Shown: positions 1 through 64,000 of the stretch, piece by piece
Numbering within the stretch: the first letter of the stretch is position 1
Layout: every line of letters begins with the position of its first letter
Source of the DNA: Macrosoma leucophasiata
Taxonomy: Eukaryota > Arthropoda > Insecta > Lepidoptera > Hedylidae
Length of the DNA: 64,000 bases
NCBI GenBank assembly: GCA_036365455.1
Contig: JAWQUS010000027.1
Coordinates: forward strand, 18,650,501-18,714,500
Direction of reading: 5' to 3'
Position numbers and translations under genes: made by a program
The notes under the pieces: generated by a model
The model's input: the letters and a program-made list of their open reading frames with translations, nothing else
Database searches by the model: none
What the model was told of the DNA's origin: nothing

Positions 1-512
1 AATAGCTTCATGGAATCTTCGATTCAGGGCAAGTTAATCATGTACCTCTAAGTTGTTGTGTATTTAGTTTCTTGGATATAAAAATAAGTCGCAGTGTGTC
101 ATGTCCGGGCTGTTACCTTAGTGGAATGAGCGGATACATTATCGTGGCCACGCGGCTACCTCAATTTTTTAGGAAACTGTTATGTTCAAGATTGTCCCCA
201 AAAGATTATCACAACGAGTATTCCCAGGCCGCCCTCATCCAGCGATTGCCTGCAGCGGCAGGTGTATCGACGACTCGTGATTAGTATAAAATATTTCAGA
301 TTTGGTAATGATATTATTATGACTTCAACATTAGTAAGTATGCACTTACTTATGTTGAGCACTTGTACATCGGAATTACTCGACAAGTAGCCAACGGTGC
401 TTTAACTTTAAAACAATAAAAGAGTGTCATATTTTGTCTTTATTATAATGATTCTGAATCGATTATAGTTTAATTGTGAGATTAGAAATCCATATACGAG
501 TATATAAAAATC

Positions 513-588
513 AATTGCTGTTCGCTAGTCTCTAAAACTCGAGAACGTCCACCCGTTCTCGAGTTTTAGAGACTAGCGAACAGCAATT
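513..588. repeat. perfect 35-bp inverted repeat (hairpin)
   Basis: Bases 513-547 are exactly the reverse complement of 554-588, with a 6-base spacer (tccacc). A transcript of either strand would fold into an uninterrupted 35-bp stem. No coding frame or tRNA-like box is visible. It could be the fused ends of a foldback element or a small-RNA hairpin. A perfect stem suggests recent origin or gene conversion. Confidence 0.9.
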
Positions 589-732
589 TGATTTGGCTAA
601 TTATTGTTTTGAATTATTTTTGGAAGTCCATGGAAGGTTTAAAAAGTAAGCGGTTTAAAACAACGGCACCCACGAGACGGGTATACCTACTGTGGGGATG
701 TGAGTGTAAGCGTAAAAAAAAATAATCCGTAG

Positions 733-927
733 CGTCGGGACGCTGGGCGTCGGGACTCTGGGCGCCGGGACGCTTGCCGTCGGGACGCTTGGCGTCGGGA
801 CGCTGGTCGTAGGGACGCTGGGCGTCGGGACGCTGGTCGTAGGGACGCTGGGCGTCGGGACGCTGCGCGTTTAGACGCTGGACGTTGGGATGCTGGGCGT
901 CGGGACGATGGGCGTTGTGATGCATGA
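733..927. repeat. 15-base GC-rich minisatellite
   Basis: About thirteen copies of a 15-base unit (consensus cgtcgggacgctggg) with scattered substitutions; two central pairs form a 30-base higher-order unit. Because 15 is a multiple of three, the minus strand is open for 103 codons and would encode a degenerate DAQRP repeat. That follows from the period and is not evidence of a gene. It is GC-rich in an AT-rich setting. Confidence 0.85.
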
Positions 928-1136
928 CGTTTCCATGATGAAATGTGAATCAGAATTTCTTGCCTTCCTATTCTTAAGTGTTATTATAATATGATACTAA
1001 ATTAACCAAAAGTTATATCCAAAAAATGCTGCCCAAAGTCACTATTATACGGGAACGAAGTCGCGGGCACAGCAAGTATGTAATAAATAACCATGGCGCG
1101 ACTTTTATATCACGCTATGGATGATAAAATGATAAT

Positions 1137-4061
1137 ATGTCGGATGATGATAGTTTCCATTCTGCACTCGATAGCTCATCTATTTCTTGCTCGTCGCTAG
1201 ATAATTCGCTTTCTGTAAGTTCTCAGTTGAACGAAGAATTTTCGCGTTTTCCTCACTCCCTTAACGTCTGTCATGTAAATGCCCAAAGCGTACCACAGCA
1301 CCATTCGGAGCTTTTAAGCATGTTTTCTGACACCACGGTCCATGTTATACTTATCTCAGAAACTTGGCTCAAACCTGAACTTCTCTCAACTACTTTCAGT
1401 CTTCCAGGCTTCGTTCTTATTCGCAATGACCGCATAGGTAAAAGAGCCGGGGGTGTTGCTATTTATTTACGTAGCAACATCCCATTTAAAACTGTTTCTT
1501 CTTCTCCAACTTTATATTCGGCTGGTCCCGAATATCTTTGCATAGAATTGACTGTCAAAGGCGTCAAAGCGGTTCTCGGAGTCTTCTATTGTCCCCCAGC
1601 TATTGATTATTTCTCCTCTATAGAGAGCCTCTTCATGTCCCTCTCCTCGGAATATCAACATATCATATTTATGGGCGATTTTAATACTGACATGCTCAAA
1701 TGTAACTCTAGGTCTCGTTTGCTGTTATCAATTTTGGAGTCGTCAAATCTGACTATGTTGAATCTTTGTCCCACACACCATAACATTGGATCTGACGACT
1801 CTTGGATTGATTTGATAATTACTGCTAATGCTGATAAGATTTGTCACTATGGCCAACTTGCTGCGCCAGGCCTATCAAGGCACGATTTGTTGTATCTATC
1901 TTATAAAATTAAAGCGCCCAAAGTAAAGCATTCAATTATCTATATGCGAAATTTTTCAAAAATTAATTTTGAAAACCTAAAAGCTGATGCTTCTTCGATC
2001 GATTGGTGTCAAGTTGAGGAGGCGGCGACAATTGATAAAAAAGTCTCAGTGTTAAATACGCTAATTGTAGGTTTATTTGATACCCACGCCCCTCTTCACG
2101 CTGTTCGTGTCAAACGCCCTCCAGCTCCCTGGATTAATAGAGGAGTTCGGATGGCGATGTCCCGTAGAAATAGGGCTTTTCGGACTTATAAAAGGGATCG
2201 ATGCGTGGCAAATTGGGACCTATATAAGCGTGCTAGAAATCGTTGTAATCAAATGGTGAGAGCAGCGAAACGCCATTATATCAATGATAACGTAAAAAAT
2301 TCTTCACCAGCTGATGTATGGAAATTTTTGAAATCATTAGGCTTCACAAAGCCTCTCCTAAACATAAATAGTTTGAACCTATCTATTAACGATCTCAATT
2401 TACATTTTTCTAAAACAGTATCTCTTGATCATGCTACAAAACTTGATACCTTCATTTATTTGACTTCCATACCAAATCTTACTAGCAGTATTTTCTCTTT
2501 CTCTTCTGTTACTGGTGACGAGGTCCACAAAATTTTTAAGACATTAAATTCTAAAGCAGTTGGTTGTGATGGAGTAGGTAGAACCATGTTATTACCTTTA
2601 ATCAATTTTATTCTCCCTTCTCTTACTCACATCATTAACTTTTCTTTAGAGTCTGGGATATTTCCTGATGTTTGGCGTAAAGCTTTCGTTATCCCACTTC
2701 CTAAAATGTCTAATCCCAGTCTTGTTAACCATTTTAGACCCATATCTATTTTACCTTTTTTATCAAAAATTTTAGAGGTGGTAGTTCATACACAATTTAG
2801 TAATTACATTCACAAACATGACCTCCTTTCTCCATTACAATCTGGCTTTAGACCTGGTCATAGTACTGCCACTGCTCTGCTCAAGGTTGTTGAGGATGTC
2901 AGGTTAGGCATGGAACATTCCAAATTGACAGTTTTGGTTCTCATCGATTTTTCGAATGCATTCAATGCCGTTGACTATGACATTCTAATTGCCATTCTTT
3001 CGAAGCTGGGTACCTTGCCACTAGTTCAGAAATGGTTTTCATTTTATCTTCGTGGTCGTCAACAGGCGGTTCGCATCGATCGTGATTTCTCCGATTGGAG
3101 TGAATTGTCCTCAGGCGTACCACAGGGCGGTATTCTTTCTCCTTTACTTTTTTCACTTTTCATTAATTCTGTCACTTATTTCCTTAAATGCTCTTACCAT
3201 TTGTACGCGGATGACCTCCAGTTGTATGTGCAAACTGATTACGAAAATATGGACTACGCTATCTCATCACTTAACAAAGATCTCCTTTCGTTATCATTGT
3301 GGTCACAGAAATTTGGTATTTCTGTGAACATCAATAAATGTCAGGCGTGTATTTTGGGAAGTACGTATTTTGTGAACAAATTGGACCTTAACAATTTATC
3401 CCCTTTAATTTTTAATAACACACCAATTAGATTAGCACGTGTGGTGAAAGACCTGGGTTTATATCTGGATTCAACCTTTAGCTGGGGCTCTCAGATCACT
3501 AACATTTGTAAGGTCACAACAGCCACGCTTCGTTCTCTTTATAGGTTCAAACATTTTCTTCCCTGGAAAACTAAACTACTGTTGGTGCAATCGCTCATTT
3601 TTCCAGCAATCGATTATGCCGATGTTTGTTATTCCGATCTCTCTCAAGAATTTCTATCTAAATTGGATCGTTTGCTCAATAACAGTATCAGATTTATTTT
3701 CGGCCTCCGCAAATATGACCACATTTCTTCCTACCGTTCTAAGCTTAAATGGCTCCCTATCCGTCATAGGAGATCCTTAAGAATTCTCTGTCTATTATTC
3801 TCTATATTTAACGATCCATCATCTCCTGCTTATCTCAAATGTAAATTTAAATTTCTCGGTGACTCTCACCATCTTGATCTTCGTTCCTCGGTTAATCTCA
3901 TTCTTGACATTCCTTCTCACCATTCTGGTTTTATGTCCAATTCCTTCGCTATCACCGCGATCAAACTCTGGAACACGCTGCCTATTGACATTAAAAAAGC
4001 TCCGAGTAAATTTACATTCAAACGTAAGCTTCGCGACTTCTTTTTAAAATCTGCTAGTTAA
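1137..4061 (+). CDS. LINE endonuclease-reverse transcriptase (CR1/Daphne-like)
   Basis: Uninterrupted 974-codon frame of a non-LTR retrotransposon. An AP-type endonuclease comes first: the asparagine of HVNAQ near residue 45, SETWL near 75, MGDFN near 180, WIDLI, and SRHDLL near 253. A reverse transcriptase follows: FRPISILPFLSK, LQSGFRPGHST, LIDFSNAF, GVPQGGILSPLLF and catalytic YADD near 690. The C-terminal region with WLPIRHRR and LWNTLP is usual in CR1/L2/Daphne-type elements. No RNase H or gag-like ORF1 is visible, so the 5' end may be truncated; the start is simply the first ATG of the frame. Clade placement is inference. The intact frame implies recent activity. Confidence 0.9.
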   Translation: MSDDDSFHSALDSSSISCSSLDNSLSVSSQLNEEFSRFPHSLNVCHVNAQSVPQHHSELLSMFSDTTVHVILISETWLKPELLSTTFSLPGFVLIRNDRIGKRAGGVAIYLRSNIPFKTVSSSPTLYSAGPEYLCIELTVKGVKAVLGVFYCPPAIDYFSSIESLFMSLSSEYQHIIFMGDFNTDMLKCNSRSRLLLSILESSNLTMLNLCPTHHNIGSDDSWIDLIITANADKICHYGQLAAPGLSRHDLLYLSYKIKAPKVKHSIIYMRNFSKINFENLKADASSIDWCQVEEAATIDKKVSVLNTLIVGLFDTHAPLHAVRVKRPPAPWINRGVRMAMSRRNRAFRTYKRDRCVANWDLYKRARNRCNQMVRAAKRHYINDNVKNSSPADVWKFLKSLGFTKPLLNINSLNLSINDLNLHFSKTVSLDHATKLDTFIYLTSIPNLTSSIFSFSSVTGDEVHKIFKTLNSKAVGCDGVGRTMLLPLINFILPSLTHIINFSLESGIFPDVWRKAFVIPLPKMSNPSLVNHFRPISILPFLSKILEVVVHTQFSNYIHKHDLLSPLQSGFRPGHSTATALLKVVEDVRLGMEHSKLTVLVLIDFSNAFNAVDYDILIAILSKLGTLPLVQKWFSFYLRGRQQAVRIDRDFSDWSELSSGVPQGGILSPLLFSLFINSVTYFLKCSYHLYADDLQLYVQTDYENMDYAISSLNKDLLSLSLWSQKFGISVNINKCQACILGSTYFVNKLDLNNLSPLIFNNTPIRLARVVKDLGLYLDSTFSWGSQITNICKVTTATLRSLYRFKHFLPWKTKLLLVQSLIFPAIDYADVCYSDLSQEFLSKLDRLLNNSIRFIFGLRKYDHISSYRSKLKWLPIRHRRSLRILCLLFSIFNDPSSPAYLKCKFKFLGDSHHLDLRSSVNLILDIPSHHSGFMSNSFAITAIKLWNTLPIDIKKAPSKFTFKRKLRDFFLKSAS

Positions 4062-4185
4062 TGTTTGTTGGTAATTTAAAAGTAAACAAACTATTTAATC
4101 TATGACTTGTACATCGTATATATCTATGTATTTTTTATATTTATACATTTTTATATTTTTATATATATGTATATATATATATATA

Positions 4186-4653
4186 TGTAAAGAAATACTA
4201 TTTCTTTCTTCGCAGATAACAGAGGATGAGAATGTGCAAGTATCAAATGGAGAACTGGAGTGAAAATTCACGGGTGAATTTTCTTCCCCATGGGGGGAGA
4301 TGTAAAGAAATACTATTTCTTTCTTCGCACTCTGTGTGTTTACTTACCATGAAGTTTGGTTATAGTTTTTAACTTTTTAATTGTCTGATTTTAAAGAAGA
4401 AACGAATTCAGAATGTCAGATGACAGATTTAAATACGAGTTGATTGACAATTGGATAATCAATGAAAATTTTAATATTATATTATTTTATGTTTTAAAAG
4501 TGAAAGAATAAACTTTCATTGTCGTTTCTTCTTTACAGGTTTGAGTTCATATTGTTTTATATTACCTAAATAAAATAGTCTCTGTATAAAAAAAACTAAC
4601 AATAAATCTTCTTTACAGCAACACAAGGTTTATTTCTTTCATGTAGTAAAACA
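4186..4653 (+). mobile_element. internally deleted LTR retrotransposon remnant
   Basis: A short block beginning TGTAAAGAAATAC occurs at 4186 and again at 4301. Between them lie the last codons of a polyprotein-like frame ending in TGA near 4260 and a purine run (ggggggaga) directly before the second block, as expected for a polypurine tract before a 3' LTR. The second block runs on to 4617 (ending CTTTACA) or 4653 (ending AAAACA). I read it as a 5' LTR stub, a large internal deletion and a 3' LTR, lying in the TA-rich 3' region of the upstream LINE. The right border is uncertain. Confidence 0.5.
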
Positions 4654-4944
4654 GACTTATATATATATATATATATATGTGTATATATATTCTTATAGTT
4701 ATATACATACTTATATATTACATATCTATGAATTCAGTTTATTTTCTGTTCATTTATTTTATTATTTATATTATGTATTTATTCTCTACGTACTTAATAT
4801 GGATATATTGTAACCTCTCAGCACCTATTCTTCTTTTTTCATTACAACCCGAAGGTTGACTGGTTTGATAATGCCCTGGTTGCATTAAGTCCGCCTTATG
4901 TGCCTTATTCGTGTGCATTGAAGTTAAATAAATAAATAAATAAA
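4654..4944 (+). mobile_element. 3' UTR and AAAT tail of the upstream LINE
   Basis: TA-rich sequence followed by a conserved segment (cattaagtccgcct-like, near 4885) and a tail of AAAT repeats at 4926-4944. The same segment with the same tail recurs near 10200, 16710 (minus) and 62945 (minus), which marks a LINE family 3' end. It is probably the 3' end of the element encoding the reverse transcriptase at 1137-4061, now split by the LTR remnant. Confidence 0.5.
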
Positions 4945-5488
4945 ATATTTTATATAGGGACGAAGTAATTTACATTTCTACAGTCTTTTTTGTACCTGTG
5001 GATTAGAGTATTTCTTGTGTCGCTGATAGGTATAATATTGCAAAATATATTATTCTGTTCTCGTTGTCGTAAACTTAATATCGTTCTGACTGACCTTGTA
5101 CGATTTATTTAAATAAAAATAGAATGCACAGTATCATGCATTGTGTGGAAATTACTAAGTGCATTTAAGTACAGTGAGAACAGTACGACTCTTTCATTTA
5201 TCTCGCCTCCTTCCTGTGGCTATTAGCTTCGCTAAAATAAAATAAAAACCAAAATAAGTTGAATAATGATTCCAAAGAGAGCATTCCAAACACTTTGGAC
5301 AAGATGGGTGTCGCACAGACCGATGCGCTTCAGACCGTTTAGACCAATAACATCGCAGTGCCAGTTGTATCAAAAGAAAACAAGCACTAAATTGCAAGCT
5401 GATAAAATGAAAGATTACCAAGAGGTGAGTCCACAGAACGATTATTATTTATTTGATAATATATTCCAAACTTACCTTTTTTATCTAA

Positions 5489-5766
5489 TGGAAGTGGCAA
5501 ACAAGCATGCAGTTCATATTGATGTTAAGTGATGACTGCAGCCTATAGAAACCCATACAAAGACCAAGGTCAAAATGCAGATGCGTTACTACTCCTGAGG
5601 CCTAAGGTGTTATTTATGCCCCTGCGCCGGAAATTACAGGGTCGTACATTACCACCTGACCGGAATACGATAGTGTTGAACACTACCATTTAGCGGCAAG
5701 TATATTATGTAGTGCGGTGGTGCCTACGCCCGCGAGCTCCGTCACTGGAGCTCTACCACCAGTAAT
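5489..5766 (-). mobile_element. SINE-A copy
   Basis: One of about a dozen copies in the window of a roughly 270-base element. Read 5'-3' it starts near ggtggtagagctccagtgac, contains a pyrimidine-rich middle and ends with gcttgtttgccacttccat, then an A-rich tail. Here it is on the minus strand in intron 1 of copy 1. Copies differ by small indels only. I see no clear tRNA B box, so its origin is not assigned. Confidence 0.75.
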
Positions 5767-5937
5767 GTATATTGCCCCTGTGGTTATCGCTTCGCTTTCA
5801 CGGCCAAACGGCTAAACCAATTTTGACGAAGTTTATTCGGTTCAGAGGTAGACTAGATGCTAGATCTTTAGAAAGGACTACCATTTGTTGCAAAAAACGC
5901 TTGAAAGTGTTCAAACAGGGGATAAAAGTATGTATAA

Positions 5938-6299
5938 TAATAATAATGGCAACCCATTATACGTCCCACTGCTGGGCACGAGTCTCTCCCCTTTTTGGGG
6001 GGAGGCCTGGAGCTTACTCCACCACTCTGCTCCAATGCAGATTGGTGGAGGTGGGTGGGTTAGTGGCCAACCGGATGTCGGATGTTTTTAAACCGCCGCA
6101 TAAGGCTTCCGACAAGGTTTAACGACTGCTATTTATCGATAGCAACCGGGACCGACGGCTTAACGTGCCCTCCGAAGCACGGAAACGCGCATTTAATTTA
6201 CCACTAGCGGTCACCCATCACGCTACCCGATCGCGCCCCTAATGCTTAACCGAGTAGATCGCTTCCGATCTACACCAGCCTCGGGGCCATGCGCGCTTC
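5938..6299 (-). mobile_element. 5S rRNA-like SINE, near full length
   Basis: Read on the minus strand, the head (about 6299 down to 6190) resembles 5S rRNA: a gttaagca segment followed by gatgggtgaccgct, like the 5S internal control region. A conserved body follows, then a tail ending ttgccattattatt (TAA-type repeats). Copies lie at 18144, 31281, 35755, 40829, 53417 and 61162. The 5S origin is inferred from these two blocks; the repeat family itself is certain. Confidence 0.65.
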
Positions 6300-7489
6300 T
6301 AAGTTAGTATAGAAATTCGTTATCATCGAGAATAAAACCATGAAACTTTATATTTCGAAACTTGATAAGAAATCCTTACTCATATCACAGTACCTATATG
6401 AAAGCATGAGTGTACTTAAGTTTTTTAGGTTGTGCTAATATTATAAATGCGAAAACGTGTATGTTTGTCTGTATGTTTCGCTTTCACGTTCATCGAATCG
6501 GTGAGGTTCAGGTACGAAATCTCAGCAGGGAGAGCCCAGGCAGAGGGAGGGCTCGGGGGCTCCAACCTCAAGTACAATATACATAGATATAGGTAGGTAC
6601 TTCTTAGGTAAGAAACTGGGAGTGTCAAATTACCAAATTACCGCGCCTGGTGATCAGGTATGTCGATACTTTTTATGATGCATAGTGTGTAAAGTATATA
6701 CATAGATAGGTACCTAACAAAATTTTGTCTTATTCCACAAATTCCACAAGTCAACATAAAATATCATTTTCTAATTTATGGAATTATTACTACCATTTAC
6801 ACACAATCAGAACAATTCAATTGGAAAATTAGGAGCGAATACAATGACAGCATGGAACCACTGGCTCCAAGTTGACGAAACAGTATTTCAGAATATCCAA
6901 GATATTGTATTGGATGTAACAAATTTCTCCATTATGTAAGTATTAATTAAGAAATAGATTAATTATTTAAGCAACATAATAAACAAAAACCCTATGTAAA
7001 GCTTCCTTCGTGGAATGTAATGAGGGTAGGTTACTACTCCTGTATGTGATAAATACCTCCCATGCCTTTTATCATTCGTCACTCTCTCTATACTGTGCAT
7101 GTACCACTACCACGTAGATTCTGAATACTTGACCCCAGTTTTGGAAAGTATTCGTTCTATTTAGTCAAGATAGGTCATCCTTGGTCTTCCTGTCTATATT
7201 CGCAATGCAATTAGTTTACATTAGACAATTTGATTGTCTAATGTAAACTAATTGATTGACGTGATTTTAAATTGTTTACAGTATTGATGACATAGAAGAT
7301 AATTCTTTATATCGTGATGGACTGCCAACGTCGCATTATTTTTATGGTGTGGGTCGTACAATCAATGCTGCTAACTACGCGATGACCAATGCTATTGAGA
7401 AATCTATGCGTCTTGGAAATACTCAGGTATCGTTTGCACAGGCACTATGAAACCAGTTGGTTTATTTGAAACCAACAATTTCGTTGGTG

Positions 7490-7700
7490 ATAATAATCAT
7501 CATCATTTCAGTTGGAAGACGTCCACGGCTGGATAAAGCCCGTCCGAAAGATGCTCACGACAGGGTTGTGTATCATTAGGGGAGAATGTGCCATAATCAC
7601 CACGCTTGGCAAGCGAATAGGTGGGACGCTGCTGCTCATCTCGCGTTATTGCAGTTCCTATGGTTTAACCGCCATTGTTCAGTTGACTGACTACATTAGC
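7490..7700 (+). repeat. RTE-type LINE 3' fragment and adjoining repeat
   Basis: Intron 3 of copy 1. It begins with catcatcat-like sequence and gacgtccacggctgga, the 3' end seen in reading direction at 11868, 25580 and 54397. A stretch (ggtgggacgctgctg... to 7700) resembling part of 11120-11260 in inverse orientation follows. No coding potential remains. Confidence 0.45.
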
Positions 7701-8196
7701 GTGTAACTTTCGGCACAGAGGCACTTATGCCTCTGCTTAGACGTTAGGAGTGGCAAGGCATCTACATTGAAATCTTTGATTTTAATGCTTCTATGCTACA
7801 GAATTCACTTACCATTAATGTGAAATGTATCTATGCTTGCTTGTCAATTCATGACATACAAAAAAATAAGTTGGTACCTACCATATATGAATTAGCGCTT
7901 CAGTGATTTCTTATGTCTGTCTAATATCTATGTTTTATTTGCAGGCAATAAAGATATTAATAGAACATTTACTCGAACTTTATGAAGGCCAAGGAATAGA
8001 GATGTATTGGCGTGACAACTATATTTGTCCTACAGAAGAAGAATTCAAAATATGTGTCATGAAAAGTAAGTAGATTTGACATGAGAGAAAATAATTATTA
8101 TCGATATGTAATATTAAAAGTCGGGATTTATTTGTTTCAGAGTGTGGTTTTTTGTATAAAATGACGTTGCAGCTAATGCAACTGTTCAGTAAAAAT

Positions 8197-8199
8197 TAA
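8197..8199 (+). other. premature stop codon in exon 5 of copy 1
   Basis: Exon 5 (8141-8280) enters with two bases completing a split codon. In that frame the sequence reads FSKN, then TAA, then SDF; copy 4 reads FSKNESDF at the same place. A single G-to-T change from GAA would explain it. The frame stays open on both sides, so the change looks recent. Confidence 0.85.
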
Positions 8200-8489
8200 T
8201 CTGATTTCACAGATTTCATAACATCATTTAGTTTGTATCTCCAAATACTTGACGATTATTTGGATATACAACCAGGAAAGGTACGTGCGATATTTATCAT
8301 ATTCGTACATCAACGTCAATCGTTATTATACCTACTCGTAGCAGCAGAAAATATAAATTTCAATTTAATCACTTTTTTCAGGTAAATTACACCCATTACA
8401 GAAATAAAATCATACACATTGAGAATCATGATTAAACAAATATAAATTTTGCATATGTCATCATTAAATCGTTGCTCACTTACCTCTAA

Positions 8490-8999
8490 AATGGTCGAGG
8501 AGGGCAATGGCTGTCACATGCGTCATACTCGTGAACGGGTGCTGTTGGTGGGGACTGGTCTGTTCTGGTTTGCAGGGGCTACGTCACATTTAGTAGATAG
8601 CAGTTTCTTTGCATCTATGCTATGGACGTTGACATTATTTGATTTTTCACGATAATCTATCTGTACTAGATTTAAGCTCTCATTTAAAAGAGCTCTTATT
8701 GTTGGGTTCTTCTCAGTAGTGACTGCACTTGGAACTCTGCTAAGTGAATAACATTGATCTTGACGAATAAGTTTTTCTTTTTCTTCATTTATTATCATTG
8801 AAGGAATTGAAAAATTTTATGATTATTATGTTTTAACCAAATAGTTTAAATTTTAATTTTTAATTTACTATTAATATATGATTTTGCTTTTACTATATGT
8901 AATGGTTATTCGCTCTAGGTAGTTTATGATTTATTGACGTTTTGAAAGTATCTGTAAAGATCTATTCGAAATAAAAATATTTTCTATTTCTATTTCTAT
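8490..8999 (+). repeat. interspersed repeat family E (about 500 bases)
   Basis: Near-identical copies lie at 39580-40185 (minus) and 50299-50790 (plus). Shared blocks include cgtcatactcgtgaacgggtg, cagtgactgcacttg and aagatctattcgaaataaa, and this copy ends in a TATTTC microsatellite. The tail suggests the 3' end of a LINE or SINE. No protein domain is recognisable in the short open frames. It lies in intron 5 of copy 1. Confidence 0.65.
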
Positions 9000-9133
9000 T
9001 CAATAAAATAAAAATAATTTAATTTAAGTCTATATTATAAAGATATTATTAAATTTAATGTTTGAATCTAAAAATAAAATCATATCAAATCAAATAAAGT
9101 CAAATTATAAAATCATAAAATTTAAACATAATA

Positions 9134-9240
9134 TGTATGTATGTATCTTCACGCCAGGTCCCTAACGGGGTAGGCAGAGAGTGTAGAGCGCCAGACATCC
9201 CGGTTCAGACAAACCTCTCGTGCCTCGTCTACCTTCATCA
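9134..9240 (+). repeat. interspersed repeat family F
   Basis: The segment from tatcttcacgccaggtccct to the ggttcagacaaacctc region is repeated almost exactly at 24048-24130. No coding content or internal promoter is recognised. It lies in intron 5 of copy 1. Confidence 0.55.
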
Positions 9241-9922
9241 TTCTCTTAAACATAATGATAATAATAAATACAATGTTAGTCAAAGTCAGTATACTCTTGC
9301 TGGCATTGGTACAGCTATAAGTCTTCTACAGCAATGTTGAATGTAGTGACAGTCTAGCCTTGCCTCGATCATTGCCAATATCGACTTAAACAAAAAAATA
9401 CTAAAATAGAGGTACTATTTTACCTGTAATATTTTTATTTAAAAAGTGCGTATATTTAAAAACGTTAATAATTTTTTGATTCGGGTCAAGTGTTAGATAC
9501 TGTGTTTAATAATATCTTACAATACAAAATAATGATAGACATACTGCTCTAGAAGATATATAAGGTAATTGCGTGTTCTTTTAAAAACCAATATAGTCAA
9601 CGTCAAATTAAAATAAAATTGGATGAAATTGATTATATCACTTATGGGATGCCACAAGGCGATAAAAATATCTATCCCCTATCTTTTACTATCTATAAAT
9701 TTAGAAACTGAAACAGAGTGTACTAGCAGTGCACAGAGGCCGGTGATGAGCAATCGCGAAGGCTACGGTCAACACTGCGAGACTCATAATCACGACCACT
9801 CTGCCAAGAGTGAACGACTGAGAAGAAAAAGATATTTAGAAACTAATACACTCAAGTTTGCGCCACTTTTGCTAGACTTGTACCTACTATATCTATAGAA
9901 AAATCAATTGTTTAGTCTAACT

Positions 9923-10119
9923 CAGAGGTTCCCAAACTATTTTTATTTGTGTATGTTGTTTTAGACCCCTTTCAATTTTTTTCTGGTTTCGGTGGACCCC
10001 CTTGCTAACATTTATATTACTTTCCCATATATCCCATTTTTATTTACGCATATACGTAGACCCCATCGTGTCTCCCATAGACCCCAGGGGGTCTATATTG
10101 ACCACTTTGGGAATCACTG
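9923..10119. mobile_element. hAT-type MITE with 8-bp target duplication
   Basis: 197-base non-autonomous element starting CAGAGGTTCCCAAA and ending TTTGGGAATCACTG, imperfect terminal inverted repeats of hAT type. It is flanked by an exact 8-bp duplication GTCTAACT (9915-9922 and 10120-10127), the size hAT transposases make. It has no coding capacity and lies in intron 5 of copy 1. Confidence 0.9.
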
Positions 10120-10194
10120 GTCTAACTGAAATCCATTTAGATAATTTGCCTCATATTAATTTGGAAGTCAACAACAATATTATAAATATTATTT

Positions 10195-10280
10195 TGTACT
10201 TGACTGGTAGAGAATGCTACCCAGCATTAAGTCCGCCTCATGTACTTTTATTGTGCTTGGAAGATTAAATAAATAAATAT
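10195..10280 (+). mobile_element. LINE 3'-end fragment (AAAT tail)
   Basis: Short fragment with gactggtagagaatgctacc, cattaagtccgcct and a terminal AAAT run. It matches the 3' end at 4830-4944 and the minus-strand copies near 16710 and 62945. It is a 5'-truncated insertion in intron 5 of copy 1. Confidence 0.6.
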
Positions 10281-11426
10281 TATAATATTTTTGTCGACGA
10301 CCAAATTACTCGCGTATATTAAACTAAAACGATTAGGTATTTAAAATCAACCCGAAGTTTCACGCGCGATTTGATTTTAATGAGATGTGATCCACGGAAG
10401 TTGTAAATTCAGCTGCCGTGGTCTCGGGGTTGAGGTGATCTTATATGTCTGACAGTAGTTTGAAAAATTATGAATTCATTTAATACTAATAAATTATTAT
10501 TATCTTTTAGGGTATTAATAATTCTGTCGATGATATTACTGATGGGAAATTCACTTTGCCAATTATACACGCTATAAGAACTTTAGGTGACAATCGCATC
10601 CTTCGTATCCTTTTTTGAACTTTTTAAATCTACATTGAAATTGCTGGTTTATAGATGTTTATAGGCTACAGTGTTCACTAACCATCAATGTGAACTGTAT
10701 GCTTGTTTGGCACTTCATACTTAACATTTAAAAAATCAGTGACGAGCTTATTGACATCTACATGGGGTAGTAGAGTAGCTTATCTACATAAAAGTTGCCA
10801 CTGGGAAACTTCCGAAATATGGAAATATCCCAACAGTACTTTCATTTCGACCCAGGGTTCGACCCAGGACCAGTTTATAATTTCCTTTAAATGTAATATT
10901 AGCTATTCTACGGCTACGCACACGGGATATCGAGGTGAAACGTCATTGCATATCCTTATTGGAAAATGGCGGCAGCCTGCAGTACACACGAGGCATGTTA
11001 CAAGCGCTAGATAAAGAAATACGAAATGAAGTAAGTAATTACATGCCTAACACCTATGATGTCCCTTGGCGTTGGAACGTGACGACCCAAGCACCCAGCG
11101 GAACTCTATCTCTAGTGGAAATGGACAAGGACAGTCAGTCAACCGAACAATGTCGGTCAAACCATTCTGATGAGGCGGTAGTGAGTGCAATAACACACGA
11201 TGAGCACTAGCGTCCTGCGATAAAACCACGGCCACTGCGATCGTCAATCTGCATGCCAAGCGTGGCGATTATGGCACACGCCCTTTATGGGGAGGCTTTG
11301 GTCCAACAGTGGATGTTTTCAGTTTAAATGATGATAATGTCCCCAGGGCGCCTAAAATTGGAGGCGTGAGGAAGCGCTGCAGTGGCGCCACTGTAGTACC
11401 ATGAAGTTATACTTTTTTTTTAATTT

Positions 11427-11806
11427 AAAATAGCATCGCTATTAACGCATTTTGCCAGTGTCAAGTTAAACGATATTTCGTATTCGTATAAAAGCGGCGT
11501 TAAGGTTAGAATCAGTCAGTCAGTTATTTATTTATTATGTCAGTCAAGTGAGTCACAGTCAGTAATTCGAGTAAAGCGATGGCTACTTTACCAGAACATT
11601 TACAATGAAGTTTTGGAGGCAACCTGAAAGGCCGTGTTTTCGCACTGTTATTCTATTTCACTATACACAGGCACTGTACTAAACCTATATCAAAAAAATG
11701 CCACCAATTTTATTTAATATTACTCAAAAATACACCAAGAAAACGAAATAGAATAAGAGCACCACACGCCTCTTTCAAGGTTCCCGCCAAAACCTCCGAA
11801 GTTATA
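11427..11806 (+). mobile_element. palindromic MITE family G
   Basis: One of several copies (13942, 46343, 46703, 46970 minus, 52481) of an element reading catcgctatt...ccagtgtcaag at the left and caaggttcccgccaaaac at the right. The segment ttttggaggcaacctgaaag inside it is an imperfect reverse complement of the right end, so the right half is a roughly 200-base inverted-repeat unit. It is non-coding and lies in intron 7 of copy 1. Confidence 0.6.
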
Positions 11807-11867
11807 CTTAGTTAAATATGGAGGACACCTCGTACAACAGTGAGTTAAATACCTAAAACAACACACT

Positions 11868-12002
11868 AGTCATCATTTCAGCCAATAGACGTCCACTGCT
11901 GAACAAAGGCCTCCCACCAAAGAGTGCCACAACGAACGGTCCTGGGCCGCCCTCATCCAGCGATTGCCCGCGACCTTCACCAGATCGTCGAAAACTACGA
12001 TC
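11868..12002 (-). mobile_element. RTE-type LINE C-terminal fragment
   Basis: On the minus strand this reads as the end of an RTE-type reverse transcriptase frame (DDLVKVAGNRWMRAAQDRS, then a degenerate stop region) and finishes in ATG/CAT repeats. Related fragments: 25290-25690 (+), 54397-54566 (-), and shorter bits near 200-270 and 16152-16180. Confidence 0.65.
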
Positions 12003-12528
12003 AGTGCAATAAAATAAAAAATAGTTTAATTTGAAGTCCTTAACACATACCTACCTACTTAAAAACAGGTTCGTTTTCTTTAGACTGTGCTTAAACGTGA
12101 TGTGAAATGAAAGCAGTTGGTCTGTTGCTTTTTTATTTTGAAAAAACCTAAAGAATTGTACCTAAGTAAGTCGTTAACAATTTATTATTGATTTCAGGTG
12201 GAATTCCTGGGTCATAACACGTGCATGGTGAAAATAATGGATGAACTTCTTATTTGGAAATAAATACAATTTTTATAAAAATGAATTTAAGTTAGGTACT
12301 TACCCAAGTATTACGTTATTGTAAACTCAATTAAATGAAAATAAGTTTGGAATTGAATTCTATTCTATTTAGAAATACTACTTAGTCGTAGATATGTGTA
12401 CGTAGGTATATTAATCGTTTTATAAAAGTAATTTATTCGTAATGTAAATTCATACACAGGTTCCTACATTTCATGTATTGCGGTCACATTTCAAACACTG
12501 GATGATCACTGACTTAATTAAAACAGTA

Positions 12529-12670
12529 TTACGGCTATATACTCAAACGTCACTTAAATCGAAGTGGGACTTAAAAGTTTTCTGTCTTTATAAAACACGT
12601 TCAAACGATAGAGATAGTGCACATTTGAGCGTTGCTTAAAATTGAGTGACGTTTGAGTATTCGGCCATTA
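12529..12670. mobile_element. short TIR element (MITE)
   Basis: Left end atactcaaacgtcactt and right end gtgacgtttgagtat are inverted repeats extending about 28 bases, with a 90-base non-coding centre. It lies between the convergent copies 1 and 2. The flanks (TTA/TA) suggest a short target duplication, but the class is not certain. Confidence 0.65.
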
Positions 12671-12941
12671 AAGTAGTCACTAGCAGTATTAAAGGGATAA
12701 ATGGCACTTCGAATTAAAGTCAGGAGAGGTTGTAATACGATCTAATCCGAGGAGGTTTTCCGTGACTATGGTGGTTGATTGCACACGTGTTAAAATTGGG
12801 CATAGGTTCGTGAGGAACATAGTTTATATTTTTCCAAATTCTAGAGGACTGCTAGACAACGTGAGTTACGAGTGATAAGCAGGTATAAGTAACCAGATTT
12901 ATTTTGTTTTTCAAAATGAATAGCCAGTTTAATACGAACCT

Positions 12942-12947
12942 TTTATT
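12942..12947 (-). terminator. poly(A) signal of copy 2
   Basis: AATAAA on the minus strand, 64 bases past the copy 2 stop codon at 13011-13013. This is the first canonical hexamer after the stop. No transcript evidence is available. Confidence 0.5.
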
Positions 12948-13010
12948 AATAAGTAGTAGATACATACAATAACATGTAATATTTCGGAAAATGAGAGATT
13001 AAAGCTTGAG

Positions 13011-16000
13011 TCAGCCCCAAGTTAACAGTTCATCCATCAATTCCTCTAATCGAGGATTTCCATTGAAACGTTGTATCTGAAAAAATAACAGGAGAGGGAA
13101 TTAAATATTAAGGAGCTTAAATATGCACGTATAATTTATTTAGACTAGCGTCCCGCCCCAGCTTCGTCCAGGTGAAATTTAGATGCTAATATAGAAATCT
13201 GTTTAGTCAGTAAGATTGTTAGTTGCTGCGGCGGTTGGTTGGTATATGACTTTACCCACCTCTGTCCGAATCTGTGCTTCAAGAGCCGCGAGCGTGTCGC
13301 GCGTGTACTGCATACTGCCGCATCGTTCCAGCTCCGCTATGCAGAACCGTTTCAACTCCTCATCCCGAGTATGTTGCTTCAAAATGTCTGATCTCGCTAA
13401 GGTTATCACTATTGCAAATATATATTTATAAACGCGTTTTTCAAGCTATGTTAGCAGGGCATAGAGCAACACGGGCCCCCAGCCGACCGGACGGGGCGTA
13501 GCCGTAAGCATGCAAACGGTTGCAAGCGATTTTGGTTTGTGATGAATTCAAAATTTTAAAAAGATTTCTATATTTCTATGCTTTGAACAACATCTGGTAA
13601 TGTTTAATACAATACCTACCATGTAATTAAAACTTAATTTTAAAAAGGATACGATATACTGGACTGTCTTTGTTGTTTTTGATAGCATGTATGATAGGTA
13701 GAGTAAATTTGCCTTCAGTTAAATCTTCACAGAATGTCCTTTTTTCAGCATACTGAAAGAAAAACACAAATTAATAAATAGCTTATAAAGTTTTGTACGG
13801 CCCAGTAATTTTCGGAACAGAGGCATCACAACTTGGGCCTCAGAATTGGGAACGAGTCTACAGTGAAATCTCTGGTTACATATAAATGTTTATAGTCAGT
13901 CTAAAGCAAGTCTGAAGTATTACAACGCACCTTTTTTTTCCTATCATAATGGCATCGCTTTTACGCATATTGCCAGTGTCAAGTGATATTTCGTATTAAT
14001 AAGCAACGTAAACGACGGAACGAAAACAACGGAAGTAATAAGCAACGTAAAAGTCAGAATCAGTCAGTCAATTTATCAGTCCGTCAGTCAGTCACAATCA
14101 GTAATTCGAATAAAGCGATGGCTACTTTACCAGAACTTTTATAATGAAGTTTTGGAGGCAACCCGAAAGAACGTGTTTTCGTACTGTTATTCTATTTCAC
14201 TATACACAGGCACTGTAATAAACCTATATCAAACAAGATACCATCAATTTTACGAAATATAACTCCAAAACACACCAAGAAAATGAAATAAAATAAGAGC
14301 ACCACACGCCTCTTTCAAGGTTCCCGCCAAAACTCCACAACGCACCTTATTTACCATGTAAGTAAACTGTATGCTTGTTTTGTTTGCTACATAAATAAAA
14401 TAGGTACACAGTCGAAGCATTAGGATTCAAACAAGAAGTAGGCAGTTAAAAGGCTTTTACACGATACGGTATTCAGGCTCCGGCAGAAAGGGTGGGATTA
14501 TGTGTCTATCCGGTCGACAGGGCCCTAACTCAGTCACAGTACAAATATGAACAGTATCGAAACTACGTAAAAACGTTGAAACGGCGTAATCACACAAACA
14601 TGCGCATTAACGAGGCCCCTAAGCGGTTCTCGCGGTGCTGCAGCTCCGAGTCACTCGCTGCTCGAGCGTCGATGCGCATGTTTGTGTGAGTGTGCCGTTT
14701 TGAACCTTTTTTTACGTAGTTTCCATACTGTTCATATTTGTACTGTGTGTAGTTAGGGCGTTAGGCTGACCGGGCCGCTCCGGTCGAAATTAGGACCCTA
14801 ACTTCCTAAATGTTATACACTTCCCTGACCCTTGCTATTGTACCTGAATACCGTGCCGTGTAATAAGTCCATTAGTTCTTTGAAGATATGTATTATATAA
14901 GGTTGGGGAAAAAGTTTCTTCGCATTTTTTAAGATAATTCAAAACATTTTTTAATACAGTTTATTTAAATTTAACTAAAGTATGTATGTACCATTTTGTT
15001 CGATAACCTTTTGCCATCTTGTAGGTAGGGACATGATCCCATTGCTATAAAAATTTTGGGACTTCTCATCAAAATACCGCGACAAGTGGATTTGGCAGTC
15101 CTCTCGTGATGTTAACCTAACATTGCATAAAGAATTCTGAAGAGACCGAAACAGGTGGAAATCTGAAGGTGCAAGGTCAGGACTATACGGCGGATGCATT
15201 AACACCTCCCAGCCAAAGTCTCTTAATTTTTGCTGAGTGGCTATAGATGTGTGAGGTCTAGCGTTATCATGATGAAACACCACACCCCTTCTGTTGATCA
15301 ATTCCGGCCGCTTTCTTTCAACTTCTTGCTTTAATCTCATCAGTTGTTCGCAGTAGAGTTCAGAATCGATAGTCCTGCCTGGTGGTAATAGCTCATAATG
15401 AATAATGCCCTTCCAATCCCACGACACACACAACATCACCTTATTGCGAGTTAACCCGGGTTTCGCCACAGTCTGTGAAGCCTGACCGGCCTTTGACCAC
15501 GACCTTTTTCGCACGTTCTTGTCGTACGTGATCCACTTTTCATCACCAGTTACCAGCTTCTTCAAAAATGATTCGGTTTCATTACGTCGTAATAAAGAAT
15601 CACAAATGAGTACACGGTTCATTAGGTTTCTTTCAGTGAGCTCGTGAGGTACCCAAATATCGAGCTTTTTTTTGTACCCAACTTTTTCAAATGCGCCAAA
15701 ACTCTTTTGTGATCAATTCTCAGTTCTTCAGCTAGCTTCTGGCGTTGCATTTTTACCTTTTTTGTAGTAAAATTTTAAAATGTATCGAATTTCTTCATTA
15801 GATTCACTCATCTTGACAGTACGAAAAACAAATAAAAATCACACATTTGCCTAATTTGAATTTGCAATTACGTTCTTTAAAATTTTAACTTTTAATGATA
15901 CCAAAACCAGCCAGATACAAATACTACAGCCAAAGAGATTTTATTACAAGTTATCATACATACTATAATGCGAAAAGACTTTTTTCCCAACCTATTATTT

Positions 16001-19000
16001 CCGTAGCTAGTAGTAGCACGTAGCTTGTAGCCGCGTAGCTCTACGTCATCGATGTGGGACTGGAGGCCCTCTTTGTCCGAACCCATCGACCATACAACAA
16101 GGTTGTATGGCCCGAGTATGTCTGTCCCCGTAATAACGGGGGTGTGGTTTTCATCATCATATCAGCCAAAAAATGTCCACTGCTACGTTTTAAAATCCTT
16201 TATCCTTGGTTTTATTGGGATTTTTAAATTTTCTGGAAGTTTCCCAGTACCTCGGAGTTTGGTAATGTGTCCGGTGATGGCAACAGGTTCGCCACCTATT
16301 ACATGGTGGGGTGGCGTATTTACTGGTAGTAGAGCTCCAGTGACGGAGCTCGCGGGCGTAGGCACCACCGCATTACCTAATATACTTGCCGCTAAATGGT
16401 AGTGTTCAGCACTATCGTGTTCCGGTCAGCTGGTAATGTTTGGCCCTGTAATTTCCGGCACAGAGGCATAACACCTTAGGCCTCAGGAGTGGTAACGCAT
16501 CTGCATTTTGACCTTGGTCTTTATGTGGGTGTCTATAGGCTGCAGTCATCACTTAACATCAATGTGAACTACATGCTTGTTTGCCACTTCCATTACATAA
16601 AAAACATGGGCCAAAACGTAACCGGCTTTGTGGGTGTTAGTGTATGCTTGAATGCATGCATTTACCTCTGCCTTCCCCTTCGGGGATTACAGGCGTGTAG
16701 TTACGTAATTTATTTAACCTTTCAAGCACAATAAAAGTACACGAGGCGGACTTAATGCTAGGTAACATTCTCTACCAGTCAACCTTAAGGTTGTGTAGAA
16801 AACTCAATGTGGTAGTGCAATTGAAAATTTCGCGAAGGAAAAGAATAAAGCTGTAAGTATAATAAACTTACATTAAACTAAATATCCTAACGATTTTTTT
16901 TAATGTAATGGAAGTGGCAAACAACCATGCAGTTCACATTGATGTTAAGTGAATACCAAGGCCAAATTGCCTATGCGTTACTGCTCCTGAGGCCTAAGGT
17001 GTCTATGCCTCTGTGCCGGAAATGGCCGGAAATTACAGGGTCGTACATTACCGCCTGACCGGAACACGATAGTGCTGAACACTACCATTTAGCGGCAAGT
17101 ATATCAGGTAATGCGGTGGTGCCTATGCCCGAGAGCTCCGTCACTGGAGCTCTACCACCAGTAAATATAATATACAATAACTTAAATACACATATAAATA
17201 CATATATTTTCCTTTATCTACTTAAGTAATTAGTAGGACATGTCAATAAGATAAATCGAAGCATAACTCTGTATTTTGAGGAAAAAAGTAATGTTAAAAT
17301 TGAAACTTACTTTCTCTGAGCATAGACCCCAGTAGTCGTCTAGAATTTGTATATATAATCCGAAATTCCATGAAAAAAATGTGAAGTCTGTTTTGTTGTC
17401 GCTGAAAATTTGCATCAGACTTGAAGCCAAATGGGGGGCACACCCTGTTTCTTAAAAGAAAGAAATATCTCAGTGCAGTATTAGACAATAAAATACGCCT
17501 ATACGCACAGCCCCACAGTAGGTATAAACCTGTGTCGGGGGCGCCGTTGTACACATACAACACATACACAAACACCCAGATCCGAAACAAATGTCGGTAG
17601 GCCATACGAATGCGGGGATGGAACCCGCGACCCTTCGAATCTAACGGTCATTTCACACCGCTGGACTAACCGGGTCGTCAATAAGATTGGCTGGTTCCCT
17701 CGACTTCATTCGCGTACTTTTTTTTTGGCACAAGACGTAGCCTAGATCGATTCGATCTTTCTCCATGTGATATTTTGATCTTAATAGACTCAGCGGCTTA
17801 GTCGTGACAGCGTAATGGCCACACCACGGTTATTGCGTGAGACATACAGAGTTATTTCATACTTTTCACACTCAAGACAAAAATACCTTTACTAACTTCC
17901 AATCTTTCGTTTCGTTGAATTTCCACGCAAAAACCTTTCAAAAAATGTGTATTTACAATTAATTATAAGCACCCAAAAAGAAGGTGAGCTGTCGGAGAAT
18001 GCAATTTATTATCTAAGAACGAAGATCTTTAATAAAAGTTAGTTATTTTACTGAATTGACATTGAATTTATGAAAACAGTACATTTTATATTAGGTTCCT
18101 GACTTTTGTTCTCTAAGCCTGGGTTGCACCATGATATTTGTTATAATAATAATAATAATGGCAACCCATTATACGTCCCACTGCTGGGTACAACTCTCCC
18201 CCCTTTTTTGGGGGGAGGGCGCTGCTCCAATGCGGATTGGTGGAGGTGTTGGGGTGTACCCGGTGTCGGATGTTTTCAAACCGCCCATAAGGCCTCCGAC
18301 AAGGTTTAACGACTGCTATCTATCGATAGCAACCGGGACCGACGGCTTAACGTGCCCTCCGAAGCACGGAAACGCGCATTTAATTTGCCACGATATTTGT
18401 TAAAGTTAAGGTTATTATAACATTTCACATCCTGCTCTAACTTAGAGAAATATGTTAAAGTTAGAGAACGATGTGAAATGTTACAATAACTTTTACAAAT
18501 ATCTTGGTGCAACCCAGGCTTATAAGTGTTCATTACCAAATTGTCATCATCAAATAATGCAAGTCACTTTTAATACAAACTTACTTTATTATAAACTCAT
18601 GTTCCTTGGAATGCACTGTTATCAATTCATGGATTCAGTAAAATTACTTAAGTAAAAGATAAAAACTCACTTAGCTTAAGCATATTCTTATATTCTTCCT
18701 CTGAAGGGCATTGCAAGTTATCACGCCAGTGCATTTCTAAAAATTGACCCCGGAAATACTGCATTAGACATCTTGATAGGGCGGATATTGCCTAAAAACA
18801 TGGACTATTCGTTGAGTACTTTCAAATAACATCAGACTTCAATTATTTGGGACTTGAGAGTTATCTTCATACACAGGGTTAATTTAAATTAGCGCATCAC
18901 CTCTTACAGGCAGCCTCTCTAAATCAATCCCATACAATCCATTAAATTTGTTCTACGACAAAAGAGCATTGCCGCCGCTGCGTCACCCCGCAATCCCGCT

Positions 19001-22000
19001 TCTCACTGTACGTGGCGATATTTTGCCAAGGCAAAGGTTGCATTAGAGCCAGGGCAACGGTTGCGCCGTATAACTGTGGGCGTCGTCAACTTGGTGGGGA
19101 CGCCCGTCACCTTTGTTGTTGCATCTGAGTGCCGAAGAAGCCCGCTGCAAACATCGATAATAGAGAAGAGGTTGAGAGCGCAGCCGGACCTGGATGCCAA
19201 CACCATGGCGACACGAGTCCACGGTGCCCACCTTCTCCAACACAGCCCCAAGGGGGTGCCAAACGCCGCCCTGCAGCCGCAGGGCAGGAGAACCTGCAGC
19301 AGAGGGGGATGCCCCGGAGCTGCATCCGCGTTGCGCGAATGGTGCGCGCGAAGACCAGTGATGGCATACCTACACCAAGGGTAAATGCCAGTTAAGAGGC
19401 AAAATAATAATTTTGTATGGGGATATTTAACTTTTTAAAACTATGATTTTTAAAAAGTCGTAGAACAAATGTGTTTGGAATTAATGTAGAGAGCCTTCAA
19501 GAGGTGATGCGCTAATTTCGAATAACCCTGTATATTTTTTTTTACAGAGAAATTGAAATAAGAATTAGTGGGACTTGAAGCGGGACTTAAACCCGCGATC
19601 ACTGGGATCTCAGGGTGCGTTTTTGGGGTTATTGCACTCGAGCGAAGCCTGGGGTCGCTGCTAGTTTTAAGTGTTTGGTAGTCTTATCGAGTAGGTATTT
19701 GCATCTTGAAGAATTTAGGAATTAAAGGAAAGATGAAAATAATTTACTAGAAGATAAATTATTAGTAGCCTAGTGGTAGCAAGGCACTACTACTACGCTG
19801 GGGTCCTGGATTCGATTCCCGGACGGGGGATATTAGAAAAAACGGTGTGAAATCCTTTATCTCGGGTTCTATTGGGATTTTTCCATTTTCTGGAAGTTTC
19901 CCAGTACCTCGAAGTTTGGTGGCCTGTTACATGGGCCAAAACGTAACCGGCGCATCGTGGGTGTTTGCATGTACGTTTGAACGCATGCATTTGCCTCTGC
20001 TCACCTCTTCGGGATTACAGGTGGCTACGTTTAGAAGGTTAATTTATTTATTTACCAACGGGTGTCCAAGTTGCAACGCATTATCTACTGTTATTGCAAT
20101 CGCGTATCCGGCTGAGTTGGCAGTCATGCCACTGCCGTAAGTAACGTGAGCTGCAGGCATACCATTTCGGCGCTTGGAGTCATCGCTGATGTCGTCTATG
20201 CTAAAATAAAAATTAGAAAATATTTTTTGGCATATATCAAGAAGATCAGGCTTTAAGAAAAGCAAGGCATTAACATCTCTTCATGCAGAGCTCTTATGAT
20301 GGAGTACGACTCTTAACAAGCTTTACCTGCATCAGCACAAACCTCTTCAGGCTTTTTGATGTAGTTCAAATTGAACAATAGTTATAATAGGTTGGGGAAA
20401 AAGTCTTTTCGCATTATAGTATGTATGAACTTGTAATAAAATCTCTTTGGCTGTAGGATTTGTATCTGGCTGGTTTTGGTATCATTGAAAGTTAAAATTT
20501 TAAAGAACATAATTCCAAATTCAAATTAGGCAAATGTGTGATTTTCATTTGTTTTTCGTATTGTCAAGATGAGTGAATCTAATGAAAAAATTCGACACAT
20601 TTTAAAATTTTACTACAAAAAAGGTAAAAATGCAAAGCAAGCCGCGAAAAAAATTTGCGATGTTTATGGCCCTAGTGCAGTGTCTGTGAGAGTAGCACAA
20701 ATTTGGTTTAAGCGTTTTCAATCCGGAATTTTTGATGTCAAAGATGCACCTCGCTCTGGTCGCCCTATTACGGATAAAATGGATGCCATTTTTGAAAAAG
20801 TGGACCAAGATCGACATATCAGTAGTTACGACGTAGCTGAAGAACTGAGAATTGATCACAAAACAGTTTTGGCGCATTTGAAAAAAGCTGGGTACAAAAA
20901 AAAGCTCGATATTTGGGTACCTCACGAGCTCACTGAAAGAAACCTAATGAACCGTGTACTCATTTGTGATTCTTTATTACGACGTAATGAAACCGAATCA
21001 TTTTTGAAGAAGCTGATAACTGGTGATGAAAAGTGGATCACGTAAGACAAGAACGTGCGAAAAAGGTCGTGGTCAAAGGCCGGTCAGGCTTCACAGACTG
21101 TGGCGAAACTCGGGTTAACTCGCAATAAGGGGATGTTGTGTGTGTGGTGGGATTGGAAAGTAAGGGAATTCATTATGAGCTATTACCACCAGGCAGGACT
21201 ATCGATTCTGAACTCTACTGCGAACAACTGATGAGATTAAAGTAAGAAGTTGAGAGAAAGCGGCCGGAATTGATCAACAGAAGGGGTGTGGTGTTTCATC
21301 ATGATAACGCTAGACCTCACACATCTATAGCCACTCAGCAAAAATTAAGAGAGTTTGGCTGGGAGGTGTTAATGCATCCGCTGTATAGTCCTGACCTTGC
21401 ACCTTCAGATTTCCACCTGTTTTGGTCTCTTCAGAATTCTTTATGCAATGTTAGGTTAACATCACGAGAGGACTGCCAAATCCACTTGTCGCGGTATTTT
21501 GGTGAGAAGTCCCAAAGTTTTTATAGCAATGGGATCATGTCCCTACCTACAAGATGGCGAAAGGTTATCGAACAAAATGGTACATACATACTTATTTTAG
21601 TTTAATTTAAATAAACTATATTAAAAAATGTTTAGAATTATCTTAAAAAATGCGAAGAAACTTTTTCCCCAACCTAATATGTATGTTTAAATAAATAAAT
21701 AAAAAAAAGTTAGGCAGCAAGGGTAGCAACGTATTTATGTTTTGACCGTTTTATCTACGCAAGTAGATAATCTGAAGGCTACAGTATTCACTCATCTCTA
21801 TCTCTTCTCTTCTCTATGTCTCTTCTCGCTCTATATATAATTATATAAAATTCTTGTGTCACAATGTTAGTTACCATACTCCTTCCTCCGAAACGGCTGG
21901 AGCGTTTCTCATTAAAATACCAACAAATATTTTTTTCGATATCTTGGACGTTTTTTTTCTAAGGCGATACGAAGTTTGTCGGGGCAGCTCATTAATATAA

Positions 22001-22917
22001 ACTGAAAGCTTGTTTGCCATTATTAAATACAGTGGAGAGGCTCTATCAGCGTTAACTGTAATCTACTTAGAAAAAAAAAACATACTTAATTACACTTATG
22101 ATTTCGAGATTCGGAAGAAAGAGACCCTCAGAGTTTCTCAATCTTATCGTTTTATGGTTACTAGCTTAGTTAGCGTTCAGTTACTACAAAATTCAAATTA
22201 CTTACGCAATCAAGGAACTACCCAAAACTTTTAACAGATTACTGATGTGGTTAACTTTGTTTTCGTCCAACTTGAGCCAATGGTTGAGCGCCAAAACGTA
22301 TTTGGTCATTAAAATATTAAAAGAAGTGTGTTCGACGTGCTTCACTGGAGACAATATTTCCTTAAAAAATAATTAAGAAATAATGAAGCTTGCAATTTTG
22401 ATTTATCTAACTTGCCTATAAATATACACCTTTCATAATAAATAAAATACGCCTACACTCATAGTCTACTAGGTTTAAACCTGTGACGTGGGTGTCGTTG
22501 TTCACATACAACACGGCCCTGTAATTTCCGCCACAGAGCCAACACCTTAGGCTTCAGGATTGGTAACGCATTTGCATTTTGAGCTTGGTCTTTTTGTAAG
22601 TGTCTATAGGCTGCAGTCATCACTTCCATTACTTACCTATATAAAAAAAAACACCTATACAAATCTAGTAGGCCCAGAACTAAGAAGGATTATAAAGATT
22701 TTAAATAAATGGATTTGATCGTTAAAAAAAACACTAACACTAAGAAGCTTACCTTCTCGTACTTGTCGCTATCAAATATTGGCACTTGAAGTTCACTTTC
22801 TCGTATATTTTGCTTTTGAAAGCATATTTGTGATGATAAGTGTCTCACATGCTTTGGCTTGTTTGAAAAACATCTCCATGTTTGCCATGATGATTGGTAT
22901 ATTTTATTCTTGATCAT
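13011..22917 (-). CDS. GGPPS-derived terpene synthase-like gene, copy 2 (intact)
   Basis: Eight exons on the minus strand: 22917-22753, 22360-22206, 20200-20056, 18791-18671, 17450-17311, 13752-13653, 13387-13260, 13076-13011; 339 codons, no internal stop, all boundaries GT/AG. Expected fold: all-alpha trans-prenyltransferase. Motif 1 DDISD is at residues 109-113, followed by RRNG; KTG at the exon 4/5 junction; motif 2 DDYWG at 233-237; [12 protein letters not shown] after it. The IPP-contact GKxxR reads FNILM, the His before motif 1 is Gly, and the second Arg of RRG is Asn. I predict a terpene synthase acting on a prenyl diphosphate; prenyl elongation looks unlikely. Exon 1 encodes a basic leader with RHLSS near residue 24. 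An upstream ATG at 22959 is in frame but lies at or before the expected transcription start. Confidence 0.85.
13942..14336 (+). mobile_element. palindromic MITE family G copy
   Basis: Second full copy of the element at 11427, from the catcgctttt block to gttcccgccaaaactcc. A run of gtcagtcagt-type repeats lies in the middle. It is in intron 5 of copy 2. Confidence 0.6.
14457..14863. mobile_element. 407-base MITE with long inverted repeats
   Basis: Ends TTACACGATACGG and, inverted, TTACACGGCACGG. Internal inverted arms (acagtacaaatatgaacagta, and cacaaacatgcgca) make it a long imperfect hairpin. Its short open frames simply reflect the GC-rich core. It lies in intron 5 of copy 2, next to a mariner. 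Confidence 0.7.
14901..15992 (-). mobile_element. mariner element, internally deleted
   Basis: Terminal inverted repeats GGTTGGGGAAAAAGT (14901) and the complement CCCAACC ending at 15992, next to TA. It belongs to the same family as the element at 20390-21674 but in opposite orientation. Relative to that copy it lacks roughly 190 bases in the 5' third of the transposase, around 15745. Both lie in introns of copy 2. Confidence 0.85.
14975..15622 (-). pseudogene. mariner transposase, C-terminal two thirds
   Basis: 215-codon open frame covering the catalytic part of a mariner transposase: TGDEKWITY (first Asp), HHDNARPH (second Asp) and SPDLAPSDFHLF (third Asp, 34 residues on; D,D34D). The start of the transposase (ATGAGTGAATCT at about 15813) is present but joined out of frame by the internal deletion. 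The helix-turn-helix DNA-binding part is therefore mostly lost, and the element cannot move itself. The remaining frame is clean, so decay is recent. Confidence 0.85.
16185..16700 (+). mobile_element. tRNA-derived SINE-B, truncated and interrupted
   Basis: Body of the SINE seen whole at 54702 and 19762: tcctttatc...ttctattgggattttt...ctggaagtttcccagtacct, resuming after 16604 with tgggccaaaacgtaaccggc and ending ccccttcggggattacaggc. The tRNA-like head is missing here. A SINE-A copy splits it at 16322-16609, with ACATGG repeated on both sides as a target duplication. Confidence 0.65.
16322..16609 (+). mobile_element. SINE-A copy nested in SINE-B
   Basis: Complete SINE-A, from ggtagtagagctccagtgac to cacttccattacataaaaaa, inserted into the SINE-B body with ACATGG on both sides. 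This orders the two insertions: SINE-B is older at this locus. Confidence 0.75.
16705..16795 (-). mobile_element. LINE 3'-end fragment (AAAT tail)
   Basis: Minus-strand copy of the cattaagtccgcct LINE 3' end, with AAAT repeats on the left side (16705-16712). It abuts the 3' end of the SINE-B copy. Confidence 0.55.
16903..17164 (-). mobile_element. SINE-A copy
   Basis: Minus-strand copy from atggaagtggcaaacaacca to ggagctctaccaccagt, with an internal duplication of aaatggccgg near 17025 and a deletion in the tail-proximal part. It lies in intron 5 of copy 2, about 150 bases downstream of exon 5. Confidence 0.75.
18144..18395 (-). mobile_element. 5S-like SINE, 5'-truncated
   Basis: Body and TAA-type tail of the family at 31281; the 5S-like head is absent, ending at gcatttaatttgccac. 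A 50-base inverted pair (18394-18440 against 18452-18510, gatgtgaaatgtta type) lies beside it. Confidence 0.65.
18873..19531. mobile_element. 659-base TIR element with GC-rich core
   Basis: Outer ends are inverted: acagggttaa...attagcgcatcacctctt at the left and its complement at the right, including an exact 20-base match. The core (about 19010-19390) is unusually GC-rich with several overlapping short frames, none recognised. A shorter relative with the same ends lies at 47981-48272. It lies in intron 3 of copy 2. Confidence 0.65.
19762..20037 (+). mobile_element. tRNA-derived SINE-B
   Basis: The head has an A-box-like tagcctagtggtagc and a B-box-like ggattcgattcc, typical of a tRNA-derived pol III promoter. 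A conserved body and an end at cttcgggattacaggtggct follow. It is slightly shorter than the copy at 54702. It ends just 18 bases from exon 3 of copy 2. Confidence 0.75.
20390..21674 (+). mobile_element. mariner element, full length but defective
   Basis: 1285 bases between GGTTGGGGAAAAAGT and the inverted end CCCCAACC, flanked by TA on both sides. It contains one transposase gene, now broken. It lies in intron 2 of copy 2, in opposite orientation to its relative at 14901. Confidence 0.9.
20569..21605 (+). pseudogene. mariner transposase with stop and frameshifts
   Basis: The frame starts MSESNEK and runs 158 codons through the paired helix-turn-helix DNA-binding region (KAGYKKKLDIWVPHEL) to GDEKWIT. 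There TAA at 21043-21045 stands where the relative at 14975-15622 has a Tyr codon. Coding similarity continues with frame changes around 21100-21250. From 21270 it is open again through HHDNARPH and SPDLAPSDFHLF (D,D34D). The two mariner copies complement each other in which part is intact. Confidence 0.85.
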
Positions 22918-22980
22918 ATTTACAAATTGCTGAAACTGCCATAGGTACTTTCTGTGCAATATTTTAGCTGGACTATCGGC

Positions 22981-22987
22981 TTTTATA
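22981..22987 (-). promoter_or_regulatory. TATA box of copy 2
   Basis: TATAAAA on the minus strand, 64 bases upstream of the copy 2 start codon. A start about 30 bases downstream would give a short leader and favour the ATG at 22917. No initiator is certain. Weaker TATA-like sequences lie at comparable distance upstream of copies 3 (near 39190) and 4 (near 52150). Confidence 0.5.
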
Positions 22988-22989
22988 CT

Positions 22990-24034
22990 TTTTTGTCAGA
23001 CATTCGTTTAAGATTAACTGTAAGTAAATAGAATCTGTAGTCAGTACATATTAAGCAAAAAGGAACCACTCGACAATTTTTGTTATTGCATTTTATTCCA
23101 TAAACACATTTTAGACAGAGAGAAGATATAGTAAATGATATTAGGTACTTTTACTAGGAACAAGCTCAATTTAACCGACTTTGAAGAACAATCTTCATGG
23201 ATCAAGAGGTTAAACAAAAAAAACACATGTCATGTTCTGGTGACCATTACATTATAAGCTTAGATTAAGTACCTATAGATGTAGCCAGCGTGTAGCCGCT
23301 CATGAGATAGCCATATGAAATCATGAGTGTTGCTAGTAAATAAAGTTTCCCAATTTTCTTCCTAAGCATTTACTATATCTCGGCAAGTTTTTATATTAAA
23401 CATTCCTAAGCATTTTACTTTTATTCAGATTAGTTGAATTGTAACGAATTGATTGAATGATATATTAAAACACGTGCATCTACCATTCAATTAATTCTAT
23501 ACATTTTGCTGAAAGATTAAGAACATATCGAGAAAATGTACATAATTTGAAATAGGTAACCATGAATTAGCATTTATTTTGCTGCGAGCTGTGAATAATC
23601 TAGGTTCTAGATTATTCACACCTCGCACTCTGGAATATCATCTACAGGGTATTATTTTTTTGGCTGCGATCTTATAGATAGTTTATCAGAACGATTGCTG
23701 TATCGGGTAAGGCATTCAATATTTGCGTGTAAGTAATAGTTAAATAAAACTAAGAGTTTCAGTGTGATTATCGCTTTATTATTCAAATTATAAATATCAA
23801 AACATAAATCATTATACAATTATAATGTTAGTGTCCTGTCATGAAATGTCAGAATATGGGAATGTTAGTACTTCCGTAGAATGAACGGAGGTACTAAGTT
23901 CAGAAGGCTCTCGACCATTTTTAATGCTAGCCCTTAAAACATTAAAAGCAAGCAACATACACCGGCAAACAATGATCAACAGGTTCACATCGATAAGTGG
24001 GTACCGAGTAAATGAAAACTGCATCGATTTAAAT
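22990..24034. other. upstream region of copy 2, no gene seen
   Basis: AT-rich with no supported coding sequence. One compact inverted repeat at 23584-23626 has arms around ctagattattcac and a 3-base loop. Otherwise I see nothing beyond simple AT-rich sequence. Confidence 0.5.
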
Positions 24035-24047
24035 GCAGATGTGTGTG

Positions 24048-24130
24048 TGTATCTTCACGCCAGGTCCCTAACGGGGTAGGCAGAGAGTGTAGAGCGCCAG
24101 ATATCCCGGTCCTGACAAACCTCGTCGTTC
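24048..24130 (+). repeat. interspersed repeat family F copy
   Basis: Near-identical to 9144-9226, preceded by a short GT run (gtgtgtgtg). It is non-coding. Confidence 0.55.
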
Positions 24131-24192
24131 ACCCACCCTCAGTCGGTTAAAAATAAAAAAAGGGAAGGCAGAGTTTGACGCATTGGTGTGGG

Positions 24193-24275
24193 ACCTCTGT
24201 AGCTTAGAGGTAAAGCGGCTGGACTGATTATCCTGAGGTTGCAGGTTAGATTCCTGCCCGAAGTCAAATTTTTCT
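24193..24275 (+). repeat. tRNA-like sequence, divergent
   Basis: Contains gtagcttagaggtaaagc (A-box-like) and gcaggttagattcctgc (B-box-like stem and loop), followed by gaagtcaaatttttctttcc. That tail is shared with four related tRNA-like repeats at 34298, 41071, 43733 and 56498. Acceptor-stem pairing is poor, so it is a tRNA-derived repeat and probably not a working tRNA. Confidence 0.5.
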
Positions 24276-25289
24276 TTCCCATTTTTTTCTATAATAACAA
24301 TATTCTTTATTTTACACCATCTTGGAAAGAATGACCAAAGCCACTTAATGTCTTATTGTTTGCTTGCTGCTTATTGTCAATCTAATCTAACACTGTTACA
24401 ACAAAAACTTATGTCTACGAAATTAGGGAGAATATAAGAGTAAATTTATGGCAACACACCAACATAAGTATGTGGGATTTTGTTGAATGAAAATCAAGAA
24501 TTTCATGAGAAATGCGCTTTATTTTAAATTGATAATAAAGAGTTATATGCTTCAACGTGTATTTTGTTCGATAGACATACATTATTTACTAATATCTGTT
24601 TACTTACTAATGAAAAGTGATGTCGTTCAAAGGCCTCGTTTCTGTACGGTTTATAGAGGCTAAAATATTGCAACCTCCTATTTTACTGCACACCTTAAAC
24701 ACTAATCACTTATCTGATTGAGTCTTTTTCTCATAAATACCCAAAAACTTATTAATAATCGCCGATATACGTCGAAAACAATAAATAAATGCGTATACGA
24801 TAGGTTATATAATACAGCAATTGCGATGACAGATATTTGTTTGGTTAACTTTTGCTGTCACTTACGAAGTTCGCCAAGAAAAAACCGGCACGCCGTAAGG
24901 GACAAAAGATACGATGCTCTATTTCAAATTTCTTATGTTCTTTGTATGTAACTGTCTCACTTACACAAAGCATATGGCGAACATGTCTACGTCTATAGGT
25001 ACTTAGTCTAAGATTATAAGGTTAGGTATCTGCGGGTAAATGCGAATAGCCGTTATAACAATTGCACCAGACGTAATATGTATTAAACAACCGGTTAAAA
25101 GAGTGTAGGGGATGCCAACGTTTTCATTTTTCTCGTAATATCTGCCAGAACTTAAAAAATATCAAAATTCTAATTACCTACCATTATCATTTGATATTAT
25201 TATACATTAGGTACATTTTTGAAGTACTTACCTAAGGTTCAACTTCGAATAAGAGGTCAATCACCCAATCCAACTCGGTTGGGCAACGG

Positions 25290-25690
25290 GAAGACGAAGG
25301 TCTTTGATCAGTGATGACATACGGAACTGAAACGTGGTCGCTCACTACGGGCCTCAAAAGAAGGCTCAAGGTCACACAGAGAGCAATAGCGAGAGCTACG
25401 CTACCCTGCTGAGACGCTTCCCTGCAAAATTGAATCAGAGATGAGGACCAGAGCGAAGCTGAAGTGGCAGGAGGCAGGGCACATAGCTCGTAAACCGACG
25501 GACTTTGAGATAGAAGAGTTCTCGAATTGCGATCGCGTACCAAGACACGAAGAGTACGAAGGTCCATCACGAAGTAAACCGACGACTAGGTGAAGATCGC
25601 GGTCAATCGCTGGATGAGAGCGGACTATTGGTTGTCATCTTTTAGGGCGCCTTTCGTCCAGCAGTTGGCGTCCTTCGGCTAAAATGATGA
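25290..25690 (+). mobile_element. RTE-type LINE 3' fragment, degraded
   Basis: The plus strand reads MTYGTETWSLTTGLKRRLKV in one frame, the conserved segment after the RTE reverse transcriptase core, then breaks into several frames with stops. It ends with gtccagcagttggcgtcc, the 3' end shared with 11868 and 54397. The long open frame on the opposite strand is its shadow. Confidence 0.65.
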
Positions 25691-25699
25691 ATTAGCAGC

Positions 25700-26589
25700 T
25701 ATCTCATAATAGCAACCGAAACGCAACTGAGAAAAACAATCGAAAAAAGAGAAATTTGTGACATCAATCTCTTCTCTCAGAGTTGGTTATATTAGTGCAA
25801 AGAGATGGTTGTTGCACTGTTTATTAAAAAATATTTTAATTTATTTCCTAGTGACCCGGTCCGGCTTCAATAAAGGAGATGTTGCAAAAATGTATGGATC
25901 TCCGGCCATGTATTGTACACAATATCATTAATAGACAAAATCAATATAAACGTTTTTTACATACATATACATATATACATATTTTCACTTATTTAGCTTT
26001 GTTTGCAGTTACAAAATATTATTTGCAGTTAGAATTGCAACTCAAACCAACATGGCGGAATATGGGCGAATATGGCGGGCGATGTCATTTTGACATTTTA
26101 ATTTTTTTAATTGTTTTTTTAGATTATATAGTACTTGGAGCAAAAACTAATATTTTCAAAAAACTATCGAAATCGATTTCATGTGTTAATACTAAGAACT
26201 TAAACTAATCGATTTCCAATTTAAAGAAGAGTCGGCTGTATCGCTGCCATGTTGAATATGGTTAAAAATGATAAAATCGATTGAATTAAATGTGGTAGTA
26301 ACTCTAAAATATATTCTTGAATAAATTCATTGTATTTTTTTTGGATGTTTCTTTAATTTACCCATTTTTTGAGGACGTGTACGAACTAGAGCCGAGCTCG
26401 CAATATCTCCTTTATACAGGAGTGTATTACGTAACTCCACGCTTGTAATCCCCGAAGGGGTAGGCAGAGGTAAATGCATGCATTCAATCATACATGCAAA
26501 CATTTTGAAAATATACGAGTATCACTTCTCAAAAACTGTTGAGAGTATTATCTCATTCAAACTAAATTCCGTTGAAAGTTTCAATGTAG
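25700..26589. other. intergenic AT-rich stretch
   Basis: No gene supported. It contains short tracts (catacatatacatat) and a fragment near 26432-26485 (cttgtaatccccgaagggg) matching the 3' end of SINE-B on the opposite strand. Confidence 0.4.
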
Positions 26590-26728
26590 ATGTGTTGCCA
26601 CTTGTGAAGTTTAGGCTCTTATCCTCTGTGCCGGAAATGAAACGGCTAAACACTACCATTTACCGGCAAATAGATTAGGTAATGCGGAGGTGCCCCCACC
26701 TGCGAGCTACGTCACTGGAGCTCACCAG
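26590..26728 (-). mobile_element. SINE-A fragment, degenerate
   Basis: Recognisable blocks of SINE-A in minus orientation (tctgtgccggaaat, acactaccattta, gtcactggagctc) with deletions between them. It is an older copy than the others. Confidence 0.6.
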
Positions 26729-27296
26729 CTTAAATCACAACTGAAAGATTATAATGATAAACTAATAATTAAAGTTTATTTAAAATTCTAGGTTTCTGAG
26801 TTGTGGTTCCTTTTTGTATGTAATAAAACCTAGGTAGAACATAGAAAAAGTTATCAAAAGACACAACGTAGAATATAAAATTAAACATAATTAATGGGTA
26901 ATATTTGAATGATCCTCTTACATATAATTGATGTATTGTTATTAACACTTTTCAAATTAAGTAACCTTATTGATGTATTTTTACGTATTGATTATCTTTA
27001 GGGTTACAAGCAACTCTTACTTTACCGTGCGTCTGTCTGTCCGCAGCTTAGCTCAACGACCTCGTACTGTAATTTAGCAAGAATAAAGATACATATTACA
27101 TTTTCCGACAAGCCAGTAAAATAAAATCTTGGATAACTATACTACGCGTATCAGTAAGCGCGTACGTGAATCTAATGACTGTCGACTTGTTAATTTGAGA
27201 GTATCAAACTAAGTCGACAACGCAATAAAAAGATACGGCTGTTTACGCACATTTAAATTAATTTGGAATTATCGTGAAATTTAGCAAAGAGCGATA

Positions 27297-27823
27297 TCTA
27301 TACTTATAATAAATCTGTAGAAGTGTAAATTCTGTACATTAAAAATATTGAAAAAATAAATACCAGGGGATGTTACTAGATCGATACTGAACACAAATAT
27401 GTGATTAGAACATTTTTTGTCTGTCTGTCTGTCTGTCTGTTTGTTCAAGCATCACATAAAAACTACCGGTCCGATTACAATGAAACTTGGTATGATTATA
27501 CTTTAACTATTGGCGCACAACACTGGGTACTTTTTAACCCGAAAAAATGTCTGTTTGTCTGTGTGTTTGTACACACTTATATCAGAAACGGCTTATTCGA
27601 TTTGCGGTTTCATATATTGTGGTAATATATTATGGTAAGTTTCACTTATGTTTAGAGTTTGTTTCATGTGAATCGGTTCAGAAATAAAAAAGTTATGTCA
27701 ATTTAAAGAATCGTATCGAATATTTTTTAGCTGTTCTGTATCTTAGTTCCATCTTTTAGGTGGTTTCGTACCTAAAAGGTAAAAACGGACCCTACGCTAC
27801 GGATTACTAATCCACCGCTGTCT

Positions 27824-27854
<31 letters not shown>

Positions 27855-28221
27855 ACCAGGCTGTATCTCATAAATAGTGATAGCTAGAAAGCTAACATTT
27901 TCACAAATTATGTATTCCTATTACCGCTATAAAGCCAAAATTAATTACTAAAAATAAGAAAATGAAAATGTTAAGGAGTCCAAGGGTCCTTTAGGTTATA
28001 GTAGTAGAAAGTCAAATAAGGAGATAAGGAGATAACCCTTTAGGTTATAGTAGTAGAAAGTCAAATAAGGAGACCACCAATTTTTTTTACAAATACCATC
28101 TGTGTGAAAAAGGATAGTGGACTCCGTGACTGATGTTCTCTTATTGTTCCTCTTAGATTGTTTACTATTATGAAATATAACAAAAACTTTAGCCACAGCA
28201 ACGCGTGGCCGGGTCAGCTAG
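27297..28221 (+). mobile_element. Helitron-like non-autonomous element
   Basis: Starts TCTATACTTATAAT directly after an A and ends with a GC-rich stretch (cgcgtggccgggtcagctag) in CTAG followed by T. These are the A/T insertion site and CTRR terminus typical of Helitrons. Inside are TCTG/TCCG microsatellites (27419-27441, 27820-27855) and a tandem duplication of about 49 bases near 27988-28075. It has no coding capacity. Confidence 0.5.
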
Positions 28222-28229
28222 TTATAGTA

Positions 28230-29185
28230 TATTTTTTTAGAATTAGGCAGAAGTTAAATCCAGAAGCAGGTATCACAAAACTTTTTTTATGATATGACAG
28301 CAATATTGTAATTGTGTGTAATCAGACTTTATTAATAATACGATGTTGTGCGTCGTGCGTGCGCAGTGCGTGATAAACGTATTCTTTTTAATTAATTTGT
28401 TGTCATTATAATATCGTATTCCGTTCGTTTTGTGTTCTTGACCACTACATTTTTAGGTCTATTATAGGAGACGTTTTAGAAAACGCATAAATTTAATTAA
28501 ATATAAAATAAGTATGAATGTTATGAAATTCGAAAAAAGTATGGCTTAAAACCTAATGTTTGAAAATAATACAGTAGGTGTAGGTAGGTATAGGCATCGT
28601 TAGTTTTCGGAATAAAGATCGACATTTTGATCTTTTTACTTAAAACTTACCTGAAAAAACACCTACATTCCTTCTATCTAATGCTAAAAAATGTTCTATA
28701 GTATTTACGTAGGCAAAGTAGGTACCTATAGCGGAGATAACGCTCGAAGTCGAAACTAGCCGATTGGCTCATTCGTAGGCTCGATGAGTAAATATTTCTT
28801 GCAGTTCAAACATGGTCAAATTCAGTAAAAAGAAAAGACAATCTTATAAAATGAATTTGATATAGGATTTAAAGTTAATTAATAGGTAATATTTAAATGA
28901 TCCTCTTACACCTAATTGCTCTATTAGTACTTTCTACATTAAGTAACCTTGATGATATCTTTTAATGTATCTTATGATCCTCGTTACGGTTCTTATCAGC
29001 TAAAAACATTCTTAATCAGGACCCTTTTTTACGTCGGTATCAATACTTTCTTAATGACTTACTTACTTCGCTAGCTCATCGACCCAAAGTGAGTCTTGGC
29101 CTCCGAAACGAGAGAATTCCACCTTCTTCTATCTTGAACGATTTCAGGCCATTCGTGGATTCAGTTCAGTTACCTAGACCATATC
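28230..29185. other. intergenic stretch without a gene
   Basis: AT-rich. A block at 28720-28800 (gagataacgctcgaagtcgaaactagcc) is the inverse of the left end of the element at 36138. No coding signal. Confidence 0.4.
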
Positions 29186-29189
29186 AATC

Positions 29190-30840
29190 CAGCGGTATCG
29201 TAGGCGTAGGCACCACCGCATTACTTATTTATCTGCCGCTAAATGGAAGTGTTCAGCACTATCGTGTTCCGGTTAGATACTATTGTATGGCCCCGTAATA
29301 ACTATGACAAATACATAATGACTTAGGGCTCAGGGGTGGCAACGCTTCTGTATTTTGACCTCTGGTCTTTATGTGAGTGTCTATAGGCTGCAGTCATCAC
29401 TTAACATCAATGTGCAGCCTATAGACACCCACATAAAGACCAGAGGTCAAAATACAGAAGCGCAGTCATCACTTAACATCAATGTGAATTGTATTTGCAA
29501 CCGTTAGACATTAGGCGTCAACATCTAGCTGGAAAATTTATTTTAAAAACCAGATCTCTTAATTTTAATAATGGACTTACTAGTTTACTGGAACAATTAT
29601 CTCCAAATAACAATAACTGGAAACAGAAAAAGACTCCAATATTGTGGCATACATATAACATTTTTAAACGTATACCGATTCATATGGGCACTTTGGATAT
29701 GTTTTCTCGAGAACAATGGATTAGTTACATTGACATTTCCGACGTAATTTGTGATTACGTTGACTCTGTTTCAGATTCAAAAAAACATTATAATAACTAT
29801 GAATTGTTAGAGTATTGCAAATTACACGTAAATAACCATTACCCTAATTTTTATCAATTATATACAGATGGCTCGATCGAGCACGAGTCAAGAGGTGCTG
29901 CCTTTTTCGACCCACAGCTGAATGTTAATATGCGTTTTAGAATTGAATCTGAAATATCTATCATGGTAGTGGAGCTGTTAGCGATCCAGGAAGCACTGTC
30001 ATATGCAGAGACTGTTGAAGCAAACAACATAGTTGTGTTCACGGACTCTAAGAGTTCCATTCAACATATAGCTCGGTGTACCTCGACTTATCGAGGTGTT
30101 CCGATAGCTTATACAATTTTAGATTTGATTCAGAAATTTAGAAAAAACGGTAAAAATGTCAATATTCAGTGGATACCAGCACATACAGGGTTTAGTGGTA
30201 ATGAAATGGCTGATCAATTAGCGAAAGAAGCAACCTCAGATGGAGTTCAGATAGACATCTTGCCATTCTACTCTGATACCATAAATAAAGTTAAAAAGTA
30301 CTGTGTAGAATTATGGAAGGAGTTCTTTGATCTACGTTCCCGTGAATGTGGCATCTGGTATAGAACAATACAGCCGGAACCGTTGAGGTCTCCATGGATG
30401 ACCGAGTGTGCCCTGTCCAGGAAAGAACTTGTCACAATGATGAGACTTCGCTCCGGACATGTGCCATTTAATAAGTTTAAATTCTTAATGAGTCAATCTG
30501 ATACCCCTAATTGTAGTATATGTGGTAAAGTGGAAGACGTATACCATATTTTGGTTGAATGTGTTCGAGGTGAGGCTCATCGCAGGGCTTCATTAGAAAT
30601 AGGACATTGCAACAGTGTCCTGGCAGATCCTACTACGGATGACGCCAGAATACTGTTGCAACTATATCAATTGTCAATGAGCTGTTGTTTAATTTTTTTT
30701 TTTTAAATGATGAATGTAATTCATGTGAACGTATAGAGCGTCATGGTCTTTGACCAAGCTCTTTAAATGGAGAATAAAAAAAAAAAAAAACATCAATGTG
30801 AACTGCACGCTTGTTTGCCACTTAAATTACATAAAAAAAA
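29190..30840 (+). mobile_element. SINE-A copy interrupted by a LINE
   Basis: SINE-A body at 29190-29488, with an internal inverted duplication (29390-29470) of the tctataggctgcagtcatca region. The SINE tail resumes at 30791 with catcaatgtgaactgcacg and the A-rich end. The insert between is the LINE fragment at 29489-30790. Confidence 0.7.
29489..30706 (+). CDS. LINE C-terminal RNase H and zinc-knuckle fragment
   Basis: 405-codon open frame representing the 3' part of an I- or related-clade LINE ORF2; the endonuclease and reverse transcriptase were lost by 5' truncation. RNase H active-site residues are all visible: Asp in YTDGS (127), Glu in VELLAIQEAL (162), Asp in FTDSKSS (186), Asp in GNEMADQLAKEA (242). 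A Cys-His motif follows (CSICGKVEDVYHILVEC). A 3' UTR ends in a poly(A) run at 30775-30790. The 12-bp duplication CATCAATGTGAA (29477-29488, 30791-30802) proves insertion into SINE-A. The first Met is fortuitous. Confidence 0.85.
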   Translation: MYLQPLDIRRQHLAGKFILKTRSLNFNNGLTSLLEQLSPNNNNWKQKKTPILWHTYNIFKRIPIHMGTLDMFSREQWISYIDISDVICDYVDSVSDSKKHYNNYELLEYCKLHVNNHYPNFYQLYTDGSIEHESRGAAFFDPQLNVNMRFRIESEISIMVVELLAIQEALSYAETVEANNIVVFTDSKSSIQHIARCTSTYRGVPIAYTILDLIQKFRKNGKNVNIQWIPAHTGFSGNEMADQLAKEATSDGVQIDILPFYSDTINKVKKYCVELWKEFFDLRSRECGIWYRTIQPEPLRSPWMTECALSRKELVTMMRLRSGHVPFNKFKFLMSQSDTPNCSICGKVEDVYHILVECVRGEAHRRASLEIGHCNSVLADPTTDDARILLQLYQLSMSCCLIFFF

Positions 30841-31110
30841 ATCAAATAAACGTATACCTCTGCCTAATCCATTGCAGAATACAGGCGTGAACTTACGTTA
30901 GTTTTCACATGTAAAGTATGATAATGAAGCCAAGACGAAGATAATCTATAAATCACATAACTAAAGATAGCTTCGTCTTTCGAGAAACAACTAAAAGCGT
31001 AAAATATAGGTAGGTGATAAAAATGAAAGTGGAGGTAGAAAGTATAGATTTGTCTATAATAGAAAGATAATAGAAGATTGGAGAGCTTTGCTTCTTCTTT
31101 TTAATTTTGA

Positions 31111-34100
31111 TTATTGCCAAGACAACAGTTCGTCCATAAGATTTTCCAAATGTGGGTTGCCATTGTAGCGTTTTATCTGAAATGAAACAAAAGATTGATG
31201 ACATGTATAGTGCATGTTATTGCGTCCTAAATTAAGAATGGAATGTTAAAATATACAATAATTGTCTATTTATTATAGAAGCGCGCATGGCCCGGAGGCT
31301 GGTGTAGATCATAAGGTGATCATAAGCGATCTGCTCGGTTAAGCACTACGGGTGCTGTCGGGTAGTGTGATGGGTGGCAAATTAAATGCGCGTTTCCGTG
31401 CTTCGGAGGGCACGTTAAGCCGTCGGTCCCGGTTGCTATCGATAGATAGCAGTCGTTAAACCTTGTTGGAGGCCTTATGGGCGGTTTGAAAACATCCGAC
31501 AGCGGGTTGGCCACTAACCCACCCACCTCCACCAATCCGCATTGGAGCAGCGTGGTGGAGTAAGCTCCAGGCCTCCCCCCAAAAAGGGGAGAGACTCGAG
31601 CCCAGCAGTGGGACGCATAATGGGTTGCCATTATTATTATTTATTATAATAGCTGCTACCCGTGACTTCAGCCAAGTTCTATTAAGTTTTGGCATAGAAA
31701 ATCACCTATCTCCTACTTAATTCTTAGAATTCAATCTAAGTATGTTAAATTTCACCACTATTGGCGCTGTGGTTTAATCGTTATAGCGTAGCAAATAGAT
31801 AGACAGTTACTTTCACATATTGTTGTAATTTTAGCACAGTATTAATAGATAATTATGTTTAAGGACTGTGATATCAGTATATGAAGTACGAGTATGTCAT
31901 GAAATTATTGATATGAATATTTCATATGATTCGATCTTAAATGGGTTTTATTTTGGGTTTGTATAAAAAATCGAGATGAAAATATCTATTCAAATATGTT
32001 TTAAATTGAATGCCTACGCTGTGTAAGTTCGAATAACACTTTTCAAATCAATTCAAATGTGTGTTAACCGCCGTCCACCGTAAAACGTTTCTACCGCCAC
32101 ACTTGACAAGAAAAAAGTTTTTGAGCGCTCACGCCGAACGAAAACCCGAAAATGGGTTTGATACACCCGTCTCCGGCTTATTTGGTTGCGTGTTGCCTAA
32201 GCCCTTAAAAGGCTATTACAAAAAAGAAAAAAAAAGGTTTTTTTTTCAAACTAGAAAATTTGCGAAAAAAAGATAAAGAAAGTGAATAAACATTATAATA
32301 AAATGTAAATTCACTAAAATTATGAGGATTTATTGATTAATTAAAATTACGTTGTAGTAAAACAATTTTGTTGCCATATTTACTAACTTTGGAGTCAGGT
32401 ATCAATTTTGGTGTCTTACAAATTCCGGTGTTGACAATATATTAGAAGTTTTTAGTATTAAATAGATTTCTCTTACATTTTTTATAACTCAATAGGTATT
32501 TCTTGAAAATAAATAATAAGGATTACTGATAAATTCAAAAACAAAAATTTCCACCAAAATTAGGCAAAAAATCGTAGTTGTTGAAATTCACTCAGGCCTA
32601 TTTCACTACTCGGTATGTAGGGTCCGGTAGCAATGGACATTTTTGTATTACTAATTACAATACATTTATACAATGAAACTAGCTGTTGCTTGCGGCTTCG
32701 CCCGCGTGGATGTCGTTTCATAAATATTTTTTCCTGAACTTTCTTTGTTATAAACCACGGAGCCCACGACCTTTCCAACGAATGCAAAACCGTGGAAATC
32801 GGTTCGTGCGTTCTGGAGTTATAGCGTCAGGAAGGAAAACCCGACTTATTTTTATAATAAATATTACCTCGGTTCGTATCTGTGTTTCAAGCGCACTGAG
32901 CATATCTCGGGTGTACTGCAGGCTGCCACATCGCTCCAGTTCCGTCACGCAGAAGCGTTTCAGCGCTTCGTCCACTGTACGCTGTCTCAAGATATCTGTA
33001 TGCGCTAAGGAAATTATTAGCGAAACAATATAGCCAACCAAAATAGCCGCGTTTAAAACTCATTTCACTGATTTTAAGAACAGGATAGTGACGCGATATA
33101 AATATTGGGTAATTCATGCTTCTGTTATTAAAAGAAAAACGATCTTAAAACCTCGAAACCTTAAAACCGATCTTAAAAGAATGGCATGGCATCTGCTTCT
33201 AGATGTTTAGTTTATTTTATAGATCTCTACGGTTTACTTCAATGTCAGCTGCATTACTAGCTAAGCTTTCCAATTGGTTAGAATAAGTTAAATGAGAGAC
33301 TTACAGTAATGTGTCTGGAGACGTCAATAGAGAATCCAGTAGATATTGGACGAATCCTCTCACTAGCAAAATAATTATCGTCCAATAGTGGGTGGTGGGA
33401 TCATCACGTCGTAAACCTACCACTTACCAATACTAAGAGTATCTGAGTTAAAAAGGATACTAAAAACAGGAGTGTCCTGATTATTTCTAATAGCATGTAT
33501 TATTGGAAGTGTGAATTTTCCTTCAGTTATGTCTTCACAGAAGATCTTCTTTTCTGTATACTATAAAAAATTGTAAAGGAAGGTACATTCATCGAGATTT
33601 AGGTCATTAATGATAATCCAGAACGTGTAAATTGTGGAACGAACTTCCCTCTGAGGTGTTCCCTCGGTGCTACAATATGGGGCTCTTCAAAAATGGCGTC
33701 AAAAGAGTCCTTCAGGGCTGGCAGCGCATTGGCAACTCCCCTGGTGTTGCAAATGTTCATAGGCGACGGTGACCACTTTCCATCAGGTGGCCCGTTTGCT
33801 TGTCCGTCAACGTTCAGACATTAAAAAAAATTCAGTATGAGCAATGTATGAAGCATTATTGTCAAATTAAAAACATGTAAAATCTTACTTTATCTGAACA
33901 GATACCACAGTAATCGTCTAGAATTTGTAAATATGTTCCAAATAATCGTGTTAAATTGGAGAAATCTGTCTTGTTGTTGCTAAAGAGCTGCATGAGCTTA
34001 AATGCTAATAAGAAAGATGATGATGTTTCTGAAAAAAAAAACGATAGCATTTATAATCTATCAAAAGGTTCACAAGTTTATAGATAAAGTTCGTAAATTG

Positions 34101-37100
34101 GTAACTGTTTTAATGTATAATCCTTTTAATCGATTAAGGACAAATTGATTTGTTACTTTGTTGGGCGTTTTTGCAAAATCTTGAAATATAGGTACCTAAG
34201 GGTTGTCAGGCATAGGTTTGAAATAGTTGGTAATAGATGGCGCTGCTGCTACCATAAAGCAATGCAATAGATGTGAAGGAAAGATTTGACAAATCGGGCA
34301 GGGCTTCAGTAGCTCAATTGGAAGAGCGGCTGGACTAGATTCCCAGTAGGTCGCGAGTTCGAGTCTCGCCTGAAGCCAAATTTTTCTTTCCATTTTTCTT
34401 TAAAAATAAAATATATTTCACAAGCATGTGTTAATGCTAAATAATATAAAACAATTAGTGTTACTAATCTTTAAAAGTATTTTTTTATTTAAATCTGACC
34501 CAACAGTATCTGTCAATTTCACAACCCACTGCGCAGAATTAATTAAAATTTATAATCATTTAATCTTTCAAGATCAAAAGAAAAATTCCGGATCGCCGGC
34601 GATCCCGCGATCAAGAAGAACTGTAAACATTTGTGTCGGAAAAGTTATCGTCAAATATTATTTACTGGTGGCAGAGCTCTAGTGACGAATTGAAGGGCGT
34701 AGGCACCACCGAATTACCTTATTTACTTACCGCTTAATGCCAACCAGCGCTGTTGTGTTCCGCCTAGGGGTGCGACCGCACATTGCTGTCGTCGTTGCCA
34801 CTGCTGTCAAATTTTCATGTCGATTTTTACTCTAACTAAATAACAATAATCGAAATAATCTACCACTATCGCTTGTTTCTCACCTACGAAAGCAAGAAAA
34901 ACTATCAGATTATCACTACTGCTTTTAAAGGAGCTACAAATCGACATGAAAATTTGACAGCAATGACAACGACAATAGCAATGTCGATAGGCGGTCGCAC
35001 CCCAGGTACGGCCCTCGATTTTATAACTCAGAAGTGGAATATGGCCTAGATCTCAGGAATGGCAATTCATCTACATTGAAATCTCTGGTTTTATGCTGAT
35101 GTCTACTCCTTTTTGCCATTTAGCATAAAAAGTGAGCATTATTTTCATCAAATATCCTGTTACTTACTTAATTTTACCATCTCTTTGTATTCAGCCTCTG
35201 AAGGGCATTGCATGTTGTCGCGCCAATATAACTCCATGCCTTGTCCATGATGTATTTCTAGTATGTATCCTGTTAAAATTGCTGCAGCCTAAAAAAATAA
35301 CGTAAACGTCAAATAAACTTATTTTATCTTCTTTTAAGAACTTTTTATTTAGTATTATCATTAAGTTTTGCTAGAGTCCTGAACACTATAGAAATCGGTT
35401 ATCGTTAAATTACTCGTAACTCAATACCTAACTTTATTTTGTTTATTAAATTGTTTTGATTGTTTTAGAGAACTTGGACAAAACAATGTTAAATTGTTTC
35501 AAAGTTAGTTTTGTTGGATGAAATTGGAAATAGGTATCTAAAAACTCTGTTAAACAATGGAAAATGTTATGATAATGATAGAATTGTTTAAGTAGTTCTG
35601 GCCGTAAATGCATTACAGATAGAGAACATTCCAGTTGTTGTTCAAATAAAAAATTTAAATACATAAACATGTAATTTCAGTTCATATAAAATATTATGAT
35701 TATAACTCAATATTCTAATCGAGGTGTTTAAGAGTGTGCATTACTTCCGTTTTTGGCGGTCTCCCCCCAAAAAAAAAGGGGAGAGACTCGTGCCCGGCAG
35801 TGGGACGTATAATGGGTTGCCATTATTATTTATTATTATTATTCCCGTAACATGTTGTACATGGTAAGTAATATCGAGCCGATATTACTGTGTGCTTGAT
35901 TGCCACTTCTAACATAAAAAAAATAATTACCAATGGGTGCCCAAGTCGCAGAGCTTTATTAATAGCAATAATGGCGGCGTATGTTGCACAGTTGATGGAC
36001 ATTGCCATGCCAAATACGATGTGAGCTGATGGAATACCGTTCCTTCTTGATGAGTTATCTTGAATATCATCTAATCTATAACGAATAAAAATTATTTAGA
36101 TAGTGTAAAAAAAAATAGCAAGCAATAATGCACATCGAGCCTACGAAACAGGCTAGTTTCGACAGCGTAGAGCGTTATCTCTGCTGCACACTGCCTACGT
36201 AAGCACTGATAGTCCGGTATTGGTCCGAACTTGGTTAGAATCGTCGACATACGTCACATAGTCGCGATGGCAATTAATGCTGTTTCTTGTTAATTTCATA
36301 CGCATGTGAATTCGTGAGTCTTAGCACGCTAATTGCTATTGCTATGCTATTTGCTAATATGGTAATTATTGATACCTAGTGAAATATATAATTTCTGTTA
36401 ATATGCAAATTAATTAATGTTAAATGGTGCCGTGCTAATTATTATCACAAAATCTCACGCATTCATTCAATAAACGATCCTAAGTGCAAACAAATCGAAG
36501 ATAATATGAAATAATTGAGAATTAGCGTTTCACATTTCGCAGAACTTCAATTAATTCGTGAAATGCTAATACAGCATTAGCATGCGAATCAGTAATCAAT
36601 TAATGCGAATGCTAAATAATCCATTACTATCACATAGGTGACGTGTGAAAGAGATAACGCTCTACAGAGACGAAATAAGCAGAAGTGTCGTTTCTAAGGT
36701 CGATATGCAATATTACTTGCTGGGTTCTGTACCTAACCAATTGTATAATGTAATTGTAATCGTATTTGCTTCACGATTTCAAAATATTATTGGAAAAAAA
36801 TTACATACTTTGTTCAATTAGATAATACCGGGGGTAGAGCTCCAGTGACGGAGCTCGCGGGCGTATGCACCACCCCATTACCTAATATAATTGCCGCTAA
36901 ATGGTAGTGTTCAGCACTATCGTGTTCCGGTCATGTGGTAATGTACACCCCTGTTATTTCCGGCACAGAGGCATAACACCTTACGCCTCAGGAGTGGTAA
37001 CGCATCTGCATTTTGACCACTGGTCTTTGTGTGGGTGTCTATAGGCTGCAGTCATCACTTAACATCAATGTGAACTGCATGCTTGTTTGCCACTATCATT

Positions 37101-39138
37101 ACATAAAAAAAATACTATAAGTAGGAGGGTACCTATACTTACACAAAAAGAGAGGTATGTAATAAATTCAATACTTTATGAATGCTCGCTGCTTTGTCTT
37201 CGTCCAATTTGAGCCAATGGTTGAGAGCACGCATGTATTTGCTAATAACATCGTTAAAAGAATTTTTTTCAATGTACTTGATTGGTGACATCATTACCTA
37301 CAAAATTACAATTAATTAAAGGTACAATTAATATGTACTTCAAATGCTATTATGGCATAATATATTTTTTTGTAATCAATCAGGGCGAAAACAATTCTAA
37401 CTCACAAATACCTCTACATATTTCCTGCGGGTGTTTAGGAGAATTTGCACCCCGGTGAAAAAAATATATACTAATAATAGATAGGTAATATGAATCTTTA
37501 CTGGTGTAGAGCTCCAGTGACGGTGCTCGCGGGCGAAGGCACTACCGTATTACCTAATATACCTACTTGCCGCTAAATGGTAGTGTAGTTATAGTAGTAG
37601 TGATAGTGGGTAGTTCAGCACTAGCGTGTTCCGGTCAGGTGGTAATGTACGGTCCTGTAATTTCCGGCACAGAGGCATAACACCTTCGGCCTCAGGAGTA
37701 GTAACGCATCTCCATTTTGACCTTGGTCTTTGTGGGTGTCATCACTTAACACCAATGTAAACAGCATGCTTGCTTGCCACTTCCATTTCATAAAATATTG
37801 GTTTCCATTATATAATGTTGGTTTCTGAAACGCTGGCACCAAACATTAAGCAGCCGAAACCAGACGCAACCTAACCCAGGGGGTTAACCTGCATTTAATT
37901 TGTAATTTAAACCTTACAAGATCCACACAATTACACTTAAGTTTAGGCGGCTAATCTCTCACCTATTTTTAGCTGTATCATACATAAAACAGAATCACAT
38001 CATTAGTTACCGCGATATTCTTTATACTGGCATATTTATGCCATTAAAACCTATCTGGGGTTAGGTAGGTACAATGACTTATTAATACTAATCAATTGCG
38101 AGCCTAGGATGTCTATTACAATCGACGATTTATCGTGCTGTCTCCGTGGGACCCTGTCTCCCTAGTTAATTATTAAAATAGACATCGTGGCTTGTCTGAC
38201 TTACACCCATATTCTAAGTCGTAACCTAGACCTTAACTCAACCTCACTCAATGGCATTGGTATTCTTAGTTGTAACTAATAACGTCAACTCGATATTCTG
38301 TCTCCGTTTGAGGTAAGAAAGCAACTGTCAAACTCCGCGGTAGGTACCTAATGACCTACCTTGAAGTTTCGAGGAGTATTTACACTTACGCCATATTAAT
38401 CCGTTCAATTCGTGTCGGAAATGTCAGGAAATATAAATTTTTCTTTAGAAATGGATTTTTAAGACTTTGTGAATTATTTATATGACATGACACATGAGTA
38501 ACTGTCAAAATACAACTAAGAATATGGATTTCAAGGCGTCCTCATAATGTGTTCTCAGCTGAGTGTGAGTCAAGGAACGTTTCGAGTAACGTCTTAGAAT
38601 ATGGGTGTAAGTCTCAGTGCGAGATTCACAGACCGCACTACGACTTTACTTTGAGCAAAGTATGCTTAGAACTGTCAGAAATGTATGGGTTTTGACAGTT
38701 CGAGGCGTACTTTGCTCGAAAGTAAAGTCGTAGTGCGGTCTGTGAATCTCGCCCTAAGTTTGAACGTGAGCGTAAATAGAGGTGTTCTAAATGAAACTGT
38801 AACTTCTTTTTCATCACACACGCACAATCCGAAAAATCGAAACTACTTGATTGCCCTAAAATTAAGGACCCTAAAATTTTATTTCACCACCCTGTCCTTT
38901 TTAATTAAGCTTGTAGATAACTACTACAAAAAAAAAAAATGTACTAAATTTTGCTACTTACCTCGTGGTAAAATTTGGCATCATTTTGAGGCTCCTTGAT
39001 ATCGTAAAATTGATATTCCGTTATCTCCTGTTTTTGATTCAAGACACATTTCGTTGTTACACGCATAAGTTGCGTCCGATGTATCGGCCATGTCCATATA
39101 GGGCGAAATATTTGTAAAGCTTTATTCACAATCATCAT
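31111..39138 (-). CDS. GGPPS-derived terpene synthase-like gene, copy 3 (intact)
   Basis: Exons on the minus strand: 39138-38962, 37297-37143, 36075-35931, 35288-35168, 34028-33889, 33560-33461, 32995-32868, 31176-31111; 343 codons (or 342 from the second ATG), no internal stop. Motif 1 DDIQD is at residues 113-117, followed by [15 protein letters not shown] in exon 4 is very GGPPS-like; KTS at the exon 4/5 junction; motif 2 DDYCG at 237-241; [12 protein letters not shown] follows. GKxxR is FNDVI and the second Arg after motif 1 is Asn, but the His before motif 1 is kept, making this the least derived copy at the IPP site. Donor 6 is GTATCCTT and its acceptor is preceded by TTTCCTTAGC. The leader is rich in Arg/Lys and has no acidic residue in its first 35. 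Product: probably a terpene synthase; an altered prenyltransferase is possible. Confidence 0.85.
31281..31640 (+). mobile_element. 5S-like SINE, full length
   Basis: The best-oriented copy: the head gctggtgtagatc...ggttaagcactacggg...cgggtagtgtgatgggtg resembles the 5S rRNA control region (about 31290-31375). A GC-rich body and a tail ttgccattattattatttat follow. It lies upstream of exon 8, in intron 7 of copy 3. Confidence 0.7.
32679..32862 (-). mobile_element. Helitron-like remnant next to exon 7 of copy 3
   Basis: On the minus strand it ends with ggcgaagccgcaagcaacagctagt-type sequence in CTAG, like the elements at 27297 and 52758. The 5' end is truncated or degraded near 32862, only 5 bases from the exon 7 donor at 32867, so it borders the splice site. 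Confidence 0.4.
34298..34440 (+). repeat. tRNA-like SINE with perfect acceptor stem
   Basis: The tRNA-like part (about 34303-34377) has a 7-bp acceptor stem GGCTTCA/TGAAGCC, a D-arm gctcaattggaagagc and a T-arm GCGAG-TTCGAGT-CTCGC. The anticodon arm has one mismatch (loop ctagatt). It is followed by the tail aaatttttctttcc and ataaaatatatttcacaagc, shared with 56498. The identical tails show a retroposed family. The copy is in intron 4 of copy 3. Confidence 0.6.
34768..35003. mobile_element. MITE with GGGTGCGACCGC ends
   Basis: Left end gggtgcgaccgc and right end gcggtcgcaccc are exact complements. Inner blocks (tgacagca..., tttcatgtcgattt) are also inverted, giving arms of about 60 bases around an AT-rich centre. 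It lies in intron 4 of copy 3, 165 bases from exon 4. Confidence 0.75.
35755..35842 (+). mobile_element. 5S-like SINE, 3' tail only
   Basis: Only the last 80 bases of the family (ggggagagactcgtgccc to ccattattattt). It is a strongly 5'-truncated insertion in intron 3 of copy 3, close to the exon 3 donor. Confidence 0.65.
36138..36700. repeat. element with inverted GTAGAGCGTTATCTCT blocks
   Basis: GTAGAGCGTTATCTCT at 36167-36182 is exactly inverted at 36650-36665, each flanked by related sequence. The AT-rich interior is full of attaattgctaat-type motifs and has no coding frame. A partial relative lies inverted at 28720-28800. It lies in intron 2 of copy 3. Confidence 0.45.
36829..37112 (+). 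mobile_element. SINE-A copy
   Basis: Complete copy from gtagagctccagtgacggag to ccactatcattacataaaaaa, ending about 30 bases from the exon 2 donor of copy 3. Confidence 0.8.
37499..37800 (+). mobile_element. SINE-A copy with small insertion
   Basis: Copy from actggtgtagagctccagtg to cacttccatttcataaaat, with a short duplication-rich insert (gtagttatagtagtagtgat) near 37585 and a deletion in the tctataggctgc region. It lies in intron 1 of copy 3. Confidence 0.75.
38199..38612. mobile_element. 414-base MITE with 20-bp perfect ends
   Basis: ACTTACACCCATATTCTAAG at 38199-38218 is exactly inverted at 38593-38612. The interior is non-coding. It directly abuts a second, unrelated hairpin element at 38619. 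Both are in intron 1 of copy 3. Confidence 0.8.
38619..38752. mobile_element. hairpin MITE
   Basis: Arms 38619-38665 and 38705-38752 are near-perfect inverted repeats (gattcacagaccgcactacg in the left arm), about 47 bases each, around a 39-base loop. It lies 210 bases from exon 1 of copy 3. Confidence 0.8.
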
Positions 39139-39579
39139 AAATTTTATTTGCTCACTCGTTTATTGTATTTTTTTCAAAAGCACTTCTATAAATGCAACTT
39201 TTTAACGTAACGATAACCGTGCGAATTGATCGTCCGTTGTTCACTGTATCATTACTAATTATTCGCATTTAATTGATGAAGAGACAACAGTGCATGTGAA
39301 AGGTTGAAATATATCTACTCCGTTTTTATTGTATTTATATTGTAACTGTGTGAGTCATGACCAATGGACGATCATCAATTTACCAGTCATTAGAGCAATC
39401 TTTTTATGGTATAAGCAGCCACAATTCAACACTATAAAATGTCCGGTGCCTTAATCTCTTGTTTTTTCTGTGACAATAAGCTATGTCCAACGTCTGAAAT
39501 CTAAATTGACATATATAACGACTGATAATAAAAAAATTAAAATAATTTTAATATACTGAAACAGTAAATAGGTAATTAA

Positions 39580-40185
39580 ATTAAATAGAAATAGAAAATA
39601 TTTTTATTTCGAATAGATCTTTACAGATACTTTCAAAACGTCAAGAAATATAAAATACCTAGAGTGAATAACCATTACATAAAGTAAAGCAAAATCATAT
39701 ATTAATAGTAAATTAAAAATTAGAATTTAAACTACTTAGTGAAAACATAATAATCACAAAATTTTTCAATTCCTTCAATGATGATAAATGAAGAAAAAGA
39801 AAAACTTATTCGTCAAGATCAAAGTTATTCACTTAGCAGAGTTCCAAGTGCAGTCACTACTGAGAAGAACTCCGCTACCCAATAAACTCAGTAAAAGCTC
39901 TTTTAAATGAGAGCTTAAATCTAGTACAAATTATCGTGAAAAATAAAATAATGTGAACGTCCATAGCATAGATGCAAATAAACTGCTATCTACTAAATAT
40001 GATGTAGCTCCTGCAAACCAGAACAGACCAGTCCCCACCAACAGCACCCGTTCACGAGTATGACGCATGTGACAGCCATTGCCCTCCTCGACCATTTTAG
40101 AGGGAAGTGAGCAACCCGCCACACGACGCCGCCAAAGGCAAATACATTTAAGCGTGCATGACTGCTTCGGATATGCATACGGCAA
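39580..40185 (-). repeat. repeat family E copy, minus strand
   Basis: Inverse of the repeat at 8490-8999, with the same blocks and a TTTCTATTT tail at the left end. It is extended by about 60 bases at its 5' side compared with the copy at 50299. It lies in the gap between copies 3 and 4. Confidence 0.65.
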
Positions 40186-40189
40186 AATA

Positions 40190-40828
40190 AAAGATGGAAT
40201 TAATTTACAGCCAGGGTATTCACATTATTCAACCCTTAACAGTACTAATTACAGAATACACGAAATAACAGTATCATGAAATAGCCTGGCAACGATCGCT
40301 ACAATCCCAAGATGTACTACTAAAGTTGATTGATATTTTTATTAATAAAATGAAAAATACATGTAAATCGTAATTATCTAATTTTGTATTAGCTAACAAT
40401 TGTGCAGGTATTTTAACAATAGACTAATAGGTACCTAATCTTTGCATTTAAAACATTGATAATTATAGTTTATTTAAACATTAGATATAGTTACGCAGCT
40501 TGTGAGCGTTAAAATCAGGTATAAAATGGATACAAGGTAGACAGGTAAGGAATGAAGGGTAGGCAATCTCTAGGTTCACCATCGACCTCAGATCTAGAGA
40601 ATGCTGCTTTAACGGAATTATCGGTTTTAATATCCGCGGCTCCAAAATATGCGAATGCAGATGCGAATTTTCTAAGTTTGTCATCCGCTGATGCGGATCA
40701 TAAGTTTTGCTCCATACAATTAACGGTAGAAAAAAAAACTGTAAATAATAGATACACAATACTCAGAAGGTATAAAGCAGGGATGTTGGGGAGCTCCGTA
40801 ACCGTAACCGAAACTATCGGATAATAAT
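40190..40828. other. intergenic stretch, no gene supported
   Basis: A 90-codon frame at 40552-40824 resembles nothing I know and has no start context or splice partner. The block gcgaatgcagatgcg suggests a repeat. Nothing else is visible. Confidence 0.4.
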
Positions 40829-40886
40829 GGCAACCCATTATACGTCCCACTGCTGGGCACGAGTCTCTCCCCTTTTTTGGGGAGAA
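40829..40886 (-). mobile_element. 5S-like SINE, 3' tail only
   Basis: Only the terminal 58 bases of the family (aatggcaacccattatacgt to ccttttttggggaga). Confidence 0.6.
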
Positions 40887-41070
40887 TGTGTAATTATTTT
40901 AATAAGTGTACCTAATCAATATTGAAATTTTAATGATCTTACGTAAGTTTAGGAACTTCGGTGCCAATTTTTCCTGAATTCCTGGCTTTTTTTCGACACA
41001 AGTATCCTAATTTTTTTAAGATAATACATAACATCCTTAATAATTGTTTTATATTATTTCGCATTAACAA

Positions 41071-41165
41071 AGAGCGGCTGGACTAGATTCCCAGTAGGTC
41101 GCGAGTTCGAGTCTCGCCTGAAGTCAAATTTTTCTTTCCATTTTTCTTTAAAAATAAAATAATAT
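41071..41165 (+). repeat. tRNA-like SINE fragment
   Basis: Starts inside the D-arm (agagcggctggactag) and continues through the T-arm gcgagttcgagtctcgc to the shared tail aaatttttctttcc. It is 5'-truncated relative to 34298. Confidence 0.6.
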
Positions 41166-41353
41166 CCTTAGTAGGTTAAAAGTAATAATTGCACCAAGTT
41201 TCATTGAAATCAACACAGATGTTTCTGCATTGTGTGACCAGAGGTCTATCTGCTAAGAGCTTCTAAATTGTATTTTTGCAATCACGTATCAAGCTCCTCA
41301 TAGATTTTTGATGCCCAAAACTTCGTTATAATTTAGTTAGGTATGTATATGTA

Positions 41354-41810
41354 TACAAGGTGTAGCCGGAAAGATCCAACAATATTCGAAGGTGTTCATT
41401 TATATCAAGTTACAAATAATTTAACGTAAACAATAACAATTAAATCACAACTTTTTTTTCATATAAAGTTAAAAAATTACTTATTTGATAACCCTAACAA
41501 GTTGTTAATGAAAACGCTCAGCATTTCATACATACATACCGTGCGTGGTGACAGTGAGGCGAACGGTACGCGTGTGTGCGTATGAAATGCAGCATCTCAG
41601 CAATTCATACCTACGCACACACGAGTAGCGTACGCCTTCGAATAATATATGCTGTCAGGGTTGAATCGCATACAATTTGAATCAAAGTTTGACTCGAAAT
41701 AACTGATGATGTTATATTCTCAGGAGAAAAAGACCTTGAGGGATGAAGTCAACATCAGAATAGATATGGACTCTTGAAATATTGTTGGACCTTTCCGGCT
41801 ACACCTTGTA
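41354..41810. mobile_element. 457-base TIR element with TA duplication
   Basis: Ends TACAAGGTGTAGCCGG and its inverse, matching over about 32 bases with one change, flanked by TA. A second inverted pair (gcatttcatac.../...gtatgaaatgc) lies inside. There is no transposase; it is probably a Tc1/mariner-type MITE. Confidence 0.7.
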
Positions 41811-42164
41811 TATTATTTATCAGCTGTGAGATATTAATAAATGGACGGGGAACAAATAAAAGAACTGTTGAATTTCGTTATTTAAATATCATTAATGCAA
41901 TCATCATCATTAAATTAACGACTGTTAATGTGTTATGTCGTTATACTAAACAAATATATTATATTGATAAACATTTTTTAATGATAATAGAAACTTGATT
42001 AACTGCTTGAAACCAAGCAGTTTCGCGTAACCTGTGGAAACTCATCAAATCATCCCATGGCATCCTACAGGAACATTTGTTCGAGATAAAAATATAATGA
42101 AACTCGGTTTAGCAGTTTTTGCGTGAAGGGGTAACAAGCAAACAAGAAAACATACAAACTTTCG

Positions 42165-42315
42165 CATTTCTAATATTATTAATAATTAATATTTAATAAT
42201 TATTAACTAAAAATCAATATTTATTAATTACTAATTAAAAAATAATATTTATTTATTACTAATAAAAAATTAATAATTAATACTTAATAATAAATCATTA
42301 ATAATATAATATGAT
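42165..42315. repeat. A/T-only low-complexity tract
   Basis: About 150 bases almost wholly of aataattaatattt-type repeats. The flanking 41830-42890 holds no supported gene. Confidence 0.7.
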
Positions 42316-42889
42316 ATGATTTTGAGAGTGGGATTATCAACGGTAATTACCTAAAATAAATATTTGCATTACTTGTGAGTACCTACGTATATAAATCAAT
42401 GCAAAAATATCTATAGTTCGTATAACATTAACAATTGCTTATAATTTGCTAGGTACACCTACTGCTTTATTATACTTGCGAAATATAATATAATATGTAA
42501 ATAAATATATTATTTAACTATAGGTACTTAGGTATAAATTAGATGTTCCTCCATTATTTTCAGCATGCACGGATTGTGACCGAAGATCACCATCTGAAAT
42601 TAATAATAAGTACTTTGAACGAAGTATTTTTTACGAAAATAATCTTTATTGGCTTCCCATTAAAGATTTTATCCTCCTAACGATCCTACGATTATGGCAA
42701 GAAATACAAACTTAGAAATATATTTTCATAATATACCGGTTATGACTATATGCCTCCCTCTAAATGAGTTTGCAAATGATTCTCCCCTCCCTCAGTTTAT
42801 CAAGGACCATACCAGTTCACAACTGAGCCAATCGCCCTAAAAGAAATAGCTGGATTCGCCACCCTTTAAATTTTATCTATATACATTTA

Positions 42890-45800
42890 TTATTCATCCA
42901 TTTGCAGAAATGTTGTAAGCAATGCTTCAATCACATGACATATTGTGTTATTAGCATTGAGCAACACGGGCCACCGGCCGCGGCAGACCAGAGGGGAGGA
43001 GCCATAGCGTCTATTACCGATGCAAAACAGTAATTTTTTTCGAGGGGAAATATGTGTGACACACACACACGCACACACTACAAAAATCGTCTATTACTAC
43101 TAAACTCACATCTTGACTTTATCGAAATATATATACAATTTCACGCACACTTTTCAACATCCAGGCGACAGGCACAGGCACACTTGTGCTTGTACTTTGA
43201 CAGAGGGGACAGTCTGCATATACTAGCTATACTAGTACTCCCGGGATTCCGGCCCGCAATAGGTATTGCATTGCCACCTTAAGGCGACGCCTTGAAGATT
43301 TTGGTTCCAAGGATACCGATTTTTCTCAACAAAAACCAAAGCGAACAAAATGAAATTTACTGTCAAGATTAATCATGTCTTTGACTATATTTTGTCCATA
43401 GCAAAACACGATTGGTTAATCTTTATAACACAAAATAATTAAGCGAAAATACCTCGAAAAAAATCAGGGATTCCTATTTTTTGAGGGTCCAAAATTTGTA
43501 CATATATTAATCGAAACTAACACTACAATCGGTACATAGGTTTTGTCCAATATATTTGTAGTTAAATCAATAAAACCGTTTTGTCGCTTACGCCATTTCT
43601 GTTTACGCGAGTCTTCTACGAGATTTCGCCCCCGCTGTGCCCGCGCAGTCAGGCGTGACATTACAGATTTTTAGTTTACCGCGGCGTCACCTTAAGGCAA
43701 TGCAATAAATGTAAAGGAAAAATTCGGCAATCAGGCGTGGACTTAGGTAGCATTTGGAAGAGCGGCTGGACTAGACTCCCAGTGGTAGCGGGTTCAAGTC
43801 CCGCCTGAAGTCAAAATTTTTCTTTAAAAAAGAATACTTACTTCATTGCGTATTTGTTGGTCTAGCGCTTGAAGCATATTCCTCGTGTACTGCAGACTTC
43901 CACCGCTTTCTAATATGGATATGCAATGACGCTTCAGCTCAATATCTTGCGTGCGTAGCCTTAAAATGGCTAATAATTATTAAGAAAATGTAAAGAAAAA
44001 GAAAGTCAAATACCAAAGTGTACCCGCATGTATGAAAAAGTAGTATTCCTACTTAACTGATAGCTAGATACTCAAAAAAATGTTTTTCAAGATTTTATTT
44101 TACCAATATTTTTATATATTTCAAATATTTTTAATGGAAGTTTATTTTAGAAGCTCTCTATGGCTTCTACTGTTGATAGGAATGGCCATTTTTATTCTGG
44201 CGATGATATTTTAAATATCTGGAATTGTTCTTTAAGTTCTTTAGATAATACTTCGAAACTGTTTTGCTTGTACCCTTTTTGTTTTTTTTTTGTACAAATC
44301 AATGTAAACTTTTCACGGTAGTTTTTTTAGCAATTACTAAATTGACAGTTCACATTTAAAGAAAGAAAGAAGAAAGATTTATTGTTCCTTGTAGAGTTAC
44401 GTTTTGAGATTTGTATGAGAGTTAATAAGATCAAGGATGTCCGCGACGGATAGACGGTAAATTGTATCAAATCTATAGCACTCCACGACGCAGACCATCC
44501 GCGTTGCACTGAACGCGCTGTTTATGTATGTTACATATTTATATATTTTACCAATCGTCGCGGTCATCCGCACGAAGAATATTTAATTCATAAAGGATAC
44601 GAAGAATTCGAGCGTCTCCCAGCGTTTTTATAGCGTGAATAATTGGCAACGAAAACTTTCCATCGGTGATATCATCAACACTATTGATGCCCTGAAAGAC
44701 AACAATTGGTTAGGATTAATTTCCTGTGAAAGGTATAGATAAGAAGGTACTTCTTTAATTCCCTGGATATCGTTTGGAGTAATGTTTGTATTATTATAAG
44801 ACTTAATTAAATCCACGAGGTGATTTTTATGTGATTATAAAGGTCGATTGACATCAAATGAACACAGAGCTATAGCTAGAACAAGAGCATTCTTTCTTTC
44901 ATAATCTTTCAGTGTAAACGAAAGCTAGATCATCTGAACGAACGTTTTTTGCTCATTCATGTTGTGCTTATTGTGTTCAATTTTGGTACACTTGTATCTT
45001 TGTATTTTTCTTTAGACCAATCCATCAGTTTATCGATAAGATATTTATACCTACAATCGCTAGATTATGAACGCTTTGAAGATACCTACTGCTCGAGGGG
45101 GCGAGCACGTCCAAACACGCAAGAACGCCCTAAGCAACTGTTCGCGCGCTCTAGCGCCGTTTACATCGTGCGAGCAAGCATTCTTCGAATATTCCATAGA
45201 ATCTTTGCAAACTCACTAAGATCAACGAAATAATGCTCTGCGCCTGCTTACATTAAAATAATTTGATATAGTGGGACTAGAATGAGCATTCGCTCGTCTG
45301 ATGTAAATCGACCTTAACAATCACTGGGGTCGGTGAACGACAGCATAGTTATGCAACCGGTATAATGAACTTTACAAACGTAATTAATCACACGCCTGTG
45401 TTCCTGTCGAAGGGGCACGCAGAGTAAATTATACAATATATATAATATATATAATAAAATAATATAAAATAAGTAAACCACGATTCGCTGGTTGCATTTC
45501 TGTCCCATGAAACAGGACAGACGACATACGACCGGAATCGGTCCGGTGGCCGAATCTGCCGACCAAATCCGCTGTCGCTACACACGACCGGTTTCGGTCC
45601 GGCTGACAGAATCCACCGACAAAACCCGTGCGAGCGGACCGCATCGCACCAAATCCGCTGTCGCTACATACAGTACACACAGCCATATTTGGTTCGGAGC
45701 GTACCGAATTCACTGTCCGCTCCGTACCAAATGCGGACGTGTGTTAAGACTATAAGTCTGCCCGGAACCATAGATAATACAGTGTGTTATATAGCCCGGG

Positions 45801-48800
45801 AAATGGCGGTTGGTTCTAAAAACCTTACCATTTGAATTTAATATACCTACGCAAGATAGAGATAAAAGAAGCCGTAAAATAGAGATTTATTGAGTGTAGC
45901 GTCATAATAATTACCACATTTATTATTGTTAACGTGTATTATTGCATTAAATATCGTGTACCTACCTTTTCTGGTTGAATATCCATGTAATCATCAAGTA
46001 TTTGGAGGTACAAACTGAATGATGATATGAAATTTGTGAAGTCTGATTCATTTTTACTGAATAGTTGCATTAGTTGTATTATCATCAGGAACAAAAAACC
46101 ACACTCTGAAATAAAAATTGATTTATCGTTATATTAGATTTTTTAAATAAAAATGCTGTTTATTCTATTAATACGTGTAGTTTAAGTGTTTTGGTATTGA
46201 GAATTATTTGGTGCATTATAAAGTTGGTGGCATTTTGTTTGATATATTACAGTGACCGTGTATAAAAAAATAGAACAGTGCCAAAACACGGCCTTTCAGG
46301 TTGCCTCCAAAACTTCATTGTAAATGTTTTTTTTTTTTTTTTTTTGGTATTATGGCATCGCTATTACGCATATTGCCAGTGTCAAGTAAAACGATATTTC
46401 GTATTTATTTAAGCAGTGTAAAAGTTAGTTTATTACAGCCATCAAGTATAATATGTAAGTATCAAATAAATAAGTTATGAAGTATAATATGTCAGTCAAG
46501 TGAGTTACAGTCAAGTTATTTTTTATTTTTTATTTTTTTATATGTTATGGAAGTGGCAAACAAGCATGCAGTTCACATTGATGTTAAGTGATGACTGCAG
46601 CCTATAGACACCCACACAAAGACCGAGGTCAAAATGCAGATGCATTACCATTCCTGAGGCCTAAGGTGTTATGCCTCTGTGCCGGAAATTACAGGGCCGT
46701 ACTTATTCGAGTAAAGCGATGGCTACTTTACCAGAACATTTACAATGAAGTTTTGGAGGCAACCTGAAAAGTCGTGTTTTCGCACTGTTATTCTATTTCA
46801 CTATACACGGGCACTGTAATAAACCTATACCAAACAAAATGCCACCAACTTTATTCAATATTACTTAAAAATACACTAAGAAAATGAAATAAAATAAGAG
46901 CACCATACGCCTCTTTCAAGGTTCCCGCCAAAACTCCCTTGTAAATGTTCTGGCATTGGTTTACTCGAATTACTGACTATGACTCTGACTGACTTTGACT
47001 GTTGACTGACTGATTCTGACCTTTACGCTGCTTATTACGAATACGAAATATCGTTTTACTTAACACTGGAAATATGCGTAACAACGATGCCATTATTATA
47101 TAAAAAAAAAAACAGAAGGAATAACATAAAAGTACCACAGATAGTGGTTCACTTTTTATTAATGTAGGTAACATTAAAATTCACTTGTGCGAAGCCGGAT
47201 TGGACTGCTAGTAACTAATATCGAAGAATATTATAGATCGATTGTAAAGCGCAACAAATTTTGCCGAGGGAAAACAACCATTACTGGTTCACACATAGAG
47301 TTCAAACTACAAGATCGAAAATTATGAAGTGGCGTTCCACAGGGCTCATTTAGAGGTCCATAACAGCAACAATAAACAAATCAAACTTAGTTTCGAATCA
47401 AGAGAACAGCAACTTACTTTTCTGAACATTTTCTATGAATTCTGTTTCTGTAGGACAAATGTAATTGTCTCGCCAATACATTTCTACACCCTGTCCTTGA
47501 TATACTTCTAGTAAACGATCGATTAAAATGTTTACTGCCTGCAAAAAAAATGGAAATAAGCAAAGATTTTTTATCATCAGAGATAAAATTAAACAACATG
47601 TTTGTCCGTAAATCAAAACCAACGGCCTTTTTATGACACTCTGAATCTATTAAAGAGATTATTTTTCAATAATGTAAACTTACCTGTGTATTTCCAAGGC
47701 GTATAGATTTCTCGATAGCATTGGTCATAGCGTAGTTAGCAGCATTAATAGTATTGCCTACACCGTATAAACTGTGTGAGGTTGGTACGCCGTCACGATA
47801 TGGGCAGTTATCTTCTATATCATCAACACTGCAGACAATTTTGATCATATTATTATCAGCGTATGAAAAAATACTTGTGATCGCCCAATGGTAGAAATTT
47901 GACCGCAATACATGAATACATTTCATGTATTCTATATTCTATTCTAATCTAATTATTATACCTAGGTACAAGGTTAATAGAAATTAGCGCATCGCCTTTT
48001 GCCAGCAGCCTCTATACCTCAATTCCAACAAAATTAGATCTACGACATTTTGAAATTTTGCTATACAATTTTTTTTTTCCTCTCAACCGGCATTTACTCT
48101 GAGCGTGGGTGGGTGGGTATACCCTTATAATGCCACCAGCAGCGGAGCGCGGAGCGGCAACAATCATTATAAATAGGAACTATTGAAAACATTTTTATGT
48201 AAAAAAAAGTAGAACAAATATTGTTGGAATTTATGTAGAGAGGCTTCCTGAAAGAGGCGATGCTCTAATTTATATTAGGATTCTATAATGGTAACTTTCT
48301 TTAGTATAAGATAATAATCTGTACCGTGTTTTGACAAAACAGTTTTAGTACAGGGTGATCAAGATGATACATTGCGTGAATGTGAGCTTAATTCACTGTA
48401 TTTATCAAATGCATGTTAATGTGTATGTTTTTATGCAAATATATTGGTATTTATATGTCATTAATAAATGCGGGTCACTTATGTGTTATTAGCTAATCGC
48501 AAGGTTAACCACATAGGCCTCAAATAGGATGTTAATGATTTGCGGGGTCACGTCGAATGCGGGGTCGCACCGCTGTGCCGCTGCCATCCAAAGTTAACTC
48601 ACCTTAATAAAAATCTATCCGTTACCTCGCTAACCTCTAGTTTGAGGCCTAACTGGACACGAAGAACACCGATAACCCTTCCAAGAACCGAAAATATTTG
48701 TTGCTTTTATTTTCAAGAACTCTTTCTTGTGCTTCATTTTACAAAATATATATAACTTGGATTTTGAAAGAATCTGTTGATGGAGCTTGTCTGCTTATAC

Positions 48801-51800
48801 TAGAATTATACGTGTAGACAGCGGAGAAAAGCTTTAAAAATGTTAAGAAGGAATTTTGGACCCAGATTAAAAGACGAACGTGAGGAACAAAAATGGAATA
48901 GTAAATACTGAAATCTATCTCTTGGAAATGAGATATATTGTTGGACATTTTAATAGGTTTAAGCATTTACCTACCTTTATTTTACCAATTCTTTTGCTCG
49001 CGTCATTGTTACTCTTAGGTACTTACATCAGGCAACCATTAGTTATAATCAGTACAATATCCTGAATGTCCCGAAATGTTTCTTCATCCACTTGGAGCCA
49101 GTAGTTCCACGCTCTCATTATATCCGCTGTTAACTTCACAAAATGATTGTTCCAATTATGGATAAACGGCAGCAATAGTTTCTAAAAATGTAGAACAATA
49201 TTTAAAACAAGACTTATAGGCCATCGTTCTTCTTTCACACGAGCATTTGGTTTCTGATGGTAACATGTAACATATCAATGCGCCAATTGTGCGCCAATTT
49301 AGTCCTGATAGGGACACTTTTTTATGAAACCAAGATGGCTTGTTTGCCATGTTTGCACGCAGTTTACATGGCTTTTAAATGATGACATATAACATGCAAC
49401 CTATAGACAATCTACACAAAAACCCGAGGTCGAAATGCAGATGCGTTGCTCCCCTAAGATCTAAGTTGTTGTCTCTGGTTGTTACGGTTACGGGACAATA
49501 CCTACATTACATCAGTGTAAGCGTATTTTTTATTATCTAACCGGAAAACGATAGTGCTGAACACTACCATTAAGTGGCAAGTAGATACGGTACTGCGGTG
49601 GTGCCTTCGCCCGCGAGTTCTGCCACTGTTGGTAGAGCCACCAGTTATTTCATAATAATTATGACCTAACCGGATCCTTGTCTGGTGCTGTTGTTTCACT
49701 TTTATCCTCAGATAACCGCTAATAAATGTAGTGTTTTTTAAGTTGCTAGTGCTGCTAAACAGGGTTATCTGCATAAATAACCACGTGTCTTTAAAGAATC
49801 GAATAGATAACAAATCGTTTTTTGTTGCAAATAAATGATAATCTACCCATTCAACCATTAAAATCGAATTAAAAAATAATCCGGTACCGTGACCGCAATT
49901 ATTCAAATATTCGTATACCAAATGGGATTTCCGTAAATATACGCTAGTCCAAAGACAGAGATCACGTGCTACTCGGCGGCGCGGTGCTACTACTGCACGT
50001 GTATCAGTGTATAATAACATCTGGAAGCACGGCAGTGGCCCCGCCAAGTCGAGCAAAAAAGCGGCACGGCCGTCCGATTCAGGCTGTTTTCGCCAATAAC
50101 TTTGTTTTGAATTAACATTGAAATTAGAATTTTCAGTAATCAAGCAAGCATTGTGCAAAAACGGTGTATATCAAATTACATTCAATTTGAACCAGTAGTT
50201 TAAGAATTATGACTAGTCAAAGTGTAGTCTGATTAAAAGTCTTATATGTTTTAAATAAAAACATTGATTTGGGAATCGCACTTAACGATCTAATTTAATG
50301 GCTGTCACATGCGTCATACTCGTGAACGGGTGCTGTTGGTGGGGACTGGTCTGTTCTGGTTTGCAGGAGCTACATCTCATTTAGTAGATAGCAGTTTATT
50401 TGCATCTATGCTATGGATATTCACATTGTTTGATTTTTCACGATAATCTGTACTAGATTTAAGCTCTCATTTAAAAGAGGTCTTACTGAGTTTGTTGAAG
50501 CGGAGTTCTTCTTAGTAGTGACTGCACTTGAAACTCAGCTAAGTGAATAACTTTGATCTTGACGAATAAGTTTTTCTTTTTCTTCATTTTACGTCATTGA
50601 AGGAATTGAAAAATTTTGTGATTATTATGTTTTAACTAAGTAGTTTTAATTCTATTTTTTAATTTACTATTTATATATGATTTTGCTTTAACTTTATGTA
50701 ATGGCTAATCACTCTAGGTATTTTATGATTTCTTGACGTTTAGAAAGTATCTTTAAAGATCTATTCGAAATAAAGATATTTTTATTAATTTATTAATTAA
50801 TTATATATTACTTGTTCTTGTACACGCGTACATTGTGTGTTCATGCGATGGCCGAGGTAAGGTATTCGTTTATTTAAAACAAAAAAAAAAAGATATTGAT
50901 ATGGTCACTTCTGGATGTTGTTAGGTTAGCTAACTGAGTAAATTAATAGCCGATGTTCCGGTCAGGTGGTAATGTACGGTCCTGTAATTTCCGGCACAGA
51001 GGCATAACACCTTACGCCTCAGGAGTGGTAACGCATCTACATTTTGACTTTGGTCTTTGTGTGAGTGTCTATAGGCTGCAGTCATCACTTAACATCAATG
51101 TGAAGCATGCTTGCTTACCACTTCCATTTATTTTATTTTATTTATTAATTAGCCTTCTTTCATACAATTTCACAATCGGTTTAGTTATTTAGTTGTTTTA
51201 ATAATTGTCATATCTGTGTGCTTTTTTATAGCAAAGGCCTCCTCCAACTGACTCCACGTTCCTCTTTCTCTAGCTAGCGATGTCCAAGTACCGCCTGCCA
51301 CTGCTTTAATTTCGTCAACCCATCGCCTGACCACTTCCATTACATAAAAAAAATAAGCCTGACGTCAAGTATTGTCGCTCTTTTCGTAAGAAATTAGTAC
51401 TGACGGTAAAGCTTATGGCCTGAAACAACTTATATCTCTGGAGTGGCAACGCGTCTGCATTTTGACCTCTGGTTTATGTGTTTATGTTTGCAGACTGCAG
51501 CCATCACTTAACATCTATGTGAAGGCTTGTTTGCCACCTGTGTTACATAAAAAAAGGTGAATAAATCCTATCAGACGCGTAACTATTGGTTCTGAATGCT
51601 GTAAAAATATATTTTATGTTTTTTTTTTTAATGGAAGTTGCAAATAAGCATGGAGTTTACATTGATGTTAAGTGATGACTGCAGCCTATAGACATCCACC
51701 CAAAAACCAAGGTCAATATGCAGACGCGTTATCACTCCTGAGGCCTAAGTGATATGCCTCTGTGCCGGAAATTACAGGGCCGTACATTACCACCTGACCG

Positions 51801-52089
51801 GAACACGATAGTGCTGAACACTACCATTTAGCGGCAAGTATATTAGGTAATGCGGTGGTGCCTACGCCCGCGAGCTCCGTCACTGAAGCTCTACCACCAG
51901 TCAGATTTATTAAATTGTACTTACCTCCTCGTAGTTTATGTTTTCACTTTGAGGCACTTTATAGCTATTTATTTTGTGTTGTATATTTTTCTTTTGAAAG
52001 TAAGATTGAGACATTATCCTCCTAAGAATGATAGGCCGATGTGTTGGCCTGATCATTAGTAATGTTTGTTTCACTTTGTTTCTAATCAT
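42890..52089 (-). CDS. GGPPS-derived terpene synthase-like gene, copy 4 (3' end damaged)
   Basis: Exons on the minus strand: 52089-51925, 49181-49027, 47828-47684, 47538-47418, 46105-45966, 44691-44601, 43969-43842, encoding 315 residues without a stop. The last exon is uncertain: NNTICHVIEALL to the stop at 42890-42892 fits the family's C-terminus, but its first codons and acceptor are replaced by a GC-rich repeat. Motif 1 DDIED is at 109-113, followed by YRDG; GQGVEMYWRDN; KCGFL at the exon 4/5 junction; motif 2 DDYMD at 233-237; DITDGKFSLP. GKxxR is FVKLT, the His before motif 1 is Thr, and the second Arg is Asp. Intron 6 has a GTATCCTT donor and a TTTCTTAATA branch-like site. The N-terminus is very basic (RPTHRPIILRR). 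It is the sister of copy 1. If exon 8 is not spliced, translation would continue into intron 7. Confidence 0.75.
42959..43060. repeat. GC-rich repeat interrupting exon 8 of copy 4
   Basis: The block gcaacacgggccaccggccg with ggcagaccagaggggag and attaccgatgcaaaacag recurs in both orientations at 63549-63600 and 63790-63860, and in part at 13467-13500. The copy here begins exactly where exon 8 similarity ends (42958), so it is probably the insertion that removed the acceptor. Confidence 0.55.
43733..43830 (+). repeat. tRNA-like SINE fragment beside exon 7 of copy 4
   Basis: Divergent copy (gagcggctggactagactcc, gcgggttcaagtcccgc, tail aaaatttttcttt) ending 12 bases from the exon 7 boundary at 43842, on the opposite strand to the gene. 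Confidence 0.55.
44840..45316. mobile_element. MITE with AAGGTCGATT ends
   Basis: The left end aaggtcgattgacatca and the right end tgatgtaaatcgacctt are inverted with one or two differences. The interior is non-coding. It lies in intron 5 of copy 4. Confidence 0.65.
45525..45745. repeat. GC-rich block with internal direct repeat
   Basis: accaaatccgctgtcgctaca occurs at about 45562 and again near 45648, with further ccggt/ccgac repeats. All six frames are partly open because stop codons are rare in it. It has no recognised product and may be the core of a DNA transposon derivative. It lies in intron 5 of copy 4. Confidence 0.5.
46273..47105. mobile_element. cluster of MITE family G copies with nested SINE-A
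   Basis: A minus-strand end (46273-46322), a plus-strand copy starting at 46343, and a minus-strand partial copy (46970-47105) sit side by side. A SINE-A in minus orientation (46543-46705) interrupts the plus copy, which resumes at 46706 with attcgagtaaagcgatgg and ends near 46936. It lies in intron 4 of copy 4. Confidence 0.6.
47981..48272. mobile_element. TIR element related to 18873-19531
   Basis: Left end aaattagcgcatcgcctttt and right end inverted (aaagaggcgatgctctaattt). The interior is shorter and AT-richer than the larger relative, though it keeps the ctctcaaccggcatttact and gcggagcgcggagcgg blocks. It lies in intron 2 of copy 4. Confidence 0.6.
49370..49640 (-). mobile_element. SINE-A copy, diverged
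   Basis: Minus-strand copy (atggcttttaaatgatgaca through acactaccattaagtggc to gccactgttggtagagccac). It is more diverged than other copies and has a small insertion near 49470-49540. It lies in intron 1 of copy 4. Confidence 0.65.
49650..50295. other. intron 1 of copy 4, non-repetitive part
   Basis: A minus-strand open frame spans 49502-50158 (218 codons), but its 3' third lies in the SINE-A copy and no domain or signal peptide is recognisable. I treat it as chance openness and not as a gene. Confidence 0.4.
50299..50790 (+). repeat. repeat family E copy
   Basis: Near-identical to 8510-8980, differing by short indels, ending at ctattcgaaataaagatatttt. It lies in intron 1 of copy 4. Confidence 0.65.
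50953..51128 (+). mobile_element. SINE-A, 5'-truncated
   Basis: 3' part of SINE-A, from gttccggtcaggtggtaatg to ccacttccatt. A second, more diverged partial copy follows at about 51420-51555. Confidence 0.7.
51637..51902 (-). mobile_element. SINE-A copy next to exon 1 of copy 4
   Basis: Complete minus-strand copy ending with gaagctctaccaccagt, only about 20 bases from the donor of exon 1 (51925). Confidence 0.8.
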
Positions 52090-52159
52090 TTTGACACTTG
52101 CTCGTCTTGCTCACTTGATAAAATAAATTTATTTTGTGATAGATGTTATAATGCACCGC

Positions 52160-52480
52160 CTCCGCCGAGTCTATCCGTGTTGTATGGAGCGTTTGATCGT
52201 TTTAATTGTATTATAAGCAATGTTTCAAGGTCCAAAGTTGACATTATATGTAACTAGGCATCGAAGATAGAACCAAAGCTGCGTTATGTCGTCGATGTAA
52301 TTAGGACATTAAATACAGGAAGAAAAAAAAACAGTTAAGCGCGTGGCGGGCCACGTGCAGTGTAGGGTTCCGTAGTTTTTAGGTTTGAATAATGTAATGA
52401 AAAAAAAAATTCTATGGAGTTGTTCGAAATTTTCGAGTAAAATACATTTGGTCGACTATTACTCGCAAACTTTTTTTATG
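52160..52480. other. upstream region of copy 4
   Basis: No gene. The segment between 52090 and 52160 holds a TATA-like TTATAAC on the minus strand, about 60 bases before the copy 4 start. Confidence 0.35.
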
Positions 52481-53190
52481 GTGTTATGGCATCGCTATTA
52501 CGCATATTGCCAGTGTCATGTAAAACGATATTTCGTATTCGTAATAAGCAGCGTAAAAGTCAGAGTCAGTCAGTCAATTTATCAGTCCGTCAGTCAGCGT
52601 CATAGTCAGTAAATCGAGGAAAGCGATGGCTACTTTACCAGAACATTTACAATGAAGTTTTGGAGGCAACCCGAAAGGACGTGTTTTCGCACTGTTATTC
52701 TATTACACTATACACGGGCACTTTAATAAGCCTATATGCCACCAACTTTATTTAATACTAGCGGCCCGCCCCGGCTTCGCGCGGTGCAATGTTGCCTACC
52801 CTCTCCTATTCGTCTTAGCGTGATGATTATACATAGATACAGCCTAAAGTCTTCCTCGATATATTTTATAGTTTAGGCAGCGTACGCAAAATAAGTAACT
52901 TTTCTGGTTGATTTTTTACACCTTGTGCCTGAAAAACCCAAATATCTTACGGAACCCTATTTTTTCCAAAATAAAATATATAGCCTATGTTACCCGCGGA
53001 TAATGTAGCTTTCGAACAGTGAAAGAATTTTTAAAATCGGTCCAGTAGTTATTGAGGCAATTCAAAACAAACAAACAAAAAAATATTACCTCTTTATAAT
53101 ATTAGTTTAGATAACTCAAAAACCTTACACCAAGAAAATTAAATAAAATGGGAGCACCACACGACTCTTTCAAGGTTCCCTCCAAAACTC
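52481..53190 (+). mobile_element. MITE family G copy split by a Helitron-like element
   Basis: Family G sequence from atggcatcgctattacgc to cctatatgccaccaacttta, interrupted at 52758 and resumed at 53112 with aactcaaaaaccttacacca, ending at ttccctccaaaactccc. The uninterrupted copy at 11427 gives the empty site. Confidence 0.65.
52758..53111 (-). mobile_element. Helitron-like non-autonomous element
   Basis: On the minus strand it starts TCTAAACTAATATTATAAAG after an A and ends gaagccggggcgggccgctag followed by T. Insertion was between A and T with no target duplication, as shown against the empty site in the family G copy near 11716. It is non-coding. Confidence 0.7.
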
Positions 53191-53416
53191 CCACTCGCAA
53201 ACTTGTAAACCCAACTTAAGTGTGCTAATTTTCCTTTTAATTTCGTTATATATAACTACTATTGCCTTTACGTTTGAATTTCTAACAACAACCGTTTAAA
53301 AACCGTTTAATTGGTAGAGGGGAGGGGACACTTGAGTCTAACGAAAATTGGTACTTTAAAGCCTAATAGGTCACGAACAGTTAACTTAATCCAAAAATGA
53401 TAATCACATAATAATA

Positions 53417-53716
53417 ATAATATAATAATGGCAACCCATTATACGTCCCACTGCTGGGCACGAGTCTCTCCCCTTTTTGGGGGGAGGCCTGGAGCTTACT
53501 CCAACCACGCTGCTACAATGCGGATTGGTGGAGGTGGGATGGGTTAGTGGCCAACCCGCTGTCGGATGTTTTCAAACCGCCCAATAAGGCCTCCGACAAG
53601 GTTTAACGACTGCTATCCATCGATAGCAACCGGGACCGACGGCTTAACGTGCCCTCCAAAGCACGGAAACGCGCATTTAATTTGCCACTAGCGGTCACCC
53701 ATCACACTACCCGACC
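53417..53716 (-). mobile_element. 5S-like SINE, near full length
   Basis: Minus-strand copy with tail at 53417 and the beginning of the 5S-like head (ggtcacccatcac on the plus strand, near 53692). Confidence 0.7.
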
Positions 53717-54217
53717 GGAAGACTAAGACGATAATTGCATACCCGTAACATTTTTGAAAGACCTATCCCACGCTATATAAAGAACGAAAAATAAAAAAAT
53801 ATACGCACACATACATAAAAAAAATCTCATGTTTTATTCTACCACTTTGTCGACGTAGTAAAGATGTATCTTTGTGCCAAATTTCAAGTCTCTAGTACCA
53901 ATAGTTTTTGCGCTAAACCGCGGATGGACAGACAGACAGACAGATAGACAGATGGACATGGCGAAACTATAAGGGTTCCTTGTATACTACGGAACCCTAA
54001 AAACGTCCTACTGTAGTTTAAAAAAATATCTTGATTGATTTTAAAAGCCAGGTTCGGCCCAAATATTTTAGTAGGTACTTTTAATATTTTGTGACATTAT
54101 TAAATCAGGCATATCGCTTATGTCTGCGTAAGATGCATTATAATTTGACTGCATTTTACAAAAAGAAAACGAGTGAATTCCTAATATATAGTACAAAGAA
54201 AAAGGTCTCATACTTTT

Positions 54218-54675
54218 ACTGGCGGTAGAGCTCCAGTGACGGAGCTTGCGGGCGTAGGCAGTAGTAGGCACCACCGCATTACCTAATATACTTGATAAAT
54301 GGTAGTGTTCAGCACTATCGTGTTCCGATCAGGTGGTAATATACGGCCCTGTAAATTTCGGCACAGAAGCATAACACCTTAGGCCTCAGGAGTGGTCATC
54401 ATCATCATCATCATATCAGCCATAAGACGTCCACTGCTGAACATAGGCCTCTCCCAAGGACCTCCATGCCGACCGATCGGAAGCGACGTGCATCCAGCGG
54501 GTACCTGCAGCCTTGATCAGGTCGTCGGTCCATCTTGCAGGTGGACGTCCTACGCTGCGTTTGCAGGAGTGGTAACGCATCTGCATTTTGACTTTGATCA
54601 TTGTGTGGTTGTCTATAAGGCTGCAGTCACCTATTAACATCAATGTGAACTGCATGCTTGTTTGCCAAAAAAAAT
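54218..54675 (+). mobile_element. SINE-A copy split by an RTE fragment
   Basis: SINE-A parts 54218-54396 and 54567-54675 are separated by an RTE insertion. CAGGAGTGGT at both junctions (54387-54396 and 54567-54576) is the 10-bp target duplication. Confidence 0.7.
54397..54566 (-). mobile_element. RTE-type LINE 3' end inserted in SINE-A
   Basis: The minus strand encodes the terminal part of an RTE reverse transcriptase (SVGRPPARWTDDLIKAAG, then WMHVASDRSAW and EAYVQQWT), followed by an ATG-repeat tail (54397-54415 on plus as CAT repeats). It is strongly 5'-truncated. Confidence 0.75.
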
Positions 54676-54701
54676 TAAGTACTAAAATAATAAAACTGCC
54701 T

Positions 54702-55037
54702 CGGTAGCCTAGTGGTAGCAGGCCACTACTACTACGCTGAGGTCCTGGGTTCGCGAACCTGGGTTCGATTCGCGGGTATGGGGTTATCAGAGATAATGGT
54801 GAAAAAGCCTTTATCTCTGGTTCTATTGGGATTTTTCCATTTTCTGGAAATTTCCCAGTACCTCACCGGCACAGTACCAAAGTTTGGTAATGTGCCCGGA
54901 GATGTCAACAGGCTCGCCACCTGTTACATGGGCCAAAACGTAACCGGCGAATCGTGGGTGTTTGCATATATGCTTGAATGCATGCATTTACCTCTGCCTA
55001 CCCCTTCGGGGATTACAGGCGTGAAGTTACGTTACGT
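54702..55037 (+). mobile_element. tRNA-derived SINE-B, full length
   Basis: The head cggtagcctagtggtagcag (A-box-like) and gggttcgattcgcggg (B-box-like) mark a tRNA ancestor. The body and 3' end (ccccttcggggattacaggc) match 19762 and 16185. The B-box region carries a 15-base local duplication. Confidence 0.8.
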
Positions 55038-55126
55038 ACTAAAATGAAGTAATGTAATTAATATGAAATATTTAATCAAAACAATAATAAATAATATGCA
55101 TGCCAATGAATTTGCAACAGTGAATG

Positions 55127-58100
55127 TTATTGCAAGGTGAGCAGGTCATCCATTAGTTTTTGTAAAAGTGGATTACCATTGTGTAGATGCATCTGAAACA
55201 AAACAAATTTGTTTTTTATATGCACTGAAACTATTATTTATGATTTTTTTTCCCCCTTTATTATAGTATAAATTAACAAAGTTTTAACATCATATCACTT
55301 AATGCTAGCATTGAAAAAACCACTAAGGTTTGTTAGTATGCTAACCTAATTTATGTCGGTAGGCAGGTAAAAAACTGTACATACAATAATTTAGTTGAAA
55401 ATAATCTATAAACCTAAGATACATACCTACGAAGGAAACAAAACATGCAATACAGAGTTTAAGAGTTAGGTCGATATGTACTAAGTTGGGTAAATATACT
55501 TAAAGAATTGTTACTATCAAAATGACGCATTTTAACAATGAGTCATTTCGATGAGCCAATAAATCAATAAATGAATAGTCTGGTAGATATTTTGTAGGAC
55601 TTAACTTATTTTGAAATTTTGTAAATTAGTGAGAACAAGAGAATTTGCTTTGATGTTATTAGTTGTTAGACTATCACGCAAGTCCGTAGGTAGATTATTA
55701 ATAAGTGTGGGCACGATGTAGGCACTAGTTCTTTCGCCGTAAACATTATTCGCGCGAGGAGTACTCAGCTGTCGTCGAGCAACCGCCCGGGTATATACAG
55801 GGTGATGTATTAGATGCTGAAAGTTTTTTTTAAAAAACAAACATTTCAGTGTCTTATATTTGAATTGAGTTTGTATTGGCAATATTTTGCAATATTCAAA
55901 CAAACCACTATGGTCGTTACGAAAATTTGTTCTTAATTTATTTGGTACAATATTTTTTTAGAATTTTTACTTGGAGATTATAAATTTTATTCAGGTAAGT
56001 GTTATAAGTTCGACCATAGCTGCATAATCCGTTTACATACCTATAAATTACATACCTACATATTGTTTTAGATGCTATTGGTACCTACTACTGAACTATT
56101 TGAGGCAATAGATAATAATTTTGCAATAGAATAGCAATATTATTTTCAAATGCCGTTCCTACTTAATTGCAATGAAATCATGAAAGTCATTAAGTACCTA
56201 ATACTTAAAAGCTGTGCTTAAAAGTTACACGACAGTATAGAAACGCTCAAGTGCCTATAGAAAACTTAATATTACCTATTCAATATTCTTTAAAATAAAA
56301 TATATTTCACAAGCATGTGTTAATGCGAAATAATATAAAACAATTATTAAGGGTAAAAGCGACTTCTTTACGATATTCAATAAACTGCAAAGTCTATTAT
56401 ATCGGTTGCCTAACTAGCATAGTTGGTAATAAATGGCGCTGCTGCTACCATAAAGCAATGCAATAAATGTGAAGGAAAGATTTGACAAATCGGGCAGGAC
56501 TTCAGTAGCTCAATTGGAAGAGCGGCTGGACTAGATTCCCAGTAGGCCGCGAGTTCGAGTCTCGCCTGAAGTCAAATTTTTCTTACATTTTTCTTTAAAA
56601 TTAAATATATTTCACAAGCATTTGTTAATGCGAAATAATATAATACAATTATTCAATATTATATCATCACCTACAATAAAGTAGCGGTTTGCTTATTACG
56701 ACTGTTTGTACCTACCTATTTCTTATTTTATTTTCTAATTCAGATGTAACGCAATTCATATAACATTTGGTTTTAGACTTGGTAGTGTTAGATAGTAGCA
56801 AATAATATTTATGATTCTTGAAGCTGTAGACGCTTAGGAAGGTACTTTTAGTATTAAAGAATTGGCCGCTTGATTATACGTGCATCTCATTAAATTGTTG
56901 ACAATTACAAAAAGTTTATTTTTATCAGTCACAGGTCATATAACACGACATTATCCCACCACCTCCCATTTCTTACCTTTTGGTATACGGGGCTAAACAT
57001 ATACCTATCCTATGTTACCACAAACATATATCTAAGAAACAAAGAAAATGTCTGCTTCCATGCTATATCTCCCTAAAAGTTATTATCCTTATAATAATAA
57101 TAATATAATAATATATAATAATCTGGCAACCCTCCAACTAAGTGACATCAAAATTCCTTTCTCCGAATATTCGCAACTCTAAAAAATATAAATCTGCTCA
57201 AACAAACAAACCCGAATATAAATTTACAATAAACAGCAATATAGTGAAAAGGTTTACTATAAATTTTACAATTTAATAGAGATTTTAAATGAAATAAACA
57301 TAAATATGTACAAATTGACAAGAAAGAAATGTCACCATTGTCAGCAACAAATACAATAGAAAAGGAAATTATGTAACTTACACTGATAAATACAATGATA
57401 CCAAGAAAGAAATGGAAAGATGATCACTAGAGCAAAAGCCAGACATCTAGAAGCACAGACACCAGCTCCGGGCTCGCCGCTGAGCTCCGCCTCGCAACCG
57501 CTGGCCGCCGCCTCCTCCGTGAGTGCATCGCTGCCGGCCACCGCAGCCGCGTCGAGCTCCAGCGACGAGTACCACTCCCCGCCGTCGACACCAACACGTC
57601 GGCGTGTCGGCGTGGAAGACCCCGGCTACCGGCCGGCTTGGGACCTCGAGGCCAACCGAGCAGGGTCCCCGCTGCCGGTGGTAACGTGCAGCGCATGAAA
57701 TGGACGCGGACAATAAATGAAAACGTGATGCGCGCATTCTTTGGGGCTACAGAGGGAGGAATTAACCTCACTGCGTACCGCAGTCGTATGCTCTCTCTGT
57801 TCCAGGTACTTGAGCCAACAGTCTGTGTTTCGAGCCAACGTCTATCGGATCAGGTGCGTGTCATCCAGCGTGGTCACATGTTCGAAGACACTGTACTTGA
57901 TCGGCTACGCTCCGAGGCGGCGAGTGACCGTTCTGTCCCCACCCCGCCGCCGCGTGTGGTGCACTCACAGCATGGTAGTGTCGTGAATGTGTCGCAACGT
58001 ACCGACGGGGGGAAGATAGACGAGGTCACCACAACCGTAAGTAACCAATACATTGAGCAACTGAGAGCCGCTTTGGAACATGCTCTTCTTGAGTATCGGT

Positions 58101-61100
58101 CCACCTTGGCCGAATTTAGACCGCGGTTGCCCCGGCTGCCTATGCATAGACGAAATGTGGCGCTAGTGGGCGCTCTGGACTCATTATTACCCGAGTACAT
58201 AGATAATAGTAAAGACCTTAGCGATACCCACTCGATCCTGTACTGCGCGGCGATCGCGGCATGTCGTGTGGCTCGTGTCAAATTCCCAAATCTTGACATG
58301 ACCTCACGACCGAAACCCGCCGTGCCTGCCTGGCAGTGCCGGATTGAGCGCCGTATCGCCGAGGCCAGAGCGCTCATTGGCAAGCTACTCTGCTTCAGGA
58401 TGGGCAACACACGCCCAAGAGTGATGCGTTTTGTGAGGCGAGCGTTCTCAGGGACGGGAGTCAGTCCACAAAACTATCTAGCTCACATCACAGAACGCAT
58501 TGACTTCCAGAAGCAGAAAGTCTGTGCATGGGCAAGCCGAATAAGGCGTTATAAAGAACGCGTGGACCGATACATGCAGAACAGGATGTTCAAAAGTGAC
58601 CAAACTTGGGTTTACAGAACGTGGGAGCGATCTGACCCTAGAGTGGCTGACACGAGCCGACCGGATGATGATGCCATGATTGCATTCTGGCGCAGCATTT
58701 GGTCGGAACCTGTCGGGCACTCTGAGGATGACTGGATACTGGATATCGAGAGAGCGTGCGAGCCGATTCGTGAAATGGACGAAGTATTAATATCTGCAGA
58801 TGACGTAGCACATGCAGTCCGTCCGATGCCGAACTGGAAAGCTCCGGGACCGGACGGACTGCATAACTTTTGGTTGAAATGGCTGCGAAGCTCGCACGCT
58901 CGTCTCGCTGCTCAGTTTCAGTCATCTCTGGACTCAGGCTCGCTACCACAGTTTTTAACATCTGGAGTGACCCACCTGCTCCATAAATCAGGTAGCACCG
59001 CGGAACCTAAAAACTATAGACCAATAACTTGTCTTCCAACGGCCTATAAACTCCTAACATCCATTGTGAGAGTGAAAATTACTAAGCACATTGAAGACCA
59101 CTTCATCATGTCTAGCTCTCAGAATGGTTGTAGGGGCGGGTCCCGCGGTGCTAAGGAGCTACTGCTAATTGACATGACCATTAGCCAGCAGGTTCGACGT
59201 AACCGAAAGAGTCTTTCGACTTGCTGGATAGATTATAAGAAGGCCTATGACTCCGTACCGCATACATGGCTGTTGAAGGTGATGGAGTTGTATAAAATAA
59301 ATACAACATTACGCACCTTCCTCATGGCATGTATGTCGCAGTGGAGCACGGTGCTTCGCTATCCAGGATCTCGACGGCCCCTGGCGGTTGGCGAACCTGT
59401 GAGAATTGCTAGAGGTATATTCCAGGGCGATATTCTGAGCCTATTGTGGTTCTGCCTGGCTCTCAACCCTCTCAGTACCCTACTGGAGGCGTCGGGGCTT
59501 GGCTATCGGTTGCGAAGAGGCGGTCAGGTGATATCTCACCTGCTTTATATGGATGACCTGAAATTGTTCGGTTCCAATAATTCACAACTGACAGAGCTAC
59601 TGAGGGTGACTCAAAACTTTAGTAGCTCCATCAGGATGGAATTTGGAATTGAAAAATGTGCGGTTATGCATGTACATCAAGGAAAGATAATGGAATCCGA
59701 GAGGGTCCAACTCCCGAATTCCATTCAACTGCGATCGCTCTCCGCAACGGAAACCTACAAATACTTGGGTATGTCAGAGGCTTTAGGTATATGTGAGGCT
59801 GGCATGAAACAATCATTGAGGGAGCGTTTCTTTGGCCGCCTGAAAAAAGTACTAAAAAGTCTTTTGTCAGGCGGTAATAAGGTTCGTGCCTTCAATGGTT
59901 GGGTCATGCCGGTCTTAGTGTACTCCTTCGGCATACTCAAGTGGACTCAGACCGACCTGGAATCCCTAGACAGGAAAATCCGCTCTCTACTTACATCATA
60001 CCGGATGCACCACCCACGCTCATCGGTAATGAGGCTGTACATCCCGCGGAAATGTGGGGGTCGAGGTTATCTGAATGCTCAATCCCTACATAACCGTGAG
60101 GTGTGCAGCCTCAGAGAATTCTTCCTGACCGCCAAAGGTGGGATGCATCAGGATATGGTGGCGGTCGATAGCGGACTCACCCCTCTGTCACTGGCTAAAC
60201 AGAACTGGCGCAAACCTGTGGTTCTCACGACCAGCGACCGCAGGAATGCATGGCAAGGCAAGGAGCTGCATGGGCGATTTTACCGGGCCCTTCATGGGCC
60301 AGATGTAGACTTTCAAGCATCCGTAGCCTGGCTACGATTCGGGGACCTATTCGGGGAAACTGAAGGTTTTGTCTGTGCTATTATGGACGAAGTGGTGATG
60401 ACCAATAACTACCGGAAATTTATTCTGAGAGATGGCACGGTCGACATATGTCGGGCATGCCACCGGCCGGGCGAATCTCTCAGGCATATTGTGTCTGGCT
60501 GTTCGAGTCTTGCCAACGGCGAATACTTGCACAGACATAACCAAGTAGCCAGGATTATACACCAGCAACTTGCCCTGAAATACAACCTTGTGGCCGCGGA
60601 GGTGCCGTACTACAGGTATGCACTCGACCCAGTACTTGAAAATAGCCATGTCACAATGTATTGGGATAGATCTATCATCACTGACAGGACTATTGTAGCC
60701 AATAAGCCTGATATAGTGGTGATAGATCGATTGGAGCGCCGTGCAATGATTGTTGATATTACCGTCCCTCATGATGAGAACCTCGTGAAGGCTGAAAAGG
60801 ATAAACAAATAAAATACCTTGACTTATCCCACGAGGTTGTCGCCATGTGGGACGTGGATTCTGCTGTCATTGTACCGGTAGTCGTCACGGTTAACGGACT
60901 CGTAGCGAAGAGCCTCGACCAACACCTCAAGAGGCTCTCGCTGGGAAATTGGGTCAAGGGCTTGGTGCAGAAGGCAGTTCTTCTTGACACGGCACGTATT
61001 GTGAGGAGGTTCCTCTCCCTAAGCCCCTAACCACCGGCAGCTAGGACCCTGCTCCCGCTACCGGCGGAACCTATTTTGTATGTTTTTATATATGTATGTT

Positions 61101-63429
61101 TTTTTATTTTTGTAATAATATATGTATGTAAAAATATACAAAATATGTAAAAAGCTTAATAAATGAGAATAATAATAATAGCTACCTATTATACGTCCCA
61201 CTGCTGGGCACGAGTCTCTCCCCTTTTTGGGGGGAGCTGGAGCTTACTCCACCACGCTGCTCTAATGCGGATTGGTGGAGATTCGGGTTGGTGGCCAACC
61301 CGCTGACCGCCCATAAGGCCTCCGACAAGGTTAAAACGACTGCCGTCTATCGATAGCAACTAAGCAGAGCAGATAGATATTATAGCAGATAGATATTATC
61401 CTTAATATATTAGTAGATAGATATTATCCTTAATTTGTCCTTATTATGTTACCACTCCTCCCCAAATGTCACAACAAAAACACACAGAGGACTTCGGTGC
61501 GGTATGCACGCGCTAGGATTGATAAAGAACTTGACTTACCTCTCATTTTACTCAGCAGCTCGAGCCGCTCCGCTTTAGCCGACCGCCTAACTGAAATGCT
61601 TTCGTTTAGGACGTTATCTTGTCCGTTTCGTACCGCCTATTAAAACATTTTGCTCTTAAGTATATACCTGCTCACAAAAACACTTCCAGGGATAAGTTAG
61701 ATGGTACGAAACTGATAAGATGTTGCCATAATCGAAATCTAAACGAAAGCATTATGGTGCGCGACTGCGTGCGTCATTGCCAGGATAGGACGAGAATGGT
61801 ATCAATGCGAGATTGAGACTTAAGAGATCTCGAGCATAGTAATGTTTATTTTATTTTTGTTTTATTTTCGCGATATCTTTTATTTTGTTAACTTTTTTTT
61901 GTTTTTGTGAACATAATTTGACTTTACATGGTAATTGACATCCGTGCGTCACCGAATGGGTTCCGATTGAAAATCAGCGCTAGGCTCACACCGGGCATAT
62001 TGCTGAATCGGCCACCTTTTTGGTGCTAAAAGGAGACACACATTCAGAGCAGATCTATGTATCTAGTATGTTGTGCTATTTTTAAAGTGATTTTATGTTC
62101 TTTTTTCTCTGTAACCTTTATTTGGTGCAGGAAGCAAACGGGTTGTGTTTGCTTTCAGCAACAAATAAAGTTTTACCTACTTTCATTTGAGTTAGGTTAG
62201 GTTAGGCTACCTCTGTCCGTATGTATGCGTCGAGAGCCGCGAGCGTGTCGCGTGTGTACTGCAGGCTGCCGCATCGCTCCAGCTCCGACACGCAGAAACG
62301 TTTCAAGCCCTCGTCACTTGTTCGTTGCCTCAAGATATCTGTTCTCACTATAGGATATTCTATTGGTTGTGTAGTCAAAGAAGACCTCAGGAAACGTATA
62401 GAGGCGTTCGAAATGTGGACGTACAGACGAATGTTGGCTATAAGCTGGACTCAAAAGGTAATCAATGAGGAGGTTCTTCGACGCGTGAAACAGAAACGTG
62501 AGCTTTTGCAGACCGTAAAACAACGAAAAGTGGCCTACCTCGGACATGTACTGAGACATGATAGGTACGAGTTGTTACAACTGATTATGATGGGAAAAAT
62601 CGCAAGTAAAAGATGAGTTGGACGAAGAAAGAAATCTTGAAACCGGGAACAATATGCCATAATGACCGCCAACCTTCGCTAGTCGGAGAACCACCCCAAG
62701 AAGAAGAAGAAGTGTAGTCAAATAAATATTTACAATAGTAGCTTGGCTCAAAGGCAACATGCGCCACATCATCACCTAACTCCCGTTAGGTAAATGGTGG
62801 TGTTCAATGCTCAATGCAACTATGATTGTAGAAAGACTAATTTAAGGCACCAAAGAAAAAGGACTCGGAACCCTAGAAATAGTATTTTTTCTACAGTCAT
62901 AGCTTTAGTTGTATACCTATATAGGTATTTGTCTGAGCTGCTTATTATACTTAACTTATTTATTTATTTATTCTTTCTCTCTTCAATAAAACATCGGTAC
63001 AAATGGCGGACTTAACGCTTAAAGCGCTCTCTGTCAGTCAACCATTGGTAGTAAAAAAAATTGTACTTTAACTTCATCAGTATTCATTTCTTGTTAATTT
63101 CTTCATTGAATAAAAATTATAAATATTCGTAATTAAAATAATTGCGTACAATGGCTAGACCAAACCGATGGCCTAGGCAATCTGAAAATTGAAAATATGA
63201 TACCAAGTTTAGTGATATTTTCGAGTTTGTTATTATTTTAAGCATACATACCTACTCGTATTTAGATAATAAAAAAACAATTGATACATAATATGATAAT
63301 AATTGAACGTTTAGATAATAAAAGGATACGAAACACTGGGCTATCTTCGTTATGATTAATGGCATGTATTATTGGAAGAGTGAATTTCCCTTCCGTTAAA
63401 TTCATACCGAAGACTTCGCTTTCTGCATG
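55127..63429 (-). CDS. GGPPS-derived terpene synthase-like gene, copy 5 (3' part only)
   Basis: Three exons on the minus strand: exon 6 63429-63330, exon 7 62338-62211, exon 8 55192-55127; exons 1-5 must lie to the right of the window. Exon 6 keeps [15 protein letters not shown], but the usual CED before it reads GMN. Exon 7 reads ILRQRTSDEGLKRFC then [14 protein letters not shown]. Exon 8 ends NGNPLLQKLMDDLLTLQ. It is of the copy 2/3 type. Donor 6 is GTATCCTTTT. Intron 7 is about 7 kb because of an R4/Dong-like LINE. An RTE fragment sits 29 bases from the exon 7 acceptor. No stop or frameshift is seen in the three exons. Confidence 0.75.
55200..56490. other. intron 7 of copy 5, left part
   Basis: AT-rich. 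A minus-strand open frame at 55601-55903 ends with NLPTDLRDSLTTNNIK, resembling the C-terminus of some CR1-type LINE reverse transcriptases; it may be a small LINE fragment. Otherwise nothing is recognised. Confidence 0.4.
56498..56650 (+). repeat. tRNA-like SINE copy
   Basis: Same element as 34298-34440, including upstream flank (gcgctgctgctaccataaagc) and the tail with atttcacaagcatttgttaa. The acceptor stem is imperfect here (acttcag against ctgaagt). Confidence 0.6.
57420..57698 (+). pseudogene. N-terminal part of the R4/Dong-like ORF, out of frame
   Basis: 93-codon frame rich in Pro, Ser and Ala (SPPSTPTRRRVGVEDPGYR) that overlaps the next frame by 61 bases. Compositional continuity across the overlap (gtgccggtggtaacgtgc region) suggests one original reading frame broken by a 1- or 2-base change. 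Programmed frameshifting is a less likely alternative. Confidence 0.55.
57638..61030 (+). CDS. R4/Dong-like LINE reverse transcriptase with REL endonuclease
   Basis: 1130-codon open frame. Reverse transcriptase: NWKAPGPDGLHNFW near residue 405, YRPITCLPTAYKLL, WIDYKKAYDSVPH, GIFQGDILS and catalytic YMDD near 636. After the thumb comes a Cys-His motif (CRACHRPGESLRHIVSGC near 937), then a restriction-like endonuclease region (KPDIVVIDR near 1022, VDITVPHDENL near 1040), as in R2/R4/Dong-type elements. The Pro/Ser/Ala-rich start of the protein appears to lie in a different frame at 57420-57698 (MITRAKARHLEAQ...), so a small indel near 57670 probably separates the two parts. The tail runs into AATAAT repeats, fitting Dong-like TAA targeting. 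It lies in intron 7 of copy 5, antisense to it. Confidence 0.85.
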   Translation: MGPRGQPSRVPAAGGNVQRMKWTRTINENVMRAFFGATEGGINLTAYRSRMLSLFQVLEPTVCVSSQRLSDQVRVIQRGHMFEDTVLDRLRSEAASDRSVPTPPPRVVHSQHGSVVNVSQRTDGGKIDEVTTTVSNQYIEQLRAALEHALLEYRSTLAEFRPRLPRLPMHRRNVALVGALDSLLPEYIDNSKDLSDTHSILYCAAIAACRVARVKFPNLDMTSRPKPAVPAWQCRIERRIAEARALIGKLLCFRMGNTRPRVMRFVRRAFSGTGVSPQNYLAHITERIDFQKQKVCAWASRIRRYKERVDRYMQNRMFKSDQTWVYRTWERSDPRVADTSRPDDDAMIAFWRSIWSEPVGHSEDDWILDIERACEPIREMDEVLISADDVAHAVRPMPNWKAPGPDGLHNFWLKWLRSSHARLAAQFQSSLDSGSLPQFLTSGVTHLLHKSGSTAEPKNYRPITCLPTAYKLLTSIVRVKITKHIEDHFIMSSSQNGCRGGSRGAKELLLIDMTISQQVRRNRKSLSTCWIDYKKAYDSVPHTWLLKVMELYKINTTLRTFLMACMSQWSTVLRYPGSRRPLAVGEPVRIARGIFQGDILSLLWFCLALNPLSTLLEASGLGYRLRRGGQVISHLLYMDDLKLFGSNNSQLTELLRVTQNFSSSIRMEFGIEKCAVMHVHQGKIMESERVQLPNSIQLRSLSATETYKYLGMSEALGICEAGMKQSLRERFFGRLKKVLKSLLSGGNKVRAFNGWVMPVLVYSFGILKWTQTDLESLDRKIRSLLTSYRMHHPRSSVMRLYIPRKCGGRGYLNAQSLHNREVCSLREFFLTAKGGMHQDMVAVDSGLTPLSLAKQNWRKPVVLTTSDRRNAWQGKELHGRFYRALHGPDVDFQASVAWLRFGDLFGETEGFVCAIMDEVVMTNNYRKFILRDGTVDICRACHRPGESLRHIVSGCSSLANGEYLHRHNQVARIIHQQLALKYNLVAAEVPYYRYALDPVLENSHVTMYWDRSIITDRTIVANKPDIVVIDRLERRAMIVDITVPHDENLVKAEKDKQIKYLDLSHEVVAMWDVDSAVIVPVVVTVNGLVAKSLDQHLKRLSLGNWVKGLVQKAVLLDTARIVRRFLSLSP
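61162..61366 (-). mobile_element. 5S-like SINE, 5'-truncated
   Basis: Tail side at 61162 (TAA repeats shared with the end of the LINE), body to ctatcgatagcaac. Truncated and with internal deletions. The LINE 3' end lies directly in its TAA-type tail. Confidence 0.6.
61380..62160. other. intron 7 of copy 5, right part
   Basis: A tandem pair of agcagatagatattat repeats at 61367-61435. Beyond that there are only short open frames without known domains. Confidence 0.4.
62380..62722 (+). mobile_element. RTE-like LINE C-terminal fragment
   Basis: The plus strand encodes RKRIEAFEMWTYRRMLAISW, VINEEVLRRVKQKRELLQT and YLGHVLRHDRYELLQLIMMG, the conserved tail of an RTE-like reverse transcriptase, then a stop and an AAG-repeat tail. 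GTGTAGTCAAA occurs at 62369-62379 and 62712-62722 as the target duplication. It sits in intron 6 of copy 5, just upstream of the exon 7 acceptor. Confidence 0.8.
62945..63050 (-). mobile_element. LINE 3'-end fragment (AAAT tail)
   Basis: Minus-strand match to the LINE 3' end at 10195: gttgactgacagagagcgc, gttaagtccgcc and an AAAT run at 62955-62972. It lies in intron 6 of copy 5. Confidence 0.5.
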
Positions 63430-63548
63430 CTATAAAATAAACAAATTGTAGTGAATAAATAGAAAAAAAATAAAAAATATATCGACTTACAAATCCAAAA
63501 CAAAAAGTGAAAAAAAAAACAGATAACTTAATATTTAATCCCCAATGG

Positions 63549-63870
63549 CCACAGAGTAACACGGGTCACCGGCCGCGGCAGACCGGAGGGGAGTGGCAAT
63601 ATGCAGGCTTTCCCCTCTGTCAAAGAACAAAACCAAATGGTCCTATGCCTGTCGCCCAGATATTGAAATGTGTGCGTGAATTTGTTTATGTATTTCATTT
63701 AAGTCGAGGTGTGAGTTTCGTAGTAATAGAGGATTTTTGTAGTGTGAAGTGTGGGTTACGCGTATTTTCCCCCGCAAAAAATGACAGACTGTTTTGCATC
63801 GGTAATAAACGCTATGACTACTCCCCTCCGGTCCACAGCGACCGGTGGGCCGAGTTGCCGAGTTACCTAC
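63549..63870. repeat. inverted repeat carrying the GC-rich block of 42959
   Basis: Left arm caccggccgcggcagaccgg (63569) and right arm ctccggtccacagcgaccgg-type sequence (63825) are imperfectly inverted around a 200-base centre. The same arm occurs singly at 42959-43030 and partly at 13467. It is probably a foldback or MITE family. It lies in intron 5 of copy 5. Confidence 0.5.
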
Positions 63871-64000
63871 GCTTTTGGATTTTTTCACTATTCAGGTAAT
63901 TGTGGGTTTTTTTTAAGTCGGTTTTTTAAGTTTTTATTTTTAGTGTACATGTCGCTAACTATCTTACAAACACTACTAAGTATGTTCTGTTAACATATTG

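Follow-up and report, generated by a model that had tools for sequence, protein, structure and literature searches.

A tandem array of GGPPS paralogues in Macrosoma leucophasiata that probably encodes terpene synthases

What do several GGPPS-like genes standing in a row in a lepidopteran genome produce? The question arises from a window of 64,000 nucleotides of Macrosoma leucophasiata (assembly GCA_036365455.1, contig JAWQUS010000027.1, forward-strand positions 18,650,501 to 18,714,500), the whole stretch analysed here. A sequence-only reading had described five tandem copies with one common exon layout, C1 on the plus strand converging with C2, and the gene models bear out this arrangement. 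The tandem array of GGPPS paralogues is real, and it is longer than described: eight genes, a canonical GGPPS (G0) and the paralogues C1 to C7, occupy approximately 135 kb. The window holds all eight exons of C1 (5266-12263, plus strand), C2 (13011-22917, minus), C3 (31111-39135, minus), and C4 (42528-52089, minus); of C5, its final three exons lie within 55127-63429 (minus). The remainder of C5, followed by C6 and C7, lies downstream, beyond the window on the C5 side, and G0 lies upstream, beyond the opposite side. An array limited to five copies is thus ruled out by the flanks. The gap between the convergent C1 and C2 measures 747 bases.

All copies follow the same plan. In C1, exon 1 starts with the ATG at base 5266, encodes a basic leader of 53 aa (5266..5424), and ends at the donor GTGAGT. 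It precedes exon A (6781..6935), exon B with the FARM DDIED (7282..7426), exon C (7945..8065), exon D with the SARM DDYLD (8141..8280), exon E (10511..10604), followed by the U12-type donor GTATCCTTT, exon F (10903..11030), and exon G (12198..12263). In every copy of the window a U12-type donor follows exon E and exon G includes the stop codon; in C2, C3, and C4, exon A has lost the IPP motif GKxxR. On the minus strand, C2 consists of exon 1 with a basic leader of 55 aa (22753..22917), exons A (22206..22360), B with the FARM DDISD (20056..20200), C (18671..18791), D with the SARM DDYWG (17311..17450), E (13653..13752), F (13260..13387), and G (13011..13076). C3, likewise on the minus strand, has a basic leader of 58 aa in exon 1 (38962..39135), the FARM DDIQD in exon B (35931..36075), and the SARM DDYCG in exon D (33889..34028); its other exons are A (37143..37297), C (35168..35288), E (33461..33560), F (32868..32995), and G (31111..31176). 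The minus-strand exons of C4 are 1 (51925..52089; basic leader of 55 aa), A (49027..49181), B (47684..47828; FARM DDIED), C (47418..47538), D (45966..46105; SARM DDYMD), E (44601..44691), F (43842..43969), and G (42528..42593). C5 contributes exon E (63330..63429, base 63429 being its first base), exon F (62211..62338), and exon G (55127..55192) on the minus strand, its exons 1 and A to D lying outside the window. The 7 kb between its exons F and G hold a reverse-transcriptase frame.

Descent from GGPPS, also proposed by the sequence-only reading, is shown by several features. Exons A, B, C, D, and F measure 155, 145, 121, 140, and 128 nt in all eight genes, including those outside the window; exon E is 91 to 103 nt long, and the one U12-type intron behind it is common to all eight. 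PF00348 (polyprenyl synthetase) scored above the cut-off in C2, C3, C4, C7, and G0, the five of eight models scanned, where terpene synthase families did not exceed the cut-off and appeared below it in C2 and C4. The copies share 45-55% identity with the linked G0. A grouping of the copies with one-to-one GGPPS orthologues, which would have told against the sequence-only reading, does not appear: the tree unites C1 to C7 in one clade (support 100/99) separate from canonical GGPPS, and only G0 groups with the canonical one-to-one orthologues. Among 140 proteins compared, G0 is nearest to the GGPPS of the skipper Epargyreus clarus (90%); the array is lepidopteran and probably skipper-like, G0 being the one gene that carries the skipper affinity. 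Two other sources of the copies, relatives of FPPS and of decaprenyl diphosphate synthase, were ruled out. Two of the six loci in the C23 cluster (L001 and L003) show a DDIMDGS motif, which we take to be of FPPS type, and the C27 region at 14.87-14.92 Mb resembles decaprenyl diphosphate synthase subunit 1.

The residues that the copies have lost point to a changed function. The IPP site of all seven copies lacks Lys25, Arg28, Arg74, and Phe184, each of which at least 172 of the 176 reference GGPPS retain, and His57 is lost in five, C3 and C5 retaining it; K25, R28, H57, and R74 are all present in G0. R28, R74, and F184 are IPP contacts as described in PMC4106277, and K25 would be one by analogy with Lys57 of FPPS. 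FARM, Arg73, Lys151, Gln185, and Asp189 are kept in all seven copies, as are D64, D65, and D68; D188 is kept in six, the exception being C6. Counted over the IPP list (K25, R28, H57, L61, R73, R74, and F184), 37 of 49 cells are lost in C1 to C7, with p ~0.002 against random sets of columns equally conserved among the 176 GGPPS. For the five Asp-rich residues the loss is 1 cell in 35, fewer than expected (p 0.026), and for K151/T152/Q185 it is 2 in 21 (p 0.20, not significant). In the account given in PMC10962984, loss of IPP-binding residues marks insect terpene synthases derived from prenyltransferases; C1 to C7 show both several such substitutions with the metal site kept and an origin by IDS gene duplication, their tandem copies adjoining a canonical GGPPS. 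The sequence-only interpretation is thus supported in part: this selective loss, with the allylic and metal site retained, favours a terpene synthase-like function. Most simply, the loss reflects a single ancestral event common to all copies and therefore does not amount to seven independent proofs. Moreover, P0084, listed as a terpene synthase of Matsumurasca onukii, keeps every IPP residue tabulated, so that these residues do not separate the enzyme types cleanly; the EoTPS of this species is reported to convert GPP to geraniol.

In our judgement it is likely that the array encodes IDS-derived terpene synthases, the adjoining canonical GGPPS having given rise to them through tandem duplication. 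The common ancestor of the copies would have lost the IPP (acceptor) site and kept the site for magnesium and the allylic diphosphate; GPP, FPP, or GGPP would therefore still be ionised. Instead of being coupled to IPP, the carbocation would lose a proton, react with water, or close a ring, yielding a hydrocarbon or an alcohol. In five of the seven copies the pocket positions 59/60 hold bulky residues, which suggests substrates of C10 or C15. The products may be scent or defence terpenes, as the sequence-only reading proposed.

The retention of both aspartate-rich motifs and of K151/Q185 (save D188 in C6), with PF00348 as the sole family above the cut-off in the models scanned, would also suit enzymes that are still prenyl diphosphate synthases, tissue-specialised for GPP, FPP, or GGPP, a role implied by the names that certain relatives carry in databases. 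We regard this as improbable, because the four positions lost throughout the array include three IPP contacts and the putative contact K25. Less probable still are irregular coupling enzymes, which would join two allylic diphosphates and need no normal IPP site; no sequence feature speaks positively for them, and to our knowledge no enzyme of this kind is known in Lepidoptera. The same residue pattern would suit such enzymes, and irregular coupling by unidentified insect prenyltransferases has been discussed for mealybugs (PMC10960109).

The copies might also be catalytically inactive, either as relaxed or decaying duplicates or as regulatory partners of hexameric GGPPS. C1 is indeed broken: its exon D contains one in-frame TAA, and its exon A acceptor lacks AG (..TTTATG|GAA). 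Many conserved positions have drifted, 13 of 103 conserved columns being lost in all seven copies, and the Heliconius family includes pseudogenes as well as a member for which no activity was detected (PMC7815096). On the other hand, exons A to G are open in six of the seven copies, exon 1 is conserved in six, and most of the metal and allylic site is untouched by the losses. Pairwise dS is mostly high or saturated, and in the three pairs for which it lies below 1.5 and dN/dS can be used, the ratio is low (0.13-0.19). Inactivity of the copies thus appears unlikely, and the array does not have the character of a pseudogene array. The earlier count of two intact and several decaying members was wrong: C2, C3, and C4 have an open reading frame across all eight exons with GT/AG borders, and C1 is the sole visibly broken copy.

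The N-terminus of the putative terpene synthases adds a further difference from G0. Six copies (C1 to C6) carry a homologous basic, acid-free leader that is absent from G0; in each of the six leaders found, the first 30 aa contain 5-7 basic and no acidic residues. The same rule yielded 39 other ATG-to-donor frames, none with such a composition. An earlier control scan passed 4 of 79 frames, all of which belong to C1, C2, or C4 (twice), and none of 71 other frames. Likewise, none of 183 N-termini of relatives (at least 10 aa, among the matches listed) reaches a net charge of at least +5 over the first 40 residues. A scan for ATG-to-donor frames found no first exon of C7 within ~27 kb. A search with the N-terminus of E. 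clarus matched a short canonical first exon with a donor only before G0, and weakly (E 1.3); such an exon in the copies is ruled out. In C3, C5, and C6, an alternative downstream in-frame ATG would yield a leader with acidic residues, and C5 has an additional ATG farther upstream; the start in C3 and C5 was chosen partly by homology. By composition and homology the leader resembles a mitochondrial presequence. The copies would have gained it, and it may direct the proteins to mitochondria.

GGPPS expansions are already known in nymphalids, Heliconius among them, and in the skipper Lerema. In Heliconius melpomene, HmelOS is an ocimene synthase and HMEL037108g1 a linalool/nerolidol synthase (PMC7815096). 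As in the array, the Heliconius paralogues are clustered beside a conserved GGPPS and include pseudogenes (PMC7815096), and decaprenyl diphosphate synthase subunit 1 lies on the same chromosome. Whereas the array copies lack K25, R28, R74, and F184, the 13 nymphalid paralogues compared largely keep them and have lost 4 of 91 cells of the IPP list; none of these is named Heliconius, nor is any of the 197 matches listed. In the tree, the nymphalid paralogues form a clade separate from C1 to C7, but a joint clade is not rejected (p-AU 0.209) and firm independence from the nymphalid expansion is not sustained. Lerema accius likewise has a large divergent GGPPS clade beside conserved copies, with 13 members compared to seven in the array, and pheromone use was proposed; the section of PMC4551732 on this clade does not analyse residues, exons, or leaders. 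Sandfly LlTPS and flea beetle PsTPS1 keep 3 and 4 of 15 IPP-contact residues, a loss that likewise marks the synthase; LlTPS is annotated as FPPS-like and the beetle synthases are described as nearer to FPPS, whereas the array consists of GGPPS paralogues (PMC10962984). A possible parallel to the leader is found in termites (Neoisoptera), where GGPPS duplicates that became terpene synthases keep the FARM although their GGPPS motifs are eroded, and the copies of one species are reported to carry a mitochondrial leader that its GGPPS lacks, a contrast that the putative presequence of C1 to C6 would repeat against G0. According to PMC13143122, these duplications are independent of those in Heliconius. 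Termites belong to another insect order, and the activities of their enzymes are proven (PMC13143122), those of the array copies predicted.

Only a small number of terpene synthases have been described in animals, and it seems that several insect lineages evolved their own from prenyltransferases. The locus displays the anatomy of such a transition cleanly: next to a conserved parent gene stand seven daughters, all without the same acceptor-site residues. It is conceivable, if somewhat doubtful, that presequence gain and IPP-site loss in this seven-gene radiation represent a second, convergent insect origin of mitochondrial terpene synthases. If so, a butterfly array would make terpenes inside mitochondria, as has been suggested for the termite GGPPS-like synthases. 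The common leader makes the cellular site of insect terpene synthases directly testable in a second order.

Gene finding by motif scan, DNA self-comparison and exon-wise tblastn covered the window (C27:18650501-18714500; genome of 616 Mb in 61 contigs) and its flanks, 60 kb on the upstream and 70 kb on the downstream side (194 kb in all; window coordinates, negative values being upstream). It yielded a canonical GGPPS gene, G0 (-28374 to -11156, minus strand), and seven GGPPS paralogues: C1 (5266-12263) on the plus strand and, on the minus strand, C2 (13011-22917), C3 (31111-39135), C4 (42528-52089), C5 (55127-71472), C6 (74995-85064) and C7 (98317-106639, excluding the first exon, which was not found). 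The five-copy array proposed in the sequence-only reading is borne out by these predicted models, the window holding complete C1 to C4 and the exons E to G of C5. Five exons have one length in all eight genes (A 155, B 145, C 121, D 140 and F 128 nt), and exon E measures 91-103 nt; the last exon, G, was located in every gene, with the weakest match in C4. The joined frames A to F are open in seven of the eight genes, the exception being C1, which has a single in-frame TAA in exon D and no AG acceptor at exon A. The E-F intron always starts with GTATCCTTT (10605, 13652, 33460, 44600 and 63329 in the window, and three positions outside it), the U12-type donor consensus. RTATCCTTT occurs nine times on both strands of the 194 kb, eight times as an E-F donor, and several copies have, close to the E-F acceptor, a branch site resembling TTCCTTAAC or TTCCTTAGC, as in the U12-type branch-site consensus. 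The common exon lengths and the shared U12-type intron of the predicted genes mark the copies as DNA-level duplicates of the GGPPS gene and rule out an origin as retrocopies. LINE-like reverse transcriptase frames lie at 1128-4058 (plus) and, within the last intron of C5, at 57431-61027 (plus); Transposase_1/DDE and Mos1-type HTH pieces and an RNase H frame occur inside the array (14978-15712, minus; 20542-21042 and 29477-30703, plus).

By its sequence, G0 is the canonical GGPPS. Its best match among 140 proteins compared is from the skipper Epargyreus clarus (90%), with whose GGPPS it groups in the tree (support 97/93). The paralogues are 45-55% identical to G0 and 40-75% to one another. Three protein searches (26 of 26, the best 120 of 410 and the best 120 of 2,500 matches) gave 197 distinct proteins, many nameless and none, among the matches listed, named as Heliconius or Lerema. 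In a tree of 36 chosen proteins and our eight genes, C1 to C7 form a single clade (100/99), in which C1 and C4 are sisters (100/100) and C2, C3 and C5 fall together (100/97); thirteen nymphalid paralogues of Maniola, Pararge, Bicyclus and Brenthis form a separate clade (100/100). Uniting the array with the nymphalid paralogues is 9.4 log units worse (p-AU 0.209), and uniting it with G0 and E. clarus 3.5 log units worse (p-AU 0.358). The better tree has the array arise separately from the nymphalid paralogues, but neither alternative is rejected and a separate origin is not proven; the branches are long.

Other prenyltransferase-like loci were found elsewhere in the genome. At C23:8499266-8560800 (L001-L003, L005, L006, L008), polyprenyl-synthetase matches form a second cluster, which seems to contain several copies; L001 and L003 contain DDIMDGS, an FPPS-like motif. 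An intronless 328-aa polyprenyl-synthetase-like frame on contig C15 (L022, 82-1068, minus), in which a clear DDxxD is absent, is perhaps decaprenyl synthase subunit 2. On the contig of the array, 3.7 Mb away, lie exons (C27:14873938-14917635; L004, L007) that by motif look like those of decaprenyl diphosphate synthase subunit 1. In Heliconius melpomene, too, subunit 1 and the GGPPS cluster are on one chromosome, number 6 (PMC7815096).

Because exons A, B and D are equal in length in all genes, residue positions are comparable without gaps. They are numbered as in human GGPPS, via alignment and motif positions, and were set against 176 references (the 197 listed proteins minus four fused models, the 13 nymphalid paralogues and four odd rows, P0023-P0026). 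The diphosphate of IPP is bound by Arg28, His57, Arg73 and Arg74, its tail contacts Leu61 and Phe184, and the carbocation is steadied by Lys151, Thr152 and Gln185; in FPPS, direct salt bridges come from Lys57, Arg60 and Arg113 (PMC4106277), which by position would be K25, R28 and R74 here. K25, R28, R74 and F184 are retained in none of the seven copies, H57 in two, L61 in three and R73 in all. On the allylic/metal side, K151, Q185, D64, D65, D68 and D189 persist in all seven, D188 in six and T152 in five. Among 103 columns at least 97% conserved in the references, 43 are kept and 13 lost in every copy. The seven IPP columns have lost 37 of 49 cells, matched by equally conserved random column sets at p about 0.002, whereas the nymphalid paralogues (n=13) have lost 4 of 91. 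The five aspartates have lost one of 35 cells (p 0.026 for so few losses) and K151/T152/Q185 two of 21 (p 0.20, alone not significant). The choice of sets was our own, and both variants are reported: leaving R73, L61 and F184 out of the IPP set gives 26 losses in 28 cells (p 0.0015), and a set of ten columns that counts R73 on the allylic/metal side gives three in 70 (p 0.002). In the Tenebrio protein P0024, one of the odd rows, the IPP residues are also gone, but the FARM is altered as well. At the pocket-closing positions 59/60, C1, C2, C3, C5 and C6 have F or L; position 59 is S or A, and position 60 is S, in 174 of the 176 references each. Since these positions are linked to chain length (PMC4106277), C10/C15 substrates might be guessed for the copies.

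Insect terpene synthases of IDS origin are marked by substitutions in the IPP-binding motifs (PMC10962984). The array, with IPP residues lost and FARM kept, can be compared with termite GGPPS-like proteins, in which the FARM and one other motif alone persist (PMC13143122). A strict rule by which loss of the IPP site equals a terpene synthase is, however, spoken against by P0084, an entry named as terpene synthase of Matsumurasca onukii with every tabulated IPP residue present; EoTPS of this species reportedly converts GPP to geraniol (PMC6995508). Among the matches listed, many insect GGPPS-like records with canonical residues carry the name 'terpene synthase' in public databases, and such a name is no evidence of function.

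The canonical first exon encodes 15 aa. A longer, homologous first exon of 53-58 aa was predicted in C1 to C6 by frame, donor and shared tail motif, charge not being used; the C1 start is that of the sequence-only reading. Five of these leaders share M-I-x-x-K/R-x-x-Q, and five have x-[VE]-P close to the end. Residues 1-30 include 5-7 basic and no acidic residues in all six, and such a basic, acid-free N-terminal composition is typical of mitochondrial presequences. None of 39 other ATG-to-donor frames (45-65 codons, identical rule, same 194 kb) passes, and among the listed relatives whose N-terminus is at least 10 aa long (183 proteins), none reaches a net charge of at least +5 in the first 40. 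The composition depends on the start: if translation began at a downstream ATG, 35 leader residues would include six acidic ones in C3, three in C5 and one in C6, and in C5 a further ATG precedes the chosen start by 28 codons. P0173, a Brenthis ino paralogue, has a long basic N-terminus (+4 in the first 40, no acidic residue in the first 35) not seen in the other twelve nymphalid paralogues. In one termite, mitochondrial leaders are reported to occur generally in GGPPS-like proteins and not in GGPPS, a contrast that the putative leader of the copies and the short canonical first exon would parallel in composition; the same source states that localisation of insect IDS-like synthases has been studied in no species (PMC13143122). 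Among the matches listed for mitochondrial targeting and insect terpene synthases (12 of 24 papers), the targeting term occurred in three, none of them a Lepidoptera study by title, and the Heliconius paper (PMC7815096) makes no mention of mitochondria.

Pairwise Nei-Gojobori dN/dS (28 pairs) was 0.134 for C1/C4 (dS 1.12) and 0.19 for both C3/C5 (dS 1.26) and C2/C5 (dS 1.46); in the remaining 25 pairs dS was >1.5 or saturated. Its low value for C1/C4 points to a recent loss of C1 or to a rare allele of this copy.

GGPPS expansions have been published for nymphalids (7-8 copies; PMC4568561), for Heliconius and Bicyclus (PMC7815096) and for the skipper Lerema accius, with 13 divergent copies and a proposed pheromone use (PMC4551732), the only paper with the geranylgeranyl term among the 15 matches listed, of 244, on skipper genomes. 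As far as searched, loss of IPP-site residues uniform over an entire lepidopteran array appears to be new, as does the putative acquisition of a leader by its copies.
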